Below, in pieces: positions 1-64,000 of a stretch of 64,000 bases of DNA (position 1 is its first letter; every line of letters begins with the position of its first letter). The stretch comes from Azonexus sp. R2A61 (GTDB taxonomy: Bacteria > Pseudomonadota > Gammaproteobacteria > Burkholderiales > Rhodocyclaceae), in contig NZ_JACBFO010000002.1 in assembly GCF_021401135.1 (NCBI RefSeq), positions 496,001-560,000 of the forward strand, written 5' to 3'. Below the pieces are notes generated by a model. The model was not told the DNA's origin and did no database searches. It saw only the letters and a program-made list of their open reading frames with translations. The position numbers and the translations under genes were made by a program.

Positions 1-1
1 C

Positions 2-808
2 GAACGCGAGCACGCCGAAATGGCCGCCGCACTGATCATGTCGGACGACAACCGCTTCAACCGCGTCGGCGCGCGCATCCACGATGTGACGCATGCGCAC
101 TGGCGGCAGGACCTCGACATTCTGGTCGGCATCGCCGGCAGCCGCCTGCCTTTCATCACCTTGCCCAAGCCCTGCAGCGCCGCCGATGTGGCGGCGCAAA
201 TCGCCGCATTGCGCGAAATCGAAGCCAAACACGGCGTCGACCGCAGGATTCCGGTACACGTGCTGATCGAAACCCACGGTGCGCTGCGCGAAGTCTGGCA
301 GATCGCCGCGCTGGACGGTGTCGAATCGCTCGATTTCGGCCTGATGGATTTCGTCTCCGGCCACCACGGCGCGATTCCCGGCAGCGCCATGAAGAGCCCC
401 GGCCAGTTCGACCATCCGCTGATCGCCCGCGCCAAGTGCGAGATTGCCGCCGCCGCGCTGGCCAACGGCGTCGTGCCGTCGCACAACGTCACCACCGAAC
501 TGAAGGACATCGACACCATCCGCAACGATGCGCTGCGCGCCCGCCGCGAATTCGGCTATCTGCGCATGTGGAGCATTCACCCGAACCAGATCGTCGCCAT
601 TGTCGAAGCGATGCGTCCGGACTTCTCCGAAGTCCAGGCCGCCACGGAAATCCTGATCGCCGCCCAGGACACCGACTGGGGCCCGATCCAGCATGCCGGC
701 AAGCTGCACGACCGCGCCTCCTACCGCTACTACTGGGAACTGCTCGACCGCGCCCAAGTCACCGGCATGGACATTCCGCTCGCCGCCAAGGAACGCTTTT
801 TTGCCTGA
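2..808 (+). CDS. HpcH/HpaI aldolase / CitE-like citrate lyase family protein (5' partial)
   Basis: The reading frame is open from the window edge, so the true start lies upstream; the first internal ATG is at position 20. The protein resembles the CitE/malyl-CoA lyase-like class of TIM-barrel C-C lyases acting on acyl-CoA or 2-oxo acid substrates. Seen features are a strand ending in HVLIETHGALREV, with the Glu typical of the metal site, then a DFGLMDF segment and a C-terminal SIHPNQ motif, all in family order. The substrate cannot be told from sequence. One copy of the dispersed 10-mer lies inside the gene at 236-245. The next gene begins about 50 bases downstream on the same strand. Confidence 0.75.
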   Translation, partial: EREHAEMAAALIMSDDNRFNRVGARIHDVTHAHWRQDLDILVGIAGSRLPFITLPKPCSAADVAAQIAALREIEAKHGVDRRIPVHVLIETHGALREVWQIAALDGVESLDFGLMDFVSGHHGAIPGSAMKSPGQFDHPLIARAKCEIAAAALANGVVPSHNVTTELKDIDTIRNDALRARREFGYLRMWSIHPNQIVAIVEAMRPDFSEVQAATEILIAAQDTDWGPIQHAGKLHDRASYRYYWELLDRAQVTGMDIPLAAKERFFA

Positions 809-810
809 TC

Positions 811-826
811 CTGCGGTCGACCGCAG
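811..826. repeat. Palindromic copy of dispersed 10-mer (CTGCGGTCGACCGCAG)
   Basis: This is a perfect 16-base inverted repeat in the short gap between the lyase stop and truC. It holds the word TGCGGTCGAC on both strands and is followed by an A-rich stretch. As a hairpin it could act as a weak transcription punctuation element, but there is no T-run. Confidence 0.85.
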
Positions 827-857
827 GGAAAGCGCGATTTTCCCCGACACAGCGCCG

Positions 858-1577
858 TTGACCGTGCTGTATCGCGACGAACACATCGTCGCCATCGACA
901 AGCCGGCCAACCTGCTCGTCCATCGCTCGGAAATCGACCGCCACGAAACGCGCTTCGCGATCCAGATCCTGCGCGACCAGATCGGCCATAAGGTCTGGCC
1001 GGCGCACCGCCTCGACCGCGGCACCTCGGGGGTCCTGCTGTTCGGGCTGAGCCCGGAAATCGCCAGTACGCTCGGCCGGCAGTTCGAGGCCGGCACGGTG
1101 ACCAAGCGCTACCTTGCGGTCGTCCGCGGCCATCCGCCGGCACAGGGCGAAATCGACCATCCGCTAAGCCGTCAGCGCGACGATTACGAATTTCGCGGCG
1201 AACGCAGCAGCGACGAGGCACAGCCGGCGCTGACCCGCTATCGCCGGCTGGCGACCATCGAACTGCCGGTCGCCATCGACCGCTATCCGACCAGCCGCTA
1301 CGCCCTGCTCGAGCTCGAACCGGTGACCGGCCGCCGCCACCAGCTGCGCCGCCACCTCAAGCACATCGCCCATCCGATCATCGGCGATTCGACCTACGGT
1401 AAGGGACGGCACAACCGCCATTTCGTGGCCGAACTGGCCTGCGGGCGCCTGCTGCTGGCCTGCACCCGTCTCGGTTTCCGGCATCCGGCTGACAGCCGGG
1501 AAATCGCGGTCGACGCGCCGCTGACCGGCGAATTCGCCGATCTGCTGGCACGTTTCGGGTGGTCGGCGGCTCAGTAA
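858..1577 (+). CDS. truC: tRNA pseudouridine(65) synthase TruC
   Basis: RluA-type pseudouridine synthase; TruC modifies U65 of tRNA-Ile and tRNA-Asp. The sequence follows E. coli TruC closely from the N-terminus (YRDEHIVAIDKPANLLVHRS, then RHETRFAIQ), through the catalytic-Asp motif HRLDRGTSGVLL, to the RNA-binding end GRRHQLRRHLKHIAHPIIGD and a C-terminal RFGW. It is about 239 residues, slightly shorter than the E. coli protein. No ATG lies near the expected start. TTG at 858 or GTG at 864 fit the alignment, and neither has a clear ribosome site. The 3' end overlaps the convergent CBS gene by 7 bases. Confidence 0.9.
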   Translation: MTVLYRDEHIVAIDKPANLLVHRSEIDRHETRFAIQILRDQIGHKVWPAHRLDRGTSGVLLFGLSPEIASTLGRQFEAGTVTKRYLAVVRGHPPAQGEIDHPLSRQRDDYEFRGERSSDEAQPALTRYRRLATIELPVAIDRYPTSRYALLELEPVTGRRHQLRRHLKHIAHPIIGDSTYGKGRHNRHFVAELACGRLLLACTRLGFRHPADSREIAVDAPLTGEFADLLARFGWSAAQ

Positions 1578-2011
1578 CCGATCGCGCTCTCCAGCTCCTC
1601 CATCCGCTCCATGTCGCGCTCCAGCTCGACCATGTCACTGCCCAGCGCATCGCGCGCCGAGACCATGCCGAGCGGCAGGCCGTCATCGTCGACCACCGGC
1701 ACATGGCGGAAGCCGCCCTCGGCCATCATGTGCAGCGCGTAGGCCAGCGGCCGGTCGGCACGGATGGTCTGCGGATTGCCGACCATGACCTCGCTGAGCA
1801 AGGTCGTATCCGGGTCGAGGCCGCGGGCCAGCACCTTGTTCAGGGCATCGCGCTCGGTGAAGATGCCGGCGATCTGGCGGCCATCGACCACCAGCAGCGC
1901 GCCAATACGTTTCTCCGCCATCAGGCGGCTGGCGGCCCGCACCGTCATATTGCGCGTGGCGGTGATCAGGCTGCGGCCATCGATGACATGGCTGATCATT
2001 CGTTTCTGCAT
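1571..2011 (-). CDS. CBS-domain pair protein
   Basis: A 146-residue protein made of two tandem CBS domains and little else. The first covers roughly residues 12-70 (VRAASRLMAEKRIGALLVVD, then IAGIFTERD) and the second roughly 75-135 (RHVPVVDDDGLPLGMVSARD). Such stand-alone CBS pairs usually bind adenine nucleotides and act as energy sensors, but the target here is unknown. The ATG at 2011 was chosen because AGGAGA lies at a good distance upstream and because it opens directly into the first domain. The C-terminus is acidic and probably helical. It is convergent with truC and overlaps it by 7 bases. Confidence 0.8.
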   Translation of the reverse strand: MQKRMISHVIDGRSLITATRNMTVRAASRLMAEKRIGALLVVDGRQIAGIFTERDALNKVLARGLDPDTTLLSEVMVGNPQTIRADRPLAYALHMMAEGGFRHVPVVDDDGLPLGMVSARDALGSDMVELERDMERMEELESAIGY

Positions 2012-2101
2012 GGTTTTGTCTCCTGTGGTTATCGTCGTGGATAAAGCGAACCTTGCGTACACGCAGACAAGCATGTGCGCCAAATGTTCTGACTTTATGA
2101 C

Positions 2102-2111
2102 GTCGACCGCA
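2102..2111 (-). repeat. Dispersed 10-mer copy (TGCGGTCGAC on minus strand)
   Basis: An intergenic single copy of the dispersed word in the gap between the CBS gene start and the end of the periplasmic-binding-protein gene. The rest of this 174-base gap shows no other clear signal. Confidence 0.8.
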
Positions 2112-2185
2112 AGCACCCTCGCCAAACGCCGCCGACACGGGCAATGTCACGGCGGCCGGCAGCCGGATTCGACGACAAAACGGAA

Positions 2186-2620
2186 TCAGGGCTTGAGTTC
2201 GTAGACCACGCGGACGCGGGCATCGGCCTTGGAAATCTCGACGAAACCGATCCCGCCCGGGTGGCTGGCCACCCATCGGACGACCTCATCGGACGACGAC
2301 AACCGCGGCAGCGCCTGCTGACGACCGGTAAACACCAGGCGCGACCAGTAGGCGTCGACTTCGGACAACTCCTTGCCGACCAGCAGGCGGTAGAAATAGG
2401 CGCGATTCGGATGGCTGTCGGCAACATCCACCGGCTCGGCCTCGATCCCGTTGAAAAACTGCCGGTTGCGCCCGAAAAACAGGTTGATGACATCGCTGCG
2501 CGACATCGCCGCGACACCATTGCGGGCGTTGACGATGACCACCAGGTCGGCCTGCGCCCAGCCCGCCGGCAGCAGGCACAGCGCAACGACGACGAGAAGG
2601 CGGCGCAGCGCGGGCTTCAT
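2186..2620 (-). CDS. Small PstS-like periplasmic substrate-binding protein
   Basis: A 144-residue exported protein. A cleavable signal peptide is evident (basic start, hydrophobic VVVALCLLPAGWA, cleavage near AQA). The mature part resembles one lobe of a phosphate-type ABC transporter binding protein: VIVNARNGVAAMSRSDVINLFFGR at the start and HPGGIGFVEI near the end. It is much shorter than true PstS (about 330 residues). Such short forms often accompany sensors or porins rather than transporters. It lies 3 bases after the upstream porin gene, so the two are surely one transcript. The ligand is not determinable. Confidence 0.7.
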   Translation of the reverse strand: MKPALRRLLVVVALCLLPAGWAQADLVVIVNARNGVAAMSRSDVINLFFGRNRQFFNGIEAEPVDVADSHPNRAYFYRLLVGKELSEVDAYWSRLVFTGRQQALPRLSSSDEVVRWVASHPGGIGFVEISKADARVRVVYELKP

Positions 2621-2623
2621 CGG

Positions 2624-3844
2624 CTAGAACACGAAATCCAGCGCCAGCGAAAAGACGTTCATGTCTCCCTGCCAGGTGGCGCGATTTTCCCGACGATAAG
2701 GAAAGATCGATGTCGGATCGCCGCGGATTCCGTCCCATTGCGCGGTCAACGCCACATTGCGCACGACGTCCCAGCGCAGGCCGGCGTACCAGGTACGCTG
2801 ATTGGTCCGCGAATCGGCAACGATATAAGCAATCACCGGATCGGCCGGCAACGCCCGCCCCTTCGAATAAACCCGCGAATAGCCGACGAAGGGCGTCAGC
2901 TTGCCGACGCGGTAACCGACCTGGGCATAGCCGCCCTCGGAGCTTTCCAGCGACTTGCTGCCCTGTTCGATACGATTCAGCATCAGCTGCGCCTGCCACG
3001 GACCGCTGTCGTAAACCAGACCCAGCGAATAGTAATGCGAGCGCTTGTCGCGGACCGACAGATAGTCCAGCTGCTGCGCGTTCAACAGCAATCCGCTCTT
3101 GGCCATCGCCGGACCGTAAGGCAGGTCGCGTTCGAAGCGGATGTTGGCGTAACTGGCCCGCAGTTGCCAGGGGCCATGCTGATATTCGAGGTAAGCACCG
3201 GCCATCGGCGAACCGCCGATATCCCATTGCTCCTCGGCGAGCGGAATCTTGCCCTGCGAAATGCCGTAAAACAGCTTGCCGCGCAGCAGATGCTCGCCGA
3301 CCGGCACGGTCAGCGCCGCATCACCCCCGTGAATGCTGTAGAACGGCAGATACCAGAAGAAATCGCCGGGTGGCCGCACGGTCAGGAAGGAGTACCCGAC
3401 CCAGCGCGAATCGGCCATCATGAAGAATTCGGTACCCAGACGCCCGACGCGCAGGCTCAGGTTGGGCATCGGCTCGTACTTGACGAAGGCCCAGGCGATT
3501 TCGGGCCGGAAACTGTCATCGTAACGATAGCGGCTGATGCCCTGAACCACCGCCTGCCACTGCGGCAGGAACTGCCAGTTGGCCTGCAGACCGAGGACGC
3601 TGTCCACCTTGCCCGTCCATTCATTGCGGGCACCCAGCGGCTGCGACAGGTCGCGCACGAATTCGGCATCGTCGCTGTTCGTGCGAACGACACCCAGCGT
3701 ACCGAAACCGTTGATCGAGAAGCGCCGATCGTCGGTGACATCGGCCCGGGCCGGGCCACCGCCCAGCAGCGCGACCGTCGCGACGGCCAGCAGGCGGCGC
3801 CAGTCCGGCCGGGTTTTCAGAAGATTCGACAACATGCGACGCAT
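2624..3844 (-). CDS. Outer-membrane beta-barrel porin-like protein
   Basis: A predicted outer-membrane barrel of about 406 residues. A signal peptide ends near GGGPARA-DV. The mature protein starts RRFSINGFGTLGVVR, a common opening for beta-barrel porins, shows many alternating aromatic strands, and ends in Phe (LALDFVF), the usual barrel-assembly signal. The start at 3844 is preferred. In-frame ATGs also exist at 3880 and 3835, but a TATAGT box near 3873 would place transcription start downstream of 3880. It forms an operon with the PstS-like gene, suggesting a channel plus periplasmic binding partner. The substrate is unknown. Confidence 0.65.
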   Translation of the reverse strand: MRRMLSNLLKTRPDWRRLLAVATVALLGGGPARADVTDDRRFSINGFGTLGVVRTNSDDAEFVRDLSQPLGARNEWTGKVDSVLGLQANWQFLPQWQAVVQGISRYRYDDSFRPEIAWAFVKYEPMPNLSLRVGRLGTEFFMMADSRWVGYSFLTVRPPGDFFWYLPFYSIHGGDAALTVPVGEHLLRGKLFYGISQGKIPLAEEQWDIGGSPMAGAYLEYQHGPWQLRASYANIRFERDLPYGPAMAKSGLLLNAQQLDYLSVRDKRSHYYSLGLVYDSGPWQAQLMLNRIEQGSKSLESSEGGYAQVGYRVGKLTPFVGYSRVYSKGRALPADPVIAYIVADSRTNQRTWYAGLRWDVVRNVALTAQWDGIRGDPTSIFPYRRENRATWQGDMNVFSLALDFVF

Positions 3845-3908
3845 GACATCCAGAAATCGAAAGACCGGACTATAGCGCATGCCCCCGGGATCATTCCCTG
3901 GCGCATGC

Positions 3909-3918
3909 GTCGACCGCA
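3909..3918 (-). repeat. Dispersed 10-mer copy (TGCGGTCGAC on minus strand)
   Basis: A single intergenic copy just after the stop of the nitronate monooxygenase-like gene and upstream of the porin gene. Confidence 0.8.
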
Positions 3919-3925
3919 ACAGGAC

Positions 3926-5182
3926 TCAGCGCGACTGCGCCTGGGGCAGTGCGACCTGGTGGTCGGTACTGAACTGGTAATCCCTGAACACGTGTTCGGC
4001 ACTCAGCAGCTGATAGCTGCCGTCGGCCTGCTGCACGGTGGTGTCCTTCAGACGCGACGTGGTCTGGCCGCAGGTCCAGATGTCGAAATTGCGCATGTGC
4101 GTACACAGGCAGGTCTTGTCCCACACCTTGACCTTGCGCGCTTCCGGGTGGGCCGCCACTTCGCGGTTGTACGAAGTGATGTAGGAGCACTTGCCGTTGG
4201 CGTCGAGCAGGTAGCCGTAGGCCTCGCAGTTCGGGCGAATGCCGTCGCCGATGCCGGGACTGCCCTTGATCATGCGCATCGGATAGCCGGTCGGCGAAAT
4301 CTGGTTGACCTCGATGTCCTCGTCGCGCGCCTTGAAGTATTCCTGCTTGACCTCGGCCGGCAGGCCGCATTCGTCGGTTACCGTGAAGCGGGTCGCGACC
4401 TGCACCGCGCCGGCGCCCTGTTCGAGGAAGGCAGCGGCGTCGGAACCGGTGAAGATGCCGCCGGCCGGAATCACCGGAATGGCCAGTTGTTCGTCGTGCA
4501 GGAACTGCAGCACTTCGGCGACGATGGTTGCCAGGTCGTACTGCGACCAGTCCATGCCGAAACCCAGGTGGCCGCCCGCCAGCGGGCCTTCGACGACGAC
4601 GTAGTCAGGCAGCCGATTGAGCTTGGCGTTCTTCTTCAGGAACAGCTGCAGCGCGCGGACCGACGACACGATGATGCCCAGCTTGGCATCGCGGAACCGC
4701 GGGTGATCCTCGATCAGCGCAAAGGAACCGAGATGCAGGCCGGCGGCCAGCGTGATGCCGTCGATGCCGGCGTCGAGCGCGGCGGACATGCGGACCTTCA
4801 GCGTCTCCTTCGGCGCGTTCATGGTCAGCTTTTCCATGCAGTTGATGAACACCATGCCGTCGCCACGCTTGCGCGTCATCGTCGCTTCGACGTGCAGACG
4901 GGTCGCTTCAACCAGGCGGCCGAGATCGAACTTGACCGAAGACTTGTCCTCGTTATTCACGTTGTACTTGAACAACGCGAGCTTTTCCTTGACGTGCTTG
5001 GTGTCGTAGCGGCGATCGGAAACCGTGTTGATCATCGCGTCGGAAATGTGGCCGATACCGCCCAGCCGGGCGGCTTCCAGCGCCAGATCGGCGGTCGAGA
5101 TATCGACGCCCATGCCGCCGATCATGATCGGAACCAGTTCATGCTTGCCGAGACGCAAGCGGAAATCGTCAACGCGCTTCAT
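3926..5182 (-). CDS. Nitronate monooxygenase / 2-nitropropane dioxygenase-family flavoprotein
   Basis: A 418-residue FMN-dependent TIM-barrel protein. The N-terminus (LVPIMIGGMGVDIS), the central GPLAGGHLGFG loop and the phosphate-binding IPAGGI followed by AAAFLEQGAGAVQVATRF are hallmarks of the nitronate monooxygenase/FabK-like superfamily. The family oxidises alkyl nitronates, but related members are enoyl reductases or have unknown reactions. A Cys-rich C-terminal part (KTCLCTHMRNFDIWTCG) extends beyond the usual barrel. The ATG at 5182 is chosen because AAGGA lies 5 bases upstream; the in-frame ATG at 5188 overlaps that site. It is divergent from nnrS, suggesting a link to nitrogen-oxide stress, though this is inference. 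Confidence 0.75.
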   Translation of the reverse strand: MKRVDDFRLRLGKHELVPIMIGGMGVDISTADLALEAARLGGIGHISDAMINTVSDRRYDTKHVKEKLALFKYNVNNEDKSSVKFDLGRLVEATRLHVEATMTRKRGDGMVFINCMEKLTMNAPKETLKVRMSAALDAGIDGITLAAGLHLGSFALIEDHPRFRDAKLGIIVSSVRALQLFLKKNAKLNRLPDYVVVEGPLAGGHLGFGMDWSQYDLATIVAEVLQFLHDEQLAIPVIPAGGIFTGSDAAAFLEQGAGAVQVATRFTVTDECGLPAEVKQEYFKARDEDIEVNQISPTGYPMRMIKGSPGIGDGIRPNCEAYGYLLDANGKCSYITSYNREVAAHPEARKVKVWDKTCLCTHMRNFDIWTCGQTTSRLKDTTVQQADGSYQLLSAEHVFRDYQFSTDHQVALPQAQSR

Positions 5183-5345
5183 TGTCATCCTTATGAATCT
5201 GGCCACCCGGCGCCTCCCGCCCCGTCGGCCAAGACCGCAATTTTACGCTATCGCGCCGCTTCCTGCGCGAAACCCGGGGACAGATCAAAGTTTTTGCCGT
5301 GGCAAACGACTAAATTGCGACGCTTCCGACCCCTATTTTCGCCTT

Positions 5346-6503
5346 ATGTTCCGCACATCGCATCCGCTCTGGCTGGCCGGTTTCCGGCCCTTCTTCCTGC
5401 TCGCCGCGCTGGCCGGGCTGGTTCTGCCGCCGCTCTGGGCGATGATTTTCACCGGCTGGACGGCGTCGACCGCAAGTCCGCTCGATCCGCTGCGCTGGCA
5501 CGCCCACGAAATGTATTACGGCTTCGGCTGGGCGGTACTCGGCGGTTTCCTGCTCACCGCCAGCAAGAACTGGGTCGGCATCCGCGGCTATCACGGCGGC
5601 GTGCTGATCGCCCTGAGCTTCGCCTGGCTGCTCGAACGCCTGGCGTTGTCGGCCGGCGCCGGCTGGCCGCCGGTCTGGCTGGCGATCGCCGCTTTCGCCT
5701 TCCTCGGCAGCATCGCCATGCTGCTGGTGTGGACGCTGCTGCGTTACCGCCGGCAGGACAGCTACCGCGACAATCTGTTGTTCGTCGTTGCCCTGCCCGC
5801 CTTCCTGTTTGCCAAGTATCAACTGTTGTACGGCGATTTCGCCGGCGGTGCGGCGATGACGCTGGCCCTGTTCCGGCTGGCTTTCCTGGTCATGCTCGAA
5901 CGCACGCTGACCCAGTTCATGAAAGCTGCCTGCCAGACCGACATCCTGCGCACGCCCTGGCTGGACCTGCCGATCAAGCTGCTCGGCCTGAGCCTGGCCG
6001 GCGTTTTCTGGCTGCCGGCGACGTGGACCGCAGGCCTGTCGCTGCTGCTCGCCGGCCTGTTGCTGATCCGCCTGCCGTTCTGGCGCCCCGACCGGGCCTG
6101 CCGCCGGCTCGACGTCGGCATCATGTTCGTCGGCTATCTGGCGATTGTCGGCCAGTTGCTGCTCGAGGCCTGGACGACGCTGGCCGGCCCGGCCTGGATC
6201 GGCGCGCTGCCGACGCACGTATTCAGCTTCGGCGCGATGGGCTGCGTGATTCCGGCGATGATCGTGCGCATCGCCAACGGTCATACCGGGCGAAAAGTCG
6301 TGTTTTCATCGGTCGACCGCAGCGTGCTGTGGCTGATGCTGGGCGCGCTGCTGATCCGCGTCGGCTTGACCCAGCTGGCGCCGGCCCGCTATGCGTGGTG
6401 GATCGGCCTGGCCGCCCTGTGCTGGCTGGCCGCCTTCGGCCTGCTGCTGGTGCGTTACGCGCCGGTGCTGATGCAGCCGCGCATCGACGGCCGCGAACAC
6501 TGA
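5346..6503 (+). CDS. nnrS: NnrS family haem/copper-containing membrane protein
   Basis: A polytopic inner-membrane protein of 385 residues with about 12 hydrophobic segments. It has the NnrS signature: N-terminal HPLWLAGFRPFFLLA and HAHEMYYGFGWAVLGGFLLTA. NnrS proteins are linked to resistance to nitrosative stress and are often controlled by NO-responsive regulators. Upstream at about 5295-5306 lies a short inverted repeat, TTGCC-GT-GGCAA, but its spacing is wrong for an FNR/NnrR box. Two dispersed 10-mer copies fall inside the gene (5465-5474 and 6312-6321), the first in a frame that reads Ser-Thr-Ala instead of the usual Ala-Val-Asp. Confidence 0.88.
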   Translation: MFRTSHPLWLAGFRPFFLLAALAGLVLPPLWAMIFTGWTASTASPLDPLRWHAHEMYYGFGWAVLGGFLLTASKNWVGIRGYHGGVLIALSFAWLLERLALSAGAGWPPVWLAIAAFAFLGSIAMLLVWTLLRYRRQDSYRDNLLFVVALPAFLFAKYQLLYGDFAGGAAMTLALFRLAFLVMLERTLTQFMKAACQTDILRTPWLDLPIKLLGLSLAGVFWLPATWTAGLSLLLAGLLLIRLPFWRPDRACRRLDVGIMFVGYLAIVGQLLLEAWTTLAGPAWIGALPTHVFSFGAMGCVIPAMIVRIANGHTGRKVVFSSVDRSVLWLMLGALLIRVGLTQLAPARYAWWIGLAALCWLAAFGLLLVRYAPVLMQPRIDGREH

Positions 6504-6513
6504 AGGTCGCGGA

Positions 6514-6819
6514 TCAGAGCACCGCTTCGAACAGTTCGAGTTGCGGCGGGCCGAGGTAGAAATCGCGCGGCGACTGGCCGGCCTGCATGTGCGCCTTGCG
6601 GAAGGCGTCGGACTTAGTCCAGTCGGCGAAGGCCTGCTCGGATTCCCACACCGTGTGCGAGGCGAACAGCGTGCGTACCTCGTCGGTATCGCCGCGCAGC
6701 AGGTTGAAGGAGACGAAACCGGGCACTTCGCTCAGATAGCTGTTGCGGTTGCGCCAGTGGGCGACGAAATCGTCCTCCTTGCCGGGGACGATGCGGAAAC
6801 GGTTCATGGCGAGAAACAT
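6514..6819 (-). CDS. Antibiotic biosynthesis monooxygenase (ABM/IsdG-like) domain protein
   Basis: A 101-residue single-domain protein of the dimeric alpha-beta barrel type. It has the family pattern MNRFRIVPGKEDDFVAHW, VPGFVSFNLLRG, and TVWESEQAFADWTKSDAF. Relatives include haem-degrading monooxygenases and small quinol monooxygenases. The start at 6819 is supported by GGGAG upstream; ATG at 6807 is the alternative. It is convergent with nnrS, leaving only 10 bases between stops. The substrate cannot be assigned. Confidence 0.75.
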   Translation of the reverse strand: MFLAMNRFRIVPGKEDDFVAHWRNRNSYLSEVPGFVSFNLLRGDTDEVRTLFASHTVWESEQAFADWTKSDAFRKAHMQAGQSPRDFYLGPPQLELFEAVL

Positions 6820-6898
6820 GTGAACTCCCGGAGATATCGACTGTGCATGCTTGTTGCTTGACAGGCGGATCATCCCCTCGTCAGCGCTCACACACAAC

Positions 6899-7357
6899 AT
6901 GTTCGATGAAGACGACAAGATCGACTTCGGCGCCCTGCCGGCCGAAGTCGATCACCTGCTCCAGGAAGGCGTTGCCGCCCATTTCAGCGACCGGGCGCTG
7001 GCCGAGCGCCTGTTTCTCGCCGCACTCTCGCTGGCGCCGGACGCCCTGCCGGCACACCGCTGCCTGGTCAAACACTACAACCGTTGTCGACAATTCGACA
7101 GGGCGTTGACCGCCGCGCGCGCCTGGGTCGGCGCTGCCGCCCGCCAGGCCGGTTTGTCCGACAACTGGCTGCAATGGAAGGCCGCGCCGGGCTATGCGCT
7201 GGCCGCGCTGAAGGGGCTGGCCTTCATCCATTTACGGGCCGGCGAACCGGACAAGGCCGACGCGATGATCGCCCGCGTCGTCGCGATGGACCCCGAGGAT
7301 GCCGTCGGCGCTTCGGTGGTGCTGGCGCTGCTCGACGAAACCCGGCTGGCGATCTGA
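6899..7357 (+). CDS. Tetratricopeptide-like repeat protein, function unknown
   Basis: A 152-residue, probably cytoplasmic protein. It has helix pairs spaced as in TPR motifs: RALAERLFLAALSLAPDALPAH, RQFDRALTAARAW, and ALAALKGLAFIHLRAGEPDKADAMIARVVAMDP. The N-terminus is acidic. Such proteins are scaffolds for protein contacts. No partner is suggested by the neighbours. The ATG at 6899 lacks a strong ribosome site; the frame extends upstream but the extra residues look non-native. Confidence 0.6.
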   Translation: MFDEDDKIDFGALPAEVDHLLQEGVAAHFSDRALAERLFLAALSLAPDALPAHRCLVKHYNRCRQFDRALTAARAWVGAAARQAGLSDNWLQWKAAPGYALAALKGLAFIHLRAGEPDKADAMIARVVAMDPEDAVGASVVLALLDETRLAI

Positions 7358-7371
7358 AAAAAGGCGGATTG

Positions 7372-7387
7372 CTGCGGTCGACCGCAG
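7372..7387. repeat. Palindromic copy of dispersed 10-mer (CTGCGGTCGACCGCAG)
   Basis: A perfect 16-base palindrome between the convergent stops of the TPR gene and the cytochrome gene. It lies right beside the terminator hairpin of the cytochrome gene. Confidence 0.85.
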
Positions 7388-7396
7388 CTGCACAAG

Positions 7397-7421
7397 AAAA
7401 ACCGCCCCGTTGCCGGGGCGG
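7397..7421 (-). terminator. Rho-independent terminator of the cytochrome c gene
   Basis: An 8-base-pair GC stem (CCGCCCCG at 7402-7409, CGGGGCGG at 7414-7421) with loop TTGC. Read on the minus strand it is followed by five T residues. It sits 25 bases past the cytochrome stop codon. Confidence 0.85.
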
Positions 7422-7445
7422 AAAGCTGCTACGAGGGGGAGAGGC

Positions 7446-9527
7446 TCAGTAACGGGCGTCGGACGGCTTCGGATCCTTCGGCCAGTCCTTGACCTTGTCC
7501 GGGAAGTCCGGCCGCGGCTGGTGGCTGAAGTATTCGGCCACATCGACCGATTCCTGGTCGCTGAGGCCGCCCTGGCCGAGCGGGAACTTGCCGTGGAAGC
7601 CGATCGGCATGTTGCGCTTGACGAAGGCCGCGGCGGTGTAGGTGCGGGCCATGCCGGCGCCGATGTTGAACGATTCGTCGCCCCACAGCGGCGGATAGAC
7701 CATCTTGCCGGCGGCATTGCGCAGGCCTTCGCCGTTGTCGCCGTGGCAGACCGCGCACTGGTCGGCGTAAATCTTCTTGCCGTTTTCCGGATCGGGCACG
7801 ATGCTGCGGTCGATCTTGCCGATGCCGCGCCCGGCCACCTTGTCTTCCGGCTTGGTCTCGCGCTTCATCCAGTCGAAGTAGGCAACCATCGCCTTCAGGT
7901 CCGGCGAATCCTTGGCCAGCGGCTTGCCGTTCATCGAGCGGCGGAAACAGCCGTTGATCCGGTCTTCCAGCGTGATCACCTTGCCCGCCCGCGCGCCGTA
8001 GCTGGGGAAGAAGGCGGAGACGCCGACATACGGCGAGCCATCGGCAACGGTGCCGGCGTTCAGGTGGCAACTGCTGCAGTTGAGCTGATCGCCAACGTGT
8101 TCCGGCAGCAGGTCCTTGGTTTCCAGGTTCAGGCGCATGCCGCGCACCAGTTGATCGGCGTTGGCTTCCTTCAGCATGTCGGCCAGGCGCGGCGTGTCGA
8201 ACTTGCTCGAATCGGTGGTCTGCGGATCGAGTGCGGCACGCATTTTTGCCACCAGCGCGGCGTCGACCGCAGGTGCGCCGTCGCCCCAGCTGGCGCGGAC
8301 GAAGCTCAGGATTTCAGCCAGTTCCTGATCGCTCAGGCGGGCGAAGGCCGGCATCGTGAAGACGCGCGGATGGGCGGCGGTGGCCGCGGTCTGGCCGCCG
8401 GTCAGCATGATGTGCACCAGCGTCGAGGCGTCCTTCGACAATACCGTCGGATTGCCGGCCAGCGTCGGGAAGATTTTCGCCACACCGCCACCGTCGGCGC
8501 GGTGACAGTCGCCGCAGAACTGGATGTAACCGAGACCGCCGCGGCTGCTGAACAGCGTGTCCGGCACGTGGGCAACCACCGCCGGCTGCGGTGCACCGGC
8601 CGGCAGCGGCTTGTCGTACGGCCCCGGCGGCAGCGACTTGAGGTAGGTGGCGACGGCGACCAGATCGGCATCGCTGAAATGCTGCGTGCTGTGCATGATT
8701 ACTTCGGTCATGTTGCCGGAGGCGGTGGCAAAGCGGTTCTGCCCGGTCTTCAGGAACAGCGCCGTGTCGTCGACCGTCCACAGGTTGCGCAGACTGAGTG
8801 CGCGCCAGTGCTCGACCGTCTCGCCGGCCAGGAAATAGTCGCCCTTGCTGCCGGCGTCGCTCATCGCCTTCTCCTGGAATAGCAGGCCGCGCGGCGTATG
8901 GCAGGCGCCGCAGTGGCCGAGGCCCTGCACCAGATAGGCGCCGCGGTTCCAGGTTTCGTCCTTGCCGGTGTTCGGCTGATAAGGCGTGTCGTCGAGGAAC
9001 AGCCAATTCCAGATCGCCAGGCCCCAGCGCATGCTGAACGGCCACTTCATTTCATCCGGCTTGTTCGACTGCTTGACCGCTTCGAGGCCCTGCATCAGGT
9101 AGGCGTAGAGCGCCTGCATGTCTTCGCCGGTCATCTTGGCGTAGGACGGATAAGGCATCGCCGGATACAGGTTGTGCCCGTCGGCGGCGACGCCCTTGCG
9201 CATCGCGCGGTCGAACTGCTCGAAGCTGTAGTTGCCGATGCCGGTTTCCTTGTCCGGCGTGATGTTGGTCGAGTAAAGCTTGCCGAACGGCGTTTCCAGC
9301 GCCCGGCCGCCGGCCATCGGCGTGCCTTTTTCGGTCGTGTGGCAGGCCACGCAGTCGCCCAGCTGGGCGAGGTAGCGACCGCGTTCGATGGTCGACGCAT
9401 CGGCCGTCGTCGCCGCGGCCGTGCCGCCCAACAACGACAGGCCGAGCAGCGCGCCGCCGGCCAGCCGGCGCACGATGGCGCCGACCGTCGGCCAGTCGCG
9501 CCGATTTCCCTTGATTTGGTATTGCAT
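7446..9527 (-). CDS. Five-haem c-type cytochrome: AdhB-like trihaem part fused to TsdA/SoxA-like dihaem part
   Basis: A 693-residue exported cytochrome. After a twin-basic, hydrophobic signal region (cleavage near residue 40) there are five CxxCH haem sites at about residues 59, 206, 338, 484 and 591. The first three and their surroundings (GDCVACHT, HCGACHTPRG, CGDCHRADG) match the cytochrome subunit of membrane alcohol/gluconate dehydrogenases. The last two (NCSSCHLNAGT, then DRINGCFRRSMNGKPL, then CAVCHGDNGEG) match dihaem thiosulfate dehydrogenase/SoxA-like proteins. Cys527 in INGCF could be a haem ligand. GGGAGAA supports the start. No dehydrogenase subunit adjoins. The electron donor is unknown. 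Confidence 0.85.
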   Translation of the reverse strand: MQYQIKGNRRDWPTVGAIVRRLAGGALLGLSLLGGTAAATTADASTIERGRYLAQLGDCVACHTTEKGTPMAGGRALETPFGKLYSTNITPDKETGIGNYSFEQFDRAMRKGVAADGHNLYPAMPYPSYAKMTGEDMQALYAYLMQGLEAVKQSNKPDEMKWPFSMRWGLAIWNWLFLDDTPYQPNTGKDETWNRGAYLVQGLGHCGACHTPRGLLFQEKAMSDAGSKGDYFLAGETVEHWRALSLRNLWTVDDTALFLKTGQNRFATASGNMTEVIMHSTQHFSDADLVAVATYLKSLPPGPYDKPLPAGAPQPAVVAHVPDTLFSSRGGLGYIQFCGDCHRADGGGVAKIFPTLAGNPTVLSKDASTLVHIMLTGGQTAATAAHPRVFTMPAFARLSDQELAEILSFVRASWGDGAPAVDAALVAKMRAALDPQTTDSSKFDTPRLADMLKEANADQLVRGMRLNLETKDLLPEHVGDQLNCSSCHLNAGTVADGSPYVGVSAFFPSYGARAGKVITLEDRINGCFRRSMNGKPLAKDSPDLKAMVAYFDWMKRETKPEDKVAGRGIGKIDRSIVPDPENGKKIYADQCAVCHGDNGEGLRNAAGKMVYPPLWGDESFNIGAGMARTYTAAAFVKRNMPIGFHGKFPLGQGGLSDQESVDVAEYFSHQPRPDFPDKVKDWPKDPKPSDARY

Positions 9528-9623
9528 GCTGTTTCTCCCTTTTCATCTGGTTCGCACCGAGTCTAGGAGAAGCCGCTGCCGGCGCCCATTCGGTCGTCCG
9601 GCTAGGGAAATAATCGAAACCGA

Positions 9624-11039
9624 TTAGTCGACCGCAGCAGCGGATGCCGCCGAGCGCTGGGCCAGGGCCGTCCGCAAGGCCGCCACCACCGCCGCCCAGC
9701 CGCCGCCGGCCGGCTGGCGGAACAGGCGCATGGCGCCCGGGTACCACGGGCTGTCGTCGCGCCCGGTGAGCCAGCGCCAGTCGGTCTTGTAGTCCGGCAG
9801 CAGCAGCCAGACCGGCTTGCCGAGCGCGCCGGCGAGATGGGCGACCGCGGTATCGACGGCGATCAGCAGATCGAGCTGGCTGACGACGGCCGCGGTATCG
9901 GCGAAATCGCCGACCCGGGTGCCGAGATCGAGCAAGGGGAACGGCGGATCGGCCAGTTCGTCCTCGCCCTGACCTTTCTGCAGGCTGACGAAGCGCACCC
10001 CCGGCACGTCGCCGAGAGGCGCCAGCACGGTAAGCGACGGCAATGAGCGCTCGCCATCGTTCTCGAAACCGCGACTGCCTTTCCAGGCCAGACCGACGCG
10101 CAGCCGGCCGTCGGCCGGGCCGAGCGCCGCCGACCATTGCGCGATGCGTGCGGCATCGGCCTGCAGATAGGGCAATTCGGCCGGCACGCGGTCGACGCGC
10201 GTGGCGAAGTGAAATGGCAGGCTGAGCGGCGGCGCCCAGTAATCCCAGACGACACCGTCCGGTACGGGATCGCCGGGCGCCAGCGCGTCGTCGACGCCGT
10301 CCAGACCGGCCGCGAACAGGGTTTTCAGCGCCGGATGGCAAAGCACCGAGACACGCGCCGCACCGGCCTGTTTCAACTGCGCGGCGTAGCGGCAGAACTG
10401 GATCATGTCGCCGTGCCCCGCTTCCAGGCCGATCAGCAGCGACTTGCCGGCCAGCGCCTCGCCACGCCAGCGCGGCAGGCCGAGCTCGGCATCGAGCCGG
10501 GCGTACCAGTCGCGCGCTTCGAGCCGCCGCCAGCCCTCCTCCCATCGGCCCTGACGCAGCAGCAGGTAGGCCAGGTTGAAGCTGGCGCCGGCGTGACCGG
10601 GGTCGAGTTCGAGGGCGGTCCGGTAGCAGCGTTCGGCCTCGTCTTCGCGCTGCTGGCAGGTCAGCAACGCCCCGTAGTTGGACCACAGGCCGGGCACCTG
10701 CGGGTGACGCTGCAGGCTGTCGCGGTACACCGCCTCGGCCTCGGCAAATTGCCGCCGGTCGACCAGAAAAGCGCCGAAGTTGATCGCGATCTGGGCGATT
10801 TCCGGCGCCAGCGCCCGCGCCTGCCGGTAGGCCGCCGCCGCCTCGTCCGACGCGCCCGAGGCTTCCAGCGCGAAAGCCAGGTTGGCATGCAGTTCGGGCT
10901 GCATCGGCGCCCATTCGAGCGCGGCGCGGAAAGCTGCCGCGGCGCCCGGCGCGTCGCCGATGCCTAAACGCCGGTTGCCCTCGGCGAACAGTTCGTTCAG
11001 CGCGGTGGCGGCGTCAAGGGAATCGTCGGTGGTGGACAT
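9624..11039 (-). CDS. TPR-repeat protein with C-terminal GT9-like (heptosyltransferase-type) domain
   Basis: 471 residues. The N-terminal half (about 15-190) is a run of tetratricopeptide repeats (for example AFRAALEWAPMQPELHANLAFALE, ERCYRTALELDPGHAGASFNLAYLLL). The C-terminal half has glycosyltransferase-family-9 features: VGLAWKGSRGFENDGERS, VRFVSLQKGQGEDEL, and the closing VSQLDLLIAVDTAVAHLAGALGKPVWLLLP nucleotide-sugar site. This architecture is common in proteins that glycosylate flagellin or other proteins, by analogy only. Its last residues Ala-Val-Asp are encoded by a dispersed 10-mer copy (9627-9636) that ends at the stop codon. Confidence 0.75.
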   Translation of the reverse strand: MSTTDDSLDAATALNELFAEGNRRLGIGDAPGAAAAFRAALEWAPMQPELHANLAFALEASGASDEAAAAYRQARALAPEIAQIAINFGAFLVDRRQFAEAEAVYRDSLQRHPQVPGLWSNYGALLTCQQREDEAERCYRTALELDPGHAGASFNLAYLLLRQGRWEEGWRRLEARDWYARLDAELGLPRWRGEALAGKSLLIGLEAGHGDMIQFCRYAAQLKQAGAARVSVLCHPALKTLFAAGLDGVDDALAPGDPVPDGVVWDYWAPPLSLPFHFATRVDRVPAELPYLQADAARIAQWSAALGPADGRLRVGLAWKGSRGFENDGERSLPSLTVLAPLGDVPGVRFVSLQKGQGEDELADPPFPLLDLGTRVGDFADTAAVVSQLDLLIAVDTAVAHLAGALGKPVWLLLPDYKTDWRWLTGRDDSPWYPGAMRLFRQPAGGGWAAVVAALRTALAQRSAASAAAVD

Positions 11040-11065
11040 GGCGGCATTTTAGGCCGCCTGCCGCG

Positions 11066-11075
11066 GTCGACCGCA
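11066..11075 (-). repeat. Dispersed 10-mer copy within near-palindrome CCGCGGTCGACCGCAGG
   Basis: An intergenic copy between the AAA+ ATPase stop and the TPR/GT9 start, followed by an A-rich run as at several other copies. Confidence 0.8.
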
Positions 11076-11094
11076 GGCATTGCCGAAAAACCGC

Positions 11095-12807
11095 TCAGGC
11101 CGACAATTCCGCCTGGTCGAGCGCGCGGAACATCGAGCAGCGACGGAAAACCTCTTCGCTCGGCGGCACCGCCTTCTGGCTGCAGTATTTCGACACCAGC
11201 TTGGCCAGGCCCTTGATGTCGCGCCCGGAAGCCTGCGGGAAGATATCCGGCAACCGGTCGAGCAGCGCCGGTTCAACCGCCAGCCCGAACTGCTGCGCCA
11301 TGACGCCCCAGATTTTCAGGCGGTCGGCGCGTTCCGGCGGATGGAAGCGGATCAGCGCGATGCAGCGCGAGACGATGGCCTCGTCGATATCATCCACTCG
11401 GTTGGTCGTCAGGAACAGCAGACCGTTGAAATACTCCAGCACACGCAGGAAGACGCCGACCACCGCGTTCATCGTGATGTTGTCGTCGCGCCGCTTGATG
11501 TACACGTCGGCCTCGTCGATCAGCATCACCGCGCCCCAGCGCTGGGCGCGCGTCAGCACTTCCTTCAAGGCCGTCTCCATCGCCGCGACGTTCAGCCCGA
11601 GCTGGCCGGAATGCACGCGGTACAGCGGCCGGCGGATGATCTCGGCGTACACCTCGGCGGTCAGCGTCTTGCCGACCCCCGGCGGGCCGGCGCAGAGCAC
11701 CGTCGTGCCGCCCGACTTGCCGGCCACGATGTCGTCCATCAGCACGTCCATCTCGGCGGTCAGGATGTCGATCAGGTCGGTCTGCTCGGGCGGCAGCACC
11801 AGCTTGTCCTTCAGCTCCGGCTGGTAGGCGTAGGGCTGCAGGTCGTCGACGTGCACCCAGACGTAGTGGTGCAGGTCGAGGTGGAACATCAGGATGAAGA
11901 AATGCACCGGCAGTTCGGTGAACAGGTTCTTCTCCTTGCCCAGCTCGGCCTGGGTTTCCTCAACCTCGGCCTCTTCCTTGCCGGACAGGCGCGAGTTGCG
12001 CTGCACGCGGCGCACGAACTTGGCCAGGATGTCGCCGGTCGCATCCATCGTCAGCACGCGGTCGCCGAGGATGCTCTCGTCGTTGACCAGGCGCGCCGCG
12101 CCACCGGTGGAGGACAGGATGATCTGGTCCTTCCGGGCGAAATCGGTGTCGCGGTGCGTCGCCGTCGGATTCTCCGAAAACCAGCCGGTGCCGGTGCCGG
12201 AAAACTGCCCGCCATACTGCGCCCGCCAGTCGAAATAACGCACGGCGCCTTCCTCGTAGGCGGCGATCAGGGCCGGCGTTTCCTTGACGTAGCCCTTGGC
12301 GGCGAGGATTTCGGCGACCGTGCGACCGGCGATGTCGGGGCCGGAGATGCGCAGCGTGTGCACCGCCATCTTGGCCCGCGAATTGGCCTTCAGCTCGACG
12401 TAGATCTTGCCGCTCTCCTCTTCCGACGGCGGCGTGTAGTCGAGGCGGGCGACCACCCAGGCCAGCGGCTTGCCGGTGACGGCGGCGGAAAACACCCAGC
12501 CGCGCTCGGCGTCCTCGGCCAGATAACGGGCGATGGCCGGCACGGCCATTTCCAGCTCCTCCGGCTCGAAACGCTTGCCGGTGAAGGCCAGCGCGTTGCG
12601 CAGCGTCTCGATCTGCGCGGCCTGCGCCCGCAGTTCGCGGTCGGCGGCGCGATAGCGGTCGAGCAGCAGGTCGAGTTCGGCCGGCTCGATCTGGTTGAAG
12701 GGGATCTCGACGCGATTGCCGAAACGCAACTGCTCGCGCAGATACACCAGACGCGGAAACGCCAGCATCATCGGTTCGATGTGCCGGCGGTCGATGGAGA
12801 GCTTCAT
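11095..12807 (-). CDS. Orphan AAA+ ATPase, function unknown
   Basis: A 570-residue cytoplasmic protein. The C-terminal third is a classic AAA+ module: Walker A GPPGVGKT, Walker B VMLIDEAD, sensor-1 FLTTNRVDDID, and an arginine-containing VSRCIALIRF. The N-terminal 340 residues match no family I recognise. They include a charged stretch (EEAEVEETQAELGKEKN) just before the ATPase. No protease motif is present. The start at 12807 is supported by GGGAGG seven bases upstream. It is divergent from rlmF. It could be a protein remodeller or a ribosome/surveillance factor, which is speculation. Confidence 0.7.
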   Translation of the reverse strand: MKLSIDRRHIEPMMLAFPRLVYLREQLRFGNRVEIPFNQIEPAELDLLLDRYRAADRELRAQAAQIETLRNALAFTGKRFEPEELEMAVPAIARYLAEDAERGWVFSAAVTGKPLAWVVARLDYTPPSEEESGKIYVELKANSRAKMAVHTLRISGPDIAGRTVAEILAAKGYVKETPALIAAYEEGAVRYFDWRAQYGGQFSGTGTGWFSENPTATHRDTDFARKDQIILSSTGGAARLVNDESILGDRVLTMDATGDILAKFVRRVQRNSRLSGKEEAEVEETQAELGKEKNLFTELPVHFFILMFHLDLHHYVWVHVDDLQPYAYQPELKDKLVLPPEQTDLIDILTAEMDVLMDDIVAGKSGGTTVLCAGPPGVGKTLTAEVYAEIIRRPLYRVHSGQLGLNVAAMETALKEVLTRAQRWGAVMLIDEADVYIKRRDDNITMNAVVGVFLRVLEYFNGLLFLTTNRVDDIDEAIVSRCIALIRFHPPERADRLKIWGVMAQQFGLAVEPALLDRLPDIFPQASGRDIKGLAKLVSKYCSQKAVPPSEEVFRRCSMFRALDQAELSA

Positions 12808-12859
12808 CGGCTGCCTCCCGGGCAATGGATACCGGCCTCTCCCAGCCAGTTTCATGCCA

Positions 12860-12869
12860 TGCGGTCGAC
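12860..12869 (+). repeat. Dispersed 10-mer copy with degenerate partner (12896-12905)
   Basis: The exact word is followed by GCCGGAAAAATG and then, 27 bases on, by an inverted one-mismatch copy (GTTGACCGCA). The pair lies in the divergent promoter region between the AAA+ gene and rlmF and could fold into a long imperfect hairpin. Confidence 0.75.
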
Positions 12870-12964
12870 GCCGGAAAAATGCGGAAAATCAGCCGGTTGA
12901 CCGCAAATGCCTTTGTCGCGCTTGCGACACGTGGGACAATCGCGGCCCCTTTCCGGAAAACGCC

Positions 12965-13921
12965 ATGCATCCGCGCAACCAGCACGCCGACGGCTACGAT
13001 TTCACTGCCCTGTGCGCCAGTTCGGCCGGCCTCGCCAAATATCTGAAGACCACGCCGGCCGGCACGCCAAGCATCGATTTCGCCAACCCGGCCGCCGTCA
13101 AGGCGCTCAACCGCGCGCTGCTGATCCATCACTACGGCGTGCATGGCTGGGACATTCCGGCCGGCTACCTGTGCCCGCCGATTCCCGGCCGCGCCGATTA
13201 CCTGCACGCGCTGGCCGACCTGCTGGCCGAGGAATACGACGGTGTTTTCCCGCGCGGCCCGCAGATGCGCGTGCTCGACATCGGCACCGGCGCCAGCCTG
13301 GTCTATCCGCTGCTCGGCCTGGCCGAATACGACTGGTCCTTCCTCGGCGCCGATACCGACCAAGCGGCGCTGGCCAACGCCGCGCGCATCCTGACCAAGA
13401 ATCCGGCCAGCGGCAAACGCATCGAACTGCGCCACCAGCCGGTCGCTGCCAACGTCTTCGACGGCCTGCTGCGCAGCGGCGAAACCTTCACACTGGCGAT
13501 GTGCAATCCGCCCTTCCACGGCTCGCCGGGCGAAGCGGCCAGCGCCAACCGGCGCAAGTGGAACCAGCTCGGCAAACCCGGCGCCAAGGGACAACTGAAC
13601 TTCGGCGGCGGCGATCTCGAACTGTGGTGCCCGGGCGGCGAACGCCAGTTCGTGCAGACGATGATCGAACAGAGTGCCCGCATTCCGAAGCGCGTGCTGT
13701 GGTTTACCACGCTGCTGTCGAAGGCCGACAACCTGCCGGCCGTCCAGGCCGCGCTGCAACGCGCCCACGTCATCGACACCAAGGTGCTGCCGATGGCCCA
13801 GGGCCAGAAGCAGAGCCGCATCGTCGCCTGGACCTTCTGCCCGCGCCGCATCCGCCGCGCCTGGCTGCGCGACCTGGTCGCCGGCAATCCGCTCGAGCCG
13901 GCCGGCGAACCGGCGGCGTGA
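12965..13921 (+). CDS. rlmF: 23S rRNA (adenine(1618)-N(6))-methyltransferase RlmF
   Basis: 318 residues, the expected size. RlmF methylates A1618 of 23S rRNA using SAM. Seen motifs are the SAM-binding VLDIGTGASLVYPLLG, the acidic GADTD, the amino-methyltransferase motif AMCNPPFHGS, and the conserved start HPRNQHADGYDF. The C-terminal KQSRIVAWTF is also typical. It stands alone as a single-gene unit, divergent from the AAA+ ATPase and followed by a dispersed-motif palindrome that may serve as its 3' punctuation. Confidence 0.92.
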   Translation: MHPRNQHADGYDFTALCASSAGLAKYLKTTPAGTPSIDFANPAAVKALNRALLIHHYGVHGWDIPAGYLCPPIPGRADYLHALADLLAEEYDGVFPRGPQMRVLDIGTGASLVYPLLGLAEYDWSFLGADTDQAALANAARILTKNPASGKRIELRHQPVAANVFDGLLRSGETFTLAMCNPPFHGSPGEAASANRRKWNQLGKPGAKGQLNFGGGDLELWCPGGERQFVQTMIEQSARIPKRVLWFTTLLSKADNLPAVQAALQRAHVIDTKVLPMAQGQKQSRIVAWTFCPRRIRRAWLRDLVAGNPLEPAGEPAA

Positions 13922-13944
13922 AAATCTGAAAAATCCGCCGATCG

Positions 13945-13960
13945 CTGCGGTCGACCGCAG
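13945..13960. repeat. Palindromic copy of dispersed 10-mer (CTGCGGTCGACCGCAG)
   Basis: A perfect 16-base palindrome between convergent genes, 23 bases after the rlmF stop. Confidence 0.85.
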
Positions 13961-13983
13961 GATTCGCCGGATTTCCGGGCAAC

Positions 13984-14011
13984 AAAAAGCCCCGGTGGCA
14001 AACCCCGGGGC
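13984..14011 (-). terminator. Rho-independent terminator of the Lys/Ala-rich secreted protein gene
   Basis: Stem GCCCCGG (13989-13995) with CCGGGGC (14005-14011) and a 9-base loop. On the minus strand the stem is followed by five T residues, then G and T. It lies 32 bases beyond the stop codon at 14044. Confidence 0.8.
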
Positions 14012-14043
14012 CCGGTCTGGCGGGCAACGCGCCCGCCGGCGAA

Positions 14044-14313
14044 TTACTTGGCCGGTGCCGGCGCGATGGTATTGGCGACTTCCGCCTTGCCCTCATCCTT
14101 GGCGGCTTCCTTCTTGGCCTTGGCTTCGTGATGCTTCTTTTCCTTCTTGGCCTTGACGTCATGCTTGGCGTGATCGGCCTTCTTGTCGGCCGCGGCCTTC
14201 TGCTCGGCAACCGCCGGCGCAACGGTCTCGGCCGGCGTGGCGTTCTGGGCGAAGGCGGCGGAAGCGAAACCGGCGGCAACGGTCAGGGCGATCAGGGTCT
14301 TGGTCACTTGCAT
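14044..14313 (-). CDS. Small secreted Lys/Ala/His-rich protein, function unknown
   Basis: An 89-residue exported protein: signal peptide MQVTKTLIALTVAAGFASAAFA, then a low-complexity, highly charged mature region of Lys, Ala, Glu and His (for example DHAKHDVKAKKEKKHHEAKA). No fold is evident. The composition resembles periplasmic or extracellular proteins that bind metal, acid or nucleic acid in other proteobacteria, but no role can be assigned. It has a strong ribosome site (AAGGAGAA) and its own terminator, so it is a well-expressed single-gene unit. It is divergent from psd, with 238 bases between them. Confidence 0.75.
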   Translation of the reverse strand: MQVTKTLIALTVAAGFASAAFAQNATPAETVAPAVAEQKAAADKKADHAKHDVKAKKEKKHHEAKAKKEAAKDEGKAEVANTIAPAPAK

Positions 14314-14524
14314 GGTATTTCTCCTTGAGAAAACGAGGGTTCGATGTTCGGTGCTGCGTTCGGTGCAGCGCCTTGTGCAGAATAACGACCGACTGCCGCA
14401 CCCGATGTCACGAGGATCGTAGCATCGTGTATCCGTCGGTGACCAAAATGTCATGAAACGTAGCCCGCCGGCCCGGCAGACCGCAATTCCGACGCGGCAA
14501 CTGGGGCTTCGCCGCAGCAGCCCG

Positions 14525-14530
14525 TATAAT
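14525..14530 (+). promoter_or_regulatory. Perfect TATAAT -10 box upstream of psd
   Basis: TATAAT lies 22 bases before the chosen GTG start of psd. The -35 region (about 14502-14507) is poor. The short implied leader has only a weak ribosome site. Confidence 0.5.
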
Positions 14531-14551
14531 TGCCGGTCCCTCTCAAGAAAC

Positions 14552-15421
14552 GTGAATGCCTTGTCCGATCTTCTCGACCGTCTCGCCGTCCTGCCCCAAT
14601 ACCTGCTGCCGAAACAGGCGCTGACCGTCCTCGCCGGACGGCTGGCCTCGGCGCATGCCGGGGCGCTGACCACCTCGGTCATCCGCTGGTTCATCGGCCG
14701 TTACGGCGTGGACATGAGCGAAGCGGCCAATCCGGACCCGGCCGCCTACGCCAGTTTCAACGATTTCTTCACGCGGGCGCTGAAGGCCGATGCCCGGCCT
14801 TTCGCCGACAGCGATTTGCTGTGTCCGGTAGACGGCGCGATCAGCCAGTTCGGCAACATCGAACGCGACCAGATTTTCCAGGCCAAGGGCCACCGCTACT
14901 CGACTGCCGCACTGCTCGGCGGCGACCGTGAGCTTGCCGCGCAATTCGATAACGGCAGCTTCGCCACGCTCTATCTCAGCCCGCGCGACTACCACCGCAT
15001 CCACATGCCCTGCGCCGGCCGGCTGACCCGGATGATTCACGTGCCCGGCGCCCTGTTCTCGGTCAATCCGACCACCGCCCGCGGCGTTCCCGGCCTGTTC
15101 GCGCGCAACGAACGCGTCGTCTGCGTGTTCGACACCGAGGACGGGCCGTTCGCGCTGGTCCTGGTCGGCGCGACGATCGTCGGCAGCATGGCCACCGTCT
15201 GGCAGGGCACGATCAATCCGCCGCGCCCCGGCGTCGTTCGCGAATGGCGTTACGCCGGCGATACTGCGGTCGACCTGGCCAAGGGGCAGGAAATGGGCCG
15301 TTTCCTGCTCGGTTCGACGGTCGTCCTGCTGTTCCCGAAGGATCGCCTGGCCTTCAACCCGGCGTGGGCGCCGGCCCGGCCGGTCCGCATGGGCGAAGCG
15401 ATGGGATCGCGGCCGGCATGA
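14552..15421 (+). CDS. psd: Phosphatidylserine decarboxylase proenzyme
   Basis: A 289-residue inner-membrane-associated enzyme that makes phosphatidylethanolamine from phosphatidylserine. The large-subunit motifs [46 protein letters not shown] and LFARNERVV match the E. coli enzyme. The self-cleavage site that creates the pyruvoyl group is [11 protein letters not shown], cut before the Ser of LGST. GTG at 14552 is the likely start; TTG at 14561 is possible. The stop overlaps the next gene by 4 bases (ATGA). A dispersed 10-mer copy at 15265-15274 encodes Ala-Val-Asp. Confidence 0.93.
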
Positions 15422-15711
15422 ACCTGCACCGCCTGATCCGCGGCATCACCGTCTTCGCGCTGGCGCTGGCCGGTTTCTGGCTGGCCGATGCCGGCCGGCC
15501 GGTACCGCTGCTGATCCTGCTCGGGGTGGCGGCTGCACTGTACGCAATCCGCGTCGGCGAACAGGGCGAGGCCCGCTACGGTCGACGCGTACCGGTCACC
15601 GAAATGCTGGCGCTCGGCCGTCAGGGCGACCGCCGCATGCTGGCCGGTGGACTGGCCGGCTACCTGATGCTGGCCTGCTTCGTCGCTGCCGGCTGGTTCG
15701 CCTTTCACTGA
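15418..15711 (+). CDS. Small integral membrane protein downstream of psd, unknown
   Basis: A 97-residue protein with three hydrophobic stretches ([47 protein letters not shown]) separated by a basic loop. It is translationally coupled to psd through an ATGA overlap, so a role at the membrane near phospholipid synthesis is a reasonable guess. I do not recognise the family. Confidence 0.65.
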
Positions 15712-15768
15712 TCCCCGCGGCCCGGCCGCATGGGATACTCGCTTCCCCGACCCACGGAGAAAAACGAC

Positions 15769-16731
15769 ATGATCCGATTCCTGCGCCAACTCGCCCTTGC
15801 CTCGCTACTCGCGCTGCCCTTTGCCGCCCGCGCCGAAGCGCCGCTGCAACACCAGCAAGTTCCCGGTTACTACCGTCTGGCGCTCGGCCAGTTCGAAGTC
15901 ACCGCGCTCTACGATGGCAGCATCGCCCTCGACGAAAAGCTGCTCAAGGGCGTGGCCAAGCGCGACCTGCAACGTCTGCTTGCCCGCGAGTTCCTGCAGG
16001 GACCTGCCGTCCAGACGGCGGTCAACGCCTATCTGGTCAATACCGGCCAGCGGCTGATCCTGGTCGATGCCGGCGCCGCCAAACTGTTCGGGCCGACGCT
16101 CGGCAACATCGTGGACAACCTGAAAGCCGCCGGCTATCGCCCGGAACAGGTCGACACGGTACTGCTCACCCACCTGCACGGCGACCACGTCAACGGTCTG
16201 GTCACACCGGACGGCCAGCGCGTTTTCGTCAATGCCGAGGTCTGGTCGGCCAAAGCCGACAACGACTTCTGGCTCAGCGAGACGATCGCCGCACAAGCGC
16301 CGCAGGAAGCCCAGGGCTTTTTCAAGATGTCGCGCGACGCCGCAGCGCCGTATCTGGCGGCCGGCCGCTGGAAGACTTTCGACGGCGAGCGGGAACTGGC
16401 GCCCGGGGTCAGCAGCGTCAATACGCACGGCCATACGCCGGGCCATGCCAGCTACCTGTTCCGCAGTGGCGAGCAGCGCCTGCTGGTGCTCGGCGACATC
16501 GTGCACAACCACGCCGTGCAATTCACCAGACCGGAAGTTTCGCTGGAATTCGACGTTGATCAGAAACAGGCGATCGCCACGCGCAAGCGCATCTTTGCGC
16601 AGGTCGCCCGGGAACGTCTGATGGTGGCCGGCATGCACCTGCCCTTCCCCGGCATCGGTCACGTACGCAAGGAAGCCAAGGGCGGCTATGCCTGGGTTCC
16701 CGCCGAATTCACCCTGCTGCCGGCCAAGTAA
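15769..16731 (+). CDS. Exported metallo-beta-lactamase-fold hydrolase
   Basis: A 320-residue protein with a signal peptide (LALASLLALPFAARA) and an MBL-fold core. The dinuclear zinc motif is THLHGDHVNG, with further ligands in THGHTPGHASY and VLGDIVHNHAVQF. The layout (opening GQFEVTALYDGS, then VNAYLVNTGQRLILVDAG) is that of the lactonase/quinolinase-like branch rather than true beta-lactamases. The likely reaction is hydrolysis of a lactone or ester in the periplasm, and the substrate is open. GGAGAAA supports the start. Confidence 0.78.
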   Translation: MIRFLRQLALASLLALPFAARAEAPLQHQQVPGYYRLALGQFEVTALYDGSIALDEKLLKGVAKRDLQRLLAREFLQGPAVQTAVNAYLVNTGQRLILVDAGAAKLFGPTLGNIVDNLKAAGYRPEQVDTVLLTHLHGDHVNGLVTPDGQRVFVNAEVWSAKADNDFWLSETIAAQAPQEAQGFFKMSRDAAAPYLAAGRWKTFDGERELAPGVSSVNTHGHTPGHASYLFRSGEQRLLVLGDIVHNHAVQFTRPEVSLEFDVDQKQAIATRKRIFAQVARERLMVAGMHLPFPGIGHVRKEAKGGYAWVPAEFTLLPAK

Positions 16732-16758
16732 ACGAAAGTTTCCCTGGCGCGGCCAGAC

Positions 16759-17175
16759 TCAGCGAATAAGGAAGCCCATCACGTCGCTCATCGCATGCAG
16801 CGCCGGCTGGCTTGCCAGCCAGTCGCGCGCCGCCGCTTCGCTGGGCATGATCTCGACCTCGTAGGACTTGTCGTCCGAGGTTTTCAACACGCGTTCGATC
16901 AATAGCGCCAGCAGCCGGTCGACGGTGACGAAGACCATGCGACAGTTGGGATGGGAGGCGTGCGCACCGTACAGATGCGCGAGCAGTTCGGTAAGGACGA
17001 TGGGCGTCATGCTGTGCCCTTCGATGGCGGAAAGATCGGCGATCACGTAGCGTGCGTGATCGTAACGGGGATCGCAGTGCACCCGCTTGGTCGCACCCAG
17101 CAATGAATCGGCCGTCAGCATGCCGGTGTAGCGCTGGACGACGCCTTCCGGCTCCCAGATCAGTTCATAGCTCAT
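16759..17175 (-). CDS. Hypothetical protein, possibly SpoIIAA/STAS-like
   Basis: A 138-residue soluble protein of alternating strands and helices (MSYELIWEPEGVVQRYTG, then YVIADLSAIEG, then CRMVFVTVDRLLALLI), a pattern seen in SpoIIAA-like folds. No catalytic motif is visible. The start at 17175 has GGAGT nine bases upstream. It is convergent with the MBL-fold gene and followed on its upstream side by 210 bases holding the acnB terminator. Confidence 0.55.
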   Translation of the reverse strand: MSYELIWEPEGVVQRYTGMLTADSLLGATKRVHCDPRYDHARYVIADLSAIEGHSMTPIVLTELLAHLYGAHASHPNCRMVFVTVDRLLALLIERVLKTSDDKSYEVEIMPSEAAARDWLASQPALHAMSDVMGFLIR

Positions 17176-17309
17176 CGACGATATCCACTCCTGCCCGCGT
17201 ACGGAATGACGACCGGGCATGCGGGGATTATATTCCCGACCGTTCGCCAGGGTACCTAGGACATCCCACAGGTATACAGCAACCGTGGGCGTCCCCGAAT
17301 GTCCAGAAC

Positions 17310-17341
17310 AAAGCCCCCGCCGGTTTCCCGACAGGGGCTTT
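17310..17341 (-). terminator. Rho-independent terminator of acnB
   Basis: A long hairpin with outer stem AAAGCCCC/GGGGCTTT and inner stem GTCGG-GAAA-CCGGC, ending in a short T-run on the minus strand. It lies about 45 bases beyond the acnB stop codon. Confidence 0.75.
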
Positions 17342-17349
17342 CATGTTGC

Positions 17350-17359
17350 TGCGGTCGAC
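17350..17359 (+). repeat. Dispersed 10-mer copy followed by CGGCAAAACCGG
   Basis: An intergenic copy between acnB and its terminator hairpin. The A-rich flank and the GATTTTCG that follows resemble the flanks of the copies at 45275 and 55337. Confidence 0.8.
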
Positions 17360-17385
17360 CGGCAAAACCGGCCGATTTTCGCAAA

Positions 17386-19983
17386 TTACATCTCGACCGT
17401 CTCTGCCACTTCCACGAACTCCGGAATCTGGTCGAAGTTCATGTAGCGATAGACTTCACCGGCCTTGGCATTGACCAGCTTGATCTGCTCCATGTACTCC
17501 GGCACCGTCACGATCCGGCCGGCCAGGGCGCACATCGCCGCCAGTTCGGCGGAGCCGAGGTAGACGCGGGTGTCGATGCCGAGACGGTTCGGGAAGTTGC
17601 GGGTCGAGGTGGAAATCGCCGTCGAGCCCTTGCGGATCTGTGCCTGGTTACCCATGCACAGCGAGCAGCCCGGCATTTCCATGCGGGCGCCGGACTTGCC
17701 GAGCACGCCGTAGTAGCCTTCTTCGGTCAGGATCAGCGCGTCCATCTTGGTCGGCGGGGCGATCCACAGGCGGGTCGGGATGTCGGCCTTGCCTTCGAGG
17801 ACCTTGCCGGCGGCACGGAAGTGGCCGATGTTGGTCATGCACGAACCGATGAAGACTTCGTCGATCTTGTCGCCGGCGACTTCGGACAGCAGCTTGACGT
17901 CGTCCGGGTCGTTCGGGCAGGCCAGGATCGGCTCGGTGACTTCGGCCAGGTCGATCTCGATGACAGCAGCGTACTGGGCGCCGGCGTCACCCTTGAGCAG
18001 CGTGCCGTTGGCGATCCAGTCTTCCATCGACTTGATGCGGCGCTTCAGCGTACGGGCATCCTGATAGCCTTCGGCGATCATCCACTTCATCAGCGTGATG
18101 TTCGAACGCATGTACTCGACGATCGGCTCCTTGTTCAGGGCGACCGTACAGGCGGCGGCGGAACGCTCGGCGGCAGCGTCGGAGAGCTCGAAGGCTTGCT
18201 CGACCTTGAGGTCCGGCAGGCCTTCGATTTCCAGGATGCGGCCGGAGAAGACGTTCTTCTTGCCCTTCTTCTCGACGGTCAGCAGGCCGGCCTTGATCGC
18301 GTAGTACGGGATGGCATTGACCAGGTCGCGCAGGGTGATGCCGTCCTGCATCTTGCCCTTGAAGCGGACCAGCACGGATTCCGGCATGTCCAGCGGCATG
18401 ACGCCGGTGGCGGCGGCAAAGGCGACCAGACCGGAACCGGCGGGGAAGGAGATGCCGATCGGGAAACGGGTGTGCGAGTCACCGCCGGTACCGACGGTAT
18501 CCGGCAGCAGCAGGCGGTTCAGCCAGGAGTGGATGACGCCGTCGCCCGGACGCAGCGAGACGCCGCCACGGGTGCTGATGAAGGACGGCAGTTCGCGGTG
18601 CATGCGCACGTCGACCAGCTTCGGATAGGCGGCGGTGTGGCAGAAGGACTGCATGACCAGGTCGGCGGAGAAGCCGAGGCAGGCCAGATCCTTCAGTTCG
18701 TCGCGGGTCATCGGGCCGGTGGTGTCTTGCGAGCCGACGGTGGTCATCTTCGGTTCGCAGTAGGTGCCCGGCAGAATGCCCTTGCCTTCCGGCAGGCCAC
18801 AGGCGCGACCAACCATCTTCTGGGCCAGCGAGTAGCCGGTGCCCGGATCATTCGGCTGCTGCGGCAGACGGAACAGGGTCGAGGCCGGCAGGCCGAGGGC
18901 TTCACGCGCCTTGGTCGTCAGGCCGCGGCCGATGATCAGCGGAATGCGGCCGCCCGCGCGGACTTCGTCGAGGATGACCAGGGTCTTCAGTTGCGATTCG
19001 GCGATCACGGTACCGTTCTTGAGGGCGGTGACCTTGCCGGTGGCGCCATCGACCTTCAGTTCGATCTCGTCGCCCATGTCCATCTGGCCGGCGTCGATTT
19101 CGATCGGCAGGGCGCCGGCATCTTCCATCGTGTTGAAGAAGATCGGCGCGATCTTGGAACCGAGGCAGACGCCGCCGAAGCGCTTGTTCGGCACGTAGGG
19201 AATGTCTTCGCCGGTGAACCACAGCACGGAGTTGGTGGCGGACTTGCGGGAAGAACCGGTACCGACCACGTCACCGACGTAGGCGATCAGGTTGCCCTTG
19301 GCGGCCAGCTTTTCCAGTTGCTTGATCGGGCCGCGCGAACCCGGCTCGTCGGCTTCGATACCCGGACGCGGGTTCTTCAGCATGGCCAGCGCGTGCAGCG
19401 GGATGTCGGGACGCGACCAGGCGTCCGGTGCGGGCGACAGGTCGTCGGTGTTGGTTTCGCCGGTGACCTTGAAGACGGTCAGCTTTTGCGAAGCCGGCAC
19501 TTCCGGACGCGAGGTGAACCACTCGGCGTCGGCCCACGACTGCATGACCGCCTTGGCGTTGGCGTTGCCGCCCTTGGCCAGCTCGGCGACGTCGTGGAAA
19601 TAATCGAACACCAGCAGGGTCTTCTTCAGGCCTTCGGCGGCGACGGTGCCGCAGGTCGGGCAGGCGAGCAGGTCGATCAGCGGCTTGACGTTGTAACCGC
19701 CGAGCATGGTGCCGAGCAGTTCGGTGGCCTTTTCCTTGGAAATCAGCGCACAGGCTTGTTCACCCTTGGCCACCTTGGCCAGGAATTCGGCCTTGACCTT
19801 GGCGGCATCATCGACACCGGCCGGCACACGGAAGGTCAGCAGTTCGACCAGAAAGGCTTCTTCGCCGGCGGGCGGATTCTTCAACAGGGCGACCAGTTCG
19901 GTGGTCTGTTGCTTGGACAGCGGCAGCGGGGGGATACCGAGGGCTGCACGCTCGGCAACGTGTGCGCGGTAGGCTTCAAGCAC
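17386..19983 (-). CDS. acnB: Bifunctional aconitate hydratase 2 / 2-methylisocitrate dehydratase
   Basis: 865 residues, the normal AcnB length. It interconverts citrate and isocitrate in the TCA cycle and dehydrates/hydrates 2-methylisocitrate. The order is the AcnB one: an N-terminal HEAT-like domain ([22 protein letters not shown]), the swivel domain ([16 protein letters not shown]), then the catalytic domains. The iron-sulfur cysteines lie in GSCMTNIGH and GCSLCMGNQ. The start codon is GTG, with AAGGAAG upstream. It is transcribed alone, divergent from tal, with a 333-base gap between them and its own terminator. Confidence 0.96.
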
Positions 19984-20137
19984 GGCGACTTCCTTTCGTA
20001 AAGGGTTGCTCTAGGGGATAAAACGGTATTTTACGACAACGGCGACGGCCGGATGGTTCGGAAAATCGCCGATCCGCTCCGGCTCGCGCAAGTCTTATAT
20101 ATTTTATATGTTAGTTCACTGCAGCGCCACCGCTGCC

Positions 20138-20182
20138 TGCGGTCGACGAGGCAATTTGCCCAAAAATTGAGCGTCGACCGCA
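20138..20182. repeat. Inverted pair of dispersed 10-mers
   Basis: TGCGGTCGAC (20138-20147) and its complement GTCGACCGCA (20173-20182) enclose 25 AT-rich bases. The pair can fold into a 10-base-pair stem. Confidence 0.8.
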
Positions 20183-20223
20183 AAACCCTTACCGGACAGA
20201 CCTTTGGCACCGCTGTCCCGAGC

Positions 20224-20232
20224 TTATCCACA
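20224..20232 (+). promoter_or_regulatory. Perfect DnaA box TTATCCACA
   Basis: An exact match to the consensus DnaA site, 85 bases before the tal start. A weaker relative (TTTATCCCC on the minus strand) lies at about 20251-20259. With only one perfect box this is not an origin; a promoter-control role or chance are both possible. Confidence 0.5.
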
Positions 20233-20316
20233 GGCTTGTCCGACCGAAACGGGGATAAATGTCCTTTATGCACACAGGCTGCTAGACTGAGGGTTTCGTC
20301 CTAACTTTCCAAAAGC

Positions 20317-21354
20317 ATGTCCCGAATTTCCGCCATTGCCGCCCTGGGCCAGCAGATCTGGCTCGACAATCTGTCCCGCCAGCTGATCGATTCGGGCGAA
20401 CTTGCACACTGGATCGCCGACGACGCCATCGCCGGCGTCACCTCGAACCCGGCGATCTTCTTCAATGCGATCCGCAACGATCCGGCCTACCAGACGGCAA
20501 CAGCCGCGCTCAAGGACAGTCCGCTCGATGCCGAACGCCGCTTCGAGGCACTCGCGCTGCCCGATGTCCGACGGGCCTGTGACCTGTTCCTGCCGCAATA
20601 CGAGCGCAGCGAAGGTCGTGCCGGTTTCGTCAGCTTCGAAGTCTCGCCGACGCTGGCCAGCGATGCCGCCGGCACCCTTGCCGCGGCCCGCCGCCTGTGG
20701 GCGGAAATCGGCCGGCCGAACGCGATGATCAAGATTCCGGCGACCGCCGCCGGTTTGGAGGCAATCGCCGGCGCGATCGCCGACGGCATCAACGTCAATG
20801 TCACGCTGATTTTTTCGCCAGCGCAGCTGGCGGACGTTCAGGCGGCCTATCGCCGCGGCATCGAACAGCGTTTTTCGGCCGGCAAGCCGGTCGACCGCAT
20901 CGCCTCGGTGGCCAGCGTCTTCATCAGCCGGCTGGATAGCCTGCTCGACCCGCGGCTGCCGGCCGAACTGCAGGGGAAGACGGCAATCGCCATGGCCCGC
21001 CGGGCCTACGCCGACTGGCAGATGCTGCCGCCGCTGCCCGGCAGTGCCCGCCAGCAGATGCTGCTGTGGGCGTCGACATCGTCGAAGAACCCGGCCTACC
21101 GCGACGTCGTCTATGTCGAACAATTGATCGGCGACGGCACGGTCAATACCGTTCCCGACGCCACGCTGGCAGCCTTCCGCGACCACGGCGAAGCGGCAGC
21201 CACGCTCGGCCTCGGCCCGGCTGACACCGAAGCCCAACTGGCCGGCATTGCCGCACTCGGCATCGAGCTCGACAGCGTCGGCGACGAGCTCCAGGCAGCC
21301 GGACTCCGGCAGTTCGACGAAGCCTTCGCCAAGCTGCTCGAACTCGTCCGCTGA
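20317..21354 (+). CDS. tal: Transaldolase
   Basis: A 345-residue cytosolic enzyme of the pentose phosphate pathway, moving a dihydroxyacetone unit from sedoheptulose-7-phosphate to glyceraldehyde-3-phosphate. The Schiff-base lysine is Lys139 in NAMIKIPAT. The signature GVTSNPAIFFNAI lies near residue 40, and INVNVTLIFSPAQ and SVASVFISRLDSLLD follow. Its length and layout fit the longer actinobacterial/cyanobacterial-type transaldolase subfamily rather than E. coli TalB. The following sensor-kinase gene starts 7 bases downstream. Confidence 0.93.
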   Translation: MSRISAIAALGQQIWLDNLSRQLIDSGELAHWIADDAIAGVTSNPAIFFNAIRNDPAYQTATAALKDSPLDAERRFEALALPDVRRACDLFLPQYERSEGRAGFVSFEVSPTLASDAAGTLAAARRLWAEIGRPNAMIKIPATAAGLEAIAGAIADGINVNVTLIFSPAQLADVQAAYRRGIEQRFSAGKPVDRIASVASVFISRLDSLLDPRLPAELQGKTAIAMARRAYADWQMLPPLPGSARQQMLLWASTSSKNPAYRDVVYVEQLIGDGTVNTVPDATLAAFRDHGEAAATLGLGPADTEAQLAGIAALGIELDSVGDELQAAGLRQFDEAFAKLLELVR

Positions 21355-21361
21355 ACGCATC

Positions 21362-24300
21362 GTGACCGCCACCGTCCGCCACCGCATTGCCAGCCGCCTG
21401 CAGGGGCTCGTGCTGGCCATGCTGCTGGCGCCGACGCTGGTCATGGCGGCGGACAAGATCGCGCTGCAGCTCAAATGGACGCACGCCTTCCAGTTCGCCG
21501 GTTATTACGCCGCCCAGGCCCAGGGTTACTACGCGCAGGCCGGCCTCGACGTGGACATCGTCGAAGCCGCTCCCGAAACCGATGTGGTGAGGCGCGTCGT
21601 GCACGGCGAGGCGAATTTTGGCGTCGGCGCCAGCAGCCTGATCCTGGATCGCCATGCCGGCCAACCGGTGGTCGTGCTGGCGGCCATCTTCCAGCATTCG
21701 CCACAGGTCATCGTCGCCCGCCGCGGCGCAGACCTGCAAAGCATCCACGATCTGGCCGGCAAGCGCCTGATGCTGGAAAAGCAGACGGAAGAGCTGAGCG
21801 CCTATCTCAAGCGAGAGGGCGTTCCCCCCGCGTCGCTGCAACGTCTGCCGCACAGCTTCAACCCGCAGGACATGATCGACGGCAAGGTCGACGCGATGTC
21901 GGCTTATCAGACCAACGAACCCTTCGTGCTTGACCGCCAGGGTTTTTCCTATCTGCTGCTGACGCCGCGCTCGGTCGGCATCGATTTTTACGGCGACAAC
22001 CTATTCACCAGCGAACGGGAGTTGCGCGACCATCCGCAACGGACCCAGGCCTTCGTGCAGGCCAGCCTGCGCGGCTGGGAATACGCATTGGCCCACCCGG
22101 ACGAAATCATCGAACTGATCCGGCAACGCAAACCGGCCGGCCCCAGCCGCGAACATCTGGCCTTCGAAGCGGAACAGAGCCTGCCGCTGATCCGGCCCGA
22201 CCTCGTGCCGATCGGTTACATGCATCCCGGGCGCTGGCGGCATATTGCCAACGTCTATGCCGAACTCGGCATGCTGCCGGCGGACGTATCGCTGGAAGGC
22301 TTTCTCCCGGAAGAGAGCGAAACGCACGACTGGGATCGCTATCTGATGCCGCTCGCACTGGCACTGATCGCGCTGGTCGCCCTGGCCGGTATTGCCTTCA
22401 ACACGCACCGCCTGAATACCCGCCTGCGTCGGAGTCAGAGTGAACTGGCCGAACGCGGCCGGGAACTGCTGTTGCAGAACCGCGTGCTGCACCTGTTGAA
22501 CCGGGGCGCCTCGCTGCCCGAAGTGCTGGACAACCTGGCACGCGAAGTCGAGCAGCAGCGATCCGGCGTGCTGTGCTCCATCCTGCTGCTCGATCCGACG
22601 GGAAGATTCGTCCGCCACGGCGCCGCACCGAGCCTCCCGGATTTCTACATCGAGGCGATCGACGGCCTTGCCATCGGCGATCAGGTCGGCTCCTGCGGCA
22701 CCGCCGCCTGGCGCGACGAACGGGTCGTCGTCGAAGACATCCGCAGCCATCCCTACTGGCAGAATTTCATTGAACTGGCCGAGCGGGCCGGCCTTCGGGC
22801 CTGCTGGTCGCAGCCCTTCCACGGACGCGATGGCAAGGTCATCGGCACCTTTGCGCTTTATCACCGTAGCCCGGCCACACCCAGTCCGCGGGAAATCGAA
22901 CAGATCGAAAGCTACGCCCGACTGGCCGAACTGGCCGTCGAACGCTCGCGCTCCGACGATGCCCTGCGACTTGCCGAAGCCCGCTACCGGCTGATTTCCG
23001 AAAACAGCAACGACGTGATCTGGGTGCTCGAACTGCCGGCATTGCGTTTCAGCTACCTCAGCCCGTCGGTGGCCAGGCTGCGCGGCTGGACTGCGCAAGA
23101 AATCATGGATCGGCCGATGAGCGAGTCGCTGACGCCGGAGTCGGCGGAGAAGGTGGGACAGATGCTGCGCGAAACGCTCGCCGAGATCGCTGCCGGCGCC
23201 CCGGGGCCTCATACCCGGACACTGGAGGTCGAGCAGCCCTGCCGGGACGGCAGCATCGTTCCCACCGAAGTCGTCGCCAGTGTCCTGCTCGATGGCGACG
23301 GCAAACCCGCTCACGTTCTCGGCATCACCCGCGACATCTCCGAACGCCGGCGCAACGAAGAGGAACTGGCCCGCTACCGGGGCGAACTGGAACGGCGCGT
23401 CGACGAACGCACCCGCGAACTCTCGGTGGCCAAGGAAGCCGCGGAAACGGCAAGCCGGGCGAAAAGCACCTTCCTGGCGACGATGAGCCACGAACTGCGT
23501 ACGCCGATGAACGCCATCCTCGGCATGACCGACCTCGCCCTGCGCCGCGCCACCGACCGCAAGCAACAGGACCAGCTCGGCAAGGCCGCCGATGCCGCCC
23601 GCCACCTGCTGGCGATCATCAACGACATTCTCGACCTGTCGCGGATCGAAGCCGAAAAGATGACGCTCAGCCATGCCGACTTCACGATCGGCGACATGGT
23701 CGATGGCCTGCAGCGCCTGATCGAGCAGCTTGCGGTCGACAAGGGACTGCGCCTGAAATTCGACATTGCCGGCGAAACCCGCGCCAGACGCGTACGCGGC
23801 GACGCACAGCGGATTGCGCAGATCCTGCTCAACCTGTGCGGCAACGCCATCAAGTTCACCGAACAGGGCTGCGTCACGCTGGCCCTGACACTGGCCGAAG
23901 ACGACGGGGCAACGATCCTGCGCGGCGAAGTCAGCGACACCGGCATCGGCATTTCGCCGGGCATGCAGCAGCAGCTGTTCCAGCCCTTCGTACAGGCCGA
24001 CGGTTCGCTGACCCGTCAGCACGGCGGCAGCGGCCTCGGGCTGGCGATCAGCAAACGCCTGATCGAACTGATGGACGGCCACATCACACTGGACAGCGAA
24101 CCCGGTCGCGGCAGCCGGTTCACCTTCGAAATCCGATTGCAGGCCCCGCAGTCTGCCGCGGCCCCCGAAAACGCCATCGACCACGAGGCCGAAATCCAGC
24201 GCCGCTTTGCCGGCCGACGCATTCTGCTGGCCGAAGACGAACCGGTGAACCGCGAAGTGTTCCGCGAACTGCTGTCCGAAACCGGGCTGATCGTCGATAC

Positions 24301-24592
24301 CGCCGAAGACGGCCGGCAGGCCGTCGACATGGCGAGCACCGGTGGCTACTCGCTGATCCTGATGGACATGCAGATGCCGAACCTCAACGGGCTCGAAGCG
24401 ACGCGCGCGATCCGCGCCCTGCCGGGCCTGGCCGAGCTGCCGATCGTTGCGATGACCGCCAACGCCTTCGCCGAAGATCGCCAGCGCTGCCTCGACGCCG
24501 GCATGGACGACCATATCGGCAAACCGGTCGCGCCGGACAAACTGTTCGCCAGCATCCATCACTGGCTGGCGCACCGGCACCGTAGAGGCTGA
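21362..24592 (+). CDS. Hybrid sensor histidine kinase with periplasmic NMT1/THI5-like binding domain
   Basis: 1076 residues from a GTG start. Order: signal/anchor (LVLAMLLAPTLVMA); NMT1/THI5-like substrate-binding domain, about residues 32-290 (KIALQLKWTHAFQFAGYYAA); a membrane segment near 330-350 (MPLALALIALVALAGIAF); a GAF domain, about 370-530; a PAS domain, about 540-660; HisKA with phospho-His710 in TMSHELRTPMN; HATPase (NAIKF, GSGLGLAISKRL); and a C-terminal receiver with phospho-Asp1002 in LILMDMQMPN. The sensor suggests detection of a pyrimidine-, sulfonate- or nitrate-like ligand. It lies next to a GGDEF gene, so its output may reach c-di-GMP. Confidence 0.88.
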   Translation: MTATVRHRIASRLQGLVLAMLLAPTLVMAADKIALQLKWTHAFQFAGYYAAQAQGYYAQAGLDVDIVEAAPETDVVRRVVHGEANFGVGASSLILDRHAGQPVVVLAAIFQHSPQVIVARRGADLQSIHDLAGKRLMLEKQTEELSAYLKREGVPPASLQRLPHSFNPQDMIDGKVDAMSAYQTNEPFVLDRQGFSYLLLTPRSVGIDFYGDNLFTSERELRDHPQRTQAFVQASLRGWEYALAHPDEIIELIRQRKPAGPSREHLAFEAEQSLPLIRPDLVPIGYMHPGRWRHIANVYAELGMLPADVSLEGFLPEESETHDWDRYLMPLALALIALVALAGIAFNTHRLNTRLRRSQSELAERGRELLLQNRVLHLLNRGASLPEVLDNLAREVEQQRSGVLCSILLLDPTGRFVRHGAAPSLPDFYIEAIDGLAIGDQVGSCGTAAWRDERVVVEDIRSHPYWQNFIELAERAGLRACWSQPFHGRDGKVIGTFALYHRSPATPSPREIEQIESYARLAELAVERSRSDDALRLAEARYRLISENSNDVIWVLELPALRFSYLSPSVARLRGWTAQEIMDRPMSESLTPESAEKVGQMLRETLAEIAAGAPGPHTRTLEVEQPCRDGSIVPTEVVASVLLDGDGKPAHVLGITRDISERRRNEEELARYRGELERRVDERTRELSVAKEAAETASRAKSTFLATMSHELRTPMNAILGMTDLALRRATDRKQQDQLGKAADAARHLLAIINDILDLSRIEAEKMTLSHADFTIGDMVDGLQRLIEQLAVDKGLRLKFDIAGETRARRVRGDAQRIAQILLNLCGNAIKFTEQGCVTLALTLAEDDGATILRGEVSDTGIGISPGMQQQLFQPFVQADGSLTRQHGGSGLGLAISKRLIELMDGHITLDSEPGRGSRFTFEIRLQAPQSAAAPENAIDHEAEIQRRFAGRRILLAEDEPVNREVFRELLSETGLIVDTAEDGRQAVDMASTGGYSLILMDMQMPNLNGLEATRAIRALPGLAELPIVAMTANAFAEDRQRCLDAGMDDHIGKPVAPDKLFASIHHWLAHRHRRG

Positions 24593-24661
24593 CCGGCGGC
24601 CGACTGTATCATTTTTGTTATTTCCCTATAATGGCAGCAAGTTCCCGCCGGAAGCGCCGCC

Positions 24662-26314
24662 ATGCCCCTGACCTCTGACAGTTTCCGCCTTCGCCTGGTC
24701 CTGCTCTTCGGCGGCCTGTCGATCGCCTTCATGCTCGGCATCACGCTGTACATCAATCGCGTCGCGACGGCGCACATCATCGAGGATGGCGAAGAGCGCC
24801 TGCGCAATCTGGCTTTCAACGTCGCGCTCGTCGTCGAAAACAACCTCGAGGAACGGCAGCGGGAAATTCACCTGCTCAGCCACAGCTTGCCGAAACCGGG
24901 GCAGCGCCTCGAAAACGACAACATCCGCCGCATGCTGGCGCTGGCCAAGAAAGCCTACCGACACTACGCCTGGATCGGCCTGACCGATGCCGACGGCGTC
25001 GTTCGGGTGGCTGCCGACGGCATGCTCGAAGGCGTCGATGCCTCCCGGCGTGACTGGTTCGCGCAGAGCCGGACAGGCGACTTCATCGGTGACGTGCACG
25101 AAGCCGTACTGCTGGCCAAGAAACTGCCGGCCCCGGCACCCGGCGAACCGCTGCGCTTCGTCGACTTCGCCTCGCCGGTACATGACGAGGCCGGACGTTT
25201 CCTCGGCGTCGTGGCATCGCATGCCCATTGGCGCTGGGTAGACGAGGTCATCCACCAGATTCTGCCGGCCGATGCCGAACAGAACGGAATCGAAGTGCTG
25301 ATCGCCAATCCGCAGGGCAAGATCCTCTATCCGTTCAAGGCGGTAAATGAAGCGCACCTGCCGGACCCGCTGCGCCAGGATCCCCGGCTGACGCGCTTCC
25401 ACTGGCCCGAAAACGGCGATTACATGATCGGCATGCAGCGCATCGACAGCGAACCGGGCTGGTTGATCATCGTCCGCCAATCGGCCGATCTGGCGCTCGC
25501 CCCGGTCACCCGGCTGCACTACAGCCTGCTGATCATCGGGGTGGCCGTCGCCTTGCTGTTCATGATCCTCGCCTACTGGATCGCCATCACCTTGAGCCGA
25601 CCGCTCGAACGCCTGGCCCAGGTCGCCCAGGCCATCGAGCATGACGACGAAAGCGGCAGTTTTGCGGTCGACTGCCGTTTACGTGAAATTCGCACGCTGG
25701 CCGATTCGCTGCGCGACATGTTCTCCCACTTGCGGGCATCGAAAAAAGCACTGCAGGAAGCCAACGCCTCGCTGGAAGAAAAGGTCGACCGGCGGACGCG
25801 CGAACTGCGCGAAGCCAACCTGGCGCTCGAACAACTGGCCCGCCACGACACGCTGACCGGCCTGCACAACCGGCTGGCCGCCAACGAGCGCCTGCGCAGC
25901 GAGTTCCAGCGCAGCCGTCGGAGCCAGCAGGAAGAAGCCCTGCTGGTCATCGACGTGGACCATTTCAAGCGGGTCAACGATACCTGGGGACACGAAACCG
26001 GCGATCAGGTGCTGATCCACATCGCCGATCAGCTGAAAGCCTCGGCACGGCAGACTGATTTCGTCGCCCGGCTGGGCGGCGAGGAGTTTCTGGCGATCCT
26101 GCCGGACACTTCGCCGGCAGGGGCGATGATCGTCGCCGAAAAAATCCGCGCCGGCATTGCCGATTCGACGGCACCGACCGTCGGCCGGGTCACCGTCAGC
26201 ATCGGGGTCGGCATCGTCGAAGCGGACGACAAGGACGAGGACGATGCGCTACGCCGCGCCGATCAGGCGCTTTACCGGGCCAAGGGCGGCGGCCGCAACT
26301 GCGTGATGCGCTAG
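24662..26314 (+). CDS. Membrane diguanylate cyclase (dCache-like sensor, HAMP-like, GGDEF)
   Basis: 550 residues. A TM helix at about 10-30, a periplasmic sensor of the double-Cache type (YAWIGLTDADGVVRVAADG, then SRRDWFAQSR), and a second TM near 285-305 followed by a HAMP-like linker and a coiled coil. The GGDEF domain has GGEEF at residues 472-476 and an inhibitory I-site RQTD five residues before it, so it should be an active, product-inhibited c-di-GMP synthase. A TATAAT box at 24627-24632 suggests its own promoter. Its stop overlaps the convergent YkgJ gene by 4 bases. Confidence 0.9.
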   Translation: MPLTSDSFRLRLVLLFGGLSIAFMLGITLYINRVATAHIIEDGEERLRNLAFNVALVVENNLEERQREIHLLSHSLPKPGQRLENDNIRRMLALAKKAYRHYAWIGLTDADGVVRVAADGMLEGVDASRRDWFAQSRTGDFIGDVHEAVLLAKKLPAPAPGEPLRFVDFASPVHDEAGRFLGVVASHAHWRWVDEVIHQILPADAEQNGIEVLIANPQGKILYPFKAVNEAHLPDPLRQDPRLTRFHWPENGDYMIGMQRIDSEPGWLIIVRQSADLALAPVTRLHYSLLIIGVAVALLFMILAYWIAITLSRPLERLAQVAQAIEHDDESGSFAVDCRLREIRTLADSLRDMFSHLRASKKALQEANASLEEKVDRRTRELREANLALEQLARHDTLTGLHNRLAANERLRSEFQRSRRSQQEEALLVIDVDHFKRVNDTWGHETGDQVLIHIADQLKASARQTDFVARLGGEEFLAILPDTSPAGAMIVAEKIRAGIADSTAPTVGRVTVSIGVGIVEADDKDEDDALRRADQALYRAKGGGRNCVMR

Positions 26315-26625
26315 CAGGGCGGCAGGCCGCACTGCCGGCGGGCCCGGTTGCAGGCCGGATGTTCGACATCGAATTCCCGGCATGGCGACGGTCGACCGTC
26401 GTAGATCGTGCATTTCACTGCCACGCCGACTTCGCCGTCGAGCGCAGCGCAACGCGGCGTCGGGCTGTCGGTGCCGCGCATGCGGACGATGGCCGGCGTC
26501 ACCGGCACGGTCAGTGCGACCGGCACGCCGTCGCCCCAGGCAAAAGCGCCGCCGGCCAGTTCGGCCGGGTGAAAATCGACGCGCAGGCTGGCACAGCAGG
26601 CGCCGCAGGTCTGGCAAACGCTCAT
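26311..26625 (-). CDS. YkgJ-family cysteine cluster protein
   Basis: A 104-residue protein with the zinc/iron-binding cysteine pattern of the YkgJ (UPF0153) family: CQTCGACCASLR at the N-terminus, KCTIYDGRPSPCREF in the middle and a C-terminal RRQCGLPPC. The cysteines probably hold a metal centre. The reaction is unknown. It lies 10 bases after the TrmB-like gene on the same strand, so the two are co-transcribed. Confidence 0.82.
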   Translation of the reverse strand: MSVCQTCGACCASLRVDFHPAELAGGAFAWGDGVPVALTVPVTPAIVRMRGTDSPTPRCAALDGEVGVAVKCTIYDGRPSPCREFDVEHPACNRARRQCGLPPC

Positions 26626-26635
26626 CGGCCGGCCG

Positions 26636-27301
26636 TCATCCCAGATCGACCCGGCAGCGCCACAGCTCGTGCCCGGAAGCCAGATACTTTTTCTCGAACG
26701 GGGTCAGCGGATCGTCGGTGACATAAGCTTCGGCGCAGACTTCGCGAGCGCTCAGCCAGCCGAGCGCCAAAGCCATTTCCTCGATATAGATGCGCCAGTT
26801 GCTGCGACATTCGACGATGCCGCCCAGTTCGCGCCAGACCGGAAATACCGCATGCCCATGCCAGCGCCGCGCCAGATGGCCGATCTTCGGCCACGGATTC
26901 GGATACAGGTTGTAATGGCGCGCCAGCCGGATGCCCTGGGCGGCCAGCAGACGCCAGACATCGACCAGATCGGCGCGGATCAGCACGGCGTTGGCCGGCA
27001 GCGCCGCCGGTTTGCCGCGTTCGATGCGGTCGACCGACTGATCGACGCCAAAAACGAAATGCTCGGGAAAAGCGGCGGCCAGCCGCAGCGTGCTCCAGCC
27101 GACGCCGCAACCGGCGTCGAGAATCAGCGGCGCGGCCGGATTCCACGCATCGCGCGCCGCCAGCGCCTGGGCCACGGCAAGCCGGTTGTAATCGAGCAGC
27201 GGCTTGCGGAAGGGATGCGCCAGATGGCGCTGGAACAAGATCGCCAGATCGGCATGCGGACCGTCCTGGGCGCTGTGGATGAAGCGCGAATTGCCGTCCA
27301 T
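26636..27301 (-). CDS. TrmB-like tRNA (guanine-N7)-methyltransferase family protein
   Basis: A 221-residue SAM-dependent methyltransferase. Seen motifs are LILDAGCGVGWSTLRLA for SAM binding, HFVFGVDQS, and the TrmB-type YNLYPNPWPKIGHLARRWHGH, the catalytic/recognition loop of m7G46 tRNA methyltransferases. It is a divergent TrmB relative: the N-terminal MDGNSRFIHSAQDGPHADL is unlike E. coli TrmB, and some betaproteobacteria carry both forms. A dispersed 10-mer lies at 27025-27034. It follows the Dus gene with a 3-base gap. Confidence 0.78.
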   Translation of the reverse strand: MDGNSRFIHSAQDGPHADLAILFQRHLAHPFRKPLLDYNRLAVAQALAARDAWNPAAPLILDAGCGVGWSTLRLAAAFPEHFVFGVDQSVDRIERGKPAALPANAVLIRADLVDVWRLLAAQGIRLARHYNLYPNPWPKIGHLARRWHGHAVFPVWRELGGIVECRSNWRIYIEEMALALGWLSAREVCAEAYVTDDPLTPFEKKYLASGHELWRCRVDLG

Positions 27302-27304
27302 CGT

Positions 27305-28312
27305 TCAGGCGGCCAGCGGCAGCCGGGCCAGCACCCCGGCATCGAGCAGCAAGCGGTCGATGTCCTCGGCTCCCTTGACCGGCCGCAAGCGCTGGTACAG
27401 CACCTCGGCCTCGGCGTAATGACGGCGCAGCAGCATCAGCCACTGCTTCAGCCGGCCGCCGGCATGCACCGGCAACACGCGCTGACGCACGCCCAGCCAG
27501 AAGATCTCCAGCCACGGCAGCAATTGCCGCCAGCCGGCCGCCCGATCGTCATCGGCTTCGCCGCGGATTCGGCGCGGCAGCAGCGGATCGGCCAGCGCAC
27601 CGCGGCCGAACATCACGTCGGCACAACCGCTCTCGTCGCGGATGCGCCGCCAGTCGTCGACAGTCCACACCTCGCCGTTGGCGATCACCGGAATGTCGAT
27701 CGCCGACCGCACGCGGTCGATCTGCGCCCAGCGCGCCGGCGGCCGGTAACCGTCGGCCTTGGTCCGGCCATGCACGATCAGTTCTTCCGCACCGCCCGCC
27801 GCGATGGCCTGCGCACAATCGACGGCCAGGCAGACGTCGTCGATGCCCAGCCGCATTTTTGCGGTCAACGGGATGTCGACCGGAATTTCCGCGCGCACCG
27901 CAGCGACGATGTCGTGCAGCAGTTGCGGTTCGCCGAGCAGCGCCGAACCGCCGCGATGCTTGAACACCGTCGGCGCCGGACAACCGAAGTTGATGTCTAC
28001 GCCGGCCGGCCGGTGTTTGACCAGACGGCGCGCGTTGGCCGCCATGAAATGCGGATCGGAACCGAGCAGTTGCACGCGCATCGGTGTCCCGGCCGGCGTC
28101 CGGCTAGCGTTGGACAGTTCCGGGCAGGTGCGCAGGAAAGTCCGGTTCGGCAGCACGCTCTCGGTCACCCGGATGAACTCGCAGATGCCCCAGTCGTAAC
28201 CGCCGATCGCCGTCAGCACGTCGCGCATCAGCGGATCGGCAAGGCCCTCCATCGGCGCGAGCAGCAGGCGGCCGGCAGGCAATGGCGGGGGAAAGGAACG
28301 GGAATCGGACAT
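27305..28312 (-). CDS. dusC: tRNA-dihydrouridine(16) synthase DusC
   Basis: A 335-residue FMN-dependent enzyme reducing U16 in the tRNA D-loop. Seen motifs are LLLAPMEGLADPLMRDVLT, the catalytic-Cys loop VDINFGCPAPTVFKHRGGSALL, LTAKMRLGIDD, VHGRTKADGYRPPARW and PVIANGEVW. The form CPAPTV and the MEG opening fit DusC rather than DusA or DusB. The start at 28312 gives the best N-terminus but lacks a clear ribosome site. The first gene of an apparent dusC - TrmB-like - YkgJ unit. Confidence 0.88.
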   Translation of the reverse strand: MSDSRSFPPPLPAGRLLLAPMEGLADPLMRDVLTAIGGYDWGICEFIRVTESVLPNRTFLRTCPELSNASRTPAGTPMRVQLLGSDPHFMAANARRLVKHRPAGVDINFGCPAPTVFKHRGGSALLGEPQLLHDIVAAVRAEIPVDIPLTAKMRLGIDDVCLAVDCAQAIAAGGAEELIVHGRTKADGYRPPARWAQIDRVRSAIDIPVIANGEVWTVDDWRRIRDESGCADVMFGRGALADPLLPRRIRGEADDDRAAGWRQLLPWLEIFWLGVRQRVLPVHAGGRLKQWLMLLRRHYAEAEVLYQRLRPVKGAEDIDRLLLDAGVLARLPLAA

Positions 28313-28431
28313 CGAAACGCGGCAAATCGCTGAAAAGGCGCGCATTATCGCGCGCTTTGCCATGGATTGCGCGACACCGCGCGAGCCGCGACAATCACGC
28401 CTCACCGCCCTTGCCGCCCCGCCCCGCCGAA

Positions 28432-29184
28432 ATGCCCGCCAGCCCGCACGATTCCGCCCCGATGCCCGATACCTTCCACCGCCTGTTCGCGCTGCCCGGC
28501 GAAACCGACCGCGGCGACACGCTGCCCCGCTACGACGCGGCCGGCAACGTCCGCACCCTGCAGATCGTGCTGCATGACAGTCGCCACTGGCCGGAGATCG
28601 CCGCGCTGCTCGCCGGCCTCGCCCAACTCGACCTGCCGCTGCCCGCCGTCTCGGTCGAGGCGGAAGGCGGTTACGCCCTGTGGTTCGCGCTGGCCGACCC
28701 GGTTCCCGCCGAACGCGCCGGGCATTTTCTCCATGCCCTGCGGCGCCGTTTTCTTGCTGAAATTCCGGTCGACCGCATCGAGCTACTGCCCGGCAACGCC
28801 GCCACGCCAACCCTCCGGCGCCTGCCGCGGCAGGTCGGCGAACGCTGGTCGGCCTTCATCGATCCGACGCTCGGCAGCCTGTTCGCCGATGGCGACGGCC
28901 TCGACTTCCCGCCCGACCCGGAACGTCAGGCCGGCCTGCTGGCTGCGGTCGACCTCATTTCCAGCGAAAAATTCGAGCGCGCGCTGAATCGTCTGGGGCA
29001 ACCCGTCAGCCCGATCGCCGATCCGGCCGTCAGCACCGGCGACCTGTTGCCCACCGGCGGCGACTACCGCGATCCGAAAACTTTCCTGTTCGCCGTGATG
29101 AACGACCCGCGAGCCGCCGCCGCCCACCGCCTGGCCGCCGCCAGCGCACTGCTCCCCTACTGCCATAAGCCGGCCGGCGACTGA
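28432..29184 (+). CDS. Protein of unknown function, primase-fold-like and terminase-small-like segments (tentative)
   Basis: About 250 residues; ATG at 28432 or 28462. I do not recognise it firmly. The first 150 residues contain GGYALWFALADPVP, then VDRIELLP, then RWSAFIDPTLGSLF, an order that recalls the core strands of archaeo-eukaryotic primase folds, but the metal-binding Asp pair is not evident. The tail (NDPRAAAAHRLAAASALLPYCH) looks like the DNA-binding end of phage small terminases. It ends 4 bases before the PIN gene, so the two are co-transcribed. Two dispersed 10-mers lie inside (28768 and 28944), which argues for long residence. Confidence 0.5.
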   Translation: MPASPHDSAPMPDTFHRLFALPGETDRGDTLPRYDAAGNVRTLQIVLHDSRHWPEIAALLAGLAQLDLPLPAVSVEAEGGYALWFALADPVPAERAGHFLHALRRRFLAEIPVDRIELLPGNAATPTLRRLPRQVGERWSAFIDPTLGSLFADGDGLDFPPDPERQAGLLAAVDLISSEKFERALNRLGQPVSPIADPAVSTGDLLPTGGDYRDPKTFLFAVMNDPRAAAAHRLAAASALLPYCHKPAGD

Positions 29185-29188
29185 CCGC

Positions 29189-29620
29189 ATGCAACGTCTC
29201 GTTCTCGACACCAACGTCGTGCTCGACCTGTTCCACTGGGCCAACGTCGATGCCGTACCGATCATGGCCGCCCTCGAAGCCGGCCATATCCGCTGCCTGG
29301 TCGATGCCCGCACGCTGGACGAACTGCAACGCGTACTGACCTACCCGCAACTGAAGTTGACGCCGGCGATGATCGAAGAACGCTGGACGCGCTACCGTGC
29401 GCTGGTCGAAGTGATCGCCGATGGCGAAGCGCCGCCGCTGCCGCGCTGCAAGGACCCGGACGACCAGAAATTCCTCGAACTCGCCGCACGCAGCGGCGCC
29501 GACCTGCTGGTCAGCAAGGACAAGGCCCTGCTCAAGCTGACCGGGCGAACCCGGCTGGCGTTCCGCATCGTGCCGCCGAAAGTCGCCTGTTCGCTGCTCG
29601 AAACGCCCATCCCGCGCTGA
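29189..29620 (+). CDS. PIN-domain ribonuclease-like protein (putative toxin)
   Basis: A 143-residue PIN-domain protein of the putative toxin component family. Metal-binding acids are seen at VLDTNVVLD near the N-terminus, at DELQR, and at [28 protein letters not shown] in the middle. Such proteins are magnesium-dependent ribonucleases, often toxins. No classic antitoxin gene precedes it; the co-transcribed upstream gene is the only candidate partner. A shortened relative lies 4.1 kb downstream (33738-33938). Confidence 0.8.
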
Positions 29621-29739
29621 ATTGCGCTATATTTTCGGACGCGACGTACGCGGGCGGCCCTGAGCGGCAGCCCGATCCCGGAACGGCCAGCCGAAGCACG
29701 CCAGTGCCGCCCCGCCGACAACTTTCAGGAGAACCGTTG

Positions 29740-30357
29740 ATGACCACCAAGAAGACCAAAGCCGCCAGCACCGTCAAAGCCCCCGTTGCCAAGGCCGTGA
29801 AGCCGGCCGCCAAGCCTGCCGCCGCCAAGCCGGCGGTCAAACCGGCAAGCAAGCCCGCCGCCACGAAGACCGTCGCCGCCAAGCTGCCGGCCATCGACAT
29901 CGGCATTTCCGAAGCCGACCGCAAGAAGATCGTCGCCGGTCTCTCCGCGCTGCTGGCCGACAGCTACACGCTGTACCTGATGACCCACAACTTCCACTGG
30001 AACGTGAAGGGCCCGCAGTTCAACAGCCTGCACCTGATGTTCATGGGTCAATACACCGAACAGTGGAACGCCCTCGACCTGATCGCCGAACGCATCCGCG
30101 CGCTGGGCTACCCGGCACCGGGCACCTACAAGGAATTCGTCAAACTCGCCTCGATCGCCGAAGTCGAAGGCGTGCCGAGCGCCGACGACATGGTCCGCTA
30201 CCTGGTCGGCGCCCAGGAAGCCACCGCCCGCACCGCGCGCAAGCTGCTGCCGGTGGTCGATGCAGCCAACGACCAGCCGACCATCGACCTGCTGACCCAA
30301 CGCCTGGACGTTCACGAAAAGACCGCCTGGATGCTGCGCAGCGTGCTGGATAACTGA
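29740..30357 (+). CDS. dps: Dps-family DNA-binding ferritin with long basic N-terminal tail
   Basis: 205 residues. The ferritin-like core (about 55-205) carries the Dps ferroxidase signature ([19 protein letters not shown], then [14 protein letters not shown]). It stores iron and shields DNA under oxidative stress. The first 50 residues are an Ala/Lys/Pro repeat tail ([20 protein letters not shown]), like histone-H1-type tails, which should bind DNA. AGGAGAA supports the start at 29740, and an efficient terminator follows. The upstream gap of 119 bases has a TATATT element but no clear OxyR site by eye. Confidence 0.92.
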
Positions 30358-30383
30358 GGTTTTCCACGGTCGACCGTAAAACA

Positions 30384-30412
30384 GGGCGGGAAATCATCCC
30401 GCCCTTTTCTTT
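30384..30412 (+). terminator. Rho-independent terminator of dps
   Basis: Stem GGGCGGG (30384-30390) with CCCGCCC (30398-30404), loop AAATCAT, then TTTTCTTTT. Just upstream (about 30366-30377) lies ACGGTCGACCGT, a degenerate palindromic form of the dispersed motif. Confidence 0.9.
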
Positions 30413-30445
30413 TCCACCGCTTTTTTCCCGCCAGCCGAAACCGCC

Positions 30446-30931
30446 ATGCACCTTCCCCACCACCAACTCGCCATGACCGTGCTGATGACGCCCGACATGG
30501 CCAACTTCTCCGGCAACGTCCACGGCGGCGCCATCCTCAAGCTGCTCGACCAGGTCGCCTACGCCTGCGCCGCCCGCTACGCCGGCCAGTACGTGGTCAC
30601 CCTGTCGGTCGACCAGGTGATGTTCCGCCAGGCCATCCACGTCGGCGAACTGGTGTCTTTCCTGGCCTCGGTCAACTACACCGGCAATACCTCGATGGAA
30701 ATCGGCATCAAGGTGATCACCGAGGACATCCAGGGCAAGATCATCCGCCATGCCAATTCGTGTTTCTTCACCATGGTCGCCGTCGACGGCGAAGGCAAGC
30801 CAACCGCCGTGCCGCCGCTGATACCGGAAACGCCGGACGAAATCCGCCGCTACCGGGCGGCGCAACTCAGGCGCGAGGTGCGCAAGGAGTTCGAGGCGAA
30901 GATGCGGGCGCCGACGCCAGAGGGCACTTGA
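30446..30931 (+). CDS. Acyl-CoA thioesterase (YciA-like hotdog fold)
   Basis: A 161-residue single hotdog-domain protein with the conserved TPDMANFSGNVHGGAILKLLDQ motif, whose Asn/His-Gly-Gly and Asp are the active-site elements. SCFFTMVAVD and a basic C-terminal helix follow. It should hydrolyse acyl-CoA thioesters in the cytoplasm; chain preference is unknown. It sits as a single gene between the dps terminator and the GbsR-type regulator. Confidence 0.87.
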   Translation: MHLPHHQLAMTVLMTPDMANFSGNVHGGAILKLLDQVAYACAARYAGQYVVTLSVDQVMFRQAIHVGELVSFLASVNYTGNTSMEIGIKVITEDIQGKIIRHANSCFFTMVAVDGEGKPTAVPPLIPETPDEIRRYRAAQLRREVRKEFEAKMRAPTPEGT

Positions 30932-30951
30932 CCAGCCGGTGCAACTTCTAA

Positions 30952-30973
30952 AATTTCTGCGTTGACAGAAATT
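30952..30973. promoter_or_regulatory. Inverted-repeat operator AATTTCTG-N6-CAGAAATT overlapping the -35 box
   Basis: A perfect 8-base inverted repeat with 6-base spacer. It covers the TTGACA -35 element of the promoter of the GbsR/MarR gene, so binding would block RNA polymerase. The same 20-base pattern recurs at 31584-31603 before the next operon. Confidence 0.8.
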
Positions 30974-30990
30974 ACAGACATCACTACATT
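30962..30990 (+). promoter_or_regulatory. Sigma70-type promoter TTGACA-N17-TACATT, likely leaderless transcript
   Basis: -35 TTGACA at 30962-30967, a 17-base spacer and -10 TACATT at 30985-30990. The expected transcription start falls at about 30997, which is the A of the regulator's ATG, so the mRNA is probably leaderless. No ribosome site is visible before that ATG. Confidence 0.75.
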
Positions 30991-30996
30991 GCGGTC

Positions 30997-31533
30997 ATGG
31001 AACTCAAACCGATCTCCGAACGATTCATCCTCCACTGGGGCGAAATGGGCTCGCGCTGGGGCGTCAACCGCACCGTCGCGCAGATTCATGCCCTGCTCTA
31101 TCTGGCCGGGCGGCCGATGGAAGCCGAGGAAATCGCCAGCACGCTGGGCGTCGCCCGCTCCAATGTCAGCACCAGCATCAAGGAGCTGCAATCCTGGAAG
31201 CTCGTGCGCACGGTGCATCTGAAGGGCGACCGGCGCGACCATTTCGAGACCTCGACCGATGTCTGGGAGCTGTTCCGGCTGATCGTCGAAGGCCGTCGCC
31301 AACGCGAGATCGACCCGACCATCGATGTACTCAACGGCTTCCTCAGCAACCCGGACCTGGCCAACGAGGACGAAGGCGCGCAGCAGCGCATCCGCGAGAC
31401 GCTGGAGTTCATCCAGATCCTCACCACCTGGTCCGACGAAATGCTGCGCCTGAAGCCGGAAACGCTGATGAAGATGCTCGGCATCGGCGCCAAGTTGAGC
31501 CAGACCTTCCGCAAGGGCAGCAGCAGCGAATAA
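30997..31533 (+). CDS. GbsR/MarR-family winged-helix transcriptional regulator
   Basis: 178 residues. The N-terminal domain is a MarR-like winged helix (RTVAQIHALLYLAGRPMEAEEIASTLG, then ARSNVSTSIKELQSWKLV, wing VHLKGDRRDHF). It continues into the GbsR-type helical dimerisation region (STDVWELFRLIVEGRRQREIDP). The paired operators before its own start and before the next operon suggest that it represses itself and the three genes that follow. The signal it senses is unknown; the targets (a membrane protein, an NAD-epimerase/DoxX fusion and a DUF2269 protein) hint at a membrane or redox cue. Confidence 0.85.
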   Translation: MELKPISERFILHWGEMGSRWGVNRTVAQIHALLYLAGRPMEAEEIASTLGVARSNVSTSIKELQSWKLVRTVHLKGDRRDHFETSTDVWELFRLIVEGRRQREIDPTIDVLNGFLSNPDLANEDEGAQQRIRETLEFIQILTTWSDEMLRLKPETLMKMLGIGAKLSQTFRKGSSSE

Positions 31534-31583
31534 ACCGCTTTCACCCGGCATGGGCCGTTCTGGCCCATTTTTTTGAAGCATCA

Positions 31584-31603
31584 ATTTCTGTACTTACAGA
31601 AAT
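31584..31603. promoter_or_regulatory. Second copy of operator: ATTTCTG-N6-CAGAAAT
   Basis: The same arms and spacer length as the site at 30952-30973, with a different spacer sequence (TACTTA). It lies 21 bases before the start of the downstream operon. Two sites with conserved arms and unlike spacers are what a dimeric regulator site looks like. Confidence 0.8.
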
Positions 31604-31624
31604 ATTCGTAAGAAAGAAAACACC

Positions 31625-32011
31625 ATGGACTCGACCCTGATCTTCCTGCTGCAAGTCTGTCTCGCCCTGCTCGCTGGTGGCCTCGCCGCCTACTACCTGA
31701 AAACCGCCCTCACCGGCATCCTGGTCGACCTCTGCGGCACCGTCGGCCGGGCCGATTTCTGGTGGCGGACCAGCGCGATTCTGTTGCTCGGGCTACCCTT
31801 GCTGCTCGTCCTCTTTTTCGCCGCCAATCCCGTCTTCAGCGACCCGGCGCTGGCCTTGCGCGACGCCTTCCGGCTCAGCCTGATCGGCGTCCTCGTCGCG
31901 GTCGGCCTGCTCTCGCGCCGTATCTGGAAGCACATCCCGACCCCGGTCGCGCTGCCGCAACACGCGACCGGCGTGGAAAGCAACGAAGAGGTGACGCCAT
32001 GCGCATCCTGA
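31625..32011 (+). CDS. Small integral membrane protein of the GbsR-controlled operon
   Basis: 128 residues with three hydrophobic segments: LIFLLQVCLALLAGGLAAYYL, ILLLGLPLLLVLFFAA and LSLIGVLVAVGLL. It has a short charged C-terminus. I do not recognise the family. It is the first gene of the operon, and its last 13 bases overlap the next gene. Confidence 0.65.
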   Translation: MDSTLIFLLQVCLALLAGGLAAYYLKTALTGILVDLCGTVGRADFWWRTSAILLLGLPLLLVLFFAANPVFSDPALALRDAFRLSLIGVLVAVGLLSRRIWKHIPTPVALPQHATGVESNEEVTPCAS

Positions 32012-33240
32012 TCGCCGGTGCCAGCGGCTTCATCGGCAGCGCGCTGGGCCGGGCGTTGAGCGCCGCCGGCCACCAGGTGCTGCGCGGCGTGCGCCGGCCG
32101 CAGGCTGCCAACGAGGTCGCCATCGACTTCGGCCGTCCCGACCCCGCCGCCTGGCAGCAGGCCTTGCGCGGCTGCGACGCCGCCGTCAACGCCGTCGGCA
32201 TCCTGCGCGAACAGGGCGAGCAGACTTTTTGGGCCCTGCATACGCGTGGACCGCAGGATTTCTTCAGCGCCTGCGTCTCCGCCGGCGTACGCCGCGTCGT
32301 GCAGGTTTCGGCGCAGGGCGCGGACCGTGGCGAAGCGCCCTTCCTCGCCAGCAAACGCGCCACCGACGATTTCCTGCGCGAGCTGCCGCTGGAATGGCAG
32401 ATCGTCCGCCCGGCGCTGGTCTATGGCCAAGCCGGCGCCTCGGCCCGCGCCTTCCGCCTGCTAGCCAGCCTGCCGCTGACGCCGCTGCCACTGGGCGGTA
32501 AGCAGCACCTGCACAGTATCCACATCGACGACCTGTGCGCTGAAGTTCTCCGCCTGCTCGACCCGGCGACGCCGGCCGGCCAGTGCCTTGATTTGCGCGG
32601 CGGCGAAGCGCTGACACTGCGCGAACTGATCGCCAGCTACCGCCGCAGCCTGGGCTTTGCGCCGGCACCGGTGTTGCCGCTGCCGGGCTGGCTGATGAAT
32701 GTCGCCGCCCGCGTTGGCGAACATCTGCCCGGCGGCCTGCTCGACACGCAAACCTGGCGCATGCTGCAAAGCGCCGATGCCTACGTCGGCACGCCCTACC
32801 CGCCCGACGCCCACCGCCCGGCCCAATTCATCACGCCCGCCGAAGCGCCTCACCTGCGCCAGCAAGCCCTGGCCGGCTGGCGCGCGCCGCTGCTGCGCCT
32901 GGCGCTCGCCGCCGTCTGGCTGATCACCGCCTGGGTCAGCCTGTTCGCTTATCCAATCCCCGATAGTCTGGCGCTGCTCGCCCGCACCGGCCTCAGCGGC
33001 GCGCCGGCCATGGTCGCGCTGATCGGCGCCGCGCTGCTCGACGCTGCTTTCGGCCTGGCCACGCTGTTCGCCCCTGGCCGCCGCCTGTGGCTGGCGCAGA
33101 TGGCTTTGATCGCCGGCTATTCGGCTTTGATCGCCGTCTGCCTGCCGGAATTCCTGATCCATCCCTACGGCCCACTCAGCAAGAACCTGCCGATCCTGGC
33201 CGTGCTCATCCTGTTGTTTGCCGAGGAGGAAAGACCATGA
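31999..33240 (+). CDS. NAD(P)-binding epimerase-like protein fused to C-terminal DoxX-like membrane domain
   Basis: 413 residues. The first 290 form an atypical short-chain dehydrogenase/epimerase: Rossmann motif ILIAGASGFIGSALGRALS, VNAVGIL, and LHSIHIDDLCAEVLRLL. The last 120 hold four hydrophobic helices in DoxX-like arrangement (LLRLALAAVWLITAWVSLF, PAMVALIGAALLDAAFGLATL). The usual Tyr-x-x-x-Lys is replaced by a weakly similar ASKRATDDFL. The pairing with a DUF2269 gene through an ATGA overlap is a known neighbourhood. The function is likely quinone- or lipid-linked but not established. Confidence 0.82.
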   Translation: MRILIAGASGFIGSALGRALSAAGHQVLRGVRRPQAANEVAIDFGRPDPAAWQQALRGCDAAVNAVGILREQGEQTFWALHTRGPQDFFSACVSAGVRRVVQVSAQGADRGEAPFLASKRATDDFLRELPLEWQIVRPALVYGQAGASARAFRLLASLPLTPLPLGGKQHLHSIHIDDLCAEVLRLLDPATPAGQCLDLRGGEALTLRELIASYRRSLGFAPAPVLPLPGWLMNVAARVGEHLPGGLLDTQTWRMLQSADAYVGTPYPPDAHRPAQFITPAEAPHLRQQALAGWRAPLLRLALAAVWLITAWVSLFAYPIPDSLALLARTGLSGAPAMVALIGAALLDAAFGLATLFAPGRRLWLAQMALIAGYSALIAVCLPEFLIHPYGPLSKNLPILAVLILLFAEEERP

Positions 33241-33707
33241 CCACCTACTTCGTTCTCAAGGCCCTGCACATCCTGTCTTCCGTGCTGCTCGTCGGCACCG
33301 GCTTCGGCTCGGCCTTCTACCTGTTCTTCACCAACCGCCGCGGCCCGGTCGCCGCCATCGCCACCACCGCCCGCCTGGTGGTCCGCGCCGACTGGTGGTT
33401 CACCACGCCAACCGTGCTCTTCCAGCCGATCTCTGGCCTCTGGCTCGCCCACCTCGCCGGCTGGGAATGGACGACACCGTGGATCGTCGCAACGCTGGTG
33501 CTCTACGTCATTGCCGGCCTGTGCTGGTTGCCGGTGGTCTGGCTGCAGCTGCGCATGGCCGACATGGCCGAAGCTGCCGCGGCCGCCAACGAGGAACTGC
33601 CGCCGCGCTACTGGCGCTACGCCCGGCTCTGGGAACGCCTTGGCTACCCCGCCTTCGTCGCCATGCTCGCCGTTTTCTTCCTGATGGTCCTCAAGCCAGC
33701 GCTGTGA
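33237..33707 (+). CDS. DUF2269-family integral membrane protein
   Basis: 156 residues with four hydrophobic segments and the family start TYFVLKALHILSSVLLVGTGFGSAFYL. GAGGAGG within the previous gene supplies the ribosome site, and the ATG overlaps that gene's stop. Histidine and aromatic residues in the first helix might bind haem or a quinone, which is inference. The last gene of the operon. Confidence 0.8.
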   Translation: MTTYFVLKALHILSSVLLVGTGFGSAFYLFFTNRRGPVAAIATTARLVVRADWWFTTPTVLFQPISGLWLAHLAGWEWTTPWIVATLVLYVIAGLCWLPVVWLQLRMADMAEAAAAANEELPPRYWRYARLWERLGYPAFVAMLAVFFLMVLKPAL

Positions 33708-33737
33708 ACCGCAAGCCGGCCCGTTTATAATCCGCCC

Positions 33738-33938
33738 ATGCTGCGCTTCGTCCTCGACACCAACGTCGTCCTCGATTTCTGCCACTGGGCCAATGTCGAG
33801 GCGGTGCCGATCATGGCCGAGCACTACGCCCGCTACCGTGCGCTGGTCAGCTGCGTTCCCGAAGGCGACGCGCCGCCGCTGCCGCGCTGCAAGGACTGCG
33901 GCGACCAGAAGTTCCTCGAACTCGCCACCCACGGCTGA
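33738..33938 (+). pseudogene. Internally deleted, truncated copy of the PIN-domain gene
   Basis: The 66-residue reading frame matches the PIN protein at 29189-29620. The first 27 residues align ([21 protein letters not shown] against [21 protein letters not shown]). About 42 residues of the middle are then missing, and the match resumes at RYRALV and continues through [17 protein letters not shown]. It stops where the full copy goes on for about 40 residues with SKDKALLKL. The catalytic centre cannot form. Duplication followed by decay, or two transfers, would explain it. A short 7-base gap separates it from yceH. Confidence 0.85.
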
Positions 33939-33945
33939 AGCGAAC

Positions 33946-34584
33946 ATGACCGATACCCTGCCCCACCTTTCCCTGGCCGAAACCCGCGTCCTCGGCACGC
34001 TGGTCGAAAAGCAGCGCACCGTGCCCGACACCTACCCGCTGTCGCTCAACGCGCTGGCCGCCGGCTGCAACCAGAAGACCAGCCGCCAGCCGGTGCTCGA
34101 ACTCGGCGAAGCGGAAATCCTGCAAGCGCTTGACGGCCTCAAGGACGCGGGGCTGGCGGTCGAAGTCAGCGGCAGCCGCGTCGTCCGTTTCGAGCATCGG
34201 CTGGAAAAGGTGCTCGGCGTGCCGACCCAGGCCTCGGCGCTGCTCACCGTGCTGATGCTGCGCGGCCCGCAAACCGCCGGCGAACTGCGCCTGAACTGCG
34301 AACGCCTGCACCGCTTCGCCGACATCTCCGCGGTCGAAGCCTTCCTCGAAGAACTCGCCGGCAAGGGGCTGGTCGTCGAACTGCCGCGCCTGCCCGGATC
34401 GCGTGAGAATCGCTGGAGCCACCTGTTGAGCGGTCAGCCGACCGTGGAAGCGGCGCCAGCAAGCGGCGGACGCGTCGGCAATCAGGAAATCGACGAACTG
34501 AAAAACCGCGTCAGCGCACTGGAAAACGAAGTCGGCGAACTGCGCGCCGAGCTTGCCGCATTGCGGAACGAGCTTGGCGGCTGA
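33946..34584 (+). CDS. yceH: YceH family (DUF480) winged-helix protein
   Basis: 212 residues, the usual UPF0502/YceH size. The family opening LSLAETRVLGTLVEKQRTVPDTYPLSLNAL and GCNQKTSR are clear, followed by a second winged-helix repeat (LLTVLMLRGPQTAGELRLNCERLHRF) and a C-terminal coiled coil (ELKNRVSALENEVGELRAEL). The function is unknown. It is convergent with the NAD operon, 78 bases away. Confidence 0.88.
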   Translation: MTDTLPHLSLAETRVLGTLVEKQRTVPDTYPLSLNALAAGCNQKTSRQPVLELGEAEILQALDGLKDAGLAVEVSGSRVVRFEHRLEKVLGVPTQASALLTVLMLRGPQTAGELRLNCERLHRFADISAVEAFLEELAGKGLVVELPRLPGSRENRWSHLLSGQPTVEAAPASGGRVGNQEIDELKNRVSALENEVGELRAELAALRNELGG

Positions 34585-34662
34585 ACGGAATCTGCATCGC
34601 GCCAGCGCCCGCCCCTGATCGAAGCCCCGCCATGCAGCGGGCCGGCAGCGGCGGGACAGACG

Positions 34663-35712
34663 TCAATCGCTACCCTCACGGTCAACCGGCAAAACCTGCA
34701 AAAAATGATTGAGGATCATGAAGTGGTCCTCGAACAACTCGCCTTCCATCGCTGCCAGTTCGCTGACCGGCACCCATTTCGCCGCTGCCGCGTCGTCGGC
34801 GCCGGCGACTTCCGGTAGCCGGCTGTCGCCGAGGTCGAACCAGTGGGCGTGGGTGATGGTGCGGCCGCGCTGGCTGCGGTCGGGGTGGTCGAAGACTGCC
34901 GTGCCGCGCAGCAGGCCTTCCAGCGTTGCCGGCAGCAGCGCGAAGCCGGTTTCTTCCTGCAGTTCGCGCATCGCCCCCTGCAGGACCCGCTCGCGCGGCT
35001 CCAGGAAGCCGCCGGGCAGTGCCCACTGGCCCTTGCCGGGCGGCTGGCCGCGTTCGATCAGCAGCACGTGGCCGGCGGCGGTGACCACCGCGTCGACGGT
35101 GATGAACGGCCCGGTGCCCCAGGTTTTTTTGCCCGCTTCAACGCGCGCATGTTCCTCGCGCAGGCCGGCAACAAACGGCAGGTTCAGCCAGCCGGCCAGG
35201 TAGTGCACAACGGCGGCCGGCGCCTGTCCGGCGAGCAGCGCCTGCGTCGCGGCGCGGTCCTCGCCCTCGAACAGGATGCGGCGCAGGCTGGTGGCGTTGA
35301 TTGCGCCGTAGGCCGGCGCCGGCAGCAGCGTCCAGCCGGGGAAGCCGTGCAGGTATTCGCTGGTCGCGTCCTTGGCGTGGCCGATCAGCGCGATGCGCAC
35401 ACCCGGCGCTGCCTGCGCCTGTACCGCGGCGAGCGCCGCCGCCCGCCAGCGGCGTTCGTCGTAGTAGTCGCGCAGCGGCAGGAAGGAAACGCGCGCCTTG
35501 CTCGCCTCGTCGAGCGTCAGCGCGATCATGCTCGCCCGTTCTTCCCAACTGAACGGGTTCTTGGCGCTGCGTGCGGCGTGCGCCGAACCGAGCAGGACGA
35601 TGACCTTCTCCGCGCAGCCCAACGCCTGCGCCAGCAGCGCCGCATGGCCGTTGTGGAAGGGCTGGAAGCGGCCGATGACGACGGCGATGTCGAATTTCTC
35701 TTTACTGTTCAT
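34663..35712 (-). CDS. nadM: Bifunctional NMN adenylyltransferase / Nudix ADP-ribose pyrophosphatase
   Basis: 349 residues. The N-terminal half is a NadM-type adenylyltransferase (VVIGRFQPFHNGHAALLAQAL with the HxGH-type signature; INATSLRRIL near its end). The C-terminal half is a Nudix hydrolase with an intact box, GGFLEPRERVLQGAMRELQ then EETGF. Relatives make NAD from NMN and split ADP-ribose. The fourth gene of the NAD operon, 10 bases after nadE, with GAGGAAA upstream. Because ADP-ribose is the NrtR effector, the Nudix half could feed back on operon control. Confidence 0.92.
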   Translation of the reverse strand: MNSKEKFDIAVVIGRFQPFHNGHAALLAQALGCAEKVIVLLGSAHAARSAKNPFSWEERASMIALTLDEASKARVSFLPLRDYYDERRWRAAALAAVQAQAAPGVRIALIGHAKDATSEYLHGFPGWTLLPAPAYGAINATSLRRILFEGEDRAATQALLAGQAPAAVVHYLAGWLNLPFVAGLREEHARVEAGKKTWGTGPFITVDAVVTAAGHVLLIERGQPPGKGQWALPGGFLEPRERVLQGAMRELQEETGFALLPATLEGLLRGTAVFDHPDRSQRGRTITHAHWFDLGDSRLPEVAGADDAAAAKWVPVSELAAMEGELFEDHFMILNHFLQVLPVDREGSD

Positions 35713-35722
35713 GCGCGTTTCC

Positions 35723-37429
35723 TCAATCGTATTTCGCGGCAATCGGCATCTGCCGGCCGCTGCCGAAGGCGCGGCCGCGCAGGCGCAGGATCGGTGGCGC
35801 CTGGCGGCGCTTGTACTCGTTGCGGGCGATCAGCCGGCGGACGCGGGCGATCAGCGCCGGGCCGTCGGGGCCGGCGGCAAGCGTGGCGTAGTCGGCCTGC
35901 ACGGCGGCACGCTCGGTCGCGCCCAGGCGCTCGCCCTCGATCAGCACTTTCAGGATGGTGTCGAGCACCGGGTAAGGCGGCAGGCTGTCGCTGTCACGCT
36001 GGTCGGGCGCCAGTTCGGCCGACGGTTCCTTGGCTATGATCGCCAGCGGGATCAACTCTCGCCCGGCTTCGGCATTGAGGTGGCGGCACAGCTCGAAAAC
36101 CTCGGTCTTGTAGAGGTCGCCGATCAGGCCGAGGCCGCCGTTGGTGTCGCCGTAGAGCGTGCAGTAGCCGACCGAAATCTCGCTCTTGTTGCCGGTGGTC
36201 AGCAGCAGGTGGCCGTAGCGGTTGGAGTACGCCATGAGCACGGTGCCGCGCACGCGCGCCTGCAGGTTTTCCAGCGCCAGGCCGTGCAACGGCTCGCCGA
36301 AGGCGGCGGCGAAATCGGCCTCGTACTGGCCGACCAAGGCCTTGATCGGGTGCGTGTACAGCTTGATGCCCAGGTTTTCACACAGCGTCACCGAGTCATC
36401 GACGCTGCCGCTGCTGGAAAAGCGCGAGGGCAGCGTCACCGCGACGACGTTCTCCGGCCCCAGCGCCTCGGCGGCGAGCGCCAGGGTCAGCGCCGAGTCG
36501 ATGCCGCCGGAGGAGCCGACCACCACCTGCTTGAAGCCGCAGCGGCGGGCGTAGTCGCGCAGGCCGAGGACGATCTGCCGGCGGTAAAACTCCATCACCG
36601 GCAACCCGGCCGCAACAACCGGCGCCAGCGGCGCGCCGGCGCCGGCGCGGAAGGCGGCGCCGTCCCATTGCAGCGTGACTTGTGCCGCGATGAAACGCGG
36701 CGCTTCGAAGACCACGCCCTCGTCCGGCGTCACCGCGAAGGAGGCGCCGTCGTAGACCAGCTGGTCGTGGCCGCCGATCTGGTTCACATAAACCAGCGGC
36801 AGCTTGTGGCGGCGGCTGGCGGCGGCGAACAGCGCGTGCCGCTGCTCGCGCTTGCCGATGTTGGACGGGCTGGCGTTGATCGACACGACCAGGTCCGGCG
36901 CCGCGTCGGCGAGGCGGCGGAAGGGATTGACCGCGTAATCGGCGCCGTCGTCGTTCCAGCCGTCCTCGCAGATCAGGAAGCCGACCTGGGCACCGCCGAC
37001 GCGCAGCACGCGGGCGACATCCGGCCCCGGCGCAAAGTGGCGCGATTCGTCGAAGACGTTGTAGGTCGGCAGCAATTGCTTGGCGTAGCTCAGCACCACC
37101 GCGCCGTCGCGCAGCACCAGCAGACTGTTGTGCAGACGCTTGCCCGGCCCCGCGCGCCGGGTCGGCGCGCCGACCACCCAGCACAGGCCGGGCGTGGCGC
37201 GGCTGGCGGCGGCGAGTTGTTCAAGGCCGGCGTCGACGCGGGCGAGGAAATCCGCTTCGTCGAGCAGGTCGCCCGGCCAGTAGCCGGTCAGCGACAGCTC
37301 CGGAAAAATCACCATGCTGGCGCCGTCGACCGCAGCATTTTGCGCAGCGGCGCGCATCAGCGCGACATTGCCGGCGATGTCGCCGACCGTCGGGTTGATC
37401 TGGGCCAGCGACAGACGCAGCGCGCTCAT
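35723..37429 (-). CDS. nadE: Glutamine-dependent NAD+ synthetase
   Basis: 568 residues in two domains. The N-terminal carbon-nitrogen hydrolase domain (1-270) has the catalytic triad in FPELSLTGYWPGD, YAKQLLPTYNVFDE and FLICEDGWN, and releases ammonia from glutamine. The C-terminal synthetase domain has the ATP P-loop VGSSGGIDSALTLALA and amidates nicotinate adenine dinucleotide to NAD+. Its start overlaps the pncB stop by 4 bases. A dispersed 10-mer (37325-37334), the only exact copy I found between 29 and 45 kb, encodes Ala-Ala-Val-Asp. Confidence 0.95.
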   Translation of the reverse strand: MSALRLSLAQINPTVGDIAGNVALMRAAAQNAAVDGASMVIFPELSLTGYWPGDLLDEADFLARVDAGLEQLAAASRATPGLCWVVGAPTRRAGPGKRLHNSLLVLRDGAVVLSYAKQLLPTYNVFDESRHFAPGPDVARVLRVGGAQVGFLICEDGWNDDGADYAVNPFRRLADAAPDLVVSINASPSNIGKREQRHALFAAASRRHKLPLVYVNQIGGHDQLVYDGASFAVTPDEGVVFEAPRFIAAQVTLQWDGAAFRAGAGAPLAPVVAAGLPVMEFYRRQIVLGLRDYARRCGFKQVVVGSSGGIDSALTLALAAEALGPENVVAVTLPSRFSSSGSVDDSVTLCENLGIKLYTHPIKALVGQYEADFAAAFGEPLHGLALENLQARVRGTVLMAYSNRYGHLLLTTGNKSEISVGYCTLYGDTNGGLGLIGDLYKTEVFELCRHLNAEAGRELIPLAIIAKEPSAELAPDQRDSDSLPPYPVLDTILKVLIEGERLGATERAAVQADYATLAAGPDGPALIARVRRLIARNEYKRRQAPPILRLRGRAFGSGRQMPIAAKYD

Positions 37430-38643
37430 GATCCACCGTCCTTTCGTCCGAACACCTGGCGCAGGTAGGCCAGGAAGGTCTGGTCGTCGCACAGCGTCTT
37501 GCCCGGCGAGTCGGAGAGCTTGGCCACCGGCTGGCCGTTGCAGGCGACGATCTTCATGACCACGTTGAGCGCGGCAAAGGGCGTGTCGTTGGACAGGTTG
37601 GTACCAATGCCGTAGGAGGTCATGACGCGGCCGCGATAACGCCGGAACAGCGCCACGGCGCGCGGCAGATCGAGGCCGTCGGAGAAGACCAGACGCTTGC
37701 TGCGCGGGTCGATATGCAGCTTGCGATAGTGCGCCAGCGCCTTCTCCGCCCACTCGACCGGATCGCCGGAATCGTGGCGCAGGCCGTCGAACAGCTTGGC
37801 GAAGTAGAGGTCGAAGTCGCCGAGGAAGGCGTCCATGCCGACCACGTCGGTCAGCGCCACGCCGAGGTCGCCGCGGAATTCCTGCACCCAGCCTTCGAGC
37901 GCCGCCTTCTGGAAATCGCGCAGGCGGAAGCCGAAGGACTGGTAGGCCTGCAGGTATTCGTGCGCCATGGTGCCGATCGGGGTCAGGCCCATTTCCTTGG
38001 CGAAGAGCACGTTCGAGGTGCCGCGGAAATTGACCGGCAGCTCGGCCGCCAGCGTGCGCACCACTTCCTCGTGCCAGGCACCGGAGTAGCGGCGACGCAG
38101 GCCGAAATCGAAGAAGACGAAAGGCTCGTCGGCCGAGCACAGCTCCTCGCCCAGGCCGCGGATGAAGTCAATCTTCTCGCGCAGGCGCTGGCGCGCCACC
38201 GTCAGCAGGTTTTCATCCACCGGCAGGCGGCGGAAGTACAGCTCATTGACGATGTAGAGCACGAAAATCTCGAAAGCCATCACATGCACCAGCGGCCCGC
38301 GCGCGACGATCTCCAGCTTGTCGCCATTGACGCGGGTTTCGATGAAACGGCGCTGGAAGCGGAAGACGGTGAGGAAATCGACGAAATCGCTCTTGATGAA
38401 ACGCAGGCCGCGCAGATAGGCCAGCTCGTCGTCGGCGAAAGTCAGCGAACAGAGCCGGTCCAGCTCGGCATCCACCGCCGGCTTCAGCTCGGCCAGCGGG
38501 AACAGCGGCGTGTTGCGGCAGACGAAGGCGTACTCGGCCTGGGCGCCGGGATGACTGTGCAGCAGCGCCTGCCACATGGTGAACTTGTAGAGGTCGTTTT
38601 CCAGCAGGCTGCGGACGACGGGTTGCTGTGCCATGGTGCTCAT
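37426..38643 (-). CDS. pncB: Nicotinate phosphoribosyltransferase
   Basis: 405 residues. It converts nicotinate and PRPP to nicotinate mononucleotide in the Preiss-Handler pathway. Seen motifs are SLLENDLYKFTMWQALLHSHP at the N-terminus, FFDFGLRRRYSG, LPVNFRGTSNVLFAKEMGLTPIGTMAHE, and SYGIGTNLSND in the phosphate-binding region. The start at 38643 has GGAG seven bases upstream; ATG at 38634 is possible. It lies 91 bases after the nicotinamidase gene and overlaps nadE. Confidence 0.95.
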   Translation of the reverse strand: MSTMAQQPVVRSLLENDLYKFTMWQALLHSHPGAQAEYAFVCRNTPLFPLAELKPAVDAELDRLCSLTFADDELAYLRGLRFIKSDFVDFLTVFRFQRRFIETRVNGDKLEIVARGPLVHVMAFEIFVLYIVNELYFRRLPVDENLLTVARQRLREKIDFIRGLGEELCSADEPFVFFDFGLRRRYSGAWHEEVVRTLAAELPVNFRGTSNVLFAKEMGLTPIGTMAHEYLQAYQSFGFRLRDFQKAALEGWVQEFRGDLGVALTDVVGMDAFLGDFDLYFAKLFDGLRHDSGDPVEWAEKALAHYRKLHIDPRSKRLVFSDGLDLPRAVALFRRYRGRVMTSYGIGTNLSNDTPFAALNVVMKIVACNGQPVAKLSDSPGKTLCDDQTFLAYLRQVFGRKDGGS

Positions 38644-38734
38644 CTTCCTTCTCCTTCTTCCTGCCGTTGCCGGCCGCCGCAGGTGCGGCTTTCAGCAAAA
38701 TCCTGCGGTCAACGCCGAAAACGGCACAAATTTT

Positions 38735-39595
38735 TCAGCAGTTCGCCAACAACTCCGGCAACACCGCCTGCGCCGTACTCAGGCGCAAGCCCCGCTGCCG
38801 CATGCTGTCAAGAAATTCGGCGTACTGCGCTTCAAACCCGCCCACCGCGCTCATGCAGTCGGTGAGCAACACCAGCCGCCCAAGTTCGCCGGCTGGCCAG
38901 TTCTCCACCACGTGCTCAACGGTGGCCCGCACGCAGTGGCTGCCCGCCTCGCCGGTGAACAACACCACATCGGCCGTCACCAGGCTGGCCAGGAAACCGG
39001 CGTTCAACTGGGTATCGGCATCGTCGGCATCCGGCACCTCGGCCTGGATGGCGCTGAAGTGCTCGGTCCACGGATTGCTGCCCTTGAACACCTTGGTCAC
39101 CACAGCGGCGTTCGCCTCCTCCCAATCGTTGTAGGCGGCGCGCACGGCAGCATGGACGCTGTGGCCCCAGGTGCCGATCTCGCAGTGCACCGGCCAGACC
39201 ATGTGCACATACCGCCCGGCCGCCTCCAGCGCCTCCAGATAAGCCAGCACGCGCGGCAGCGCCTCAGCCCGGCGCGGCAGGAAACGCCCGGCACGCACAT
39301 CGGCCGCGCGAATCTGCGTAAATGCCCCGACCGCACTGCCATCGCCCTGCCGCCAGAAGGTCGGATGCGCGATATCGACGCGCTGGTGGGCATCGAGCGT
39401 CACCGAAATGTCGCTCAAACCGGCACCGCCGGCACGAATCAACTCCGCCACCCGCCACAAATCCGCATCCGCCCCCGCCACCGGCAAAGCCGGCGCCTGC
39501 TGCACGCCGCCAATGACCGGACAATCCTCAGCCGGCAGATCGCAGAAATCGTTCTGCGGATCGATGATGACCAGATGAATACGCTGCTTTGGCAT
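38735..39595 (-). CDS. pncA: Nicotinamidase-like cysteine hydrolase (isochorismatase superfamily)
   Basis: 286 residues, longer than typical PncA (about 210). The catalytic Asp is in HLVIIDPQNDFCDL; DAHQRVDIAHPTFW and HMVWPVHCEIGTWGH match the metal/oxyanion region; and the nucleophilic Cys is in FTGEAGSHCVRATVEHV. It should deamidate nicotinamide to nicotinate, feeding PncB. AAGGAG supports the start. The upstream region holds a 21-base inverted repeat proposed as the NrtR site. The symbol is assigned by context; a related hydrolase role is possible. Confidence 0.8.
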   Translation of the reverse strand: MPKQRIHLVIIDPQNDFCDLPAEDCPVIGGVQQAPALPVAGADADLWRVAELIRAGGAGLSDISVTLDAHQRVDIAHPTFWRQGDGSAVGAFTQIRAADVRAGRFLPRRAEALPRVLAYLEALEAAGRYVHMVWPVHCEIGTWGHSVHAAVRAAYNDWEEANAAVVTKVFKGSNPWTEHFSAIQAEVPDADDADTQLNAGFLASLVTADVVLFTGEAGSHCVRATVEHVVENWPAGELGRLVLLTDCMSAVGGFEAQYAEFLDSMRQRGLRLSTAQAVLPELLANC

Positions 39596-39652
39596 GATCG
39601 TTCTCCTTGAGTGCAAGCGCTGGAACGTGCGCTTGGGGGTACTGTAGAGTTG

Positions 39653-39673
39653 TTAGTTTAATTTTGCAACTAA
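39653..39673. promoter_or_regulatory. Candidate NrtR operator TTAGTT-N9-AACTAA
   Basis: A 21-base inverted repeat 57 bases before the nicotinamidase start codon, in an AT-rich patch. On the minus strand it overlaps a plausible -35 (TTGCAA), which has TACAGT 17 bases on. Its length and AGT/ACT symmetry fit what is known of NrtR boxes, but the assignment is inferred. Confidence 0.5.
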
Positions 39674-39887
39674 TTAACAAGGGAAAGTTTGGAAGCATCG
39701 AGGAGACGTGAAAACGAGAGAGGTTTCGATAGAAGGCACAGACTGTTATGCTGATGAACTGAAGTTGAGCAAAACACATCTTTCGATCTGTAGTACTACC
39801 TCCTACCAAAAACGAATCAACAAATTGATATCAAGAGACATTTGTTCTTGTACAGCAAGGTCCCTCTCTTCCCATCAGGTCTTAGCG

Positions 39888-40577
39888 ATGCATTCGACAG
39901 AACAGTCCATTGAAGAAGTTGACGACAAAACACTTTCTGCGTTTAGAAATCTTGCAGCTCTCGTAATTGCGCGGTTAATCGGTACCAAGCAGATCAATCC
40001 GTCCAAGGTTCGTAGCAAAAAGAAGTTCCGTGAATTAATCAACCAACTCGGCCGTACCGACGATTGGGCCTTTGAAATACATATTGATCATGTTGCGCAA
40101 AAGATAAACAGCATTCACATATGCACGGAGAACGGTGATTCGCAGTCAGCCGTAGTGCTTCTACACACCTTGATTGAGAGAGAAGTTAATACAGTAGTGC
40201 GCCTATTCCTTCGAATTCGTGGGTTCTCTCACACAGCCATTACTGAATCCATTGGGGGCGTAGATCTGAAGTCAAAGCTTGACGTATTACTTCCTCTTAT
40301 AGGGGTACAACCTAGCGCCCGTATTCGTCAGTTGGCGTTTGAATCCCAGCGAATACGCAACGCGCTCGTCCACTTCAAGGCAAATCCAATCATCGCTACA
40401 GATTTAGGCGAGCGTAAAGGTGATCACGACGTCACGCAGGAAAAGGCTACAGAGTTCTTTCGTCGCAACACCATTTCTGCAATCCGTAAGGAGTTGGAGC
40501 CCTTCGTAGACATCTGCGCTTCCCAATGCCCTGAACTGCAAGCTGCACATACATTAATTGAGCGCTTTAAATCCTAG
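39888..40577 (+). CDS. AT-rich HEPN-like protein, probably horizontally acquired
   Basis: 229 residues from ATG 39888. The frame is open from a GTG at 39708, but that extension is Cys/Ser-rich and unlikely to be coding. The gene is strikingly AT-rich beside its neighbours. The protein is mostly helical, with a C-terminal half holding SRIRNALVH-type sequence: Arg157-Asn158 followed by His162, the Rx4H motif of HEPN ribonucleases, in the context FESQRIRNALVHFKANP. HEPN proteins act in toxin-antitoxin and phage-defence systems. No partner nucleotidyltransferase adjoins directly, but one lies 3 kb away (43210-43920). The family was not recognised by name. Confidence 0.5.
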   Translation: MHSTEQSIEEVDDKTLSAFRNLAALVIARLIGTKQINPSKVRSKKKFRELINQLGRTDDWAFEIHIDHVAQKINSIHICTENGDSQSAVVLLHTLIEREVNTVVRLFLRIRGFSHTAITESIGGVDLKSKLDVLLPLIGVQPSARIRQLAFESQRIRNALVHFKANPIIATDLGERKGDHDVTQEKATEFFRRNTISAIRKELEPFVDICASQCPELQAAHTLIERFKS

Positions 40578-40610
40578 CGAAAAAGGGCGCAAGTCTCCAA
40601 AAGCGGCGCA

Positions 40611-40630
40611 GTGTCGGGGTCAGGTCTTGC
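40611..40630 (+). repeat. Remnant resembling the end of a REP/RAYT-type element
   Basis: GTGTCGGGGTCAGGTCTTGC is the kind of sequence commonly found beside IS200/REP-associated Y1 transposase genes. No transposase is left here. The surrounding 190 bases between the HEPN-like gene and the antitoxin gene hold no other feature I can support. Confidence 0.35.
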
Positions 40631-40767
40631 AAAAACACATTTCAAATGAACCGCAACAACTGTTTTGAACTTGCAGAATAGGCGTCAACCAGCGATGCCA
40701 CGGGAATCATAGACATTTGATTTCCCAATTCACTGCGACCATTTGACTGTTCAGACCAACGTTAAAT

Positions 40768-41046
40768 TCACGCAGCCGCCTTGACCGCCTCAGGGTTCTG
40801 CGCGGCGATGCGCAGTAGGGTTTTTGCCGCGCCGGATGGTTGCCGCCGGCCCTGTTCCCAATCCTGCAAAGTGCGCACGGAAACCCCAAGTAGCTTGGCG
40901 AATTCACTTTGCGACATATTCACCCGGTTGCGCGCTTCGGTTGCGGCCGAGACTTCAACCGTGCAGACCCTGGCGGCCTTGCCGCTTTTCATCTGCCGTA
41001 CCGATTCCAGCAGATCGTTCTGAAACTGTTCCATGTCCTTATCCAT
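40768..41046 (-). CDS. HTH antitoxin of a RelE/HigB-type module
   Basis: 92 residues with a C-terminal Cro/C1-type helix-turn-helix: ARNRVNMSQSEFAKLLGVSVRTLQDWEQGRRQPSG, split here as the motif RVNMSQSEFAKLLGVSV then RTLQDWEQGRRQPSG. This is the NadS/HigA-like antitoxin type. Its start overlaps the toxin stop by 8 bases, giving the toxin-first order usual for higBA. It should bind both the toxin and the operator at 41366-41382. ATG at 41034 is an alternative start. Confidence 0.85.
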   Translation of the reverse strand: MDKDMEQFQNDLLESVRQMKSGKAARVCTVEVSAATEARNRVNMSQSEFAKLLGVSVRTLQDWEQGRRQPSGAAKTLLRIAAQNPEAVKAAA

Positions 41047-41356
41047 GTTCCACCTCGACTTTCAATTTGGCCAGAAACTCGGCCGGCAGCTTATCGAACT
41101 TGGCTTTCGCATAAACGATCAGCAGCCAGATGCGGCCATCCAGCACACTGAAATAAATGACCCGCGCACCGCCGCGCTTGCCCATCCCTATCCCTGCCCG
41201 GCTCCATCTCACCTTGCGGCAACCGCCCGAGCCGGGAATCTCATCGCCCGCCGGTGGGTTGGCGGCGATCCACTCGATGAATTCGAGACGCTCGCTTTCC
41301 GACCAGATGGCCGCAGCGTAACGCTGGGAAATTTCGGTTTCGGCAACGGTATGCAT
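41039..41356 (-). CDS. RelE/HigB-like mRNA interferase toxin
   Basis: 105 residues of the ParE/RelE fold: ERLEFIEWIAANPPAGDEIPG, GCRKVRWSRAGIGMGKRGGARVIYF split as CRKVRWSRAGIGMGKRGG then ARVIYF, and the C-terminal WLLIVYAKAKFDKLPAEF. Such toxins cut mRNA at the ribosome. The start at 41356 places the gene right after the operator repeat. Overlap with the antitoxin shows one operon. Confidence 0.83.
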   Translation of the reverse strand: MHTVAETEISQRYAAAIWSESERLEFIEWIAANPPAGDEIPGSGGCRKVRWSRAGIGMGKRGGARVIYFSVLDGRIWLLIVYAKAKFDKLPAEFLAKLKVEVEHG

Positions 41357-41365
41357 GGGCAAATC

Positions 41366-41382
41366 ATACGGCAATGCCGTAT
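41366..41382. promoter_or_regulatory. Operator-like inverted repeat ATACGGC-AAT-GCCGTAT
   Basis: A perfect 7-base inverted repeat with 3-base centre, 10 bases before the toxin start. It is the natural binding site for the helix-turn-helix antitoxin (autoregulation), as in other higBA modules. Confidence 0.7.
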
Positions 41383-41451
41383 TTTTTGAAGGTAGAATCG
41401 GCGAATAACCCTGCCTCATCTTTTCACCATCCAATCCCATAAGGGCTCCCC

Positions 41452-42198
41452 TTGGACATCCCCCGAATATTCAACATCACCGAAAGCGCCCACCGCATTC
41501 ACAATCCGATGACCCCGGACAAGCTCGCCACGCTCGGCGCGGCCTTGCGGCTGGAGGCCGGGGCGCGGGTGCTTGATCTGGGCAGCGGTTCGGGCGAGAT
41601 GCTGTGCACCTGGGCGCGCGATCATGGCGTCGTCGGCACCGGCGTCGATCTGAGCCAGTTGTTTACCGAGCAGGCGCAGCGCCGGGCGGTGGAACTCGGC
41701 GTTGCCGACCGGGTCCGCTTTATCCATGGCGACGCGGCCGGTTTTGTCGCCGACGAACCGGTCGATGTCGCCGCCTGCGTCGGTGCCACCTGGATCGGTG
41801 GCGGCGTCGCCGGCACGCTGGAATTGCTGGCGCGCAGCCTGCGACCGGACGGCCTTTTCCTGATCGGCGAGCCCTACTGGCGGCAGTTGCCGCCGACAGA
41901 GGCGGTGGCGCTGGGTTGCCTGGCGCATGCGGTGGCCGACTTTCTCACCCTGCCGCAACTGCTCGCGTCCTTCGGCGAACTGGGTTACGACGTGGTCGAA
42001 ATGGTGTTGGCCGATCAGGACGGCTGGGACCGCTACGAGGCAGCCAAGTGGCTGACCATGCGCCGCTGGCTGGCGGCCAACCCGGACGACGAACTGGCCG
42101 GCGAGGTGCGCGCCCAGCTAACGAGCGAACCCGTGCGCTACGCCACCTACACCCGCGAATACCTGGGCTGGGGTGTGTTCGCGCTGATGCAACGCTGA
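41452..42198 (+). CDS. Class I SAM-dependent methyltransferase
   Basis: 248 residues from a TTG start with AGGG upstream. SAM-binding motif I is VLDLGSGSGEMLCTWA, followed by GTGVDLS, HGDAAGF and a motif III region LLARSLRPDGLFLIGEPYW. It belongs to the broad UbiE-like small-molecule methyltransferases, and the substrate is unknown. It leads a three-gene run with the VOC and flavodoxin-fold genes. Confidence 0.8.
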   Translation: MDIPRIFNITESAHRIHNPMTPDKLATLGAALRLEAGARVLDLGSGSGEMLCTWARDHGVVGTGVDLSQLFTEQAQRRAVELGVADRVRFIHGDAAGFVADEPVDVAACVGATWIGGGVAGTLELLARSLRPDGLFLIGEPYWRQLPPTEAVALGCLAHAVADFLTLPQLLASFGELGYDVVEMVLADQDGWDRYEAAKWLTMRRWLAANPDDELAGEVRAQLTSEPVRYATYTREYLGWGVFALMQR

Positions 42199-42214
42199 GC
42201 GGGATCAATTGACC

Positions 42215-42607
42215 ATGAAATTCGGCTACACCATCGTCTACGTACAGGACGTCAAGGCATCGCTGGCCTTCTTCGAGCGGGCGTTCGGGCTGAAGACGAG
42301 CTTCCTCGACGAAGTCGCCGGCTACGGCGAGCTGGACACCGGTGCGACCGCGCTGGCCTTTGCCTCGCACGCGCTGATGGCCGATTTGCTGCCCGGCGGC
42401 TATGTTGCCGGCCAGGAAAGCGCGCGGCCGCTGGGCGTCGAGATCGGCCTCTTCGTCGATGACGTGGCGGCCGTGCACCGGCAAGCCCTGGCCTGTGGCG
42501 CCATCGAGCTAGCGGCACCGAAACGGACGCCCTGGGGGCAACTGGTTGCCTTCGTCCGCTGCCCGGACGGCACGCTCGTCGAAATCTGCACGCCCACCCA
42601 GCGCTGA
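42215..42607 (+). CDS. VOC/glyoxalase-family protein
   Basis: 130 residues with two beta-alpha-beta-beta-beta units: FGYTIVYVQDVKASLAFFERAFG at the start and VEIGLFVDDVAAVHRQALACGA in the second half, closing with FVRCPDGTLVEICTP, where the Glu is a metal ligand. It may be a glyoxalase, dioxygenase or resistance-type protein. The ATG at 42215 is preferred over TTG at 42209. Confidence 0.82.
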   Translation: MKFGYTIVYVQDVKASLAFFERAFGLKTSFLDEVAGYGELDTGATALAFASHALMADLLPGGYVAGQESARPLGVEIGLFVDDVAAVHRQALACGAIELAAPKRTPWGQLVAFVRCPDGTLVEICTPTQR

Positions 42608-42619
42608 GCTTTTGCCGCC

Positions 42620-43213
42620 ATGAAATGCCTCGTCGTCATCGCCCATCCCGTCACCGACAGCCTCTGCCACACGCTGGCGCAGTCCGCCATCCAGGCGCTG
42701 AGCGAAGCCGGCCACACGGTCGAGATTGAAGACCTCTACGCGACGGCATTCCCGCCCGCGCTGACGACCGCCGAGCGGCAGAGCTACTACGCGCCGTCCT
42801 TTGACGCCGCCGCCGTGCAAGCGCAGATCGGACGGCTGCTGGCGGCCGACGCGCTGGTACTGGTCTTCCCCACCTGGTGGTTCGGTTTTCCCGCCATCCT
42901 GAAGGGCTGGTTCGACCGCGTCTGGGCACCCGGCGTGGCCTACGACCACGCCGGCGACCTCGGCCCGATCCGCCCCCGGCTGCACAATCTGCGCCACGCG
43001 CTGGCGATCACCTCGCTCGGCTCGCCCTGGTGGGTGGATCGCCTGCTGCTGCGCCAGCCGGTCAAACGGGTGCTGAAAACCGCCCTCCTCGGCACCTGCG
43101 CGCCAGCCTGCCGCTTTGAAATGCTGTCGCTGTACCAGGCCGAGAAGCTGTCCACCGGGCAGGTCGAGGCTTTTCGCGGACGCATCCGGCGGGTGCTGGG
43201 CAAGTGGGTTTAG
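42620..43213 (+). CDS. NAD(P)H quinone oxidoreductase-type flavodoxin-fold protein
   Basis: 197 residues of the flavodoxin_2 family: CLVVIAHPVTDSLCHTLAQ for FMN/FAD phosphate binding, DALVLVFPTWWFGFPAILKGWFDRVW for the isoalloxazine loop, and LHNLRHALAITSLGSPWW. It likely reduces quinones or nitro-compounds by two electrons. The last gene of the small run; its stop overlaps the convergent nucleotidyltransferase gene by 4 bases. Confidence 0.82.
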   Translation: MKCLVVIAHPVTDSLCHTLAQSAIQALSEAGHTVEIEDLYATAFPPALTTAERQSYYAPSFDAAAVQAQIGRLLAADALVLVFPTWWFGFPAILKGWFDRVWAPGVAYDHAGDLGPIRPRLHNLRHALAITSLGSPWWVDRLLLRQPVKRVLKTALLGTCAPACRFEMLSLYQAEKLSTGQVEAFRGRIRRVLGKWV

Positions 43214-43920
43214 CGGCGTTCGCTACGCTTCCCCAAGCTGCGTATCCGCTGCCACACCAGGGCTTTCGGCTGATTCATCGCCATCGCCTGCAGGCAACGC
43301 TCCAGCCAGCCGTGGCGATCCTTCATGCTGGCGATGGCCTTGCCCAGGTCCTGTTCGATGGCCGGGCCGTAGGCGGTAGCAGCCTTGTCGATGGCCGCCA
43401 GGAGCGGTTTGCGCCCAGGCTGCATCATGGCAAGGTCGATCAGGTCGCGGCTGAATACCCCGTCGTCCCGCCAGCGGTCGGAATTGGCCAGCAGCTTGCT
43501 GGCCATCATGTCCAGCGGCGTCAATGTAGCGATGCCGCATATTTCGTCTTCCGCCTGCGGAGGCGCCAGGGAAATGCGTGCTTCCAGGACAATCTCAAAC
43601 TTGATCGGCTGGCCTTCAACCAGCACCTGCGTGCGGATGCCGTACTGGTCCGCCCGGATCTCGCGGGTCTGCATCAGCGGCTGGGCGCCGGGTCGCAGCA
43701 GCGCCTGGATGCCGGCCGGGCCATTCAGCAGTTGCCGGAGTTCACGGTAGCTGGCGACATCGGACACCAGAAAGTCGATATCGACCGACTCCCGGTATTC
43801 GCCATAACGCAGCGCCATCGCCGTGCCGCCGCCAAACAGGCAATGCCTGTCGCGCAGTAGTTGCGCGTCGAGCGCCGCCAAAATTTGCGCAATGCGCCGG
43901 TGATGCGGCCGCTCAAACAT
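43210..43920 (-). CDS. AbiEii/AbiGii-type nucleotidyltransferase toxin
   Basis: 236 residues with the DNA-polymerase-beta nucleotidyltransferase core: HCLFGGGTAMALRYGEYRESVDIDFLVSD, that is, GGGT-A-R then S-D-D catalytic acids (shown in two parts: GGGTAMALRYGEYRES and VDIDFLVSD). A later Lys/Asp segment is TPLDMMASKLLANSDRW. AbiEii toxins transfer nucleotides to tRNA 3' ends and act in toxin-antitoxin or phage-abortive systems. Its start overlaps the HTH antitoxin gene by 8 bases. Confidence 0.85.
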   Translation of the reverse strand: MFERPHHRRIAQILAALDAQLLRDRHCLFGGGTAMALRYGEYRESVDIDFLVSDVASYRELRQLLNGPAGIQALLRPGAQPLMQTREIRADQYGIRTQVLVEGQPIKFEIVLEARISLAPPQAEDEICGIATLTPLDMMASKLLANSDRWRDDGVFSRDLIDLAMMQPGRKPLLAAIDKAATAYGPAIEQDLGKAIASMKDRHGWLERCLQAMAMNQPKALVWQRIRSLGKRSERR

Positions 43921-44404
43921 TGCGGCGCGCTCCTCCCAAAGCCAGGCGCAGGGCGTCGAGCAGCTGTTGTTCGCGTGGTTCCAGCGCGTCGCTGTCGAGG
44001 TGGCGGGCGTTGCGCTCGTAGATGTCGAAAGCCTCCAGCGGCGTCAGTTCGTCAGTGCCCTGCACTTGCCAGGCGAGCAGTTTGAGCTGCGGGTAATCGG
44101 CAAGGCGGATGCGTGCCGGAATCCAACCCTGATGATCGGCCTCGACAGCCGTCTTGTTCGCTGTGGCGGGATCGAGCAGCGCCGGCGTCAGGCCGAGGGC
44201 GAGCATGGCGTTGAGGTAGGCGCCCATGGTGACTGAGGGTTCGCCGTTCTCGATCCGGTGCAGCGTCACCCGCGACATGCCGGCCGCCTCGGCAGCGGCG
44301 GTGGCATTGACGCCCAAGGCTTTGCGCCGGGCGCGAATCTGCTTGCCGAGTTCGGCAAGTCTGGCCTGGGCGGCAAGCGTGAGTTTTGGCGCAGTAGCTG
44401 GCAT
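43913..44404 (-). CDS. XRE-family HTH antitoxin partnered with the AbiEii-like toxin
   Basis: 163 residues. Residues about 15-75 form an XRE helix-turn-helix (LGKQIRARRKALGVNATAAAEAA, then GMSRVTLHRIENGEPSVTMG). The C-terminal part (ADYPQLKLLAWQVQGTDELTP) is a conserved tail seen with nucleotidyltransferase toxins. True AbiEi has a different winged-helix, so this is a variant module. ATG 44404 is chosen because the promoter's -10 box covers the other ATG at 44416. Confidence 0.82.
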   Translation of the reverse strand: MPATAPKLTLAAQARLAELGKQIRARRKALGVNATAAAEAAGMSRVTLHRIENGEPSVTMGAYLNAMLALGLTPALLDPATANKTAVEADHQGWIPARIRLADYPQLKLLAWQVQGTDELTPLEAFDIYERNARHLDSDALEPREQQLLDALRLALGGARRNV

Positions 44405-44414
44405 AGTGTTTCCC

Positions 44415-44442
44415 ATTATTTGCAAAATAGACGTTTTGTCAA
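44415..44442 (-). promoter_or_regulatory. Promoter of the AbiEii-type module (TTGACA-N16-AATAAT)
   Basis: On the minus strand TTGACA (44437-44442) and AATAAT (44415-44420) are 16 bases apart, within a visibly AT-rich patch. The start point would fall about 4 bases before the antitoxin ATG, so the transcript is nearly leaderless. Confidence 0.65.
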
Positions 44443-44573
44443 CAATAGGAAACATATTTAGCCTTCCGGTGGATACTGGAATGCTGGCTTGCCTTCTGAC
44501 ACGAGCGCAGCACACGCCTTGCCATCCCCTTTCGCGTTAACATGCGCTTTCTCTTTCCATCCCCCGCCACCCC

Positions 44574-45251
44574 ATGAACGACATCATCTGCACCGTCGAC
44601 GTCGTCCTGATGACGCTGAAGGACAGCCGCCTGCATGTGGCGCTGTTGAAGCGCGACCATGCGCCGTTTGCCGGCTTGCCGGCGCTGCCGGGCGGTTACA
44701 TCCGGGCGGCCGAGGATGACGATACGCAGGCGGCGGCGGCGCGCATGTTGCGGGAGAAGACGGGCATCGATAGCCCTTACCTGGAGCAGCTGGCGACCTT
44801 TTCCGGGCGCGAACGCGATCCGCGCGGCTGGTCGCTGTCGGTGGCCTATTACGCGCTGGTGCCGCATGCGCTGATCGAGCGCGCCGGCCATCCGGCGGTG
44901 ACGCTGCTGCCGGTCGACCGGGCGGGCGAGCTGCCTTTCGACCACGCGCGCATCGTCGCGGCGGCGGTGCAGCGGGTGCGCAACAAGAGCAGCTATTCGT
45001 CGCTGCCGGTTTACCTGTGCGGCGACAGCTTCACGCTGCCGCAGTTGCAGGCGGTCTATGAGGCCATTCTCGGCGAGCCGATCAACAAGGTCAGCTTCCG
45101 CCGCAAGATGGAGGAGCTGGACATGGTCGAGCCGCTGGCCGGCGCCATGGAAACCGGCAAGGCGCACCGACCGGCGCAGTTGTACCGGCTGCGCGACTGT
45201 TACAGCGGCAATCTGTCGCTGACCGACCGGGCGCTGAACGCCAAGGGCTGA
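44574..45251 (+). CDS. nrtR: NrtR-type Nudix-related transcriptional regulator of NAD metabolism
   Basis: 225 residues. The N-terminal Nudix fold has a degenerate box: GGYIRAAEDDDTQAAAARML then REKTGI, with the catalytic Glu pattern lost, so it senses rather than cuts. The C-terminal winged helix (LPVYLCGDSFTLPQLQAVYE, then SFRRKMEELDMVEPL) and GKAHRPAQLYRL are NrtR hallmarks. NrtR represses NAD synthesis genes and is released by ADP-ribose. The NAD salvage operon that it should control begins 5 kb away, facing the other way, beyond the accessory island. Confidence 0.88.
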   Translation: MNDIICTVDVVLMTLKDSRLHVALLKRDHAPFAGLPALPGGYIRAAEDDDTQAAAARMLREKTGIDSPYLEQLATFSGRERDPRGWSLSVAYYALVPHALIERAGHPAVTLLPVDRAGELPFDHARIVAAAVQRVRNKSSYSSLPVYLCGDSFTLPQLQAVYEAILGEPINKVSFRRKMEELDMVEPLAGAMETGKAHRPAQLYRLRDCYSGNLSLTDRALNAKG

Positions 45252-45274
45252 ACGGCCGGTTTTTGGCCGAATCC

Positions 45275-45284
45275 TGCGGTCGAC
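45275..45284 (+). repeat. Dispersed 10-mer copy followed by CGTGAAAATCGG
   Basis: The first of two copies between the convergent stops of nrtR and yaaA. Its flank resembles the copy at 55337-55346. Confidence 0.85.
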
Positions 45285-45298
45285 CGTGAAAATCGGGC

Positions 45299-45322
45299 AA
45301 TTCTGCGGTCGACCGCAGAATT
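45299..45322. repeat. 24-base perfect palindrome around the dispersed 10-mer
   Basis: AATT, then CTGCGGTCGACCGCAG, then AATT: the longest perfect palindromic copy in the window. It lies at the meeting point of two convergent genes, where it could serve as a bidirectional terminator, as paired uptake sequences do in Neisseria. Confidence 0.9.
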
Positions 45323-45342
45323 CCGGCAATTTCCGGGCAGCC

Positions 45343-46116
45343 TCAGTCCTGGCGGCGGCGGAACACCCAGCAGGCGTCGTCGGAGGCTTCCGGCGCGAAG
45401 GCGTAGCCGTCGCTGTCGAAGGCTTTTAGGCCATCCGGGTCGGTCAGCCGGTTGAGCACGGCGTAGCGCGTCATCAGGCCGCGGGCACGCTTGGCGAAGA
45501 AGCTGATGATCTTGTAGCGGCCGTTCTTCCAGTCCTCGAACACCGGCTGGATCAGCCGGCCCTTGAACTTGCGGCCGATGGCGGCCTTGAAATATTCCTC
45601 GGAAGCGAGGTTGACCGCGACCGGCTGCGGCATGACGTCGAGTTCGGCGTTGATCGCCTCGAGCAGGGTTTCGCCCCAGAAGGCGTAAAGGTCCTTGCCG
45701 GCGCGGTTCTTGAACTTCGTCCCCATTTCCAGCCGGTAGGGCTGCATCAGGTCGAGCGGCTTGAGGATGCCGTAAAGGCCGGACAGGATGCGCACGTGCT
45801 GCTGGGCGAAGTCGAGGTCGGCGGCGGAGAGTGTCTTCGCCGACAGGCCATCGTAGACGTCGCCGTCGAAGGCCAGCACGGCCTGCTTGGCGTTGTCCGG
45901 GGTGAACGGCAGCGACCAGTCGGCGTAACGGTTGAAGTTGAGCAGCGCCAGCGGATCGGAGAGGTCCATCAGCTGGGCGATGTCGGCTGGCGACAGCGCA
46001 CGCAACTGCTCGATCAGCGTCTGCGAGCGGTCGAGGAAAGCGGGCTGGGTGCAGGTCGCAACATGCGGCGGCGTCTTGTAGTCGAGCGATTTGGCCGGGG
46101 AAAGGAAGATCAGCAT
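45343..46116 (-). CDS. yaaA: Peroxide stress protein YaaA (UPF0246)
   Basis: 257 residues, the usual size. Family landmarks are [18 protein letters not shown] at the start, [34 protein letters not shown], and [10 protein letters not shown]. YaaA limits free iron and so DNA damage during peroxide stress. It is a single gene, convergent with nrtR, and divergent from the ClpX-like gene. Confidence 0.93.
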
Positions 46117-46227
46117 GGGCGGATGGCGGAATGGGCGATGCCGGCCATTTTAGCGGAGGCGCCGCCGCTTCGCCGCGCGCCAGGATCGTCCCGCTCCGAT
46201 CAACCGGAAAAATGCGGCAAACCCACG

Positions 46228-46237
46228 GTCGACCGCA
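46228..46237 (-). repeat. Dispersed 10-mer copy in CACGGTCGACCGCAG
   Basis: An intergenic copy in the divergent yaaA/ClpX-like promoter region; an A-rich run lies on its left. The rest of this 164-base gap shows no other clear signal. Confidence 0.8.
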
Positions 46238-46280
46238 GCATCTGCTACATTTTCAGGCTGCCACTGCCCGGAGAATCCGC

Positions 46281-47264
<984 letters not shown>

Positions 47265-47306
47265 AATCCGCCTTTCGCCCATTCGATTTTTTCCGGGAAA
47301 CCATTC

Positions 47307-48479
47307 ATGAAACGTACCCGCTTCGGCTCGCGCGACCGTCTTTCTCGCGACGCGGCAGAACTGCAACGCCTGGCCACCGGCCTGTCGGAATCCGGCGGCA
47401 AGCTGGAAGATGCCCACTGGGAAGGCCGCCTCGCCGAAACGGTCGACAGCCTGCTCAAGAACGGCGCCGAAGACGACATCAACATCGCCCTCGACCGGCT
47501 GTTCGAAGCCAATCCGCGCGCCCACGACGAACTCGCCGACATGGTCGAATCGCGCGCCGAAACGCAGCGCATCGAGGTCGAGGGCCAGGTCTTCGACATC
47601 CTGCTGTTCGCCGCGCCGGTACTGTGCTGGTCGCGCTTCTCGATCGCCGCCTGCCCGCTGCCCAAGAGCACGCTGCAAACGCTGGGCGTGCAACTGGGCG
47701 CCCACGTCTTCGGCAGCGAATGCCGGCTGGCGATGGCCGATTTCCTGTTCAGCCCGGACCAGCTGCCGCGCAGCTTCTGCGACACCTGGCAACTGACCCG
47801 CGAACTCGGCGAAGCGGCACTGGCCGGCAAGCCGCTGGCGGTCGACACGCGCAATCTGGCGGAAACCAACCGTTTCCTGTCCGACGTGCGCTACCTGATC
47901 GGCGCCGTCGCCGTACCGCAAGGCGCCGCCGTCTTCCGCTGGAACGAGAAGGACGGCGACAAGGAAGGCGCGCTGCGCGAATGGACCAAGCAGGGCAACC
48001 CCAGCCTCGAACCGCTGCTCGCCGGCTGCGCCTGGGAACCGCTGCTGCCGGACGCCTACCACACCGCCTGCCGCAACGCCGACCGCGCCTCGCGCCCGTA
48101 CTCGATCAAGGCCTCGGTGGCCTTCCTGCAGACCGCCCTCAGCCTGATGCCGGCCGACATCCGCGCCGTCATCGGCCCGTGCTACGACCGGCGCATGGAG
48201 GAATACCGCGTCAGCCTCGGCCCCAAGGACGGCGATGCGGTCTACCACGGCATCGTCTGGCCGCTGCTCGGTGCCGAGGACGAATCGACCGACGCCGCCG
48301 GCGAAATCGAAAGCGCGCTGCGTGAAACCGGCGTCAAGGACGTGCGCTTCCTCGACCATCATTTCCCGATGGAATTCTGCGACGACTGCGGCGCGCCGAT
48401 GTTCCCCAATCCGGACGGCGAACTGGTGCATGCCGAAATGCCGGAACAGGCGGCGCCGACCTCGATGCACCTGCACTGA
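47307..48479 (+). CDS. DUF2863 family protein
   Basis: 390 residues of a family that I know only from betaproteobacteria. Landmarks are RLSRDAAELQRLATGLSESG near the start, DILLFAAPVLCWSRFSI, LFSPDQLPRSFCDTWQL, and the C-terminal two-Cys motif EFCDDCGAPMFPNPDGE, which may bind zinc. The function is unknown. It lies between the ClpX-like gene and bioA, all on one strand with short gaps, so it may share transcripts with either. Confidence 0.82.
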   Translation: MKRTRFGSRDRLSRDAAELQRLATGLSESGGKLEDAHWEGRLAETVDSLLKNGAEDDINIALDRLFEANPRAHDELADMVESRAETQRIEVEGQVFDILLFAAPVLCWSRFSIAACPLPKSTLQTLGVQLGAHVFGSECRLAMADFLFSPDQLPRSFCDTWQLTRELGEAALAGKPLAVDTRNLAETNRFLSDVRYLIGAVAVPQGAAVFRWNEKDGDKEGALREWTKQGNPSLEPLLAGCAWEPLLPDAYHTACRNADRASRPYSIKASVAFLQTALSLMPADIRAVIGPCYDRRMEEYRVSLGPKDGDAVYHGIVWPLLGAEDESTDAAGEIESALRETGVKDVRFLDHHFPMEFCDDCGAPMFPNPDGELVHAEMPEQAAPTSMHLH

Positions 48480-48489
48480 GGCCGGCACG

Positions 48490-49833
48490 ATGAGCGGCAA
48501 CGCCGACTGGCTGGCCCGCAGTCAGGCTGCGGTCTGGCATCCCTGCACGCAGATGCGGCATCACGCCGATGCCGCATCGCCGGCCCACCTGCCGCTGATC
48601 CCGATCGCCCGCGGCGAAGGGCCGTGGCTGTACGATTTCGACGGCCGGCGCTACCTCGACGGCATCAGTTCGTGGTGGACCAACCTGTTCGGCCACGCCA
48701 ATCCGCAGATCAATGCCGCCCTGCGCGACCAGCTGGACAGCCTCGAACACGCGATGCTGGCCGGTTTCACGCACCGGCCGGTGGTCGAGCTTTCCGAGCG
48801 TCTGTCGGCGTTGACCGCAGGATCGCTCGGCCACGCCTTCTACGCCTCCGACGGCGCCTCGGCCACCGAGATCGCGCTGAAGATGAGCTTCCACTACTGG
48901 CGCAACGTCGGCCGCCCGGAAAAGGCGGAATTCCTCTGCCTGGCCGGCAGCTACCACGGCGAAACGGTCGGCGCGCTGGCGGTCACCGACGTGGCCATCT
49001 TCAAGGATGCCTACGCGCCGCTGGTTCGCCACGCCGCACAGGTGCTGCCGTCGCCCGATTTCCGCCTGGCCGAGCCGGGCGAACCCCCGGCCGACGTCGC
49101 CCGCCGCGCCGCCGCCGGTCTTGCCGACTGGCTGGAGAAGAACGGCGAACGCACTGCCGCGCTGATCGTCGAGCCGCTGGTCCAGGGCGCCGCCGGCATG
49201 GCCATGTACGATCCGGAATACCTGCGTCTGGCCCGCCAGCTGTGCGACCAGTACGAGGTGCATCTGATCTGCGACGAAATCGCCGTCGGCTTCGGCCGTA
49301 CCGGCAGCTTCTTCGCGCACGAGCAAGCGGCCATCCGGCCCGACCTGATGTGCCTGTCGAAAGGCATTTCCGGCGGCTACCTGCCGCTGTCGGTGGTACT
49401 GAGCAGCGACACCATCTACGCCGCTTTCCTCGACGATTCGGTGGCCCGCGCCTTCCTGCATTCGCATTCCTACACCGGCAATCCGCTGGCCTGCCGGGCG
49501 GCGCTGGCGACGCTGGACATTTTCGAGCGCAACGACGTTATTGCGGTCAACCGGCCCAAAGCGCAAAAAATCGCCGAGCGGCTGGCGCCGCTGGCCGGAC
49601 ATCCGCAAGTCCGCCACCTGCGCCAGCGCGGCATGATCGCCGCCTTCGACGTGGCCACCGACGACCCATACTTCTCCCGCCGCTTCTACCGTGCCGCGCT
49701 CGACGCCGGCGCGCTGCTCCGGCCGATCGGCAACACCGTCTACCTGATGCCGCCCTACGTCATCGACGAGGCCGGCATCGAGCACCTGGCAATGGCCATC
49801 GAACGCGGCCTGGACGCCGCCCTGGCAGCATGA
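48490..49833 (+). CDS. bioA: Adenosylmethionine-8-amino-7-oxononanoate aminotransferase
   Basis: 447 residues. A PLP enzyme making 7,8-diaminopelargonate in biotin synthesis. Seen features are VWHPCTQM at the N-terminus, FYASDGASATEIALKM, SYHGETVGALAVTD, the PLP-aspartate in LICDEIAVGFGRTG, and the Schiff-base Lys in CLSKGISGGYLPLS. It is separated from bioFHCD by 3 kb holding a FUSC-type membrane protein and an MFS/MarR pair. Confidence 0.94.
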   Translation: MSGNADWLARSQAAVWHPCTQMRHHADAASPAHLPLIPIARGEGPWLYDFDGRRYLDGISSWWTNLFGHANPQINAALRDQLDSLEHAMLAGFTHRPVVELSERLSALTAGSLGHAFYASDGASATEIALKMSFHYWRNVGRPEKAEFLCLAGSYHGETVGALAVTDVAIFKDAYAPLVRHAAQVLPSPDFRLAEPGEPPADVARRAAAGLADWLEKNGERTAALIVEPLVQGAAGMAMYDPEYLRLARQLCDQYEVHLICDEIAVGFGRTGSFFAHEQAAIRPDLMCLSKGISGGYLPLSVVLSSDTIYAAFLDDSVARAFLHSHSYTGNPLACRAALATLDIFERNDVIAVNRPKAQKIAERLAPLAGHPQVRHLRQRGMIAAFDVATDDPYFSRRFYRAALDAGALLRPIGNTVYLMPPYVIDEAGIEHLAMAIERGLDAALAA

Positions 49834-50912
49834 AACCGACGGCCGGCCAGCGGCTACGGCAACGTCTGGCGGAAGAATACCGGCACCTGACCCGGCTTAC
49901 CGCCAGCGACCGCCGCTGGCCGATGCCGTTCGCGGCAGCATTGTCTTCCGGCCTGCCGCTGCTCGTCGGCGCCGGCTTCGGACACCTCGACTACGGCCTG
50001 ATCTCGTCGCTCGGCGGCATGGTCTTCCTGTCGCTGCCGGAAACCGCGCTGCACCACCGCATGCTGACGCTGATGGCCTGCGTCTTTGCGATGATCGCCA
50101 GCTTCACGCTGGGTGTGATCAGCCATCTCTTTCCGCCGGCGATGGTGCCGGCCCTGAGTTTCGTCGCCATCGTCGTGACGATGACCTGCCGCTATTACCA
50201 CCTCGGCCCGCCCGGCGGCTTCTTTTTCATTCTGGCGGCTTCGGTTGGCGCGCACATGCCGGGCGATGTGCTCGGCATACCGCTCAAGGTCGGCCTGCTG
50301 ACCATGGGCTGCCTGCTCGCCGCGCTGATCGCCTTCGCCTACAGTTTACTGGTCCTGCGCACCGGGCCGGCGCGCCCGATTCCGCCGCGACCGGCGCCGG
50401 ATTTCGATTTCGTGGTCGTCGACGCGGTGATCATCGGCAGTTTCGTCGGCCTGTCGCTGGCCCTCGCCCAGTTGCTGCAACTGGATCAACCCTACTGGGT
50501 ACCGATCTCCTGCCTGGCGGTCATCCAGGGCATGTCGCTGCGCGCCGTGTGGACCAAGCAGATCCACCGCATCGCCGGCACGACGGTCGGCCTGCTGCTG
50601 GCCTGGGCGCTGCTCAGCCTGCCGCTCGACGCGTGGCGCATCGCCTTCGTGATGATCGTGCTGGCCTTTGTCATCGAAACCCTGGTCGTCCGCCATTACG
50701 CGCTCGCCGCCATTTTCATCACGCCGCTGACGCTGCTGCTGGCCGAAGCCGCCCGCCTCGGCGAAACACCGGTTGCCATGCTGATCCACGCCCGTTTCTG
50801 GGACACCGTGCTGGGCAGCCTGGTCGGGCTGGCCGGCGGCATCTGCCTGCACAGCCCGCACCTTCACGCCTTGCTCGGCACCCCTTTGCGCCGACTGCTG
50901 ACCGGCCGCTGA
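49830..50912 (+). CDS. FUSC-family (aromatic acid exporter-like) inner membrane protein
   Basis: 360 residues with about 10 hydrophobic segments in two sets (GLPLLVGAGFGHLDYGLISSLGGMVFLSL; VDAVIIGSFVGLSLALAQLLQL). The second set has the FUSC-type QPYWVPISCLAVIQ and IHRIAGTTVGLLLAWAL. Relatives export fusaric or aromatic acids. It begins in the bioA stop codon (ATGA), so the two are coupled, which is unusual. Its stop abuts the convergent MFS gene. Confidence 0.8.
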   Translation: MKPTAGQRLRQRLAEEYRHLTRLTASDRRWPMPFAAALSSGLPLLVGAGFGHLDYGLISSLGGMVFLSLPETALHHRMLTLMACVFAMIASFTLGVISHLFPPAMVPALSFVAIVVTMTCRYYHLGPPGGFFFILAASVGAHMPGDVLGIPLKVGLLTMGCLLAALIAFAYSLLVLRTGPARPIPPRPAPDFDFVVVDAVIIGSFVGLSLALAQLLQLDQPYWVPISCLAVIQGMSLRAVWTKQIHRIAGTTVGLLLAWALLSLPLDAWRIAFVMIVLAFVIETLVVRHYALAAIFITPLTLLLAEAARLGETPVAMLIHARFWDTVLGSLVGLAGGICLHSPHLHALLGTPLRRLLTGR

Positions 50913-50913
50913 A

Positions 50914-52341
50914 TCACGCCACCGGCAGCGTATCGCGGCGCATGGCCAGTGCGGCGACCAGCGCCAGCACGAAGATCGCGGCGAGCAGCGCAAAGCCTTC
51001 TGCATAAGCTGCCGAGCTGCCGCTGGCCAGCCCCTGGTAAACGCTCAGCCGCCACTCGACGAAAACTGCGGCGATGGCGATGCCGAGCACGCCGCCGACC
51101 TGGCGCGTGTAGCTGAACACGGTCGACGACTGACCGAGTTGATGCGCCGGCAGATTGCGTAGGCTGGCCAGGCTGAGCGCCGGCAGGATCATGCCGAGGC
51201 CGACCCGCCCGAGGATGGTGACGGCAATCAGCATGGCGTAGCTCACCCCGGCGCCGAACACTGCCAGCAGCGCAAAGGACAGCCCGAACAGCAACAGGCC
51301 GCTTGCCGTCACCCATTGCGCCGGCAAGCGGTCGGCCAGCCGACCGGCAATCGGAATGGTCGCCGCCAGCGCGATGCCGGACGGCAACAGCGTGGCCCCG
51401 GCCTGTCCGGCGCCGTAACCCAGCGCATCCTGCAGGAAGACCGGAATCAGGTAGGTCGACGCGTACAGGCCGAAACCGTAGGAAAAGGAAACGACGCAGC
51501 CGAGCGAGAAATTGCGCTGACCGAACACCTGCAGGCTGATGATTGGCGCCGCATTGCGCCGCGCATGGCGAACGAACAGCAGCAAGGCTGCGGCGGCAAT
51601 GGCAAAGCTCGCCCAGGTTCGCAGCGAACCCAGCCCGCTGTGGTGCAGGGCCGCCGTGGATTCGACCAGCAGCAGCGTCGCACCGGTCAGCAGGCACAGG
51701 CCGATCCAGTCGAAAGATTGCCGCGCCTTTGGCGCGGCGGCCGGCAACAGACGCAAGCCGAGCAGGCCAGCGCCCAGGCAGACCGGCAGGCTGACCAGGA
51801 ACACCGCCGGCCAGCCGAAATGATCGAGCAGGCTGCCCGACAGCGCCGGGGCGACCGCCGGCGCCAGCACGATACCGAAACCGAGCATGCCCGACGCCTT
51901 GCCCTGCTGGCCGGCCGGGAACAGACGCATCACCGCCAGCGGCCCGAGCGGCTGCAGGCAGCCGGCAGCCGCCCCCTGGACGATGCGCGCGGCAACCAGT
52001 TGGGAAAAACTTTCCGTCAGGCTGCCGGCCAGGCTGGCCAGCGCCAGCAGCGTCACCGCCCCGAGAAACAGCCGGCGGAAGCCGAGCCGGTCGAGCAACC
52101 ACGGTGTCGGCAACATGGCCACGGTCATCGCCCCCATGAACCCGGTGATCGCCCACTGCACCTGATCCTGGCCGAGCGCGAAATGACGCCCGAGCGCCGG
52201 AATGGCGACATTGAAGCTGGTCGTCGACAAGACCCCGGCGATCGTGCCGAGACCGACCACCAGCAGCACCAGCGATTTATAGCGCTCGCCATGCCGGGCA
52301 AGCAGTTCGTCGGACGAGCGGGCGCGGAAGAAATGGGACAT
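50914..52341 (-). CDS. MFS multidrug-type transporter, DHA2 (14-TM) family
   Basis: About 475 residues with 14 hydrophobic segments. Landmarks are TTSFNVAIPALGRHFALGQDQVQW in the first loop, PWLLDRLGFRRLFLGAV in the MFS motif A region, and RIVQGAAAGCLQPLGPLAVM in motif C. It should export drugs or toxic compounds using the proton gradient. The start at 52341 is preferred over 52371 because the operator region lies upstream. It is divergent from a MarR regulator. Confidence 0.85.
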   Translation of the reverse strand: MSHFFRARSSDELLARHGERYKSLVLLVVGLGTIAGVLSTTSFNVAIPALGRHFALGQDQVQWAITGFMGAMTVAMLPTPWLLDRLGFRRLFLGAVTLLALASLAGSLTESFSQLVAARIVQGAAAGCLQPLGPLAVMRLFPAGQQGKASGMLGFGIVLAPAVAPALSGSLLDHFGWPAVFLVSLPVCLGAGLLGLRLLPAAAPKARQSFDWIGLCLLTGATLLLVESTAALHHSGLGSLRTWASFAIAAAALLLFVRHARRNAAPIISLQVFGQRNFSLGCVVSFSYGFGLYASTYLIPVFLQDALGYGAGQAGATLLPSGIALAATIPIAGRLADRLPAQWVTASGLLLFGLSFALLAVFGAGVSYAMLIAVTILGRVGLGMILPALSLASLRNLPAHQLGQSSTVFSYTRQVGGVLGIAIAAVFVEWRLSVYQGLASGSSAAYAEGFALLAAIFVLALVAALAMRRDTLPVA

Positions 52342-52386
52342 ATGGACAAAAGGGAGACTTGGCGCGATCATGTTAGCAACAAAATA

Positions 52387-52400
52387 ATTAGCATGCTAAT
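52387..52400. promoter_or_regulatory. MarR-type palindromic operator ATTAGCATGCTAAT
   Basis: A perfect 14-base palindrome in the AT-rich gap between the divergent MFS and MarR genes, with another TTAGC half-site at about 52373. This is the expected position for autorepression and control of the transporter. Confidence 0.75.
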
Positions 52401-52405
52401 AATTA

Positions 52406-52843
52406 ATGAACGCAGATCATCATCAATTCGCCGCCCTGCTGCACCGCGCCGCGGCCCTGTGGCGCATCCGCCTCGACGAGCGACTTCGTCCCTGGGGCAT
52501 GACGCAATCCACCTGGCGCGCGCTATGGGCCTTGCACCAGGCCGAGGAACGCTACGATCAGAGCCGGCTGGCAGTCCGCCTGGGCATCGAGACGCCGACG
52601 CTGGTCGGCCTGCTCGACCGCATGGAAAAGCGCGGCCTGGTACGCCGCGAAGCCGATCCGCAGGACCGGCGCCGCAAGTATCTGGCGATCACGCCGCAAG
52701 GCCTGGCGCTGGCCGAGGAAATCGAAGGCGAAGTCCTGGCCACCCGCGCCCGGATGCTCGAAGGCGTCGATCCGGCCGACCTCGATGCCGGCATCCGGCT
52801 GTGCCGACAGTTGCTGAGCAACGCCGGGAATAGCGGCGAATGA
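52406..52843 (+). CDS. MarR-family transcriptional repressor
   Basis: 145 residues with the MarR winged-helix: WGMTQSTWRALWALHQAEE, RLAVRLGIETPTLVGLLDRMEKRGLV, and the wing READPQDRRRKYLAITPQG. It should bind the palindrome just upstream of its start and regulate itself and the divergent MFS exporter. Inducing ligands are likely phenolic or drug-like compounds, by family habit. Confidence 0.9.
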   Translation: MNADHHQFAALLHRAAALWRIRLDERLRPWGMTQSTWRALWALHQAEERYDQSRLAVRLGIETPTLVGLLDRMEKRGLVRREADPQDRRRKYLAITPQGLALAEEIEGEVLATRARMLEGVDPADLDAGIRLCRQLLSNAGNSGE

Positions 52844-52916
52844 GGGCCGGCTTGCCAATCCGCCGCCATCGCCCTAGCATGCCGCTCCCGCCCGACTGCC
52901 TTTTGCGCTCCGGATC

Positions 52917-54089
52917 ATGACTCCCTCTCTCGAATCGTCGCTCGCCGCCGAACTGGCCGAGCTCAGTGCCGCCGGCCTGCGCCGCCGCCGGCGGGTGCTC
53001 GACGCCCCCTGCGGGCGGATGGCTGCGGTCGACGGCCGCCAGCGGCTAAATTTCGCCAGCAACGACTATCTCGGCCTGGCCGGCGATTCGGCGCTGGCCC
53101 GTGCAATGGCCGATGGCGCCCTCGCCTGGGGGGCCGGCAGCGGCGCCGCCCACCTGGTCAGCGGCCACTTGGCGCCGCATGACGCACTGGAACGGGAGAT
53201 CGCGGCATTCACCGGCTTTGCCCGGGCGCTCACCTTCTCGACCGGCTACCTGGCCAATCTGGCGGTGACGCCGACGCTGGCCGGCCGTGGCGACGCGGTG
53301 TTCGCCGACAAGCTCAACCACGCCTCGCTGATCGACGCGATGCAACTGGCCAAGGCCGGCGGCGCCGACACCCAGCGTTATCCGCACAACGACGTCGCCG
53401 CGCTCGACCGGCTGCTTGCCGCCAGCCGCGCCCGACGCAAGCTGATCGTCACCGACACGGTGTTCAGCATGGACGGCGATCTGGCCCCGCTGCCGCTGCT
53501 CCTCGAACTGGCCGAACGCCACGATGCCTGGCTGGTCATCGACGACGCCCACGGCTTCGGCGTGCTCGGCCCGCAGGGACGCGGCAACCTGGCGCATTTC
53601 GGCCTGCCGGCATCGCCGCGCATCGTCCTGATGGGCACGCTGGGCAAGGCCGCCGGCGTCGGTGGCGCCTTTGTTGCCGGCTCGGAAACCGTCATCGACT
53701 ATCTGCTCAACCGCGGCCGCAGCTATATCTTCACCACGGCCGCACCGCCGGCGGTAGCCTGCGCGCTGTCGGCCAGCCTCCGACTGATCGGCGACGGCGA
53801 CGCACGCCGCCGCCAGCTGTTCGCCAACATCGCCCGCCTGCGCGACGGCGCCGCCGGCCTGCCGTGGACGCTGCCGGCCTCGCCGACCGCCATCCAGCCG
53901 CTGATCGTCGGCGACAATGCGGCCACCCTGGCGCTGTCGCAGGCGCTCTGGGAACGCGACCTGTGGGTGCCGGCGATCCGCCCGCCGACAGTGCCCAAGG
54001 GCACGGCCCGCTTGCGCATCTCGCTGTCCGCGGCGCATACGGCCGACGACATCGACCGGCTGCTGGCCGCGCTGAAGGAATTGACATGA
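52917..54089 (+). CDS. bioF: 8-amino-7-oxononanoate synthase
   Basis: 390 residues. A PLP enzyme joining pimeloyl-ACP and alanine. Landmarks are [52 protein letters not shown], and the PLP-Lys in [14 protein letters not shown]. The first gene of a tight bioF-bioH-bioC-bioD operon joined by 4-base overlaps. The dispersed 10-mer at 53024-53033 reads Ala-Ala-Val-Asp. Confidence 0.95.
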
Positions 54090-54793
54090 GTCGCCCGATC
54101 TTCCTGCCCGGCTGGTGCCTCGGCCGCGGCCCGCTGCAGCCTGCGGTCGACGCCCTTGGCGGTACGTTTTTCGATCTGCCCGGCTATCGCGACACACCAC
54201 CGCAAAGCAGCTTCGACGCCGCCGTGGCCGACTTCGCCCGGCGCCTGCCGGTGGGCAGCACGCTGGCCGGCTGGTCGCTCGGCGCACAACTGGCGCTGGC
54301 CGTCGCCGCACGCCATCCGGACAAGGTCGGCCGCCTGCTGCTGATCGCCGGTACCGCCTCCTTCGTCCAGCGCGACGGCTGGCCGGATGCCATGCCGCCG
54401 GCGACGCTCGCCGAATTCACGCAGCACATGCTGGCCGATCCGGAAGCCTTGCTGCCGCGCTTCGTCGGCGGCTTCAACCGAGGCGACGCCCAGGCCCGGA
54501 CGGTCACCCGCAGCCTGCTGGAAATGGCCGATCCGCGACCGTCGACCGCAACTCTCGGCGACGGCCTGAGCTGGTTGCGCGAGGTCGACCTGCGCCCCGA
54601 ACTGGCCGCGGTCACCGCGCCCGTATTGCTGGTCCACGGCGCCGCCGATCCGCTGATGCCGCTCGCCGCCGCCGAAGCGCTGGCGGCGGCGCTGCCGACC
54701 GCCCGCCTGGCGCCCCTGGCCGACTGCGCACACGCTCCTTTCCTGTCGCGCCCCGACGACTTCCTCGCCGTCGTGCGTCCCTTCCTGGCATGA
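54086..54793 (+). CDS. bioH: Pimeloyl-ACP methyl ester esterase
   Basis: 235 residues of the alpha/beta-hydrolase fold. The nucleophile Ser is in LAGWSLGAQLALAVA, the Asp in VLLVHGAADPLMPL and the His in DCAHAPFLSRPDDF. It removes the methyl group placed by BioC, freeing pimeloyl-ACP for BioF. The PGWCLGRGPLQPAVD opening is typical of BioH. It contains two dispersed 10-mer copies (54142-54151, 54541-54550). Confidence 0.93.
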   Translation: MSRPIFLPGWCLGRGPLQPAVDALGGTFFDLPGYRDTPPQSSFDAAVADFARRLPVGSTLAGWSLGAQLALAVAARHPDKVGRLLLIAGTASFVQRDGWPDAMPPATLAEFTQHMLADPEALLPRFVGGFNRGDAQARTVTRSLLEMADPRPSTATLGDGLSWLREVDLRPELAAVTAPVLLVHGAADPLMPLAAAEALAAALPTARLAPLADCAHAPFLSRPDDFLAVVRPFLA

Positions 54794-55551
54794 GCAGACC
54801 GGCCAAGACCCGCATCCGCCAGTCCTTCGAGCGTGCCGCGCCAAGCTACGACGCGGCCGCCGAGGTACAGCGGCGGATCTGCGCGCAACTGGCCGGCGGC
54901 CTGCCGGCGCAAGCCCCGGCACGCTGGCTCGATGCCGGTTGCGGCACCGGTCATGCGCTTGGCCTGCTCGGCCACCGCTATCCGGACAGTTGCGCCATCG
55001 CCCTCGACCTGGCCGGCGCCATGCTCGCCCGCATCGCGCCGCCCTGCGTGCGCATCGCCGGCGATCTGGAAGCCCTGCCGCTGGCCGATGCCAGCCTCGA
55101 CCTGTACTGGTCCAGCCTGGCCGTCCAGTGGTGCGATCTGCCGCGCGCGCTCGCCGAGGCGGCACGCGTCCTGCGCGGCGGCGGCGCCTTGCGGCTGGCC
55201 AGCCTGGGGCCGGCCACCTTCCATGAACTGCGCACGGCCTTTGCCGGCATCGACGACTATCGCCATACGCTGGCCTTCCACGACGCTGCGCAGATCGCCC
55301 GGCTGGCCGGCGAGGCCGGGTTTTCCGGCGTGCGGCTGCGGTCGACCGTGGAAATCGCCCATTTTCCCGATCTGCACGCCCTGTTGCGCTCGGTCAAGGC
55401 CGTCGGCGCCAACCAGCTCGGTGCCGGCCGGCGCACCGGCCTGATGGGCCGCCGCGCGCTGGCCCGCGTCGAAGCGGCCTACGAGGCATTGCGCACGCCG
55501 GCCGGCCTGCCGCTGAGTTACGACGTGATCCTTCTGGAGGCGACGCGATGA
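54790..55551 (+). CDS. bioC: Malonyl-ACP O-methyltransferase
   Basis: 253 residues. A SAM-dependent enzyme that methylates malonyl-ACP to start pimelate synthesis. Landmarks are RQSFERAAPSYDAAAEVQ at the start, WLDAGCGTGHALGLLG in motif I, LYWSSLAVQWC and GALRLASLGPATFHELRTAF. It overlaps bioH and bioD by 4 bases each. The copy of the dispersed 10-mer at 55337-55346 sits in an unusual frame (Arg-Ser-Thr-Val). Confidence 0.94.
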   Translation: MSRPAKTRIRQSFERAAPSYDAAAEVQRRICAQLAGGLPAQAPARWLDAGCGTGHALGLLGHRYPDSCAIALDLAGAMLARIAPPCVRIAGDLEALPLADASLDLYWSSLAVQWCDLPRALAEAARVLRGGGALRLASLGPATFHELRTAFAGIDDYRHTLAFHDAAQIARLAGEAGFSGVRLRSTVEIAHFPDLHALLRSVKAVGANQLGAGRRTGLMGRRALARVEAAYEALRTPAGLPLSYDVILLEATR

Positions 55552-56207
55552 ACCGCGCCTATTTCATCACCGGCACCGATACCGAAGTCGGCAAGACCTT
55601 CGTCACCTGCGCGCTGCTGCACCGCGCCCGCGCCGCCGGCCTGCGCGCCGCCGGCATCAAGGCGCTGGCGGCCGGCACCGACGAAAACGGCATCAACGAC
55701 GATGTCGACCGCATCCGTCGCGCCGCCGACGTGGCGCTGCCCGACAACATCCTGAATCCCTACTGCTTCGCGCCCGCCATCGCGCCGCACATCGCCGCCG
55801 CCGAAGCCGGCGTGCACATCGACTTCGCACGCATCGCCGACGCCGTGGCCGTGGCCCGGCCGCAGGCCGATCTGCTGCTGGTCGAAGGTGCCGGCGGTTT
55901 TCGCATTCCGCTGGGCGTCGACCGCGACAGCGCCGATCTTGCGGTCCACCTGGGTTTGCCGGTGATTCTGGTCGTCGGCATGCGCCTGGGTTGCCTCAAC
56001 CACGCGCTGCTCACCGCCGAGGCCATCCTGGCGCGGCAACTGCCGCTGGCCGGCTGGGTGGCCAACACGATCGATCCCGGGATGTCGCGTTTTGCCGAGA
56101 ATCTGGCCAGCCTGCGACAGTCGCTGCCGGCCCCCTGCCTCGGCGTCGCTCCCCACCGGCCGGACGATCCGGCAGCAGCGGCGGATGCGCTCGTGCTACC
56201 GGCCTAA
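55548..56207 (+). CDS. bioD: Dethiobiotin synthetase
   Basis: 219 residues. An ATP-dependent carboxylase closing the ureido ring. The P-loop is FITGTDTEVGKTFVTCALL; LLVEGAGGFRIPL and VILVVGMRLGCLNHALLTAEAI follow. Its end overlaps the convergent Hpt gene by 12 bases. bioB, for the last step, is not in the window. Confidence 0.95.
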   Translation: MNRAYFITGTDTEVGKTFVTCALLHRARAAGLRAAGIKALAAGTDENGINDDVDRIRRAADVALPDNILNPYCFAPAIAPHIAAAEAGVHIDFARIADAVAVARPQADLLLVEGAGGFRIPLGVDRDSADLAVHLGLPVILVVGMRLGCLNHALLTAEAILARQLPLAGWVANTIDPGMSRFAENLASLRQSLPAPCLGVAPHRPDDPAAAADALVLPA

Positions 56208-56540
56208 CTCGCGTTCGAGTACCACCGCCACGTCGCGCAGGCGCTCGACCAGATGCGCTGCCGCATCGACCGCGCCGTCCACCCGGCCTTCCTTGGCGCG
56301 ACGTTCCAGCACCAGCGCTTCGGCACTGCCGGCGTCGTCGGATACCGTGGCGAACAGGCTCTTCAGGGTATGCGCCTCGCGCTGCAGGCGAACCGGATCG
56401 CCGCTGGCGGCGGCGGCCTCGATCGCCGCACAGTTGTTGTCGATGTCCTGCAGGAAAACGTCGAGCATCATCAGATAGATATCCTCGTCGCCCCCCAGGC
56501 GTTCGAGAATGGCCGGCTTGTCGATGGCGAATGGCGTCAT
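56196..56540 (-). CDS. Histidine phosphotransfer (Hpt) domain protein
   Basis: 114 residues forming a single helical-bundle Hpt domain. The phospho-accepting His57 lies in REAHTLKSLFATVSDDAG, and ILERLGGDEDIYLMMLDVFLQD is the usual first-helix sequence. It lies 2 bases after the HD-GYP response-regulator gene, so the pair forms part of a phosphorelay. The hybrid kinase at 21362-24592 is a possible donor, which is inference. Confidence 0.88.
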   Translation of the reverse strand: MTPFAIDKPAILERLGGDEDIYLMMLDVFLQDIDNNCAAIEAAAASGDPVRLQREAHTLKSLFATVSDDAGSAEALVLERRAKEGRVDGAVDAAAHLVERLRDVAVVLERELGR

Positions 56541-56542
56541 GG

Positions 56543-57595
56543 TCAGATATCCGGAATTTCTTCGTCGCGGAACTGCTGGCGGATGTCCAGAACATCCTCC
56601 CAGCCGGCCAGGAAAGCCTCGACGCACAACGGATCGAAATGCCGGCCGCGCCCTTCTTCGAGCAATCGGCAGGCATCGTCGAGCGACCAGGCTTTCTTGT
56701 AGGGGCGTTCCGAAGTCAGCGCATCGAACACGTCGGCCACCGCGACGATCCGGCCGAACAGCGGAATGGCCGTGCCTTTGAGACCTTTCGGGTAACCGCT
56801 GCCGTCGTACTTCTCGTGATGGGTCAGCGCCACCTCGGCACCCGCCTGCATGATCTCGGAACCGCTGTCCTTGAGCAGTTCGTGGCCGATCACTGCGTGC
56901 CGTTTCATGACCTCGAATTCCTCGGGATTCAGGCGTCCGGGCTTGAGCAGTATGTAGTCGGGAATGCCGATCTTGCCGACATCGTGCATCGGCGCCGCCT
57001 GCAGGATCAGCTTGCATTTCTCGTCGTCCAGCCCGAGGCCACGGGCAATGATCAGCGAATAATGCGCCATGCGCTGGATGTGGGCGCCGGTTTCCGGATC
57101 GCGGAACTCGGCCGCCCGCGAGATGCGGAAGATCAGCTCACGTTCGCGTTCGCGGATTTCGCGCGTCCGCTCGTCGACCATCTCGGCCAGGTAGGCGGCG
57201 CGGTCGGCGAGGAACTTCTGACCGACGCGCAGGCTCAGCATGTTGCGCACGCGGGCGGAAAACTCGACGCGGTCGATCGGTTTGGTCAGGAAATCGTTGG
57301 CGCCGCCGAGCAGCGCCTCGTAGCGGATGTCCTTCTGGTCGTTGGCGGTGATCATCAGCACCGGCAGTTCGTCGCGCCCGTGCAGCGCACGGAAGGCGGC
57401 GATGAACTTCAGCCCGTCCATGTCCGGCATCATGTAATCGACGATGACCAGATCGGGCTCGTGATCGCGGCACCAGGCCAGCGCCTTGACCGGATTCTCG
57501 AAGAGGACGGGTTCGCAATCACCGAGCTTGAGCACCAGCGCCTTGATCAGGGTCAGGTTGATGTCGCTGTCGTCGATGATCAGGACTTGATGCAT
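56543..57595 (-). CDS. Response regulator with HD-GYP c-di-GMP phosphodiesterase domain
   Basis: 350 residues. A receiver domain (1-125) with phospho-Asp53 in LVIVDYMMPDMDG and Lys in DFLTKPID, a coiled coil (FLADRAAYLAEMVDERTREI), then an HD-GYP domain: PMHDVGKIGIPD, ALTHHEKYDGSGYPKGLKG, and RIVAVADVFDALTSERPYK. All HD-GYP landmarks are intact, so it should cut c-di-GMP. It is divergent from yciB and co-transcribed with the Hpt gene. Confidence 0.94.
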   Translation of the reverse strand: MHQVLIIDDSDINLTLIKALVLKLGDCEPVLFENPVKALAWCRDHEPDLVIVDYMMPDMDGLKFIAAFRALHGRDELPVLMITANDQKDIRYEALLGGANDFLTKPIDRVEFSARVRNMLSLRVGQKFLADRAAYLAEMVDERTREIRERERELIFRISRAAEFRDPETGAHIQRMAHYSLIIARGLGLDDEKCKLILQAAPMHDVGKIGIPDYILLKPGRLNPEEFEVMKRHAVIGHELLKDSGSEIMQAGAEVALTHHEKYDGSGYPKGLKGTAIPLFGRIVAVADVFDALTSERPYKKAWSLDDACRLLEEGRGRHFDPLCVEAFLAGWEDVLDIRQQFRDEEIPDI

Positions 57596-57642
57596 GGCGG
57601 TGAAAACGGTGTTGGACAGTGCCGAGTATATAATGCGCCGCC

Positions 57643-58251
57643 ATGAAACTCCTGTTCGACCTTTTCCCGGTCATCCTCTTCTTCGCCGCGTTCAAGTATG
57701 CCGAACGCGCCCCCGAAACCGCCGCCGACTGGGTTGCCTCGCTGCTCGGCGGCGCCAGCGTCGCCACCGCCCAGGCGCCGATCCTGCTGGCGACGATCGT
57801 CGTCATCGTCGCCACCGTCGCCCAGATCGTCTGGGTTCGGCTGCGCCACGGCCGGGTGGACAAGATGCTGTGGATCAGCCTGGTCCTCGTTGTCGTCTTC
57901 GGCGGCATGACGCTGATCTTCCAGAACGAAGCCTTCATCAAATGGAAGCCGACCATCCTCTACTGGGTGTTCGCCGGCAGCCTGGCCTTCGCCTCGCTGG
58001 TGCTGAAGAAAAATCCGATCCGCTCGATGCTCGGTGAGCAGCTCAAGCTGCCCGAGCCAGTCTGGTCCCGCGTGAACCTGTCCTGGATCGGCTTCTTCGC
58101 CGTCATGGGCATCATCAACCTGATCGTCGCCTTCAATTTCTCGACCGACGCCTGGGTCAATTTCAAACTGTTCGGCGGCATGGGCCTGATGCTCGCCTTC
58201 GTGCTGGCGCAAGGTGCGCTGCTGTCGAAGTACGTGGAGGAAGACAAGTAA
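57643..58251 (+). CDS. yciB: Inner membrane septation protein YciB/IspA
   Basis: 202 residues with five or six hydrophobic helices and the family start [18 protein letters not shown], then [25 protein letters not shown]. It is thought to aid envelope synthesis at division. A TATAAT box at 57629-57634 lies only 9 bases before the ATG, so the transcript may have almost no leader. It forms an overlapping unit with yciI and a bolA-family gene. Confidence 0.92.
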
Positions 58252-58553
58252 TGCTGTACATCATCATCGGCGAAGACCGTGCCGGTTCGCTCGACCAGCG
58301 CCTGGCCACCCGCCCGGCCCATCTCGAACGTCTGCACGCATTGCAGGCCGAAGGCCGCCTGCTGCTGGCCGGTCCCTGCCCGGCCATCGATTCGCCCGAT
58401 CCCGGCCCGGCCGGTTTCAGCGGCAGCCTGATCGTCGCCGAATTCGCCTCGCTGGCGGCCGCCCGCGCCTGGGCCGATGCCGACCCCTACGTGGCGGCCG
58501 GCGTTTACGAAAAAGTCACAGTCAAGCCGTTCAAGAAAGCCTTGCCCGCCTGA
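58251..58553 (+). CDS. yciI: YciI-family protein
   Basis: A 100-residue dimeric alpha-beta barrel protein: [22 protein letters not shown], then [16 protein letters not shown] and [24 protein letters not shown], the usual YciI pattern including the conserved Asp and His region. The exact reaction is unknown. Its ATG overlaps the end of yciB (TAATG). Confidence 0.9.
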
Positions 58554-58822
58554 TGCCGGACACCACCGTCGCCCTGCTCGAAGCCCGTCTGCTGGCGCTC
58601 GACCCGCTGACCCTGATCATCGAGGACGATTCGCACCTGCATGCCGGCCATGCCGGCGCCCGGGGCGGCGGTCACTATCGCGTCGATATCGTGGCGCAGG
58701 CTTTCGCCGGCAAGAATACCGTCACCCGGCACCGCATGGTCTATGCCGCCGCCGGCGATCTGATGCGCGAACGCGTGCATGCGTTGAGCATTCGTGCCTG
58801 GGCGCCCGGCGAAGACGTATAA
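58553..58822 (+). CDS. BolA-family protein
   Basis: 89 residues with the BolA core: LIIEDDSHLHAGHAGARGGGHYRVDIV and FAGKNTVTRHRMVYAAAGDLM, closing with VHALSIRAWAPGE. BolA-like proteins pair with monothiol glutaredoxins in iron-sulfur handling. It overlaps the yciI stop by one base. The yciB-yciI-bolA-ppiC order is common in betaproteobacteria. Confidence 0.92.
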   Translation: MPDTTVALLEARLLALDPLTLIIEDDSHLHAGHAGARGGGHYRVDIVAQAFAGKNTVTRHRMVYAAAGDLMRERVHALSIRAWAPGEDV

Positions 58823-58857
58823 TTTTCTTTCGTTTCCCCCTCAACAGGACATCGCAC

Positions 58858-59640
58858 ATGCGTAATCTTTCCCGTCTGGCCGCCCTGCTCGTCGCAGGCG
58901 CCGTGGTTTCCGCTCCGGCCTTCGCCCAGAAGGCTTTCGTCACGGTCAACGGCCAGGGCATCCCGCAAAACGTATACAACGTCTTCATCGGCCAGCAAAA
59001 GGCCCAGGGCGCGCAGGACACGCCGGAACTGAAGAACGCCGTCAAGGAAGAACTGATCCGCCGCGAACTGCTCGCCCAGGAAGCCAAGAAGAAAGGCCTC
59101 GACAAGCAGGCAGACATCCAGGGACAGATCGAGCTGGCCAAGCAGGCCGTGCTGATCTCTGCCTTCATCGGCGATTACATGAAGACGCACCCGATCAGCG
59201 AGGCCCAGCTCAAGGCCGAATACGAAGGCATCAAGGCCGGGCTCGGCAGCACCGAATTCAAGGCCCGCCACGTGCTGGTCGAAAAGGAAGAAGACGCCAA
59301 GGCGATCATCGCCAAGCTCGACAAGGGCGAAAAGATCGCCGACCTGGCCAAGCAATCCAAGGATCCGGGCTCCAAGGACAAGGGCGGCGACCTCGGCTGG
59401 AATTCCCCGACCACCTACGTCAAGCCGTTCTCCGAAGCGCTGACCAAGCTGAAGAAGGGCGAATACACCAAGACCCCGGTGAAGACCGACTTCGGTTACC
59501 ACGTGATCCTGCTCGAGGACACCCGTCCGCTGTCGGCTCCGCCGTTCGAACAGGTCAAACCGCAATTGCAGCAACGCGCGGCCCAGGCCCAGCTGGAAAA
59601 GATGGTCGCCGAACTGCGCGCCAAGGCCAAGGTGAACTGA
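58858..59640 (+). CDS. Periplasmic peptidyl-prolyl isomerase (parvulin/PpiC type)
   Basis: 260 residues. A signal peptide (LSRLAALLVAGAVVSAPAFA), an N-terminal chaperone-like helical part (residues 25-125), and a parvulin domain (about 135-225): FKARHVLVEKEEDAKAII, SKDKGGDLGWNSPTTYVKPF, and VKTDFGYHVILLED. It should help outer-membrane protein folding. AGGA precedes the start and a clear terminator follows. Confidence 0.92.
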   Translation: MRNLSRLAALLVAGAVVSAPAFAQKAFVTVNGQGIPQNVYNVFIGQQKAQGAQDTPELKNAVKEELIRRELLAQEAKKKGLDKQADIQGQIELAKQAVLISAFIGDYMKTHPISEAQLKAEYEGIKAGLGSTEFKARHVLVEKEEDAKAIIAKLDKGEKIADLAKQSKDPGSKDKGGDLGWNSPTTYVKPFSEALTKLKKGEYTKTPVKTDFGYHVILLEDTRPLSAPPFEQVKPQLQQRAAQAQLEKMVAELRAKAKVN

Positions 59641-59698
59641 TCCGTACCGTCGCCGGCCGGCGACGGAAGCTGCACAAGCCGGTTTACCGTGCGACAAT

Positions 59699-59725
59699 GC
59701 CCGCCTTTCGGCGGGCTTTGTCTTT
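59699..59725 (+). terminator. Rho-independent terminator of the parvulin gene
   Basis: Stem GCCCGCC (59699-59705) with GGCGGGC (59710-59716), loop TTTC, then TTTGTCTTT. It lies just before the next gene's ribosome site, GGAGGGG. Confidence 0.85.
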
Positions 59726-59743
59726 GCGGAGGGGAAAACGGCA

Positions 59744-61042
59744 GTGTTCGGCAGTCTCAAGACCTGGTTGACGGGAAACGCCGGCGCACCGGAAACCGCA
59801 GCGGCCGGCGAAACGACGCCACCGCCACGCAGCGAGTTCCTGGCCGGCGAAACCATTCACGACCGGAACGGCCGCCCGCAAGCCCACCTGTTCCGGCTGC
59901 GCGGCCAACCCGCGCGGGACGGCACGTCGGCCGCCCGCCTGCGCGATTTCGACCGCATCCTGCTCGACACGCTGAACGCCGCACCGGAAACCTGGCAACA
60001 GACCCCCGCCTATATTCCAATCCAGGCCGCCAGCCTGGACCTGCCTGCGGTCGACGCCCTGCGCGGTGAAAAAATCACGCTGTTGTTGCACCTGACAGCG
60101 GACGACCGGCCGGATACGGCCCGCCTCCGCGAACTGCGCGAACGCGGCATGCGGATCGGCTTGTTCCGCCAGCCGGACAACGCCGACTTCGCTGCACTAA
60201 TGCAGGATTGCGACTGCGCAGCAATCGACGCCGCCGACTGCGAACCGGTCAGCATCCGCGATTTCTCGGCTGCCGTTCGTGCGACCCGCAGCGACCCGCC
60301 CAGCCTGCTGATCTGCAACCTGGACAGCCTCGACGAGTACCGGCTCGGCCATCAATGGCATTACGACCTGCTACACGGGCATTTTGCGGTCAACCTGCCG
60401 CCGCGGCCGGAAACCGTCGGCGATCCGCACCGCATGATCCTGCTCGAACTGATCCGGCTGGCCCAGGGCGACGCCGACAACGCCAGCATCGCCGATGCGA
60501 TGAAACAGGACCCGATGCTCGGTTTCCGGCTGCTGCGCTATCTGAACTCCCCGCTGCTCGGCCTCGACCGCCAGATCGACTCGCTGAATCAGGCGCTGAC
60601 CGTGCTCGGCCGGCAACAACTAACGCGCTGGCTGGCCGTGCTGCTGTTCTCGGTACGCGAACCGGATTTCGCCGACTGGTGGCTGGTCGAAAGCGCACTC
60701 ACCCGCGGCCGGATGATGGAACTGCTCGGGCAAAACAACGGTAGCAGGCACTGCGACGCGCTGTTCCTGACCGGCATCTTCTCGCGCCTCGACCGACTGC
60801 TGCGCCAGCCGCTGGCTGCCGCACTCAAGGCCATGCCGCTGACCGTCCCCATCCGCGCCGCGCTGCTCGCCCGCAGCGGCCCGTACGCCAAGCTGCTCGC
60901 GCTGGCCGAAACCGCCGAAAGTTTCGACACCGAGCGCATCGACACCGCAGCCCGGGAAGCCGGTCTGGATGCCGCCCAGGTCAACCGCGCCTTGCTCGCC
61001 GCCACCGCCTGGACCAGCGACGTGACGGAGCACTGGACGTGA
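59744..61042 (+). CDS. HDOD-domain signalling protein with degenerate EAL-like N-terminal part
   Basis: 432 residues from a GTG start. The C-terminal 230 residues are an HDOD domain (LLELIRLAQGDADNASIADAMKQDP, GFRLLRYLNSPLLGL, QALTVLGRQQLTRWLAVLLF). The N-terminal half resembles a YuxH/EAL-like fold (DRNGRPQAHLFRLRG, then LRERGMRIGLFRQPDN) with no EAL catalytic motif. Such proteins are regulatory adaptors in c-di-GMP or motility control. It overlaps the cyclase gene by 4 bases. Confidence 0.82.
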   Translation: MFGSLKTWLTGNAGAPETAAAGETTPPPRSEFLAGETIHDRNGRPQAHLFRLRGQPARDGTSAARLRDFDRILLDTLNAAPETWQQTPAYIPIQAASLDLPAVDALRGEKITLLLHLTADDRPDTARLRELRERGMRIGLFRQPDNADFAALMQDCDCAAIDAADCEPVSIRDFSAAVRATRSDPPSLLICNLDSLDEYRLGHQWHYDLLHGHFAVNLPPRPETVGDPHRMILLELIRLAQGDADNASIADAMKQDPMLGFRLLRYLNSPLLGLDRQIDSLNQALTVLGRQQLTRWLAVLLFSVREPDFADWWLVESALTRGRMMELLGQNNGSRHCDALFLTGIFSRLDRLLRQPLAAALKAMPLTVPIRAALLARSGPYAKLLALAETAESFDTERIDTAAREAGLDAAQVNRALLAATAWTSDVTEHWT

Positions 61043-62856
61043 TTCGGCGGGCAGACCGCCTGCTCAACCCGCTGCTGCTCGTGCTGTTGCTCGCACTGTT
61101 CGCGCTCGCCGAACGCGAAACGCTGTTCTCCGACATCGACGCCCGCGGCGGCGACATCCTGTTGCGCTGGCAGGTACGCGACCGCACACCACCACCGGAC
61201 ATCGTGCTGATCGACATCGACCAGGCTTCGCTCGACGATCCGCGCATGCTCGAGCTGACCGGCAATTGGCCCTGGCCACGGGCAATTCATGGCGAACTGC
61301 TCGAACTGCTGGCAACACTCAAACCGGCTGCCATCGCCTTCGATATCATCTTCAGCGAACCCGACGTCTTCCGCCCGGGCAGCGACCGCCTGCTCGGCGA
61401 CGCAATCCGGGAAACCAGCGCCTTCCTGCCGCTGATCATCGCAGCCGATGGCGAAGGCTCCCTGCTCGCCGACCTGCCGGCCGGACTGGGCGCCACCCCG
61501 GGGCCGCAGGCCGATCCCGAGGCACGATTGCCGCTGATCGCCCCCAAGGCGATCGCTCCGGACGCCTGGCAGACCGGACTGATCAATTTCCTTGCCGACC
61601 CCGACCAGATCGGCCGCCGTTACTGGATCAGCTACCCGCACGCCGGCTGGACCCTGCCTTCGCTGCCCCGCCGCATCGCCGAACACACCGGCTGGCCGGT
61701 ACCGGCTGCCGACAGCATCGCACTGCACTGGTACGGCCATTCTTTCGAGCGCCATTCGTATCGCGATCTGCTGCTCGAGGCCCAGAAGCGCCAGCCACGA
61801 CTCCCCGATCTCAACGGCAAGGTAATCATCATCGGTGCGGCCGCCCCCGGCCTGCACGACCTGCGTCCGACGACACTCGGCGCGACCACGTCGGGACCCG
61901 AAATTCTGGCCACCGCTGTCGCCAACCTGCGCGACGACGACTGGCTGCGGCCCGCACCCGCGCACTGGAATCTGCTGCTCGGCCTGATCGGCATGACCTT
62001 GGTCGGCGTGGCTTTCTCGCGCCGCCCCAACCCGTTCGGCATCGCCGGCCTGCTCGGCATGATCAGTCTGGGCGTGCTGCTCGCCGCCTGGCTGCTGCTG
62101 GCCCGCAACATCCAGTGGACGCCTTTCGGCGCGCTGTTCGCCGTCTGGCTGACCTTCGCACTGGGTGCCGTATCGTCCTACCTGCGCGAACGCAAGCAGC
62201 GTGACCTGGCAGTACAGATGTTCTCCCGCTTCCTCGACCCCAACGTCGTCCGTTCGCTGACCGACGAAGGCAAGTTGGCCAAGGCCGAAGCCAGCACCAG
62301 CCGGGAAATCACCGTGCTGTTCTCCGATATCCGCGGCTTCACCACCCTCTCGGAAAGCCGCAGTCCGGAAGATGTGGTCCGTTTGCTGAACCGCTATTTC
62401 GACCTTCAGGTCGCCAGCATCTTCGAACAGGGCGGCACGCTCGACAAGTTCATCGGCGACGCCATCATGGCGTTCTGGAACGCTCCGCTTGATGTCCCCG
62501 ACCACGCCGTTCGTGCCGTACGCGCGGCGCTGGGTATGCAGCAGGCGCTGACGGCGTTCCGCAACGAACTCGGCGAACTCGGCGAGCATTTCGACATCGG
62601 TATCGGCGTACACACCGGTCCCGCCGTGGTCGGTTTCCTGGGCTCCAGCCAGCGCCTCGATTACACGGCGATCGGCGACACGGTCAACCTGTCGAGCCGC
62701 ATCGAAGGGCACACCAAGGGGGTAGCCCGCATTCTCGTCTCGGAATCGACACGTCATGCCTGTGGTAATGTGTTCGACTTCATCGACCACGGCGAAGTGA
62801 CGGTCAAGGGGCGTCATCGTCCGGTCAGACTCTTTGAACCCAGGGAGCGTACATGA
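61039..62856 (+). CDS. Class III adenylate/guanylate cyclase with CHASE2 sensor
   Basis: 605 residues from a GTG start. One TM helix, a periplasmic CHASE2 domain (about 35-310: GGDILLRWQVRD, DIVLIDIDQASLDD, WPWPRAIHGELLELL), two or three TM helices (about 312-385), then a class III cyclase domain: ITVLFSDIRGFTTLSE, FIGDAIMAFWNAPLD, and RLDYTAIGDTVNLSSRIEG. The metal-binding Asp pair and the Asp-Thr-Val-Asn region are kept, so it is likely active, with adenylate cyclase most likely. It is coupled by a GTGA overlap to the HDOD gene and by an ATGA overlap to the SH3 gene. Confidence 0.9.
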   Translation: MIRRADRLLNPLLLVLLLALFALAERETLFSDIDARGGDILLRWQVRDRTPPPDIVLIDIDQASLDDPRMLELTGNWPWPRAIHGELLELLATLKPAAIAFDIIFSEPDVFRPGSDRLLGDAIRETSAFLPLIIAADGEGSLLADLPAGLGATPGPQADPEARLPLIAPKAIAPDAWQTGLINFLADPDQIGRRYWISYPHAGWTLPSLPRRIAEHTGWPVPAADSIALHWYGHSFERHSYRDLLLEAQKRQPRLPDLNGKVIIIGAAAPGLHDLRPTTLGATTSGPEILATAVANLRDDDWLRPAPAHWNLLLGLIGMTLVGVAFSRRPNPFGIAGLLGMISLGVLLAAWLLLARNIQWTPFGALFAVWLTFALGAVSSYLRERKQRDLAVQMFSRFLDPNVVRSLTDEGKLAKAEASTSREITVLFSDIRGFTTLSESRSPEDVVRLLNRYFDLQVASIFEQGGTLDKFIGDAIMAFWNAPLDVPDHAVRAVRAALGMQQALTAFRNELGELGEHFDIGIGVHTGPAVVGFLGSSQRLDYTAIGDTVNLSSRIEGHTKGVARILVSESTRHACGNVFDFIDHGEVTVKGRHRPVRLFEPRERT

Positions 62857-63350
62857 GGATATTTCAGAATCCATTTCGCCTGCTGCCAGCCGCACTGATC
62901 GTCGTCAGTTGCCTGGCACAGGCCCAGAGCGCCGGAACACTGATCCGCGCCGCCGAATTGAAAGCCGAACCTTTCGCCGATGCAGCAGCGCTGGTCAATC
63001 TGCCCGGCGATGCCGCGCTGACCGTCGTTGACAGCAAGGGCGGCTGGTCCAAGGTAAAGACCCAGGACGGCAAGACCGGCTGGGTACGCCTGCTCAACGT
63101 ACGTCTGGCCGCCGGCGCTTCCGATACCTCGGCGCTGGCCAGCATCGGCGGCGTGATCCGTACCGGCACGACGAAAAGTGCCGCCACCACCGGGGTCAAG
63201 GGACTGTCCAAGGAAGACCTGGCCCGCGCCAAACCCAACCCGGCCGAAGTGCGCAAGCTCGATGCCTGGCGAGCCAAGGACGGTGAGATCAACAGATTTG
63301 CCGCTGCTCGCAAGTTGACCGCACGCGACGTACCGGAGCTGAAACCATGA
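62853..63350 (+). CDS. Exported SH3-domain protein
   Basis: 165 residues with a signal peptide (LLPAALIVVSCLAQAQS), an SH3b-like domain (LKAEPFADAAALVNLPGDAALTV, GGWSKVKTQDGKTGWVRLLNV), and a Lys-rich tail (KGLSKEDLARAKPNPAEVRKLD). It is probably a periplasmic wall- or protein-binding subunit. It is placed between a CHASE2 cyclase and an M48 protease, and overlaps both by 4 bases, so the three act as one unit. Confidence 0.82.
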   Translation: MRIFQNPFRLLPAALIVVSCLAQAQSAGTLIRAAELKAEPFADAAALVNLPGDAALTVVDSKGGWSKVKTQDGKTGWVRLLNVRLAAGASDTSALASIGGVIRTGTTKSAATTGVKGLSKEDLARAKPNPAEVRKLDAWRAKDGEINRFAAARKLTARDVPELKP

Positions 63351-64000
63351 CCCTGTCCAACCAACCCAAGTTTCGTCATGCTGCCACGCTGGCTGCCATC
63401 GTGTTGCTGGCCGGCTGCACCGAACAACTGCGCAAGGCCGGCATCGACGAAAACAGCCTGAAAGCGGCCGGCGCCGTTGCCACCTCGATGTCCAAGAGCG
63501 AAGCCACTCCGGCCGAGGAAAGCCAGATCGGCCAGGCATCCGCATCGATCCTGCTCGGTGCCGCCCCGCTGGTCCAGGACCGCGAAATCCAGACCTACGT
63601 GAACCAGTTGGGCGGGCTGCTGGCCCGTCAGACCGGCCGCAAGGACATCAATTGGCGCTTTGGCGTGATCAACAGCAGCAATGTCAATGCGTTCGCTGCA
63701 CCGGATGGCTATGTCTTCATCACTAAAGGGCTGCTGCGTACGGTCAACGACGAAGCCGAACTGGCCGGCGTGCTGGCTCACGAAATCGCCCACGTCGTCA
63801 AACGGCACTACCTGATCGCCATGCGCAAGAAGGACACCACCGGCGCGCTGACCAATCTCGCAGCCACGTCGGCGAAGACCGCCGGCGTCAAAGGCTCCGA
63901 GCTGGCAGCCGATCCGCTGGCCAACGTCGCCCAGAACATGTACTCGTCCGGCCTGGACAAGGGTGACGAGTACGAAGCCGACCGGCTCGGCGTAGTCTAT
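63347..64000 (+). CDS. M48-family metalloprotease lipoprotein (3' partial)
   Basis: 218 codons are visible; the gene runs off the window. It begins TLSNQPKFRHAATLAAIVLL followed by the lipobox LAGC, so it is a lipoprotein. The zinc site is VLAHEIAHVVKRH, with the preceding NAFAAPDGYVFITKGLL typical of the BepA/LoiP-like periplasmic M48 proteases. The third ligand may be the Glu in YEADRLGVV near the end. The likely role is outer-membrane protein quality control. Confidence 0.92.
   Translation, partial: MTLSNQPKFRHAATLAAIVLLAGCTEQLRKAGIDENSLKAAGAVATSMSKSEATPAEESQIGQASASILLGAAPLVQDREIQTYVNQLGGLLARQTGRKDINWRFGVINSSNVNAFAAPDGYVFITKGLLRTVNDEAELAGVLAHEIAHVVKRHYLIAMRKKDTTGALTNLAATSAKTAGVKGSELAADPLANVAQNMYSSGLDKGDEYEADRLGVVY

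Follow-up and report, generated by a model that had tools for sequence, protein, structure and literature searches.

Does a 10-base word that recurs throughout a stretch of bacterial DNA serve as a tag for DNA uptake? The word, TGCGGTCGAC, has 36 matches over both strands of the 64-kb window (the whole stretch of DNA that was analysed), spanning 236 to 60055, against a mean of 0.28 and a largest count of 3 in 100 dinucleotide shuffles. The first-pass annotation had estimated about 0.3 copies from base composition. The enrichment it reported stands, while its number of loci, 31, becomes 32 when the matches are grouped here; 13 of these are intergenic by our own gene calls, the same number as before.

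Abundance and two-part architecture

Across the genome TGCGGTCGAC occurs 1,256 times in 3.73 Mb (647 and 609 copies on the two strands), while the reversed word, used as a control, occurs 12 times (5 and 7). For 464 kb, an order-3 Markov model predicts 5.85 copies and 138 were observed, a count far from expectation. All 30 one-mismatch forms together total 210 copies in the same 464 kb, exceeding the perfect ones; about 128 of the 210 are expected under that model and 39 are the single form TGCGGTCAAC. We counted this form as belonging to the consensus TGCGGTCRAC, which has a density of 0.39 per kb (669 kb). The copies show no orientation bias, with 113 on one strand and 107 on the other over 549 kb.

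Alignment of the flanks revealed a second common element downstream of the copies. The full element is about 30 bp long, with consensus TGCGGTCRAC - 14 bp - RAWWWT: the core, a 14-bp spacer and an A/T tract. The strong tract lies at +25 to +30, and a weaker first tract at about +15 to +20. In 73% of 260 copies a run of four A/T bases begins precisely at +26; the background figure is 2%. An A-rich run downstream had been recognized at first pass, but its distance of 3 to 6 bases needs revision, as the conserved tract starts 14 to 15 bases after the word. Nothing else in the aligned flanks is conserved outside the core and the A/T tracts; a C precedes TGCGG in 46% of 111 copies. Both tracts are present in G000 and in samples from six other motif-rich genomes (11 to 21 copies per genome), where the proportion of A/T at +27 and +28 is 0.82 to 1.00. 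A count of the two-part pattern in this genome gave 734, and its control 0.

Retention of the A/T tract in one-mismatch copies indicates which core bases matter. The tract is kept in 102 of 191 copies changed at positions 1-3 or 8 (21 of 33 for changes of G2, 5 of 12 for changes of C3), and in only 2 of 105 copies changed at positions 4-7, 9 or 10. By this measure the most constrained core bases are GGTCnAC.

The elements of the window are listed in Table 1. Of the 220 copies in 549 kb, 162 are in coding sequence, where 155 occupy three of the six frames, and copy density is 0.62/kb in intergenic and 0.35/kb in coding DNA. Fifteen palindromic pairs occur among the 220 strand copies; of the 11 intergenic palindromes, 8 are between convergent genes, although convergent gaps make up only 36 of the 231 gaps. 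The four perfect 14-bp palindromes of the window, described at first pass as lying at gene ends, are indeed all intergenic and close to the ends of genes; three have convergent genes on either side. Where genes converge, such overlapping inverted pairs probably double as transcription terminators.

Table 1. Uptake-like elements and the motif-poor stretch in the 64-kb window
Feature	Position	Strand	Context or remark
Uptake-like element, core 236-245	216..245	-	coding
Overlapping inverted pair, 14-bp palindrome 812-825, A/T tracts both sides	796..841	.	intergenic
Uptake-like element	2082..2111	-	intergenic
Uptake-like element	3889..3918	-	core intergenic
Two-part element	5445..5474	-	coding
Element with A/T tract	6292..6321	-	coding
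Overlapping inverted pair, palindrome 7373-7386	7357..7402	.	between convergent genes
Two-part element	8242..8271	-	coding
Element with A/T tract	9607..9636	-	core at 3' end of gene 9624-11039
Element with A/T tract	11046..11075	-	intergenic
Two-part element	12860..12889	+	intergenic
Element with TGCGGTCAAC core, inverted relative to 12860 copy	12876..12905	-	intergenic
Overlapping inverted pair, palindrome 13946-13959	13930..13975	.	between convergent genes
Uptake-like element	15265..15294	+	coding
Two-part element, site intact in G291 too	17350..17379	+	intergenic
Two-part element	20138..20167	+	intergenic
Element with A/T tract, inverted relative to 20138 copy	20153..20182	-	intergenic
Two-part element; G291 keeps core, without A/T tract	20870..20899	-	coding
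Two-part element	23731..23760	+	coding
Uptake-like element	25663..25692	+	coding
Element with A/T tract	27025..27054	+	coding
Two-part element, TGCGGTCAAC core	27860..27889	+	coding
Two-part element	28748..28777	-	coding
Two-part element	28944..28973	+	coding
Motif-poor stretch	29189..45250	.	2 copies vs 13.7 expected from rest of window
Two-part element in motif-poor stretch; site intact in G291	37305..37334	-	coding
Two-part element, TGCGGTCAAC core; site intact in G291	38704..38733	+	intergenic
Uptake-like element	45275..45304	+	intergenic
Overlapping inverted pair, palindrome 45304-45317	45288..45333	.	between convergent genes
Element with A/T tract	46208..46237	-	intergenic
TGCGGTCAAC core, A/T tract not full	48790..48819	-	coding
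Two-part element, TGCGGTCAAC core	49542..49571	+	coding
Two-part element	53024..53053	+	coding
Element with A/T tract	54142..54171	+	coding
Element with A/T tract	54521..54550	-	coding
Element with A/T tract	55337..55366	+	coding
Uptake-like element	55684..55713	-	coding
Two-part element	60046..60075	+	coding
TGCGGTCAAC core, A/T tract not full	60385..60414	+	coding
TGCGGTCAAC core, A/T tract not full	63294..63323	-	coding

Distribution among relatives and motif-poor DNA

The motif depends on lineage. In a survey of the 10-mer in 249 genomes of the family, high counts were restricted to the genus; the genome of Dechloromonas sp. SB18 has 50 copies, inside the range seen outside the genus. Within the genus the two-part pattern is bimodal, with at least 70 copies in 33 of 76 genomes and 0 to 41 in the remaining 43, and each of 368 genomes of the same class from outside the family has at most two. 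Presence of the motif is very patchy on a FastTree tree of Tex proteins from 56 of the 60 sampled genomes, read without support values or a formal test.

Orthologous sites follow the same division. They are intact at 13 of 23 positions in the motif-rich genome G256 (16% for control 10-mers) and at 9 of 16 in the motif-rich G258 (10% for controls), or 22 of 39 together, while none of 35 is intact in the motif-poor G290, where the figure for controls is 18%. Indels accompany 13 of these 35 sites, compared with 7% of controls. The G290 alignments show substitutions and small indels, with 22 of 35 ungapped, and no clean insertion of an element. We also searched 80-kb samples of the motif-poor G264, G284 and G292 for alternative dialects, and found no comparably enriched word. 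The G264 sample gave a weak lead.

The part of the motif-poor stretch from 29.9 to 39.7 kb is 90-95% identical to the motif-poor genome G291, and the stretch was possibly transferred from elsewhere. It contains a NadE gene whose closest named match, at 97%, is from Dechloromonas sp. SB18; the nearest named records for this one gene come from Dechloromonas, Rhodocyclales, Azonexus and Accumulibacter MAGs. Given where the gene lies, its best match may point to a lineage other than the host's, but on these records a host in Pasteurellaceae is very unlikely. The host of the element is a probable Rhodocyclaceae-type betaproteobacterium. A foreign-looking island of 40 kb, which carries plasmid-type, transposase and restriction genes and was picked for being empty of copies, has 0 where 15.7 would be expected.

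The uptake reading and its rivals

We predict, with a probability of about 0.86, that TGCGGTCGAC serves as the core of a self-specific uptake sequence. The likeness to such a sequence, proposed at first pass from the window, is supported by the abundance of the word, its flanks, its lineage pattern and the competence genes described below. A surface DNA receptor, probably a minor pilin of the type IV pilus, would bind the core, and the A/T tracts, which follow at a distance of one to two helical turns, may aid bending or melting for DNA entry; ComEA, ComEC and DprA would then pass the DNA on to recombination. Because tagged fragments would be preferentially taken up and recombined, tag-bearing alleles would spread by molecular drive and so accumulate wherever tolerated, synonymous codons included. 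Once specificity or competence was lost, the tags would decay.

Other explanations can be set against the same data. A binding site for a chromosome-organising or recombination protein, like Chi, KOPS, Noc or SlmA sites, is unlikely. More than 1,000 sites genome-wide would suit such a protein, and a two-part site suggests one that contacts and bends DNA; yet close relatives should share the sites, and 43 of the 76 genus genomes have 41 copies or fewer, with no more than two in any of the 368 genomes outside the family. The strands are also even (113/107 and 647/609), counted without regard to replichore. We give still less credence to a methylase- or restriction-associated word kept by modification or repair, as in the case of HIP1. 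HIP1 of cyanobacteria is likewise a very abundant short word across coding and non-coding DNA, but it is palindromic, without an oriented downstream tract, and is not known to be tied to competence. The core here does hold the palindrome GTCGAC and can form the 14-bp palindrome, and a type I restriction gene sits in the motif-free island. However, palindromes account for only 15 cases among the 220 strand copies in 549 kb, the strict positions reach beyond GTCGAC, and an oriented A/T tract at a fixed distance has no role in such a model.

A short self-copying mobile repeat (REP, MITE or similar) would explain the strong consensus, the high copy number and the indels at 13 of 35 sites relative to G290. 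It is nevertheless very improbable, given the absence of conservation outside the core and tracts, the location of 162 of 220 copies in genes, where 155 use three of six frames, and the alignments to G290, which are gapless at 22 of 35 sites and otherwise show small changes in place of clean insertions. Scarcely credible is a combination of codon or amino-acid bias with terminator hairpins, even though inverted pairs lie mainly between convergent genes and coding copies favor certain frames. Most copies are single and within genes, and synonymous shuffling refutes codon bias as a full explanation: coding copies fell from 162 to a mean of 12.7 (maximum of 23 in 100 shuffles), and coding copies of the two-part form from 69 to 0.59.

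The uptake-sequence reading invites comparison with the two known systems. The Pasteurellaceae USS, of Hin type AAGTGCGGT and Apl type ACAAGCGGT(C), resembles our element in being one-sided, both A/T tracts lying downstream of a short core, and in its lack of strand bias, preference for non-coding DNA and inverted pairs (PMC1626085, PMC12616744). TGCGGT is common to the Hin USS and this element, and GCGGTC to the Apl 10-mer. The sharing of TGCGGT, noted at first pass, is real, but the resemblance is partial: GCGG is described as the most important bases in Pasteurellaceae (PMC12616744), whereas the key bases here are GGTCnAC. Unlike the USS core ANNNGCGGT with its required inner core GCGG, TGCGGTCRAC is without the A and runs on into CRAC, a longer distance separates it from its A/T tracts (the strongest signal lies at +25 to +30), and its inverted pairs can overlap into a 14-bp palindrome. 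The organisms differ, and density is lower, at 0.34 per kb genome-wide for TGCGGTCGAC compared with the figure of about 1 per kb given for Haemophilus and Neisseria uptake sequences (PMC1626085), roughly a third as dense although of a similar order of magnitude. With the Neisseriaceae DUS, whose receptor is ComP, the element shares thousands of copies and terminator-linked inverted pairs, and overlapping dyad pairs are reported for the Simonsiella DUS (PMC3630211). A ComP_DUS-family pilin is encoded here, although this match is not diagnostic, and the bacterial class is probably the same. Unlike the DUS, the element does not contain the invariant CTG core, and it has an A/T tract where the DUS is described as without flanking A/T motifs (PMC1626085).

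According to a 2025 statement, uptake sequences are known from two bacterial families only, named as Neisseriaceae and Pasteurellaceae (PMC12616744). Among the papers listed in our literature search we found no report of an uptake sequence tied to Rhodocyclales, Betaproteobacteria or Dechloromonas, and those read gave no measurements of uptake or transformation in this organism; a text search for the word returned, among the matches listed, unrelated subjects as judged by title and abstract. We somewhat favor the view that a Rhodocyclaceae-type betaproteobacterial genus carries a third independent family of uptake sequences, which would have reached a USS-like core with two A/T tracts separately, with GCGGT in common, whose determinant would not be an exchangeable minor-pilin cluster, and which would have been lost many times within the genus. 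If true, this would bring the known cases to three and add another lineage, in which rich species exist alongside close motif-scarce relatives. One genus would then allow comparisons bearing on how specificity evolves, what the receptor reads, why the A/T tracts are needed, and whether selection or biased uptake alone accounts for the tags. Such a system would also shed light on the movement of DNA among these bacteria and on the reason that foreign islands are conspicuous.

The search for competence genes suggested at first pass found comEC, dprA, an HHH_3 domain match that would fit ComEA, and genes of the type IV pilus including T4P minor pilins. One pilin matches Pfam ComP_DUS (PF16732) at 5e-22. 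This match is not diagnostic, because motif-poor relatives carry ComP_DUS-type pilins too: all 10 of the 10 pilins tested, from motif-rich and motif-poor relatives alike, match the family. An attempt to link the motif to a single minor-pilin type failed: ComP_DUS-type and GspH-type pilins both occur in motif-poor species as well, and motif-rich species show several differently organised minor-pilin clusters. Among 60 genomes, 21 of 26 motif-rich and 22 of 34 motif-poor ones have an open frame of at least 770 aa that matches ComEC in full; loss of comEC can therefore account for the disappearance of the motif in part at best. The motif-rich G256 retains 573 copies despite a split comEC.

Abundance, structure and placement of the motif

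In the window, TGCGGTCGAC gives 36 matches over both strands, spanning 236 to 60055, and 100 dinucleotide shuffles averaged 0.28 and never exceeded 3; by our gene calls, 13 of its 32 loci there are intergenic. Genome-wide (3,726,503 bases in 13 contigs) the word is found 647 times on one strand and 609 on the other, and a control, the word read backwards, 5 and 7 times. Ranked by the ratio of observed to expected under an order-3 Markov model of 464 kb, it leads all 10-mers that occur 20 times or more (138 copies, 5.85 expected); its G-to-A variant TGCGGTCAAC comes second (39 copies, 1.8 expected). All single-mismatch forms together numbered 210 in the same 464 kb, more than the perfect copies, and about 128 of these are predicted by the model (our sums).

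When 111 non-palindromic copies (464 kb) are aligned, their flanks share a run of A/T from +25 to +30, which forms a second element; slighter biases favour A/T at +17/+18, T at position -3 and C/T at position -1. Four A/T bases begin exactly at +26 in 73% of 260 copies, compared with 2.1% anywhere (669 kb). The full element of about 30 bp is thus TGCGGTCRAC, 14 bp, then RAWWWT. Of the window's 43 strand copies of TGCGGTCRAC, 33 have A/T at every position from +26 to +29; 21 fit the strict two-part pattern. When TGCGGTCGAC carries a mismatch at position 1, 2, 3 or 8 the four A/T bases are in place in 102 of 191 cases (summed), as against 2 of 105 (summed) for positions 4-7, 9 or 10; the most important bases are therefore GGTCnAC, inside the preferred TGCGGTCRAC. 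Six other motif-rich genomes (at least 70 two-part copies per genome), sampled over 60 to 80 kb with 11 to 21 copies each, have the same tract (A/T fraction 0.82 to 1.00 at +27 and +28), and most have an earlier one around +15 to +20.

The 220 copies in 549 kb are evenly divided between strands (113 vs 107) and comprise 162 coding, 57 intergenic and one straddling, a density of 0.62 per kb in intergenic sequence vs 0.35 per kb in coding sequence. Eight of fifteen 14-bp palindromes lie between convergent genes, yet convergent gaps are just 36 of all 231 gaps; four touch genes, two are in tandem gaps and one is in a divergent gap. Overlapping inverted pairs in convergent gaps probably double as transcription terminators. 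Coding copies are dominated by three of six frames (80, 44, 31, 4, 2, 1), as codon bias might produce, but 100 rounds of synonymous shuffling within genes gave a mean of 12.7 and a maximum of 23 for the 162 coding copies, and a mean of 0.59 and a maximum of 3 for the 69 two-part copies, and we rejected this explanation.

Conservation and scarcity among relatives

At orthologous sites, motif-rich partners keep the motif intact in 13 of 23 cases (G256) and 9 of 16 (G258); among control 10-mers of similar G+C, the identical share is 16% and 10%. Core identity (0.89 and 0.83) exceeds that of the flanks (72% and 71%), and the A/T tract stands at 0.82 in both. In motif-poor G290, with flanks at 73%, none of 35 sites is intact vs 18% of controls (Fisher p 1.4e-8, assuming independent sites), and core (0.67) and tract (0.61) both fall under flank level. 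A looser gap rule gave 14/24, 9/16 and 1/35 for the three genomes. Where G290 lacks the site, the alignments contain base changes or short indels and no clean element insertion; an indel is present at 13 of the 35 vs 7% of controls, and 7 of the 13 are intergenic. The closer motif-poor genome G291 (flanks 83%) keeps 4 of 12 sites vs 36% of controls.

Across 249 genomes of the family, the 10-mer alone occurs 66 to 1,256 times in eight of the same genus and 0 to 70 times in the other 241; because these ranges overlap, it fails to separate the poorest genus members. The two-part pattern, counted in 76 genus genomes, reaches at least 70 copies in 33, 14 to 41 in 12 and 0 to 11 in 31, and its reversed control matches 3 times over all 76. 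Outside the family it has at most 2 copies in each of 368 class genomes (47 with any match); same-family genomes of other genera were covered by 10-mer counts only. Motif-rich species are scattered among motif-poor ones on a tree of Tex proteins, from which we infer one old motif lost repeatedly, though repeated gain may instead be responsible. In motif-poor G264, TGGCGGTCA and GGTGGCGGT are 6-7x enriched (13 vs about 2 in 80 kb), which may reflect either a repeat gene or a different dialect.

Given these sequence and comparative signatures (enrichment, two-part structure, lineage-specific conservation and scarcity, and genomic placement), the motif is very probably a DNA uptake sequence (probability about 0.86). 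The orientation, pairs, placement and A/T segments of uptake sequences in Redfield et al. all occur here, at about a third of the density given there. It is neither of the known types in Helsem et al.; letters and architecture are common to it and the Pasteurellaceae uptake signal sequence, but the strictest bases differ. A receptor would read the element, A/T tracts would bend the DNA, and biased uptake would drive accumulation.

Motif-poor stretches

One 40 kb stretch of the R2A61 genome (L037-L038) has no motif copy where 15.7 are expected; the Poisson value of 1.6e-7 is unfair as a test because the stretch was picked for emptiness. Its G+C is low (0.555 and 0.580), and it is a genomic island. 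The second stretch, in the window, fits DNA acquired from a motif-poor lineage: 29.9-39.7 kb is 90-95% identical to motif-poor G291 (neighbouring parts 75-89%), and 35.4-39.7 kb is 93% identical to Dechloromonas SB18. By NadE, a gene inside this stretch, the nearest named records are Dechloromonas sp. SB18 (97%) and three MAGs: Rhodocyclales (81%), Accumulibacter (78%) and Azonexus (77%). This single, perhaps exchanged gene points to a Rhodocyclaceae-type betaproteobacterium as the probable host.

Coordinates of motif-poor stretches, pilin genes and broken comEC genes
Feature	Location	Content	Scope
Island genes	R2A61 C6:120001-160000	KfrA-type plasmid gene, type I restriction subunit, Mu-type transposase	10 larger frames scanned
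More island genes	R2A61 C6:120001-160000	Cus-type sensor, RND efflux (metal-efflux-type), subtilase	10 larger frames scanned
Motif-poor stretch	window 29189-45250	2 copies vs 13.7 expected	
Putative pilus genes	R2A61 C6:822-828 kb	fimT-, pilV-, pilW- and pilE-like	
Split comEC	G250:C33:109525-144033	two pieces about 34 kb apart	
Split comEC	G289:C1:2218607-2251879	two pieces about 32 kb apart	
comEC across two contigs	L225 (G256:C10:860001-867122) and L226 (G256:C17)		

Competence genes and the candidate receptor

The genome encodes ComEC (783 aa; domains Competence, DUF4131 and Lactamase_B), DprA, HHH_3 matches (one of them compatible with ComEA) and, beside the putative pilus genes tabulated, a PilA-like gene. 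In our own tally of 60 genomes, 21 of 26 motif-rich (at least 70 copies) and 22 of 34 motif-poor ones have a full-length ComEC match within a frame of 770 aa or longer; several of those lacking it are incomplete assemblies. The gene is broken in motif-poor G250, G289 and G280 and in motif-rich G256. In G250 and G289 the distance between the two pieces looks like that of a large element lodged in comEC; the smaller piece matches just 28-29 of the 270 positions in the profile. In G256, TniB and Mu-type transposase genes lie between one piece and the end of its contig, which suggests a Tn7- or Tn5053-like insertion, and the break is compatible with a recent event.

The pilE-like product matches Pfam ComP_DUS (5e-22), a profile with 17 matches among solved-structure sequences, pilins including PilE 4noa and none named ComP. 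All ten tested homologues, from motif-rich and motif-poor relatives alike, also match, so this pilin is not singled out as the receptor. The type IV minor-pilin cluster has several layouts and very divergent pilins within one genus (L094, L222, L227, L234, L236-L241, L298), as if it were exchanged as a module.
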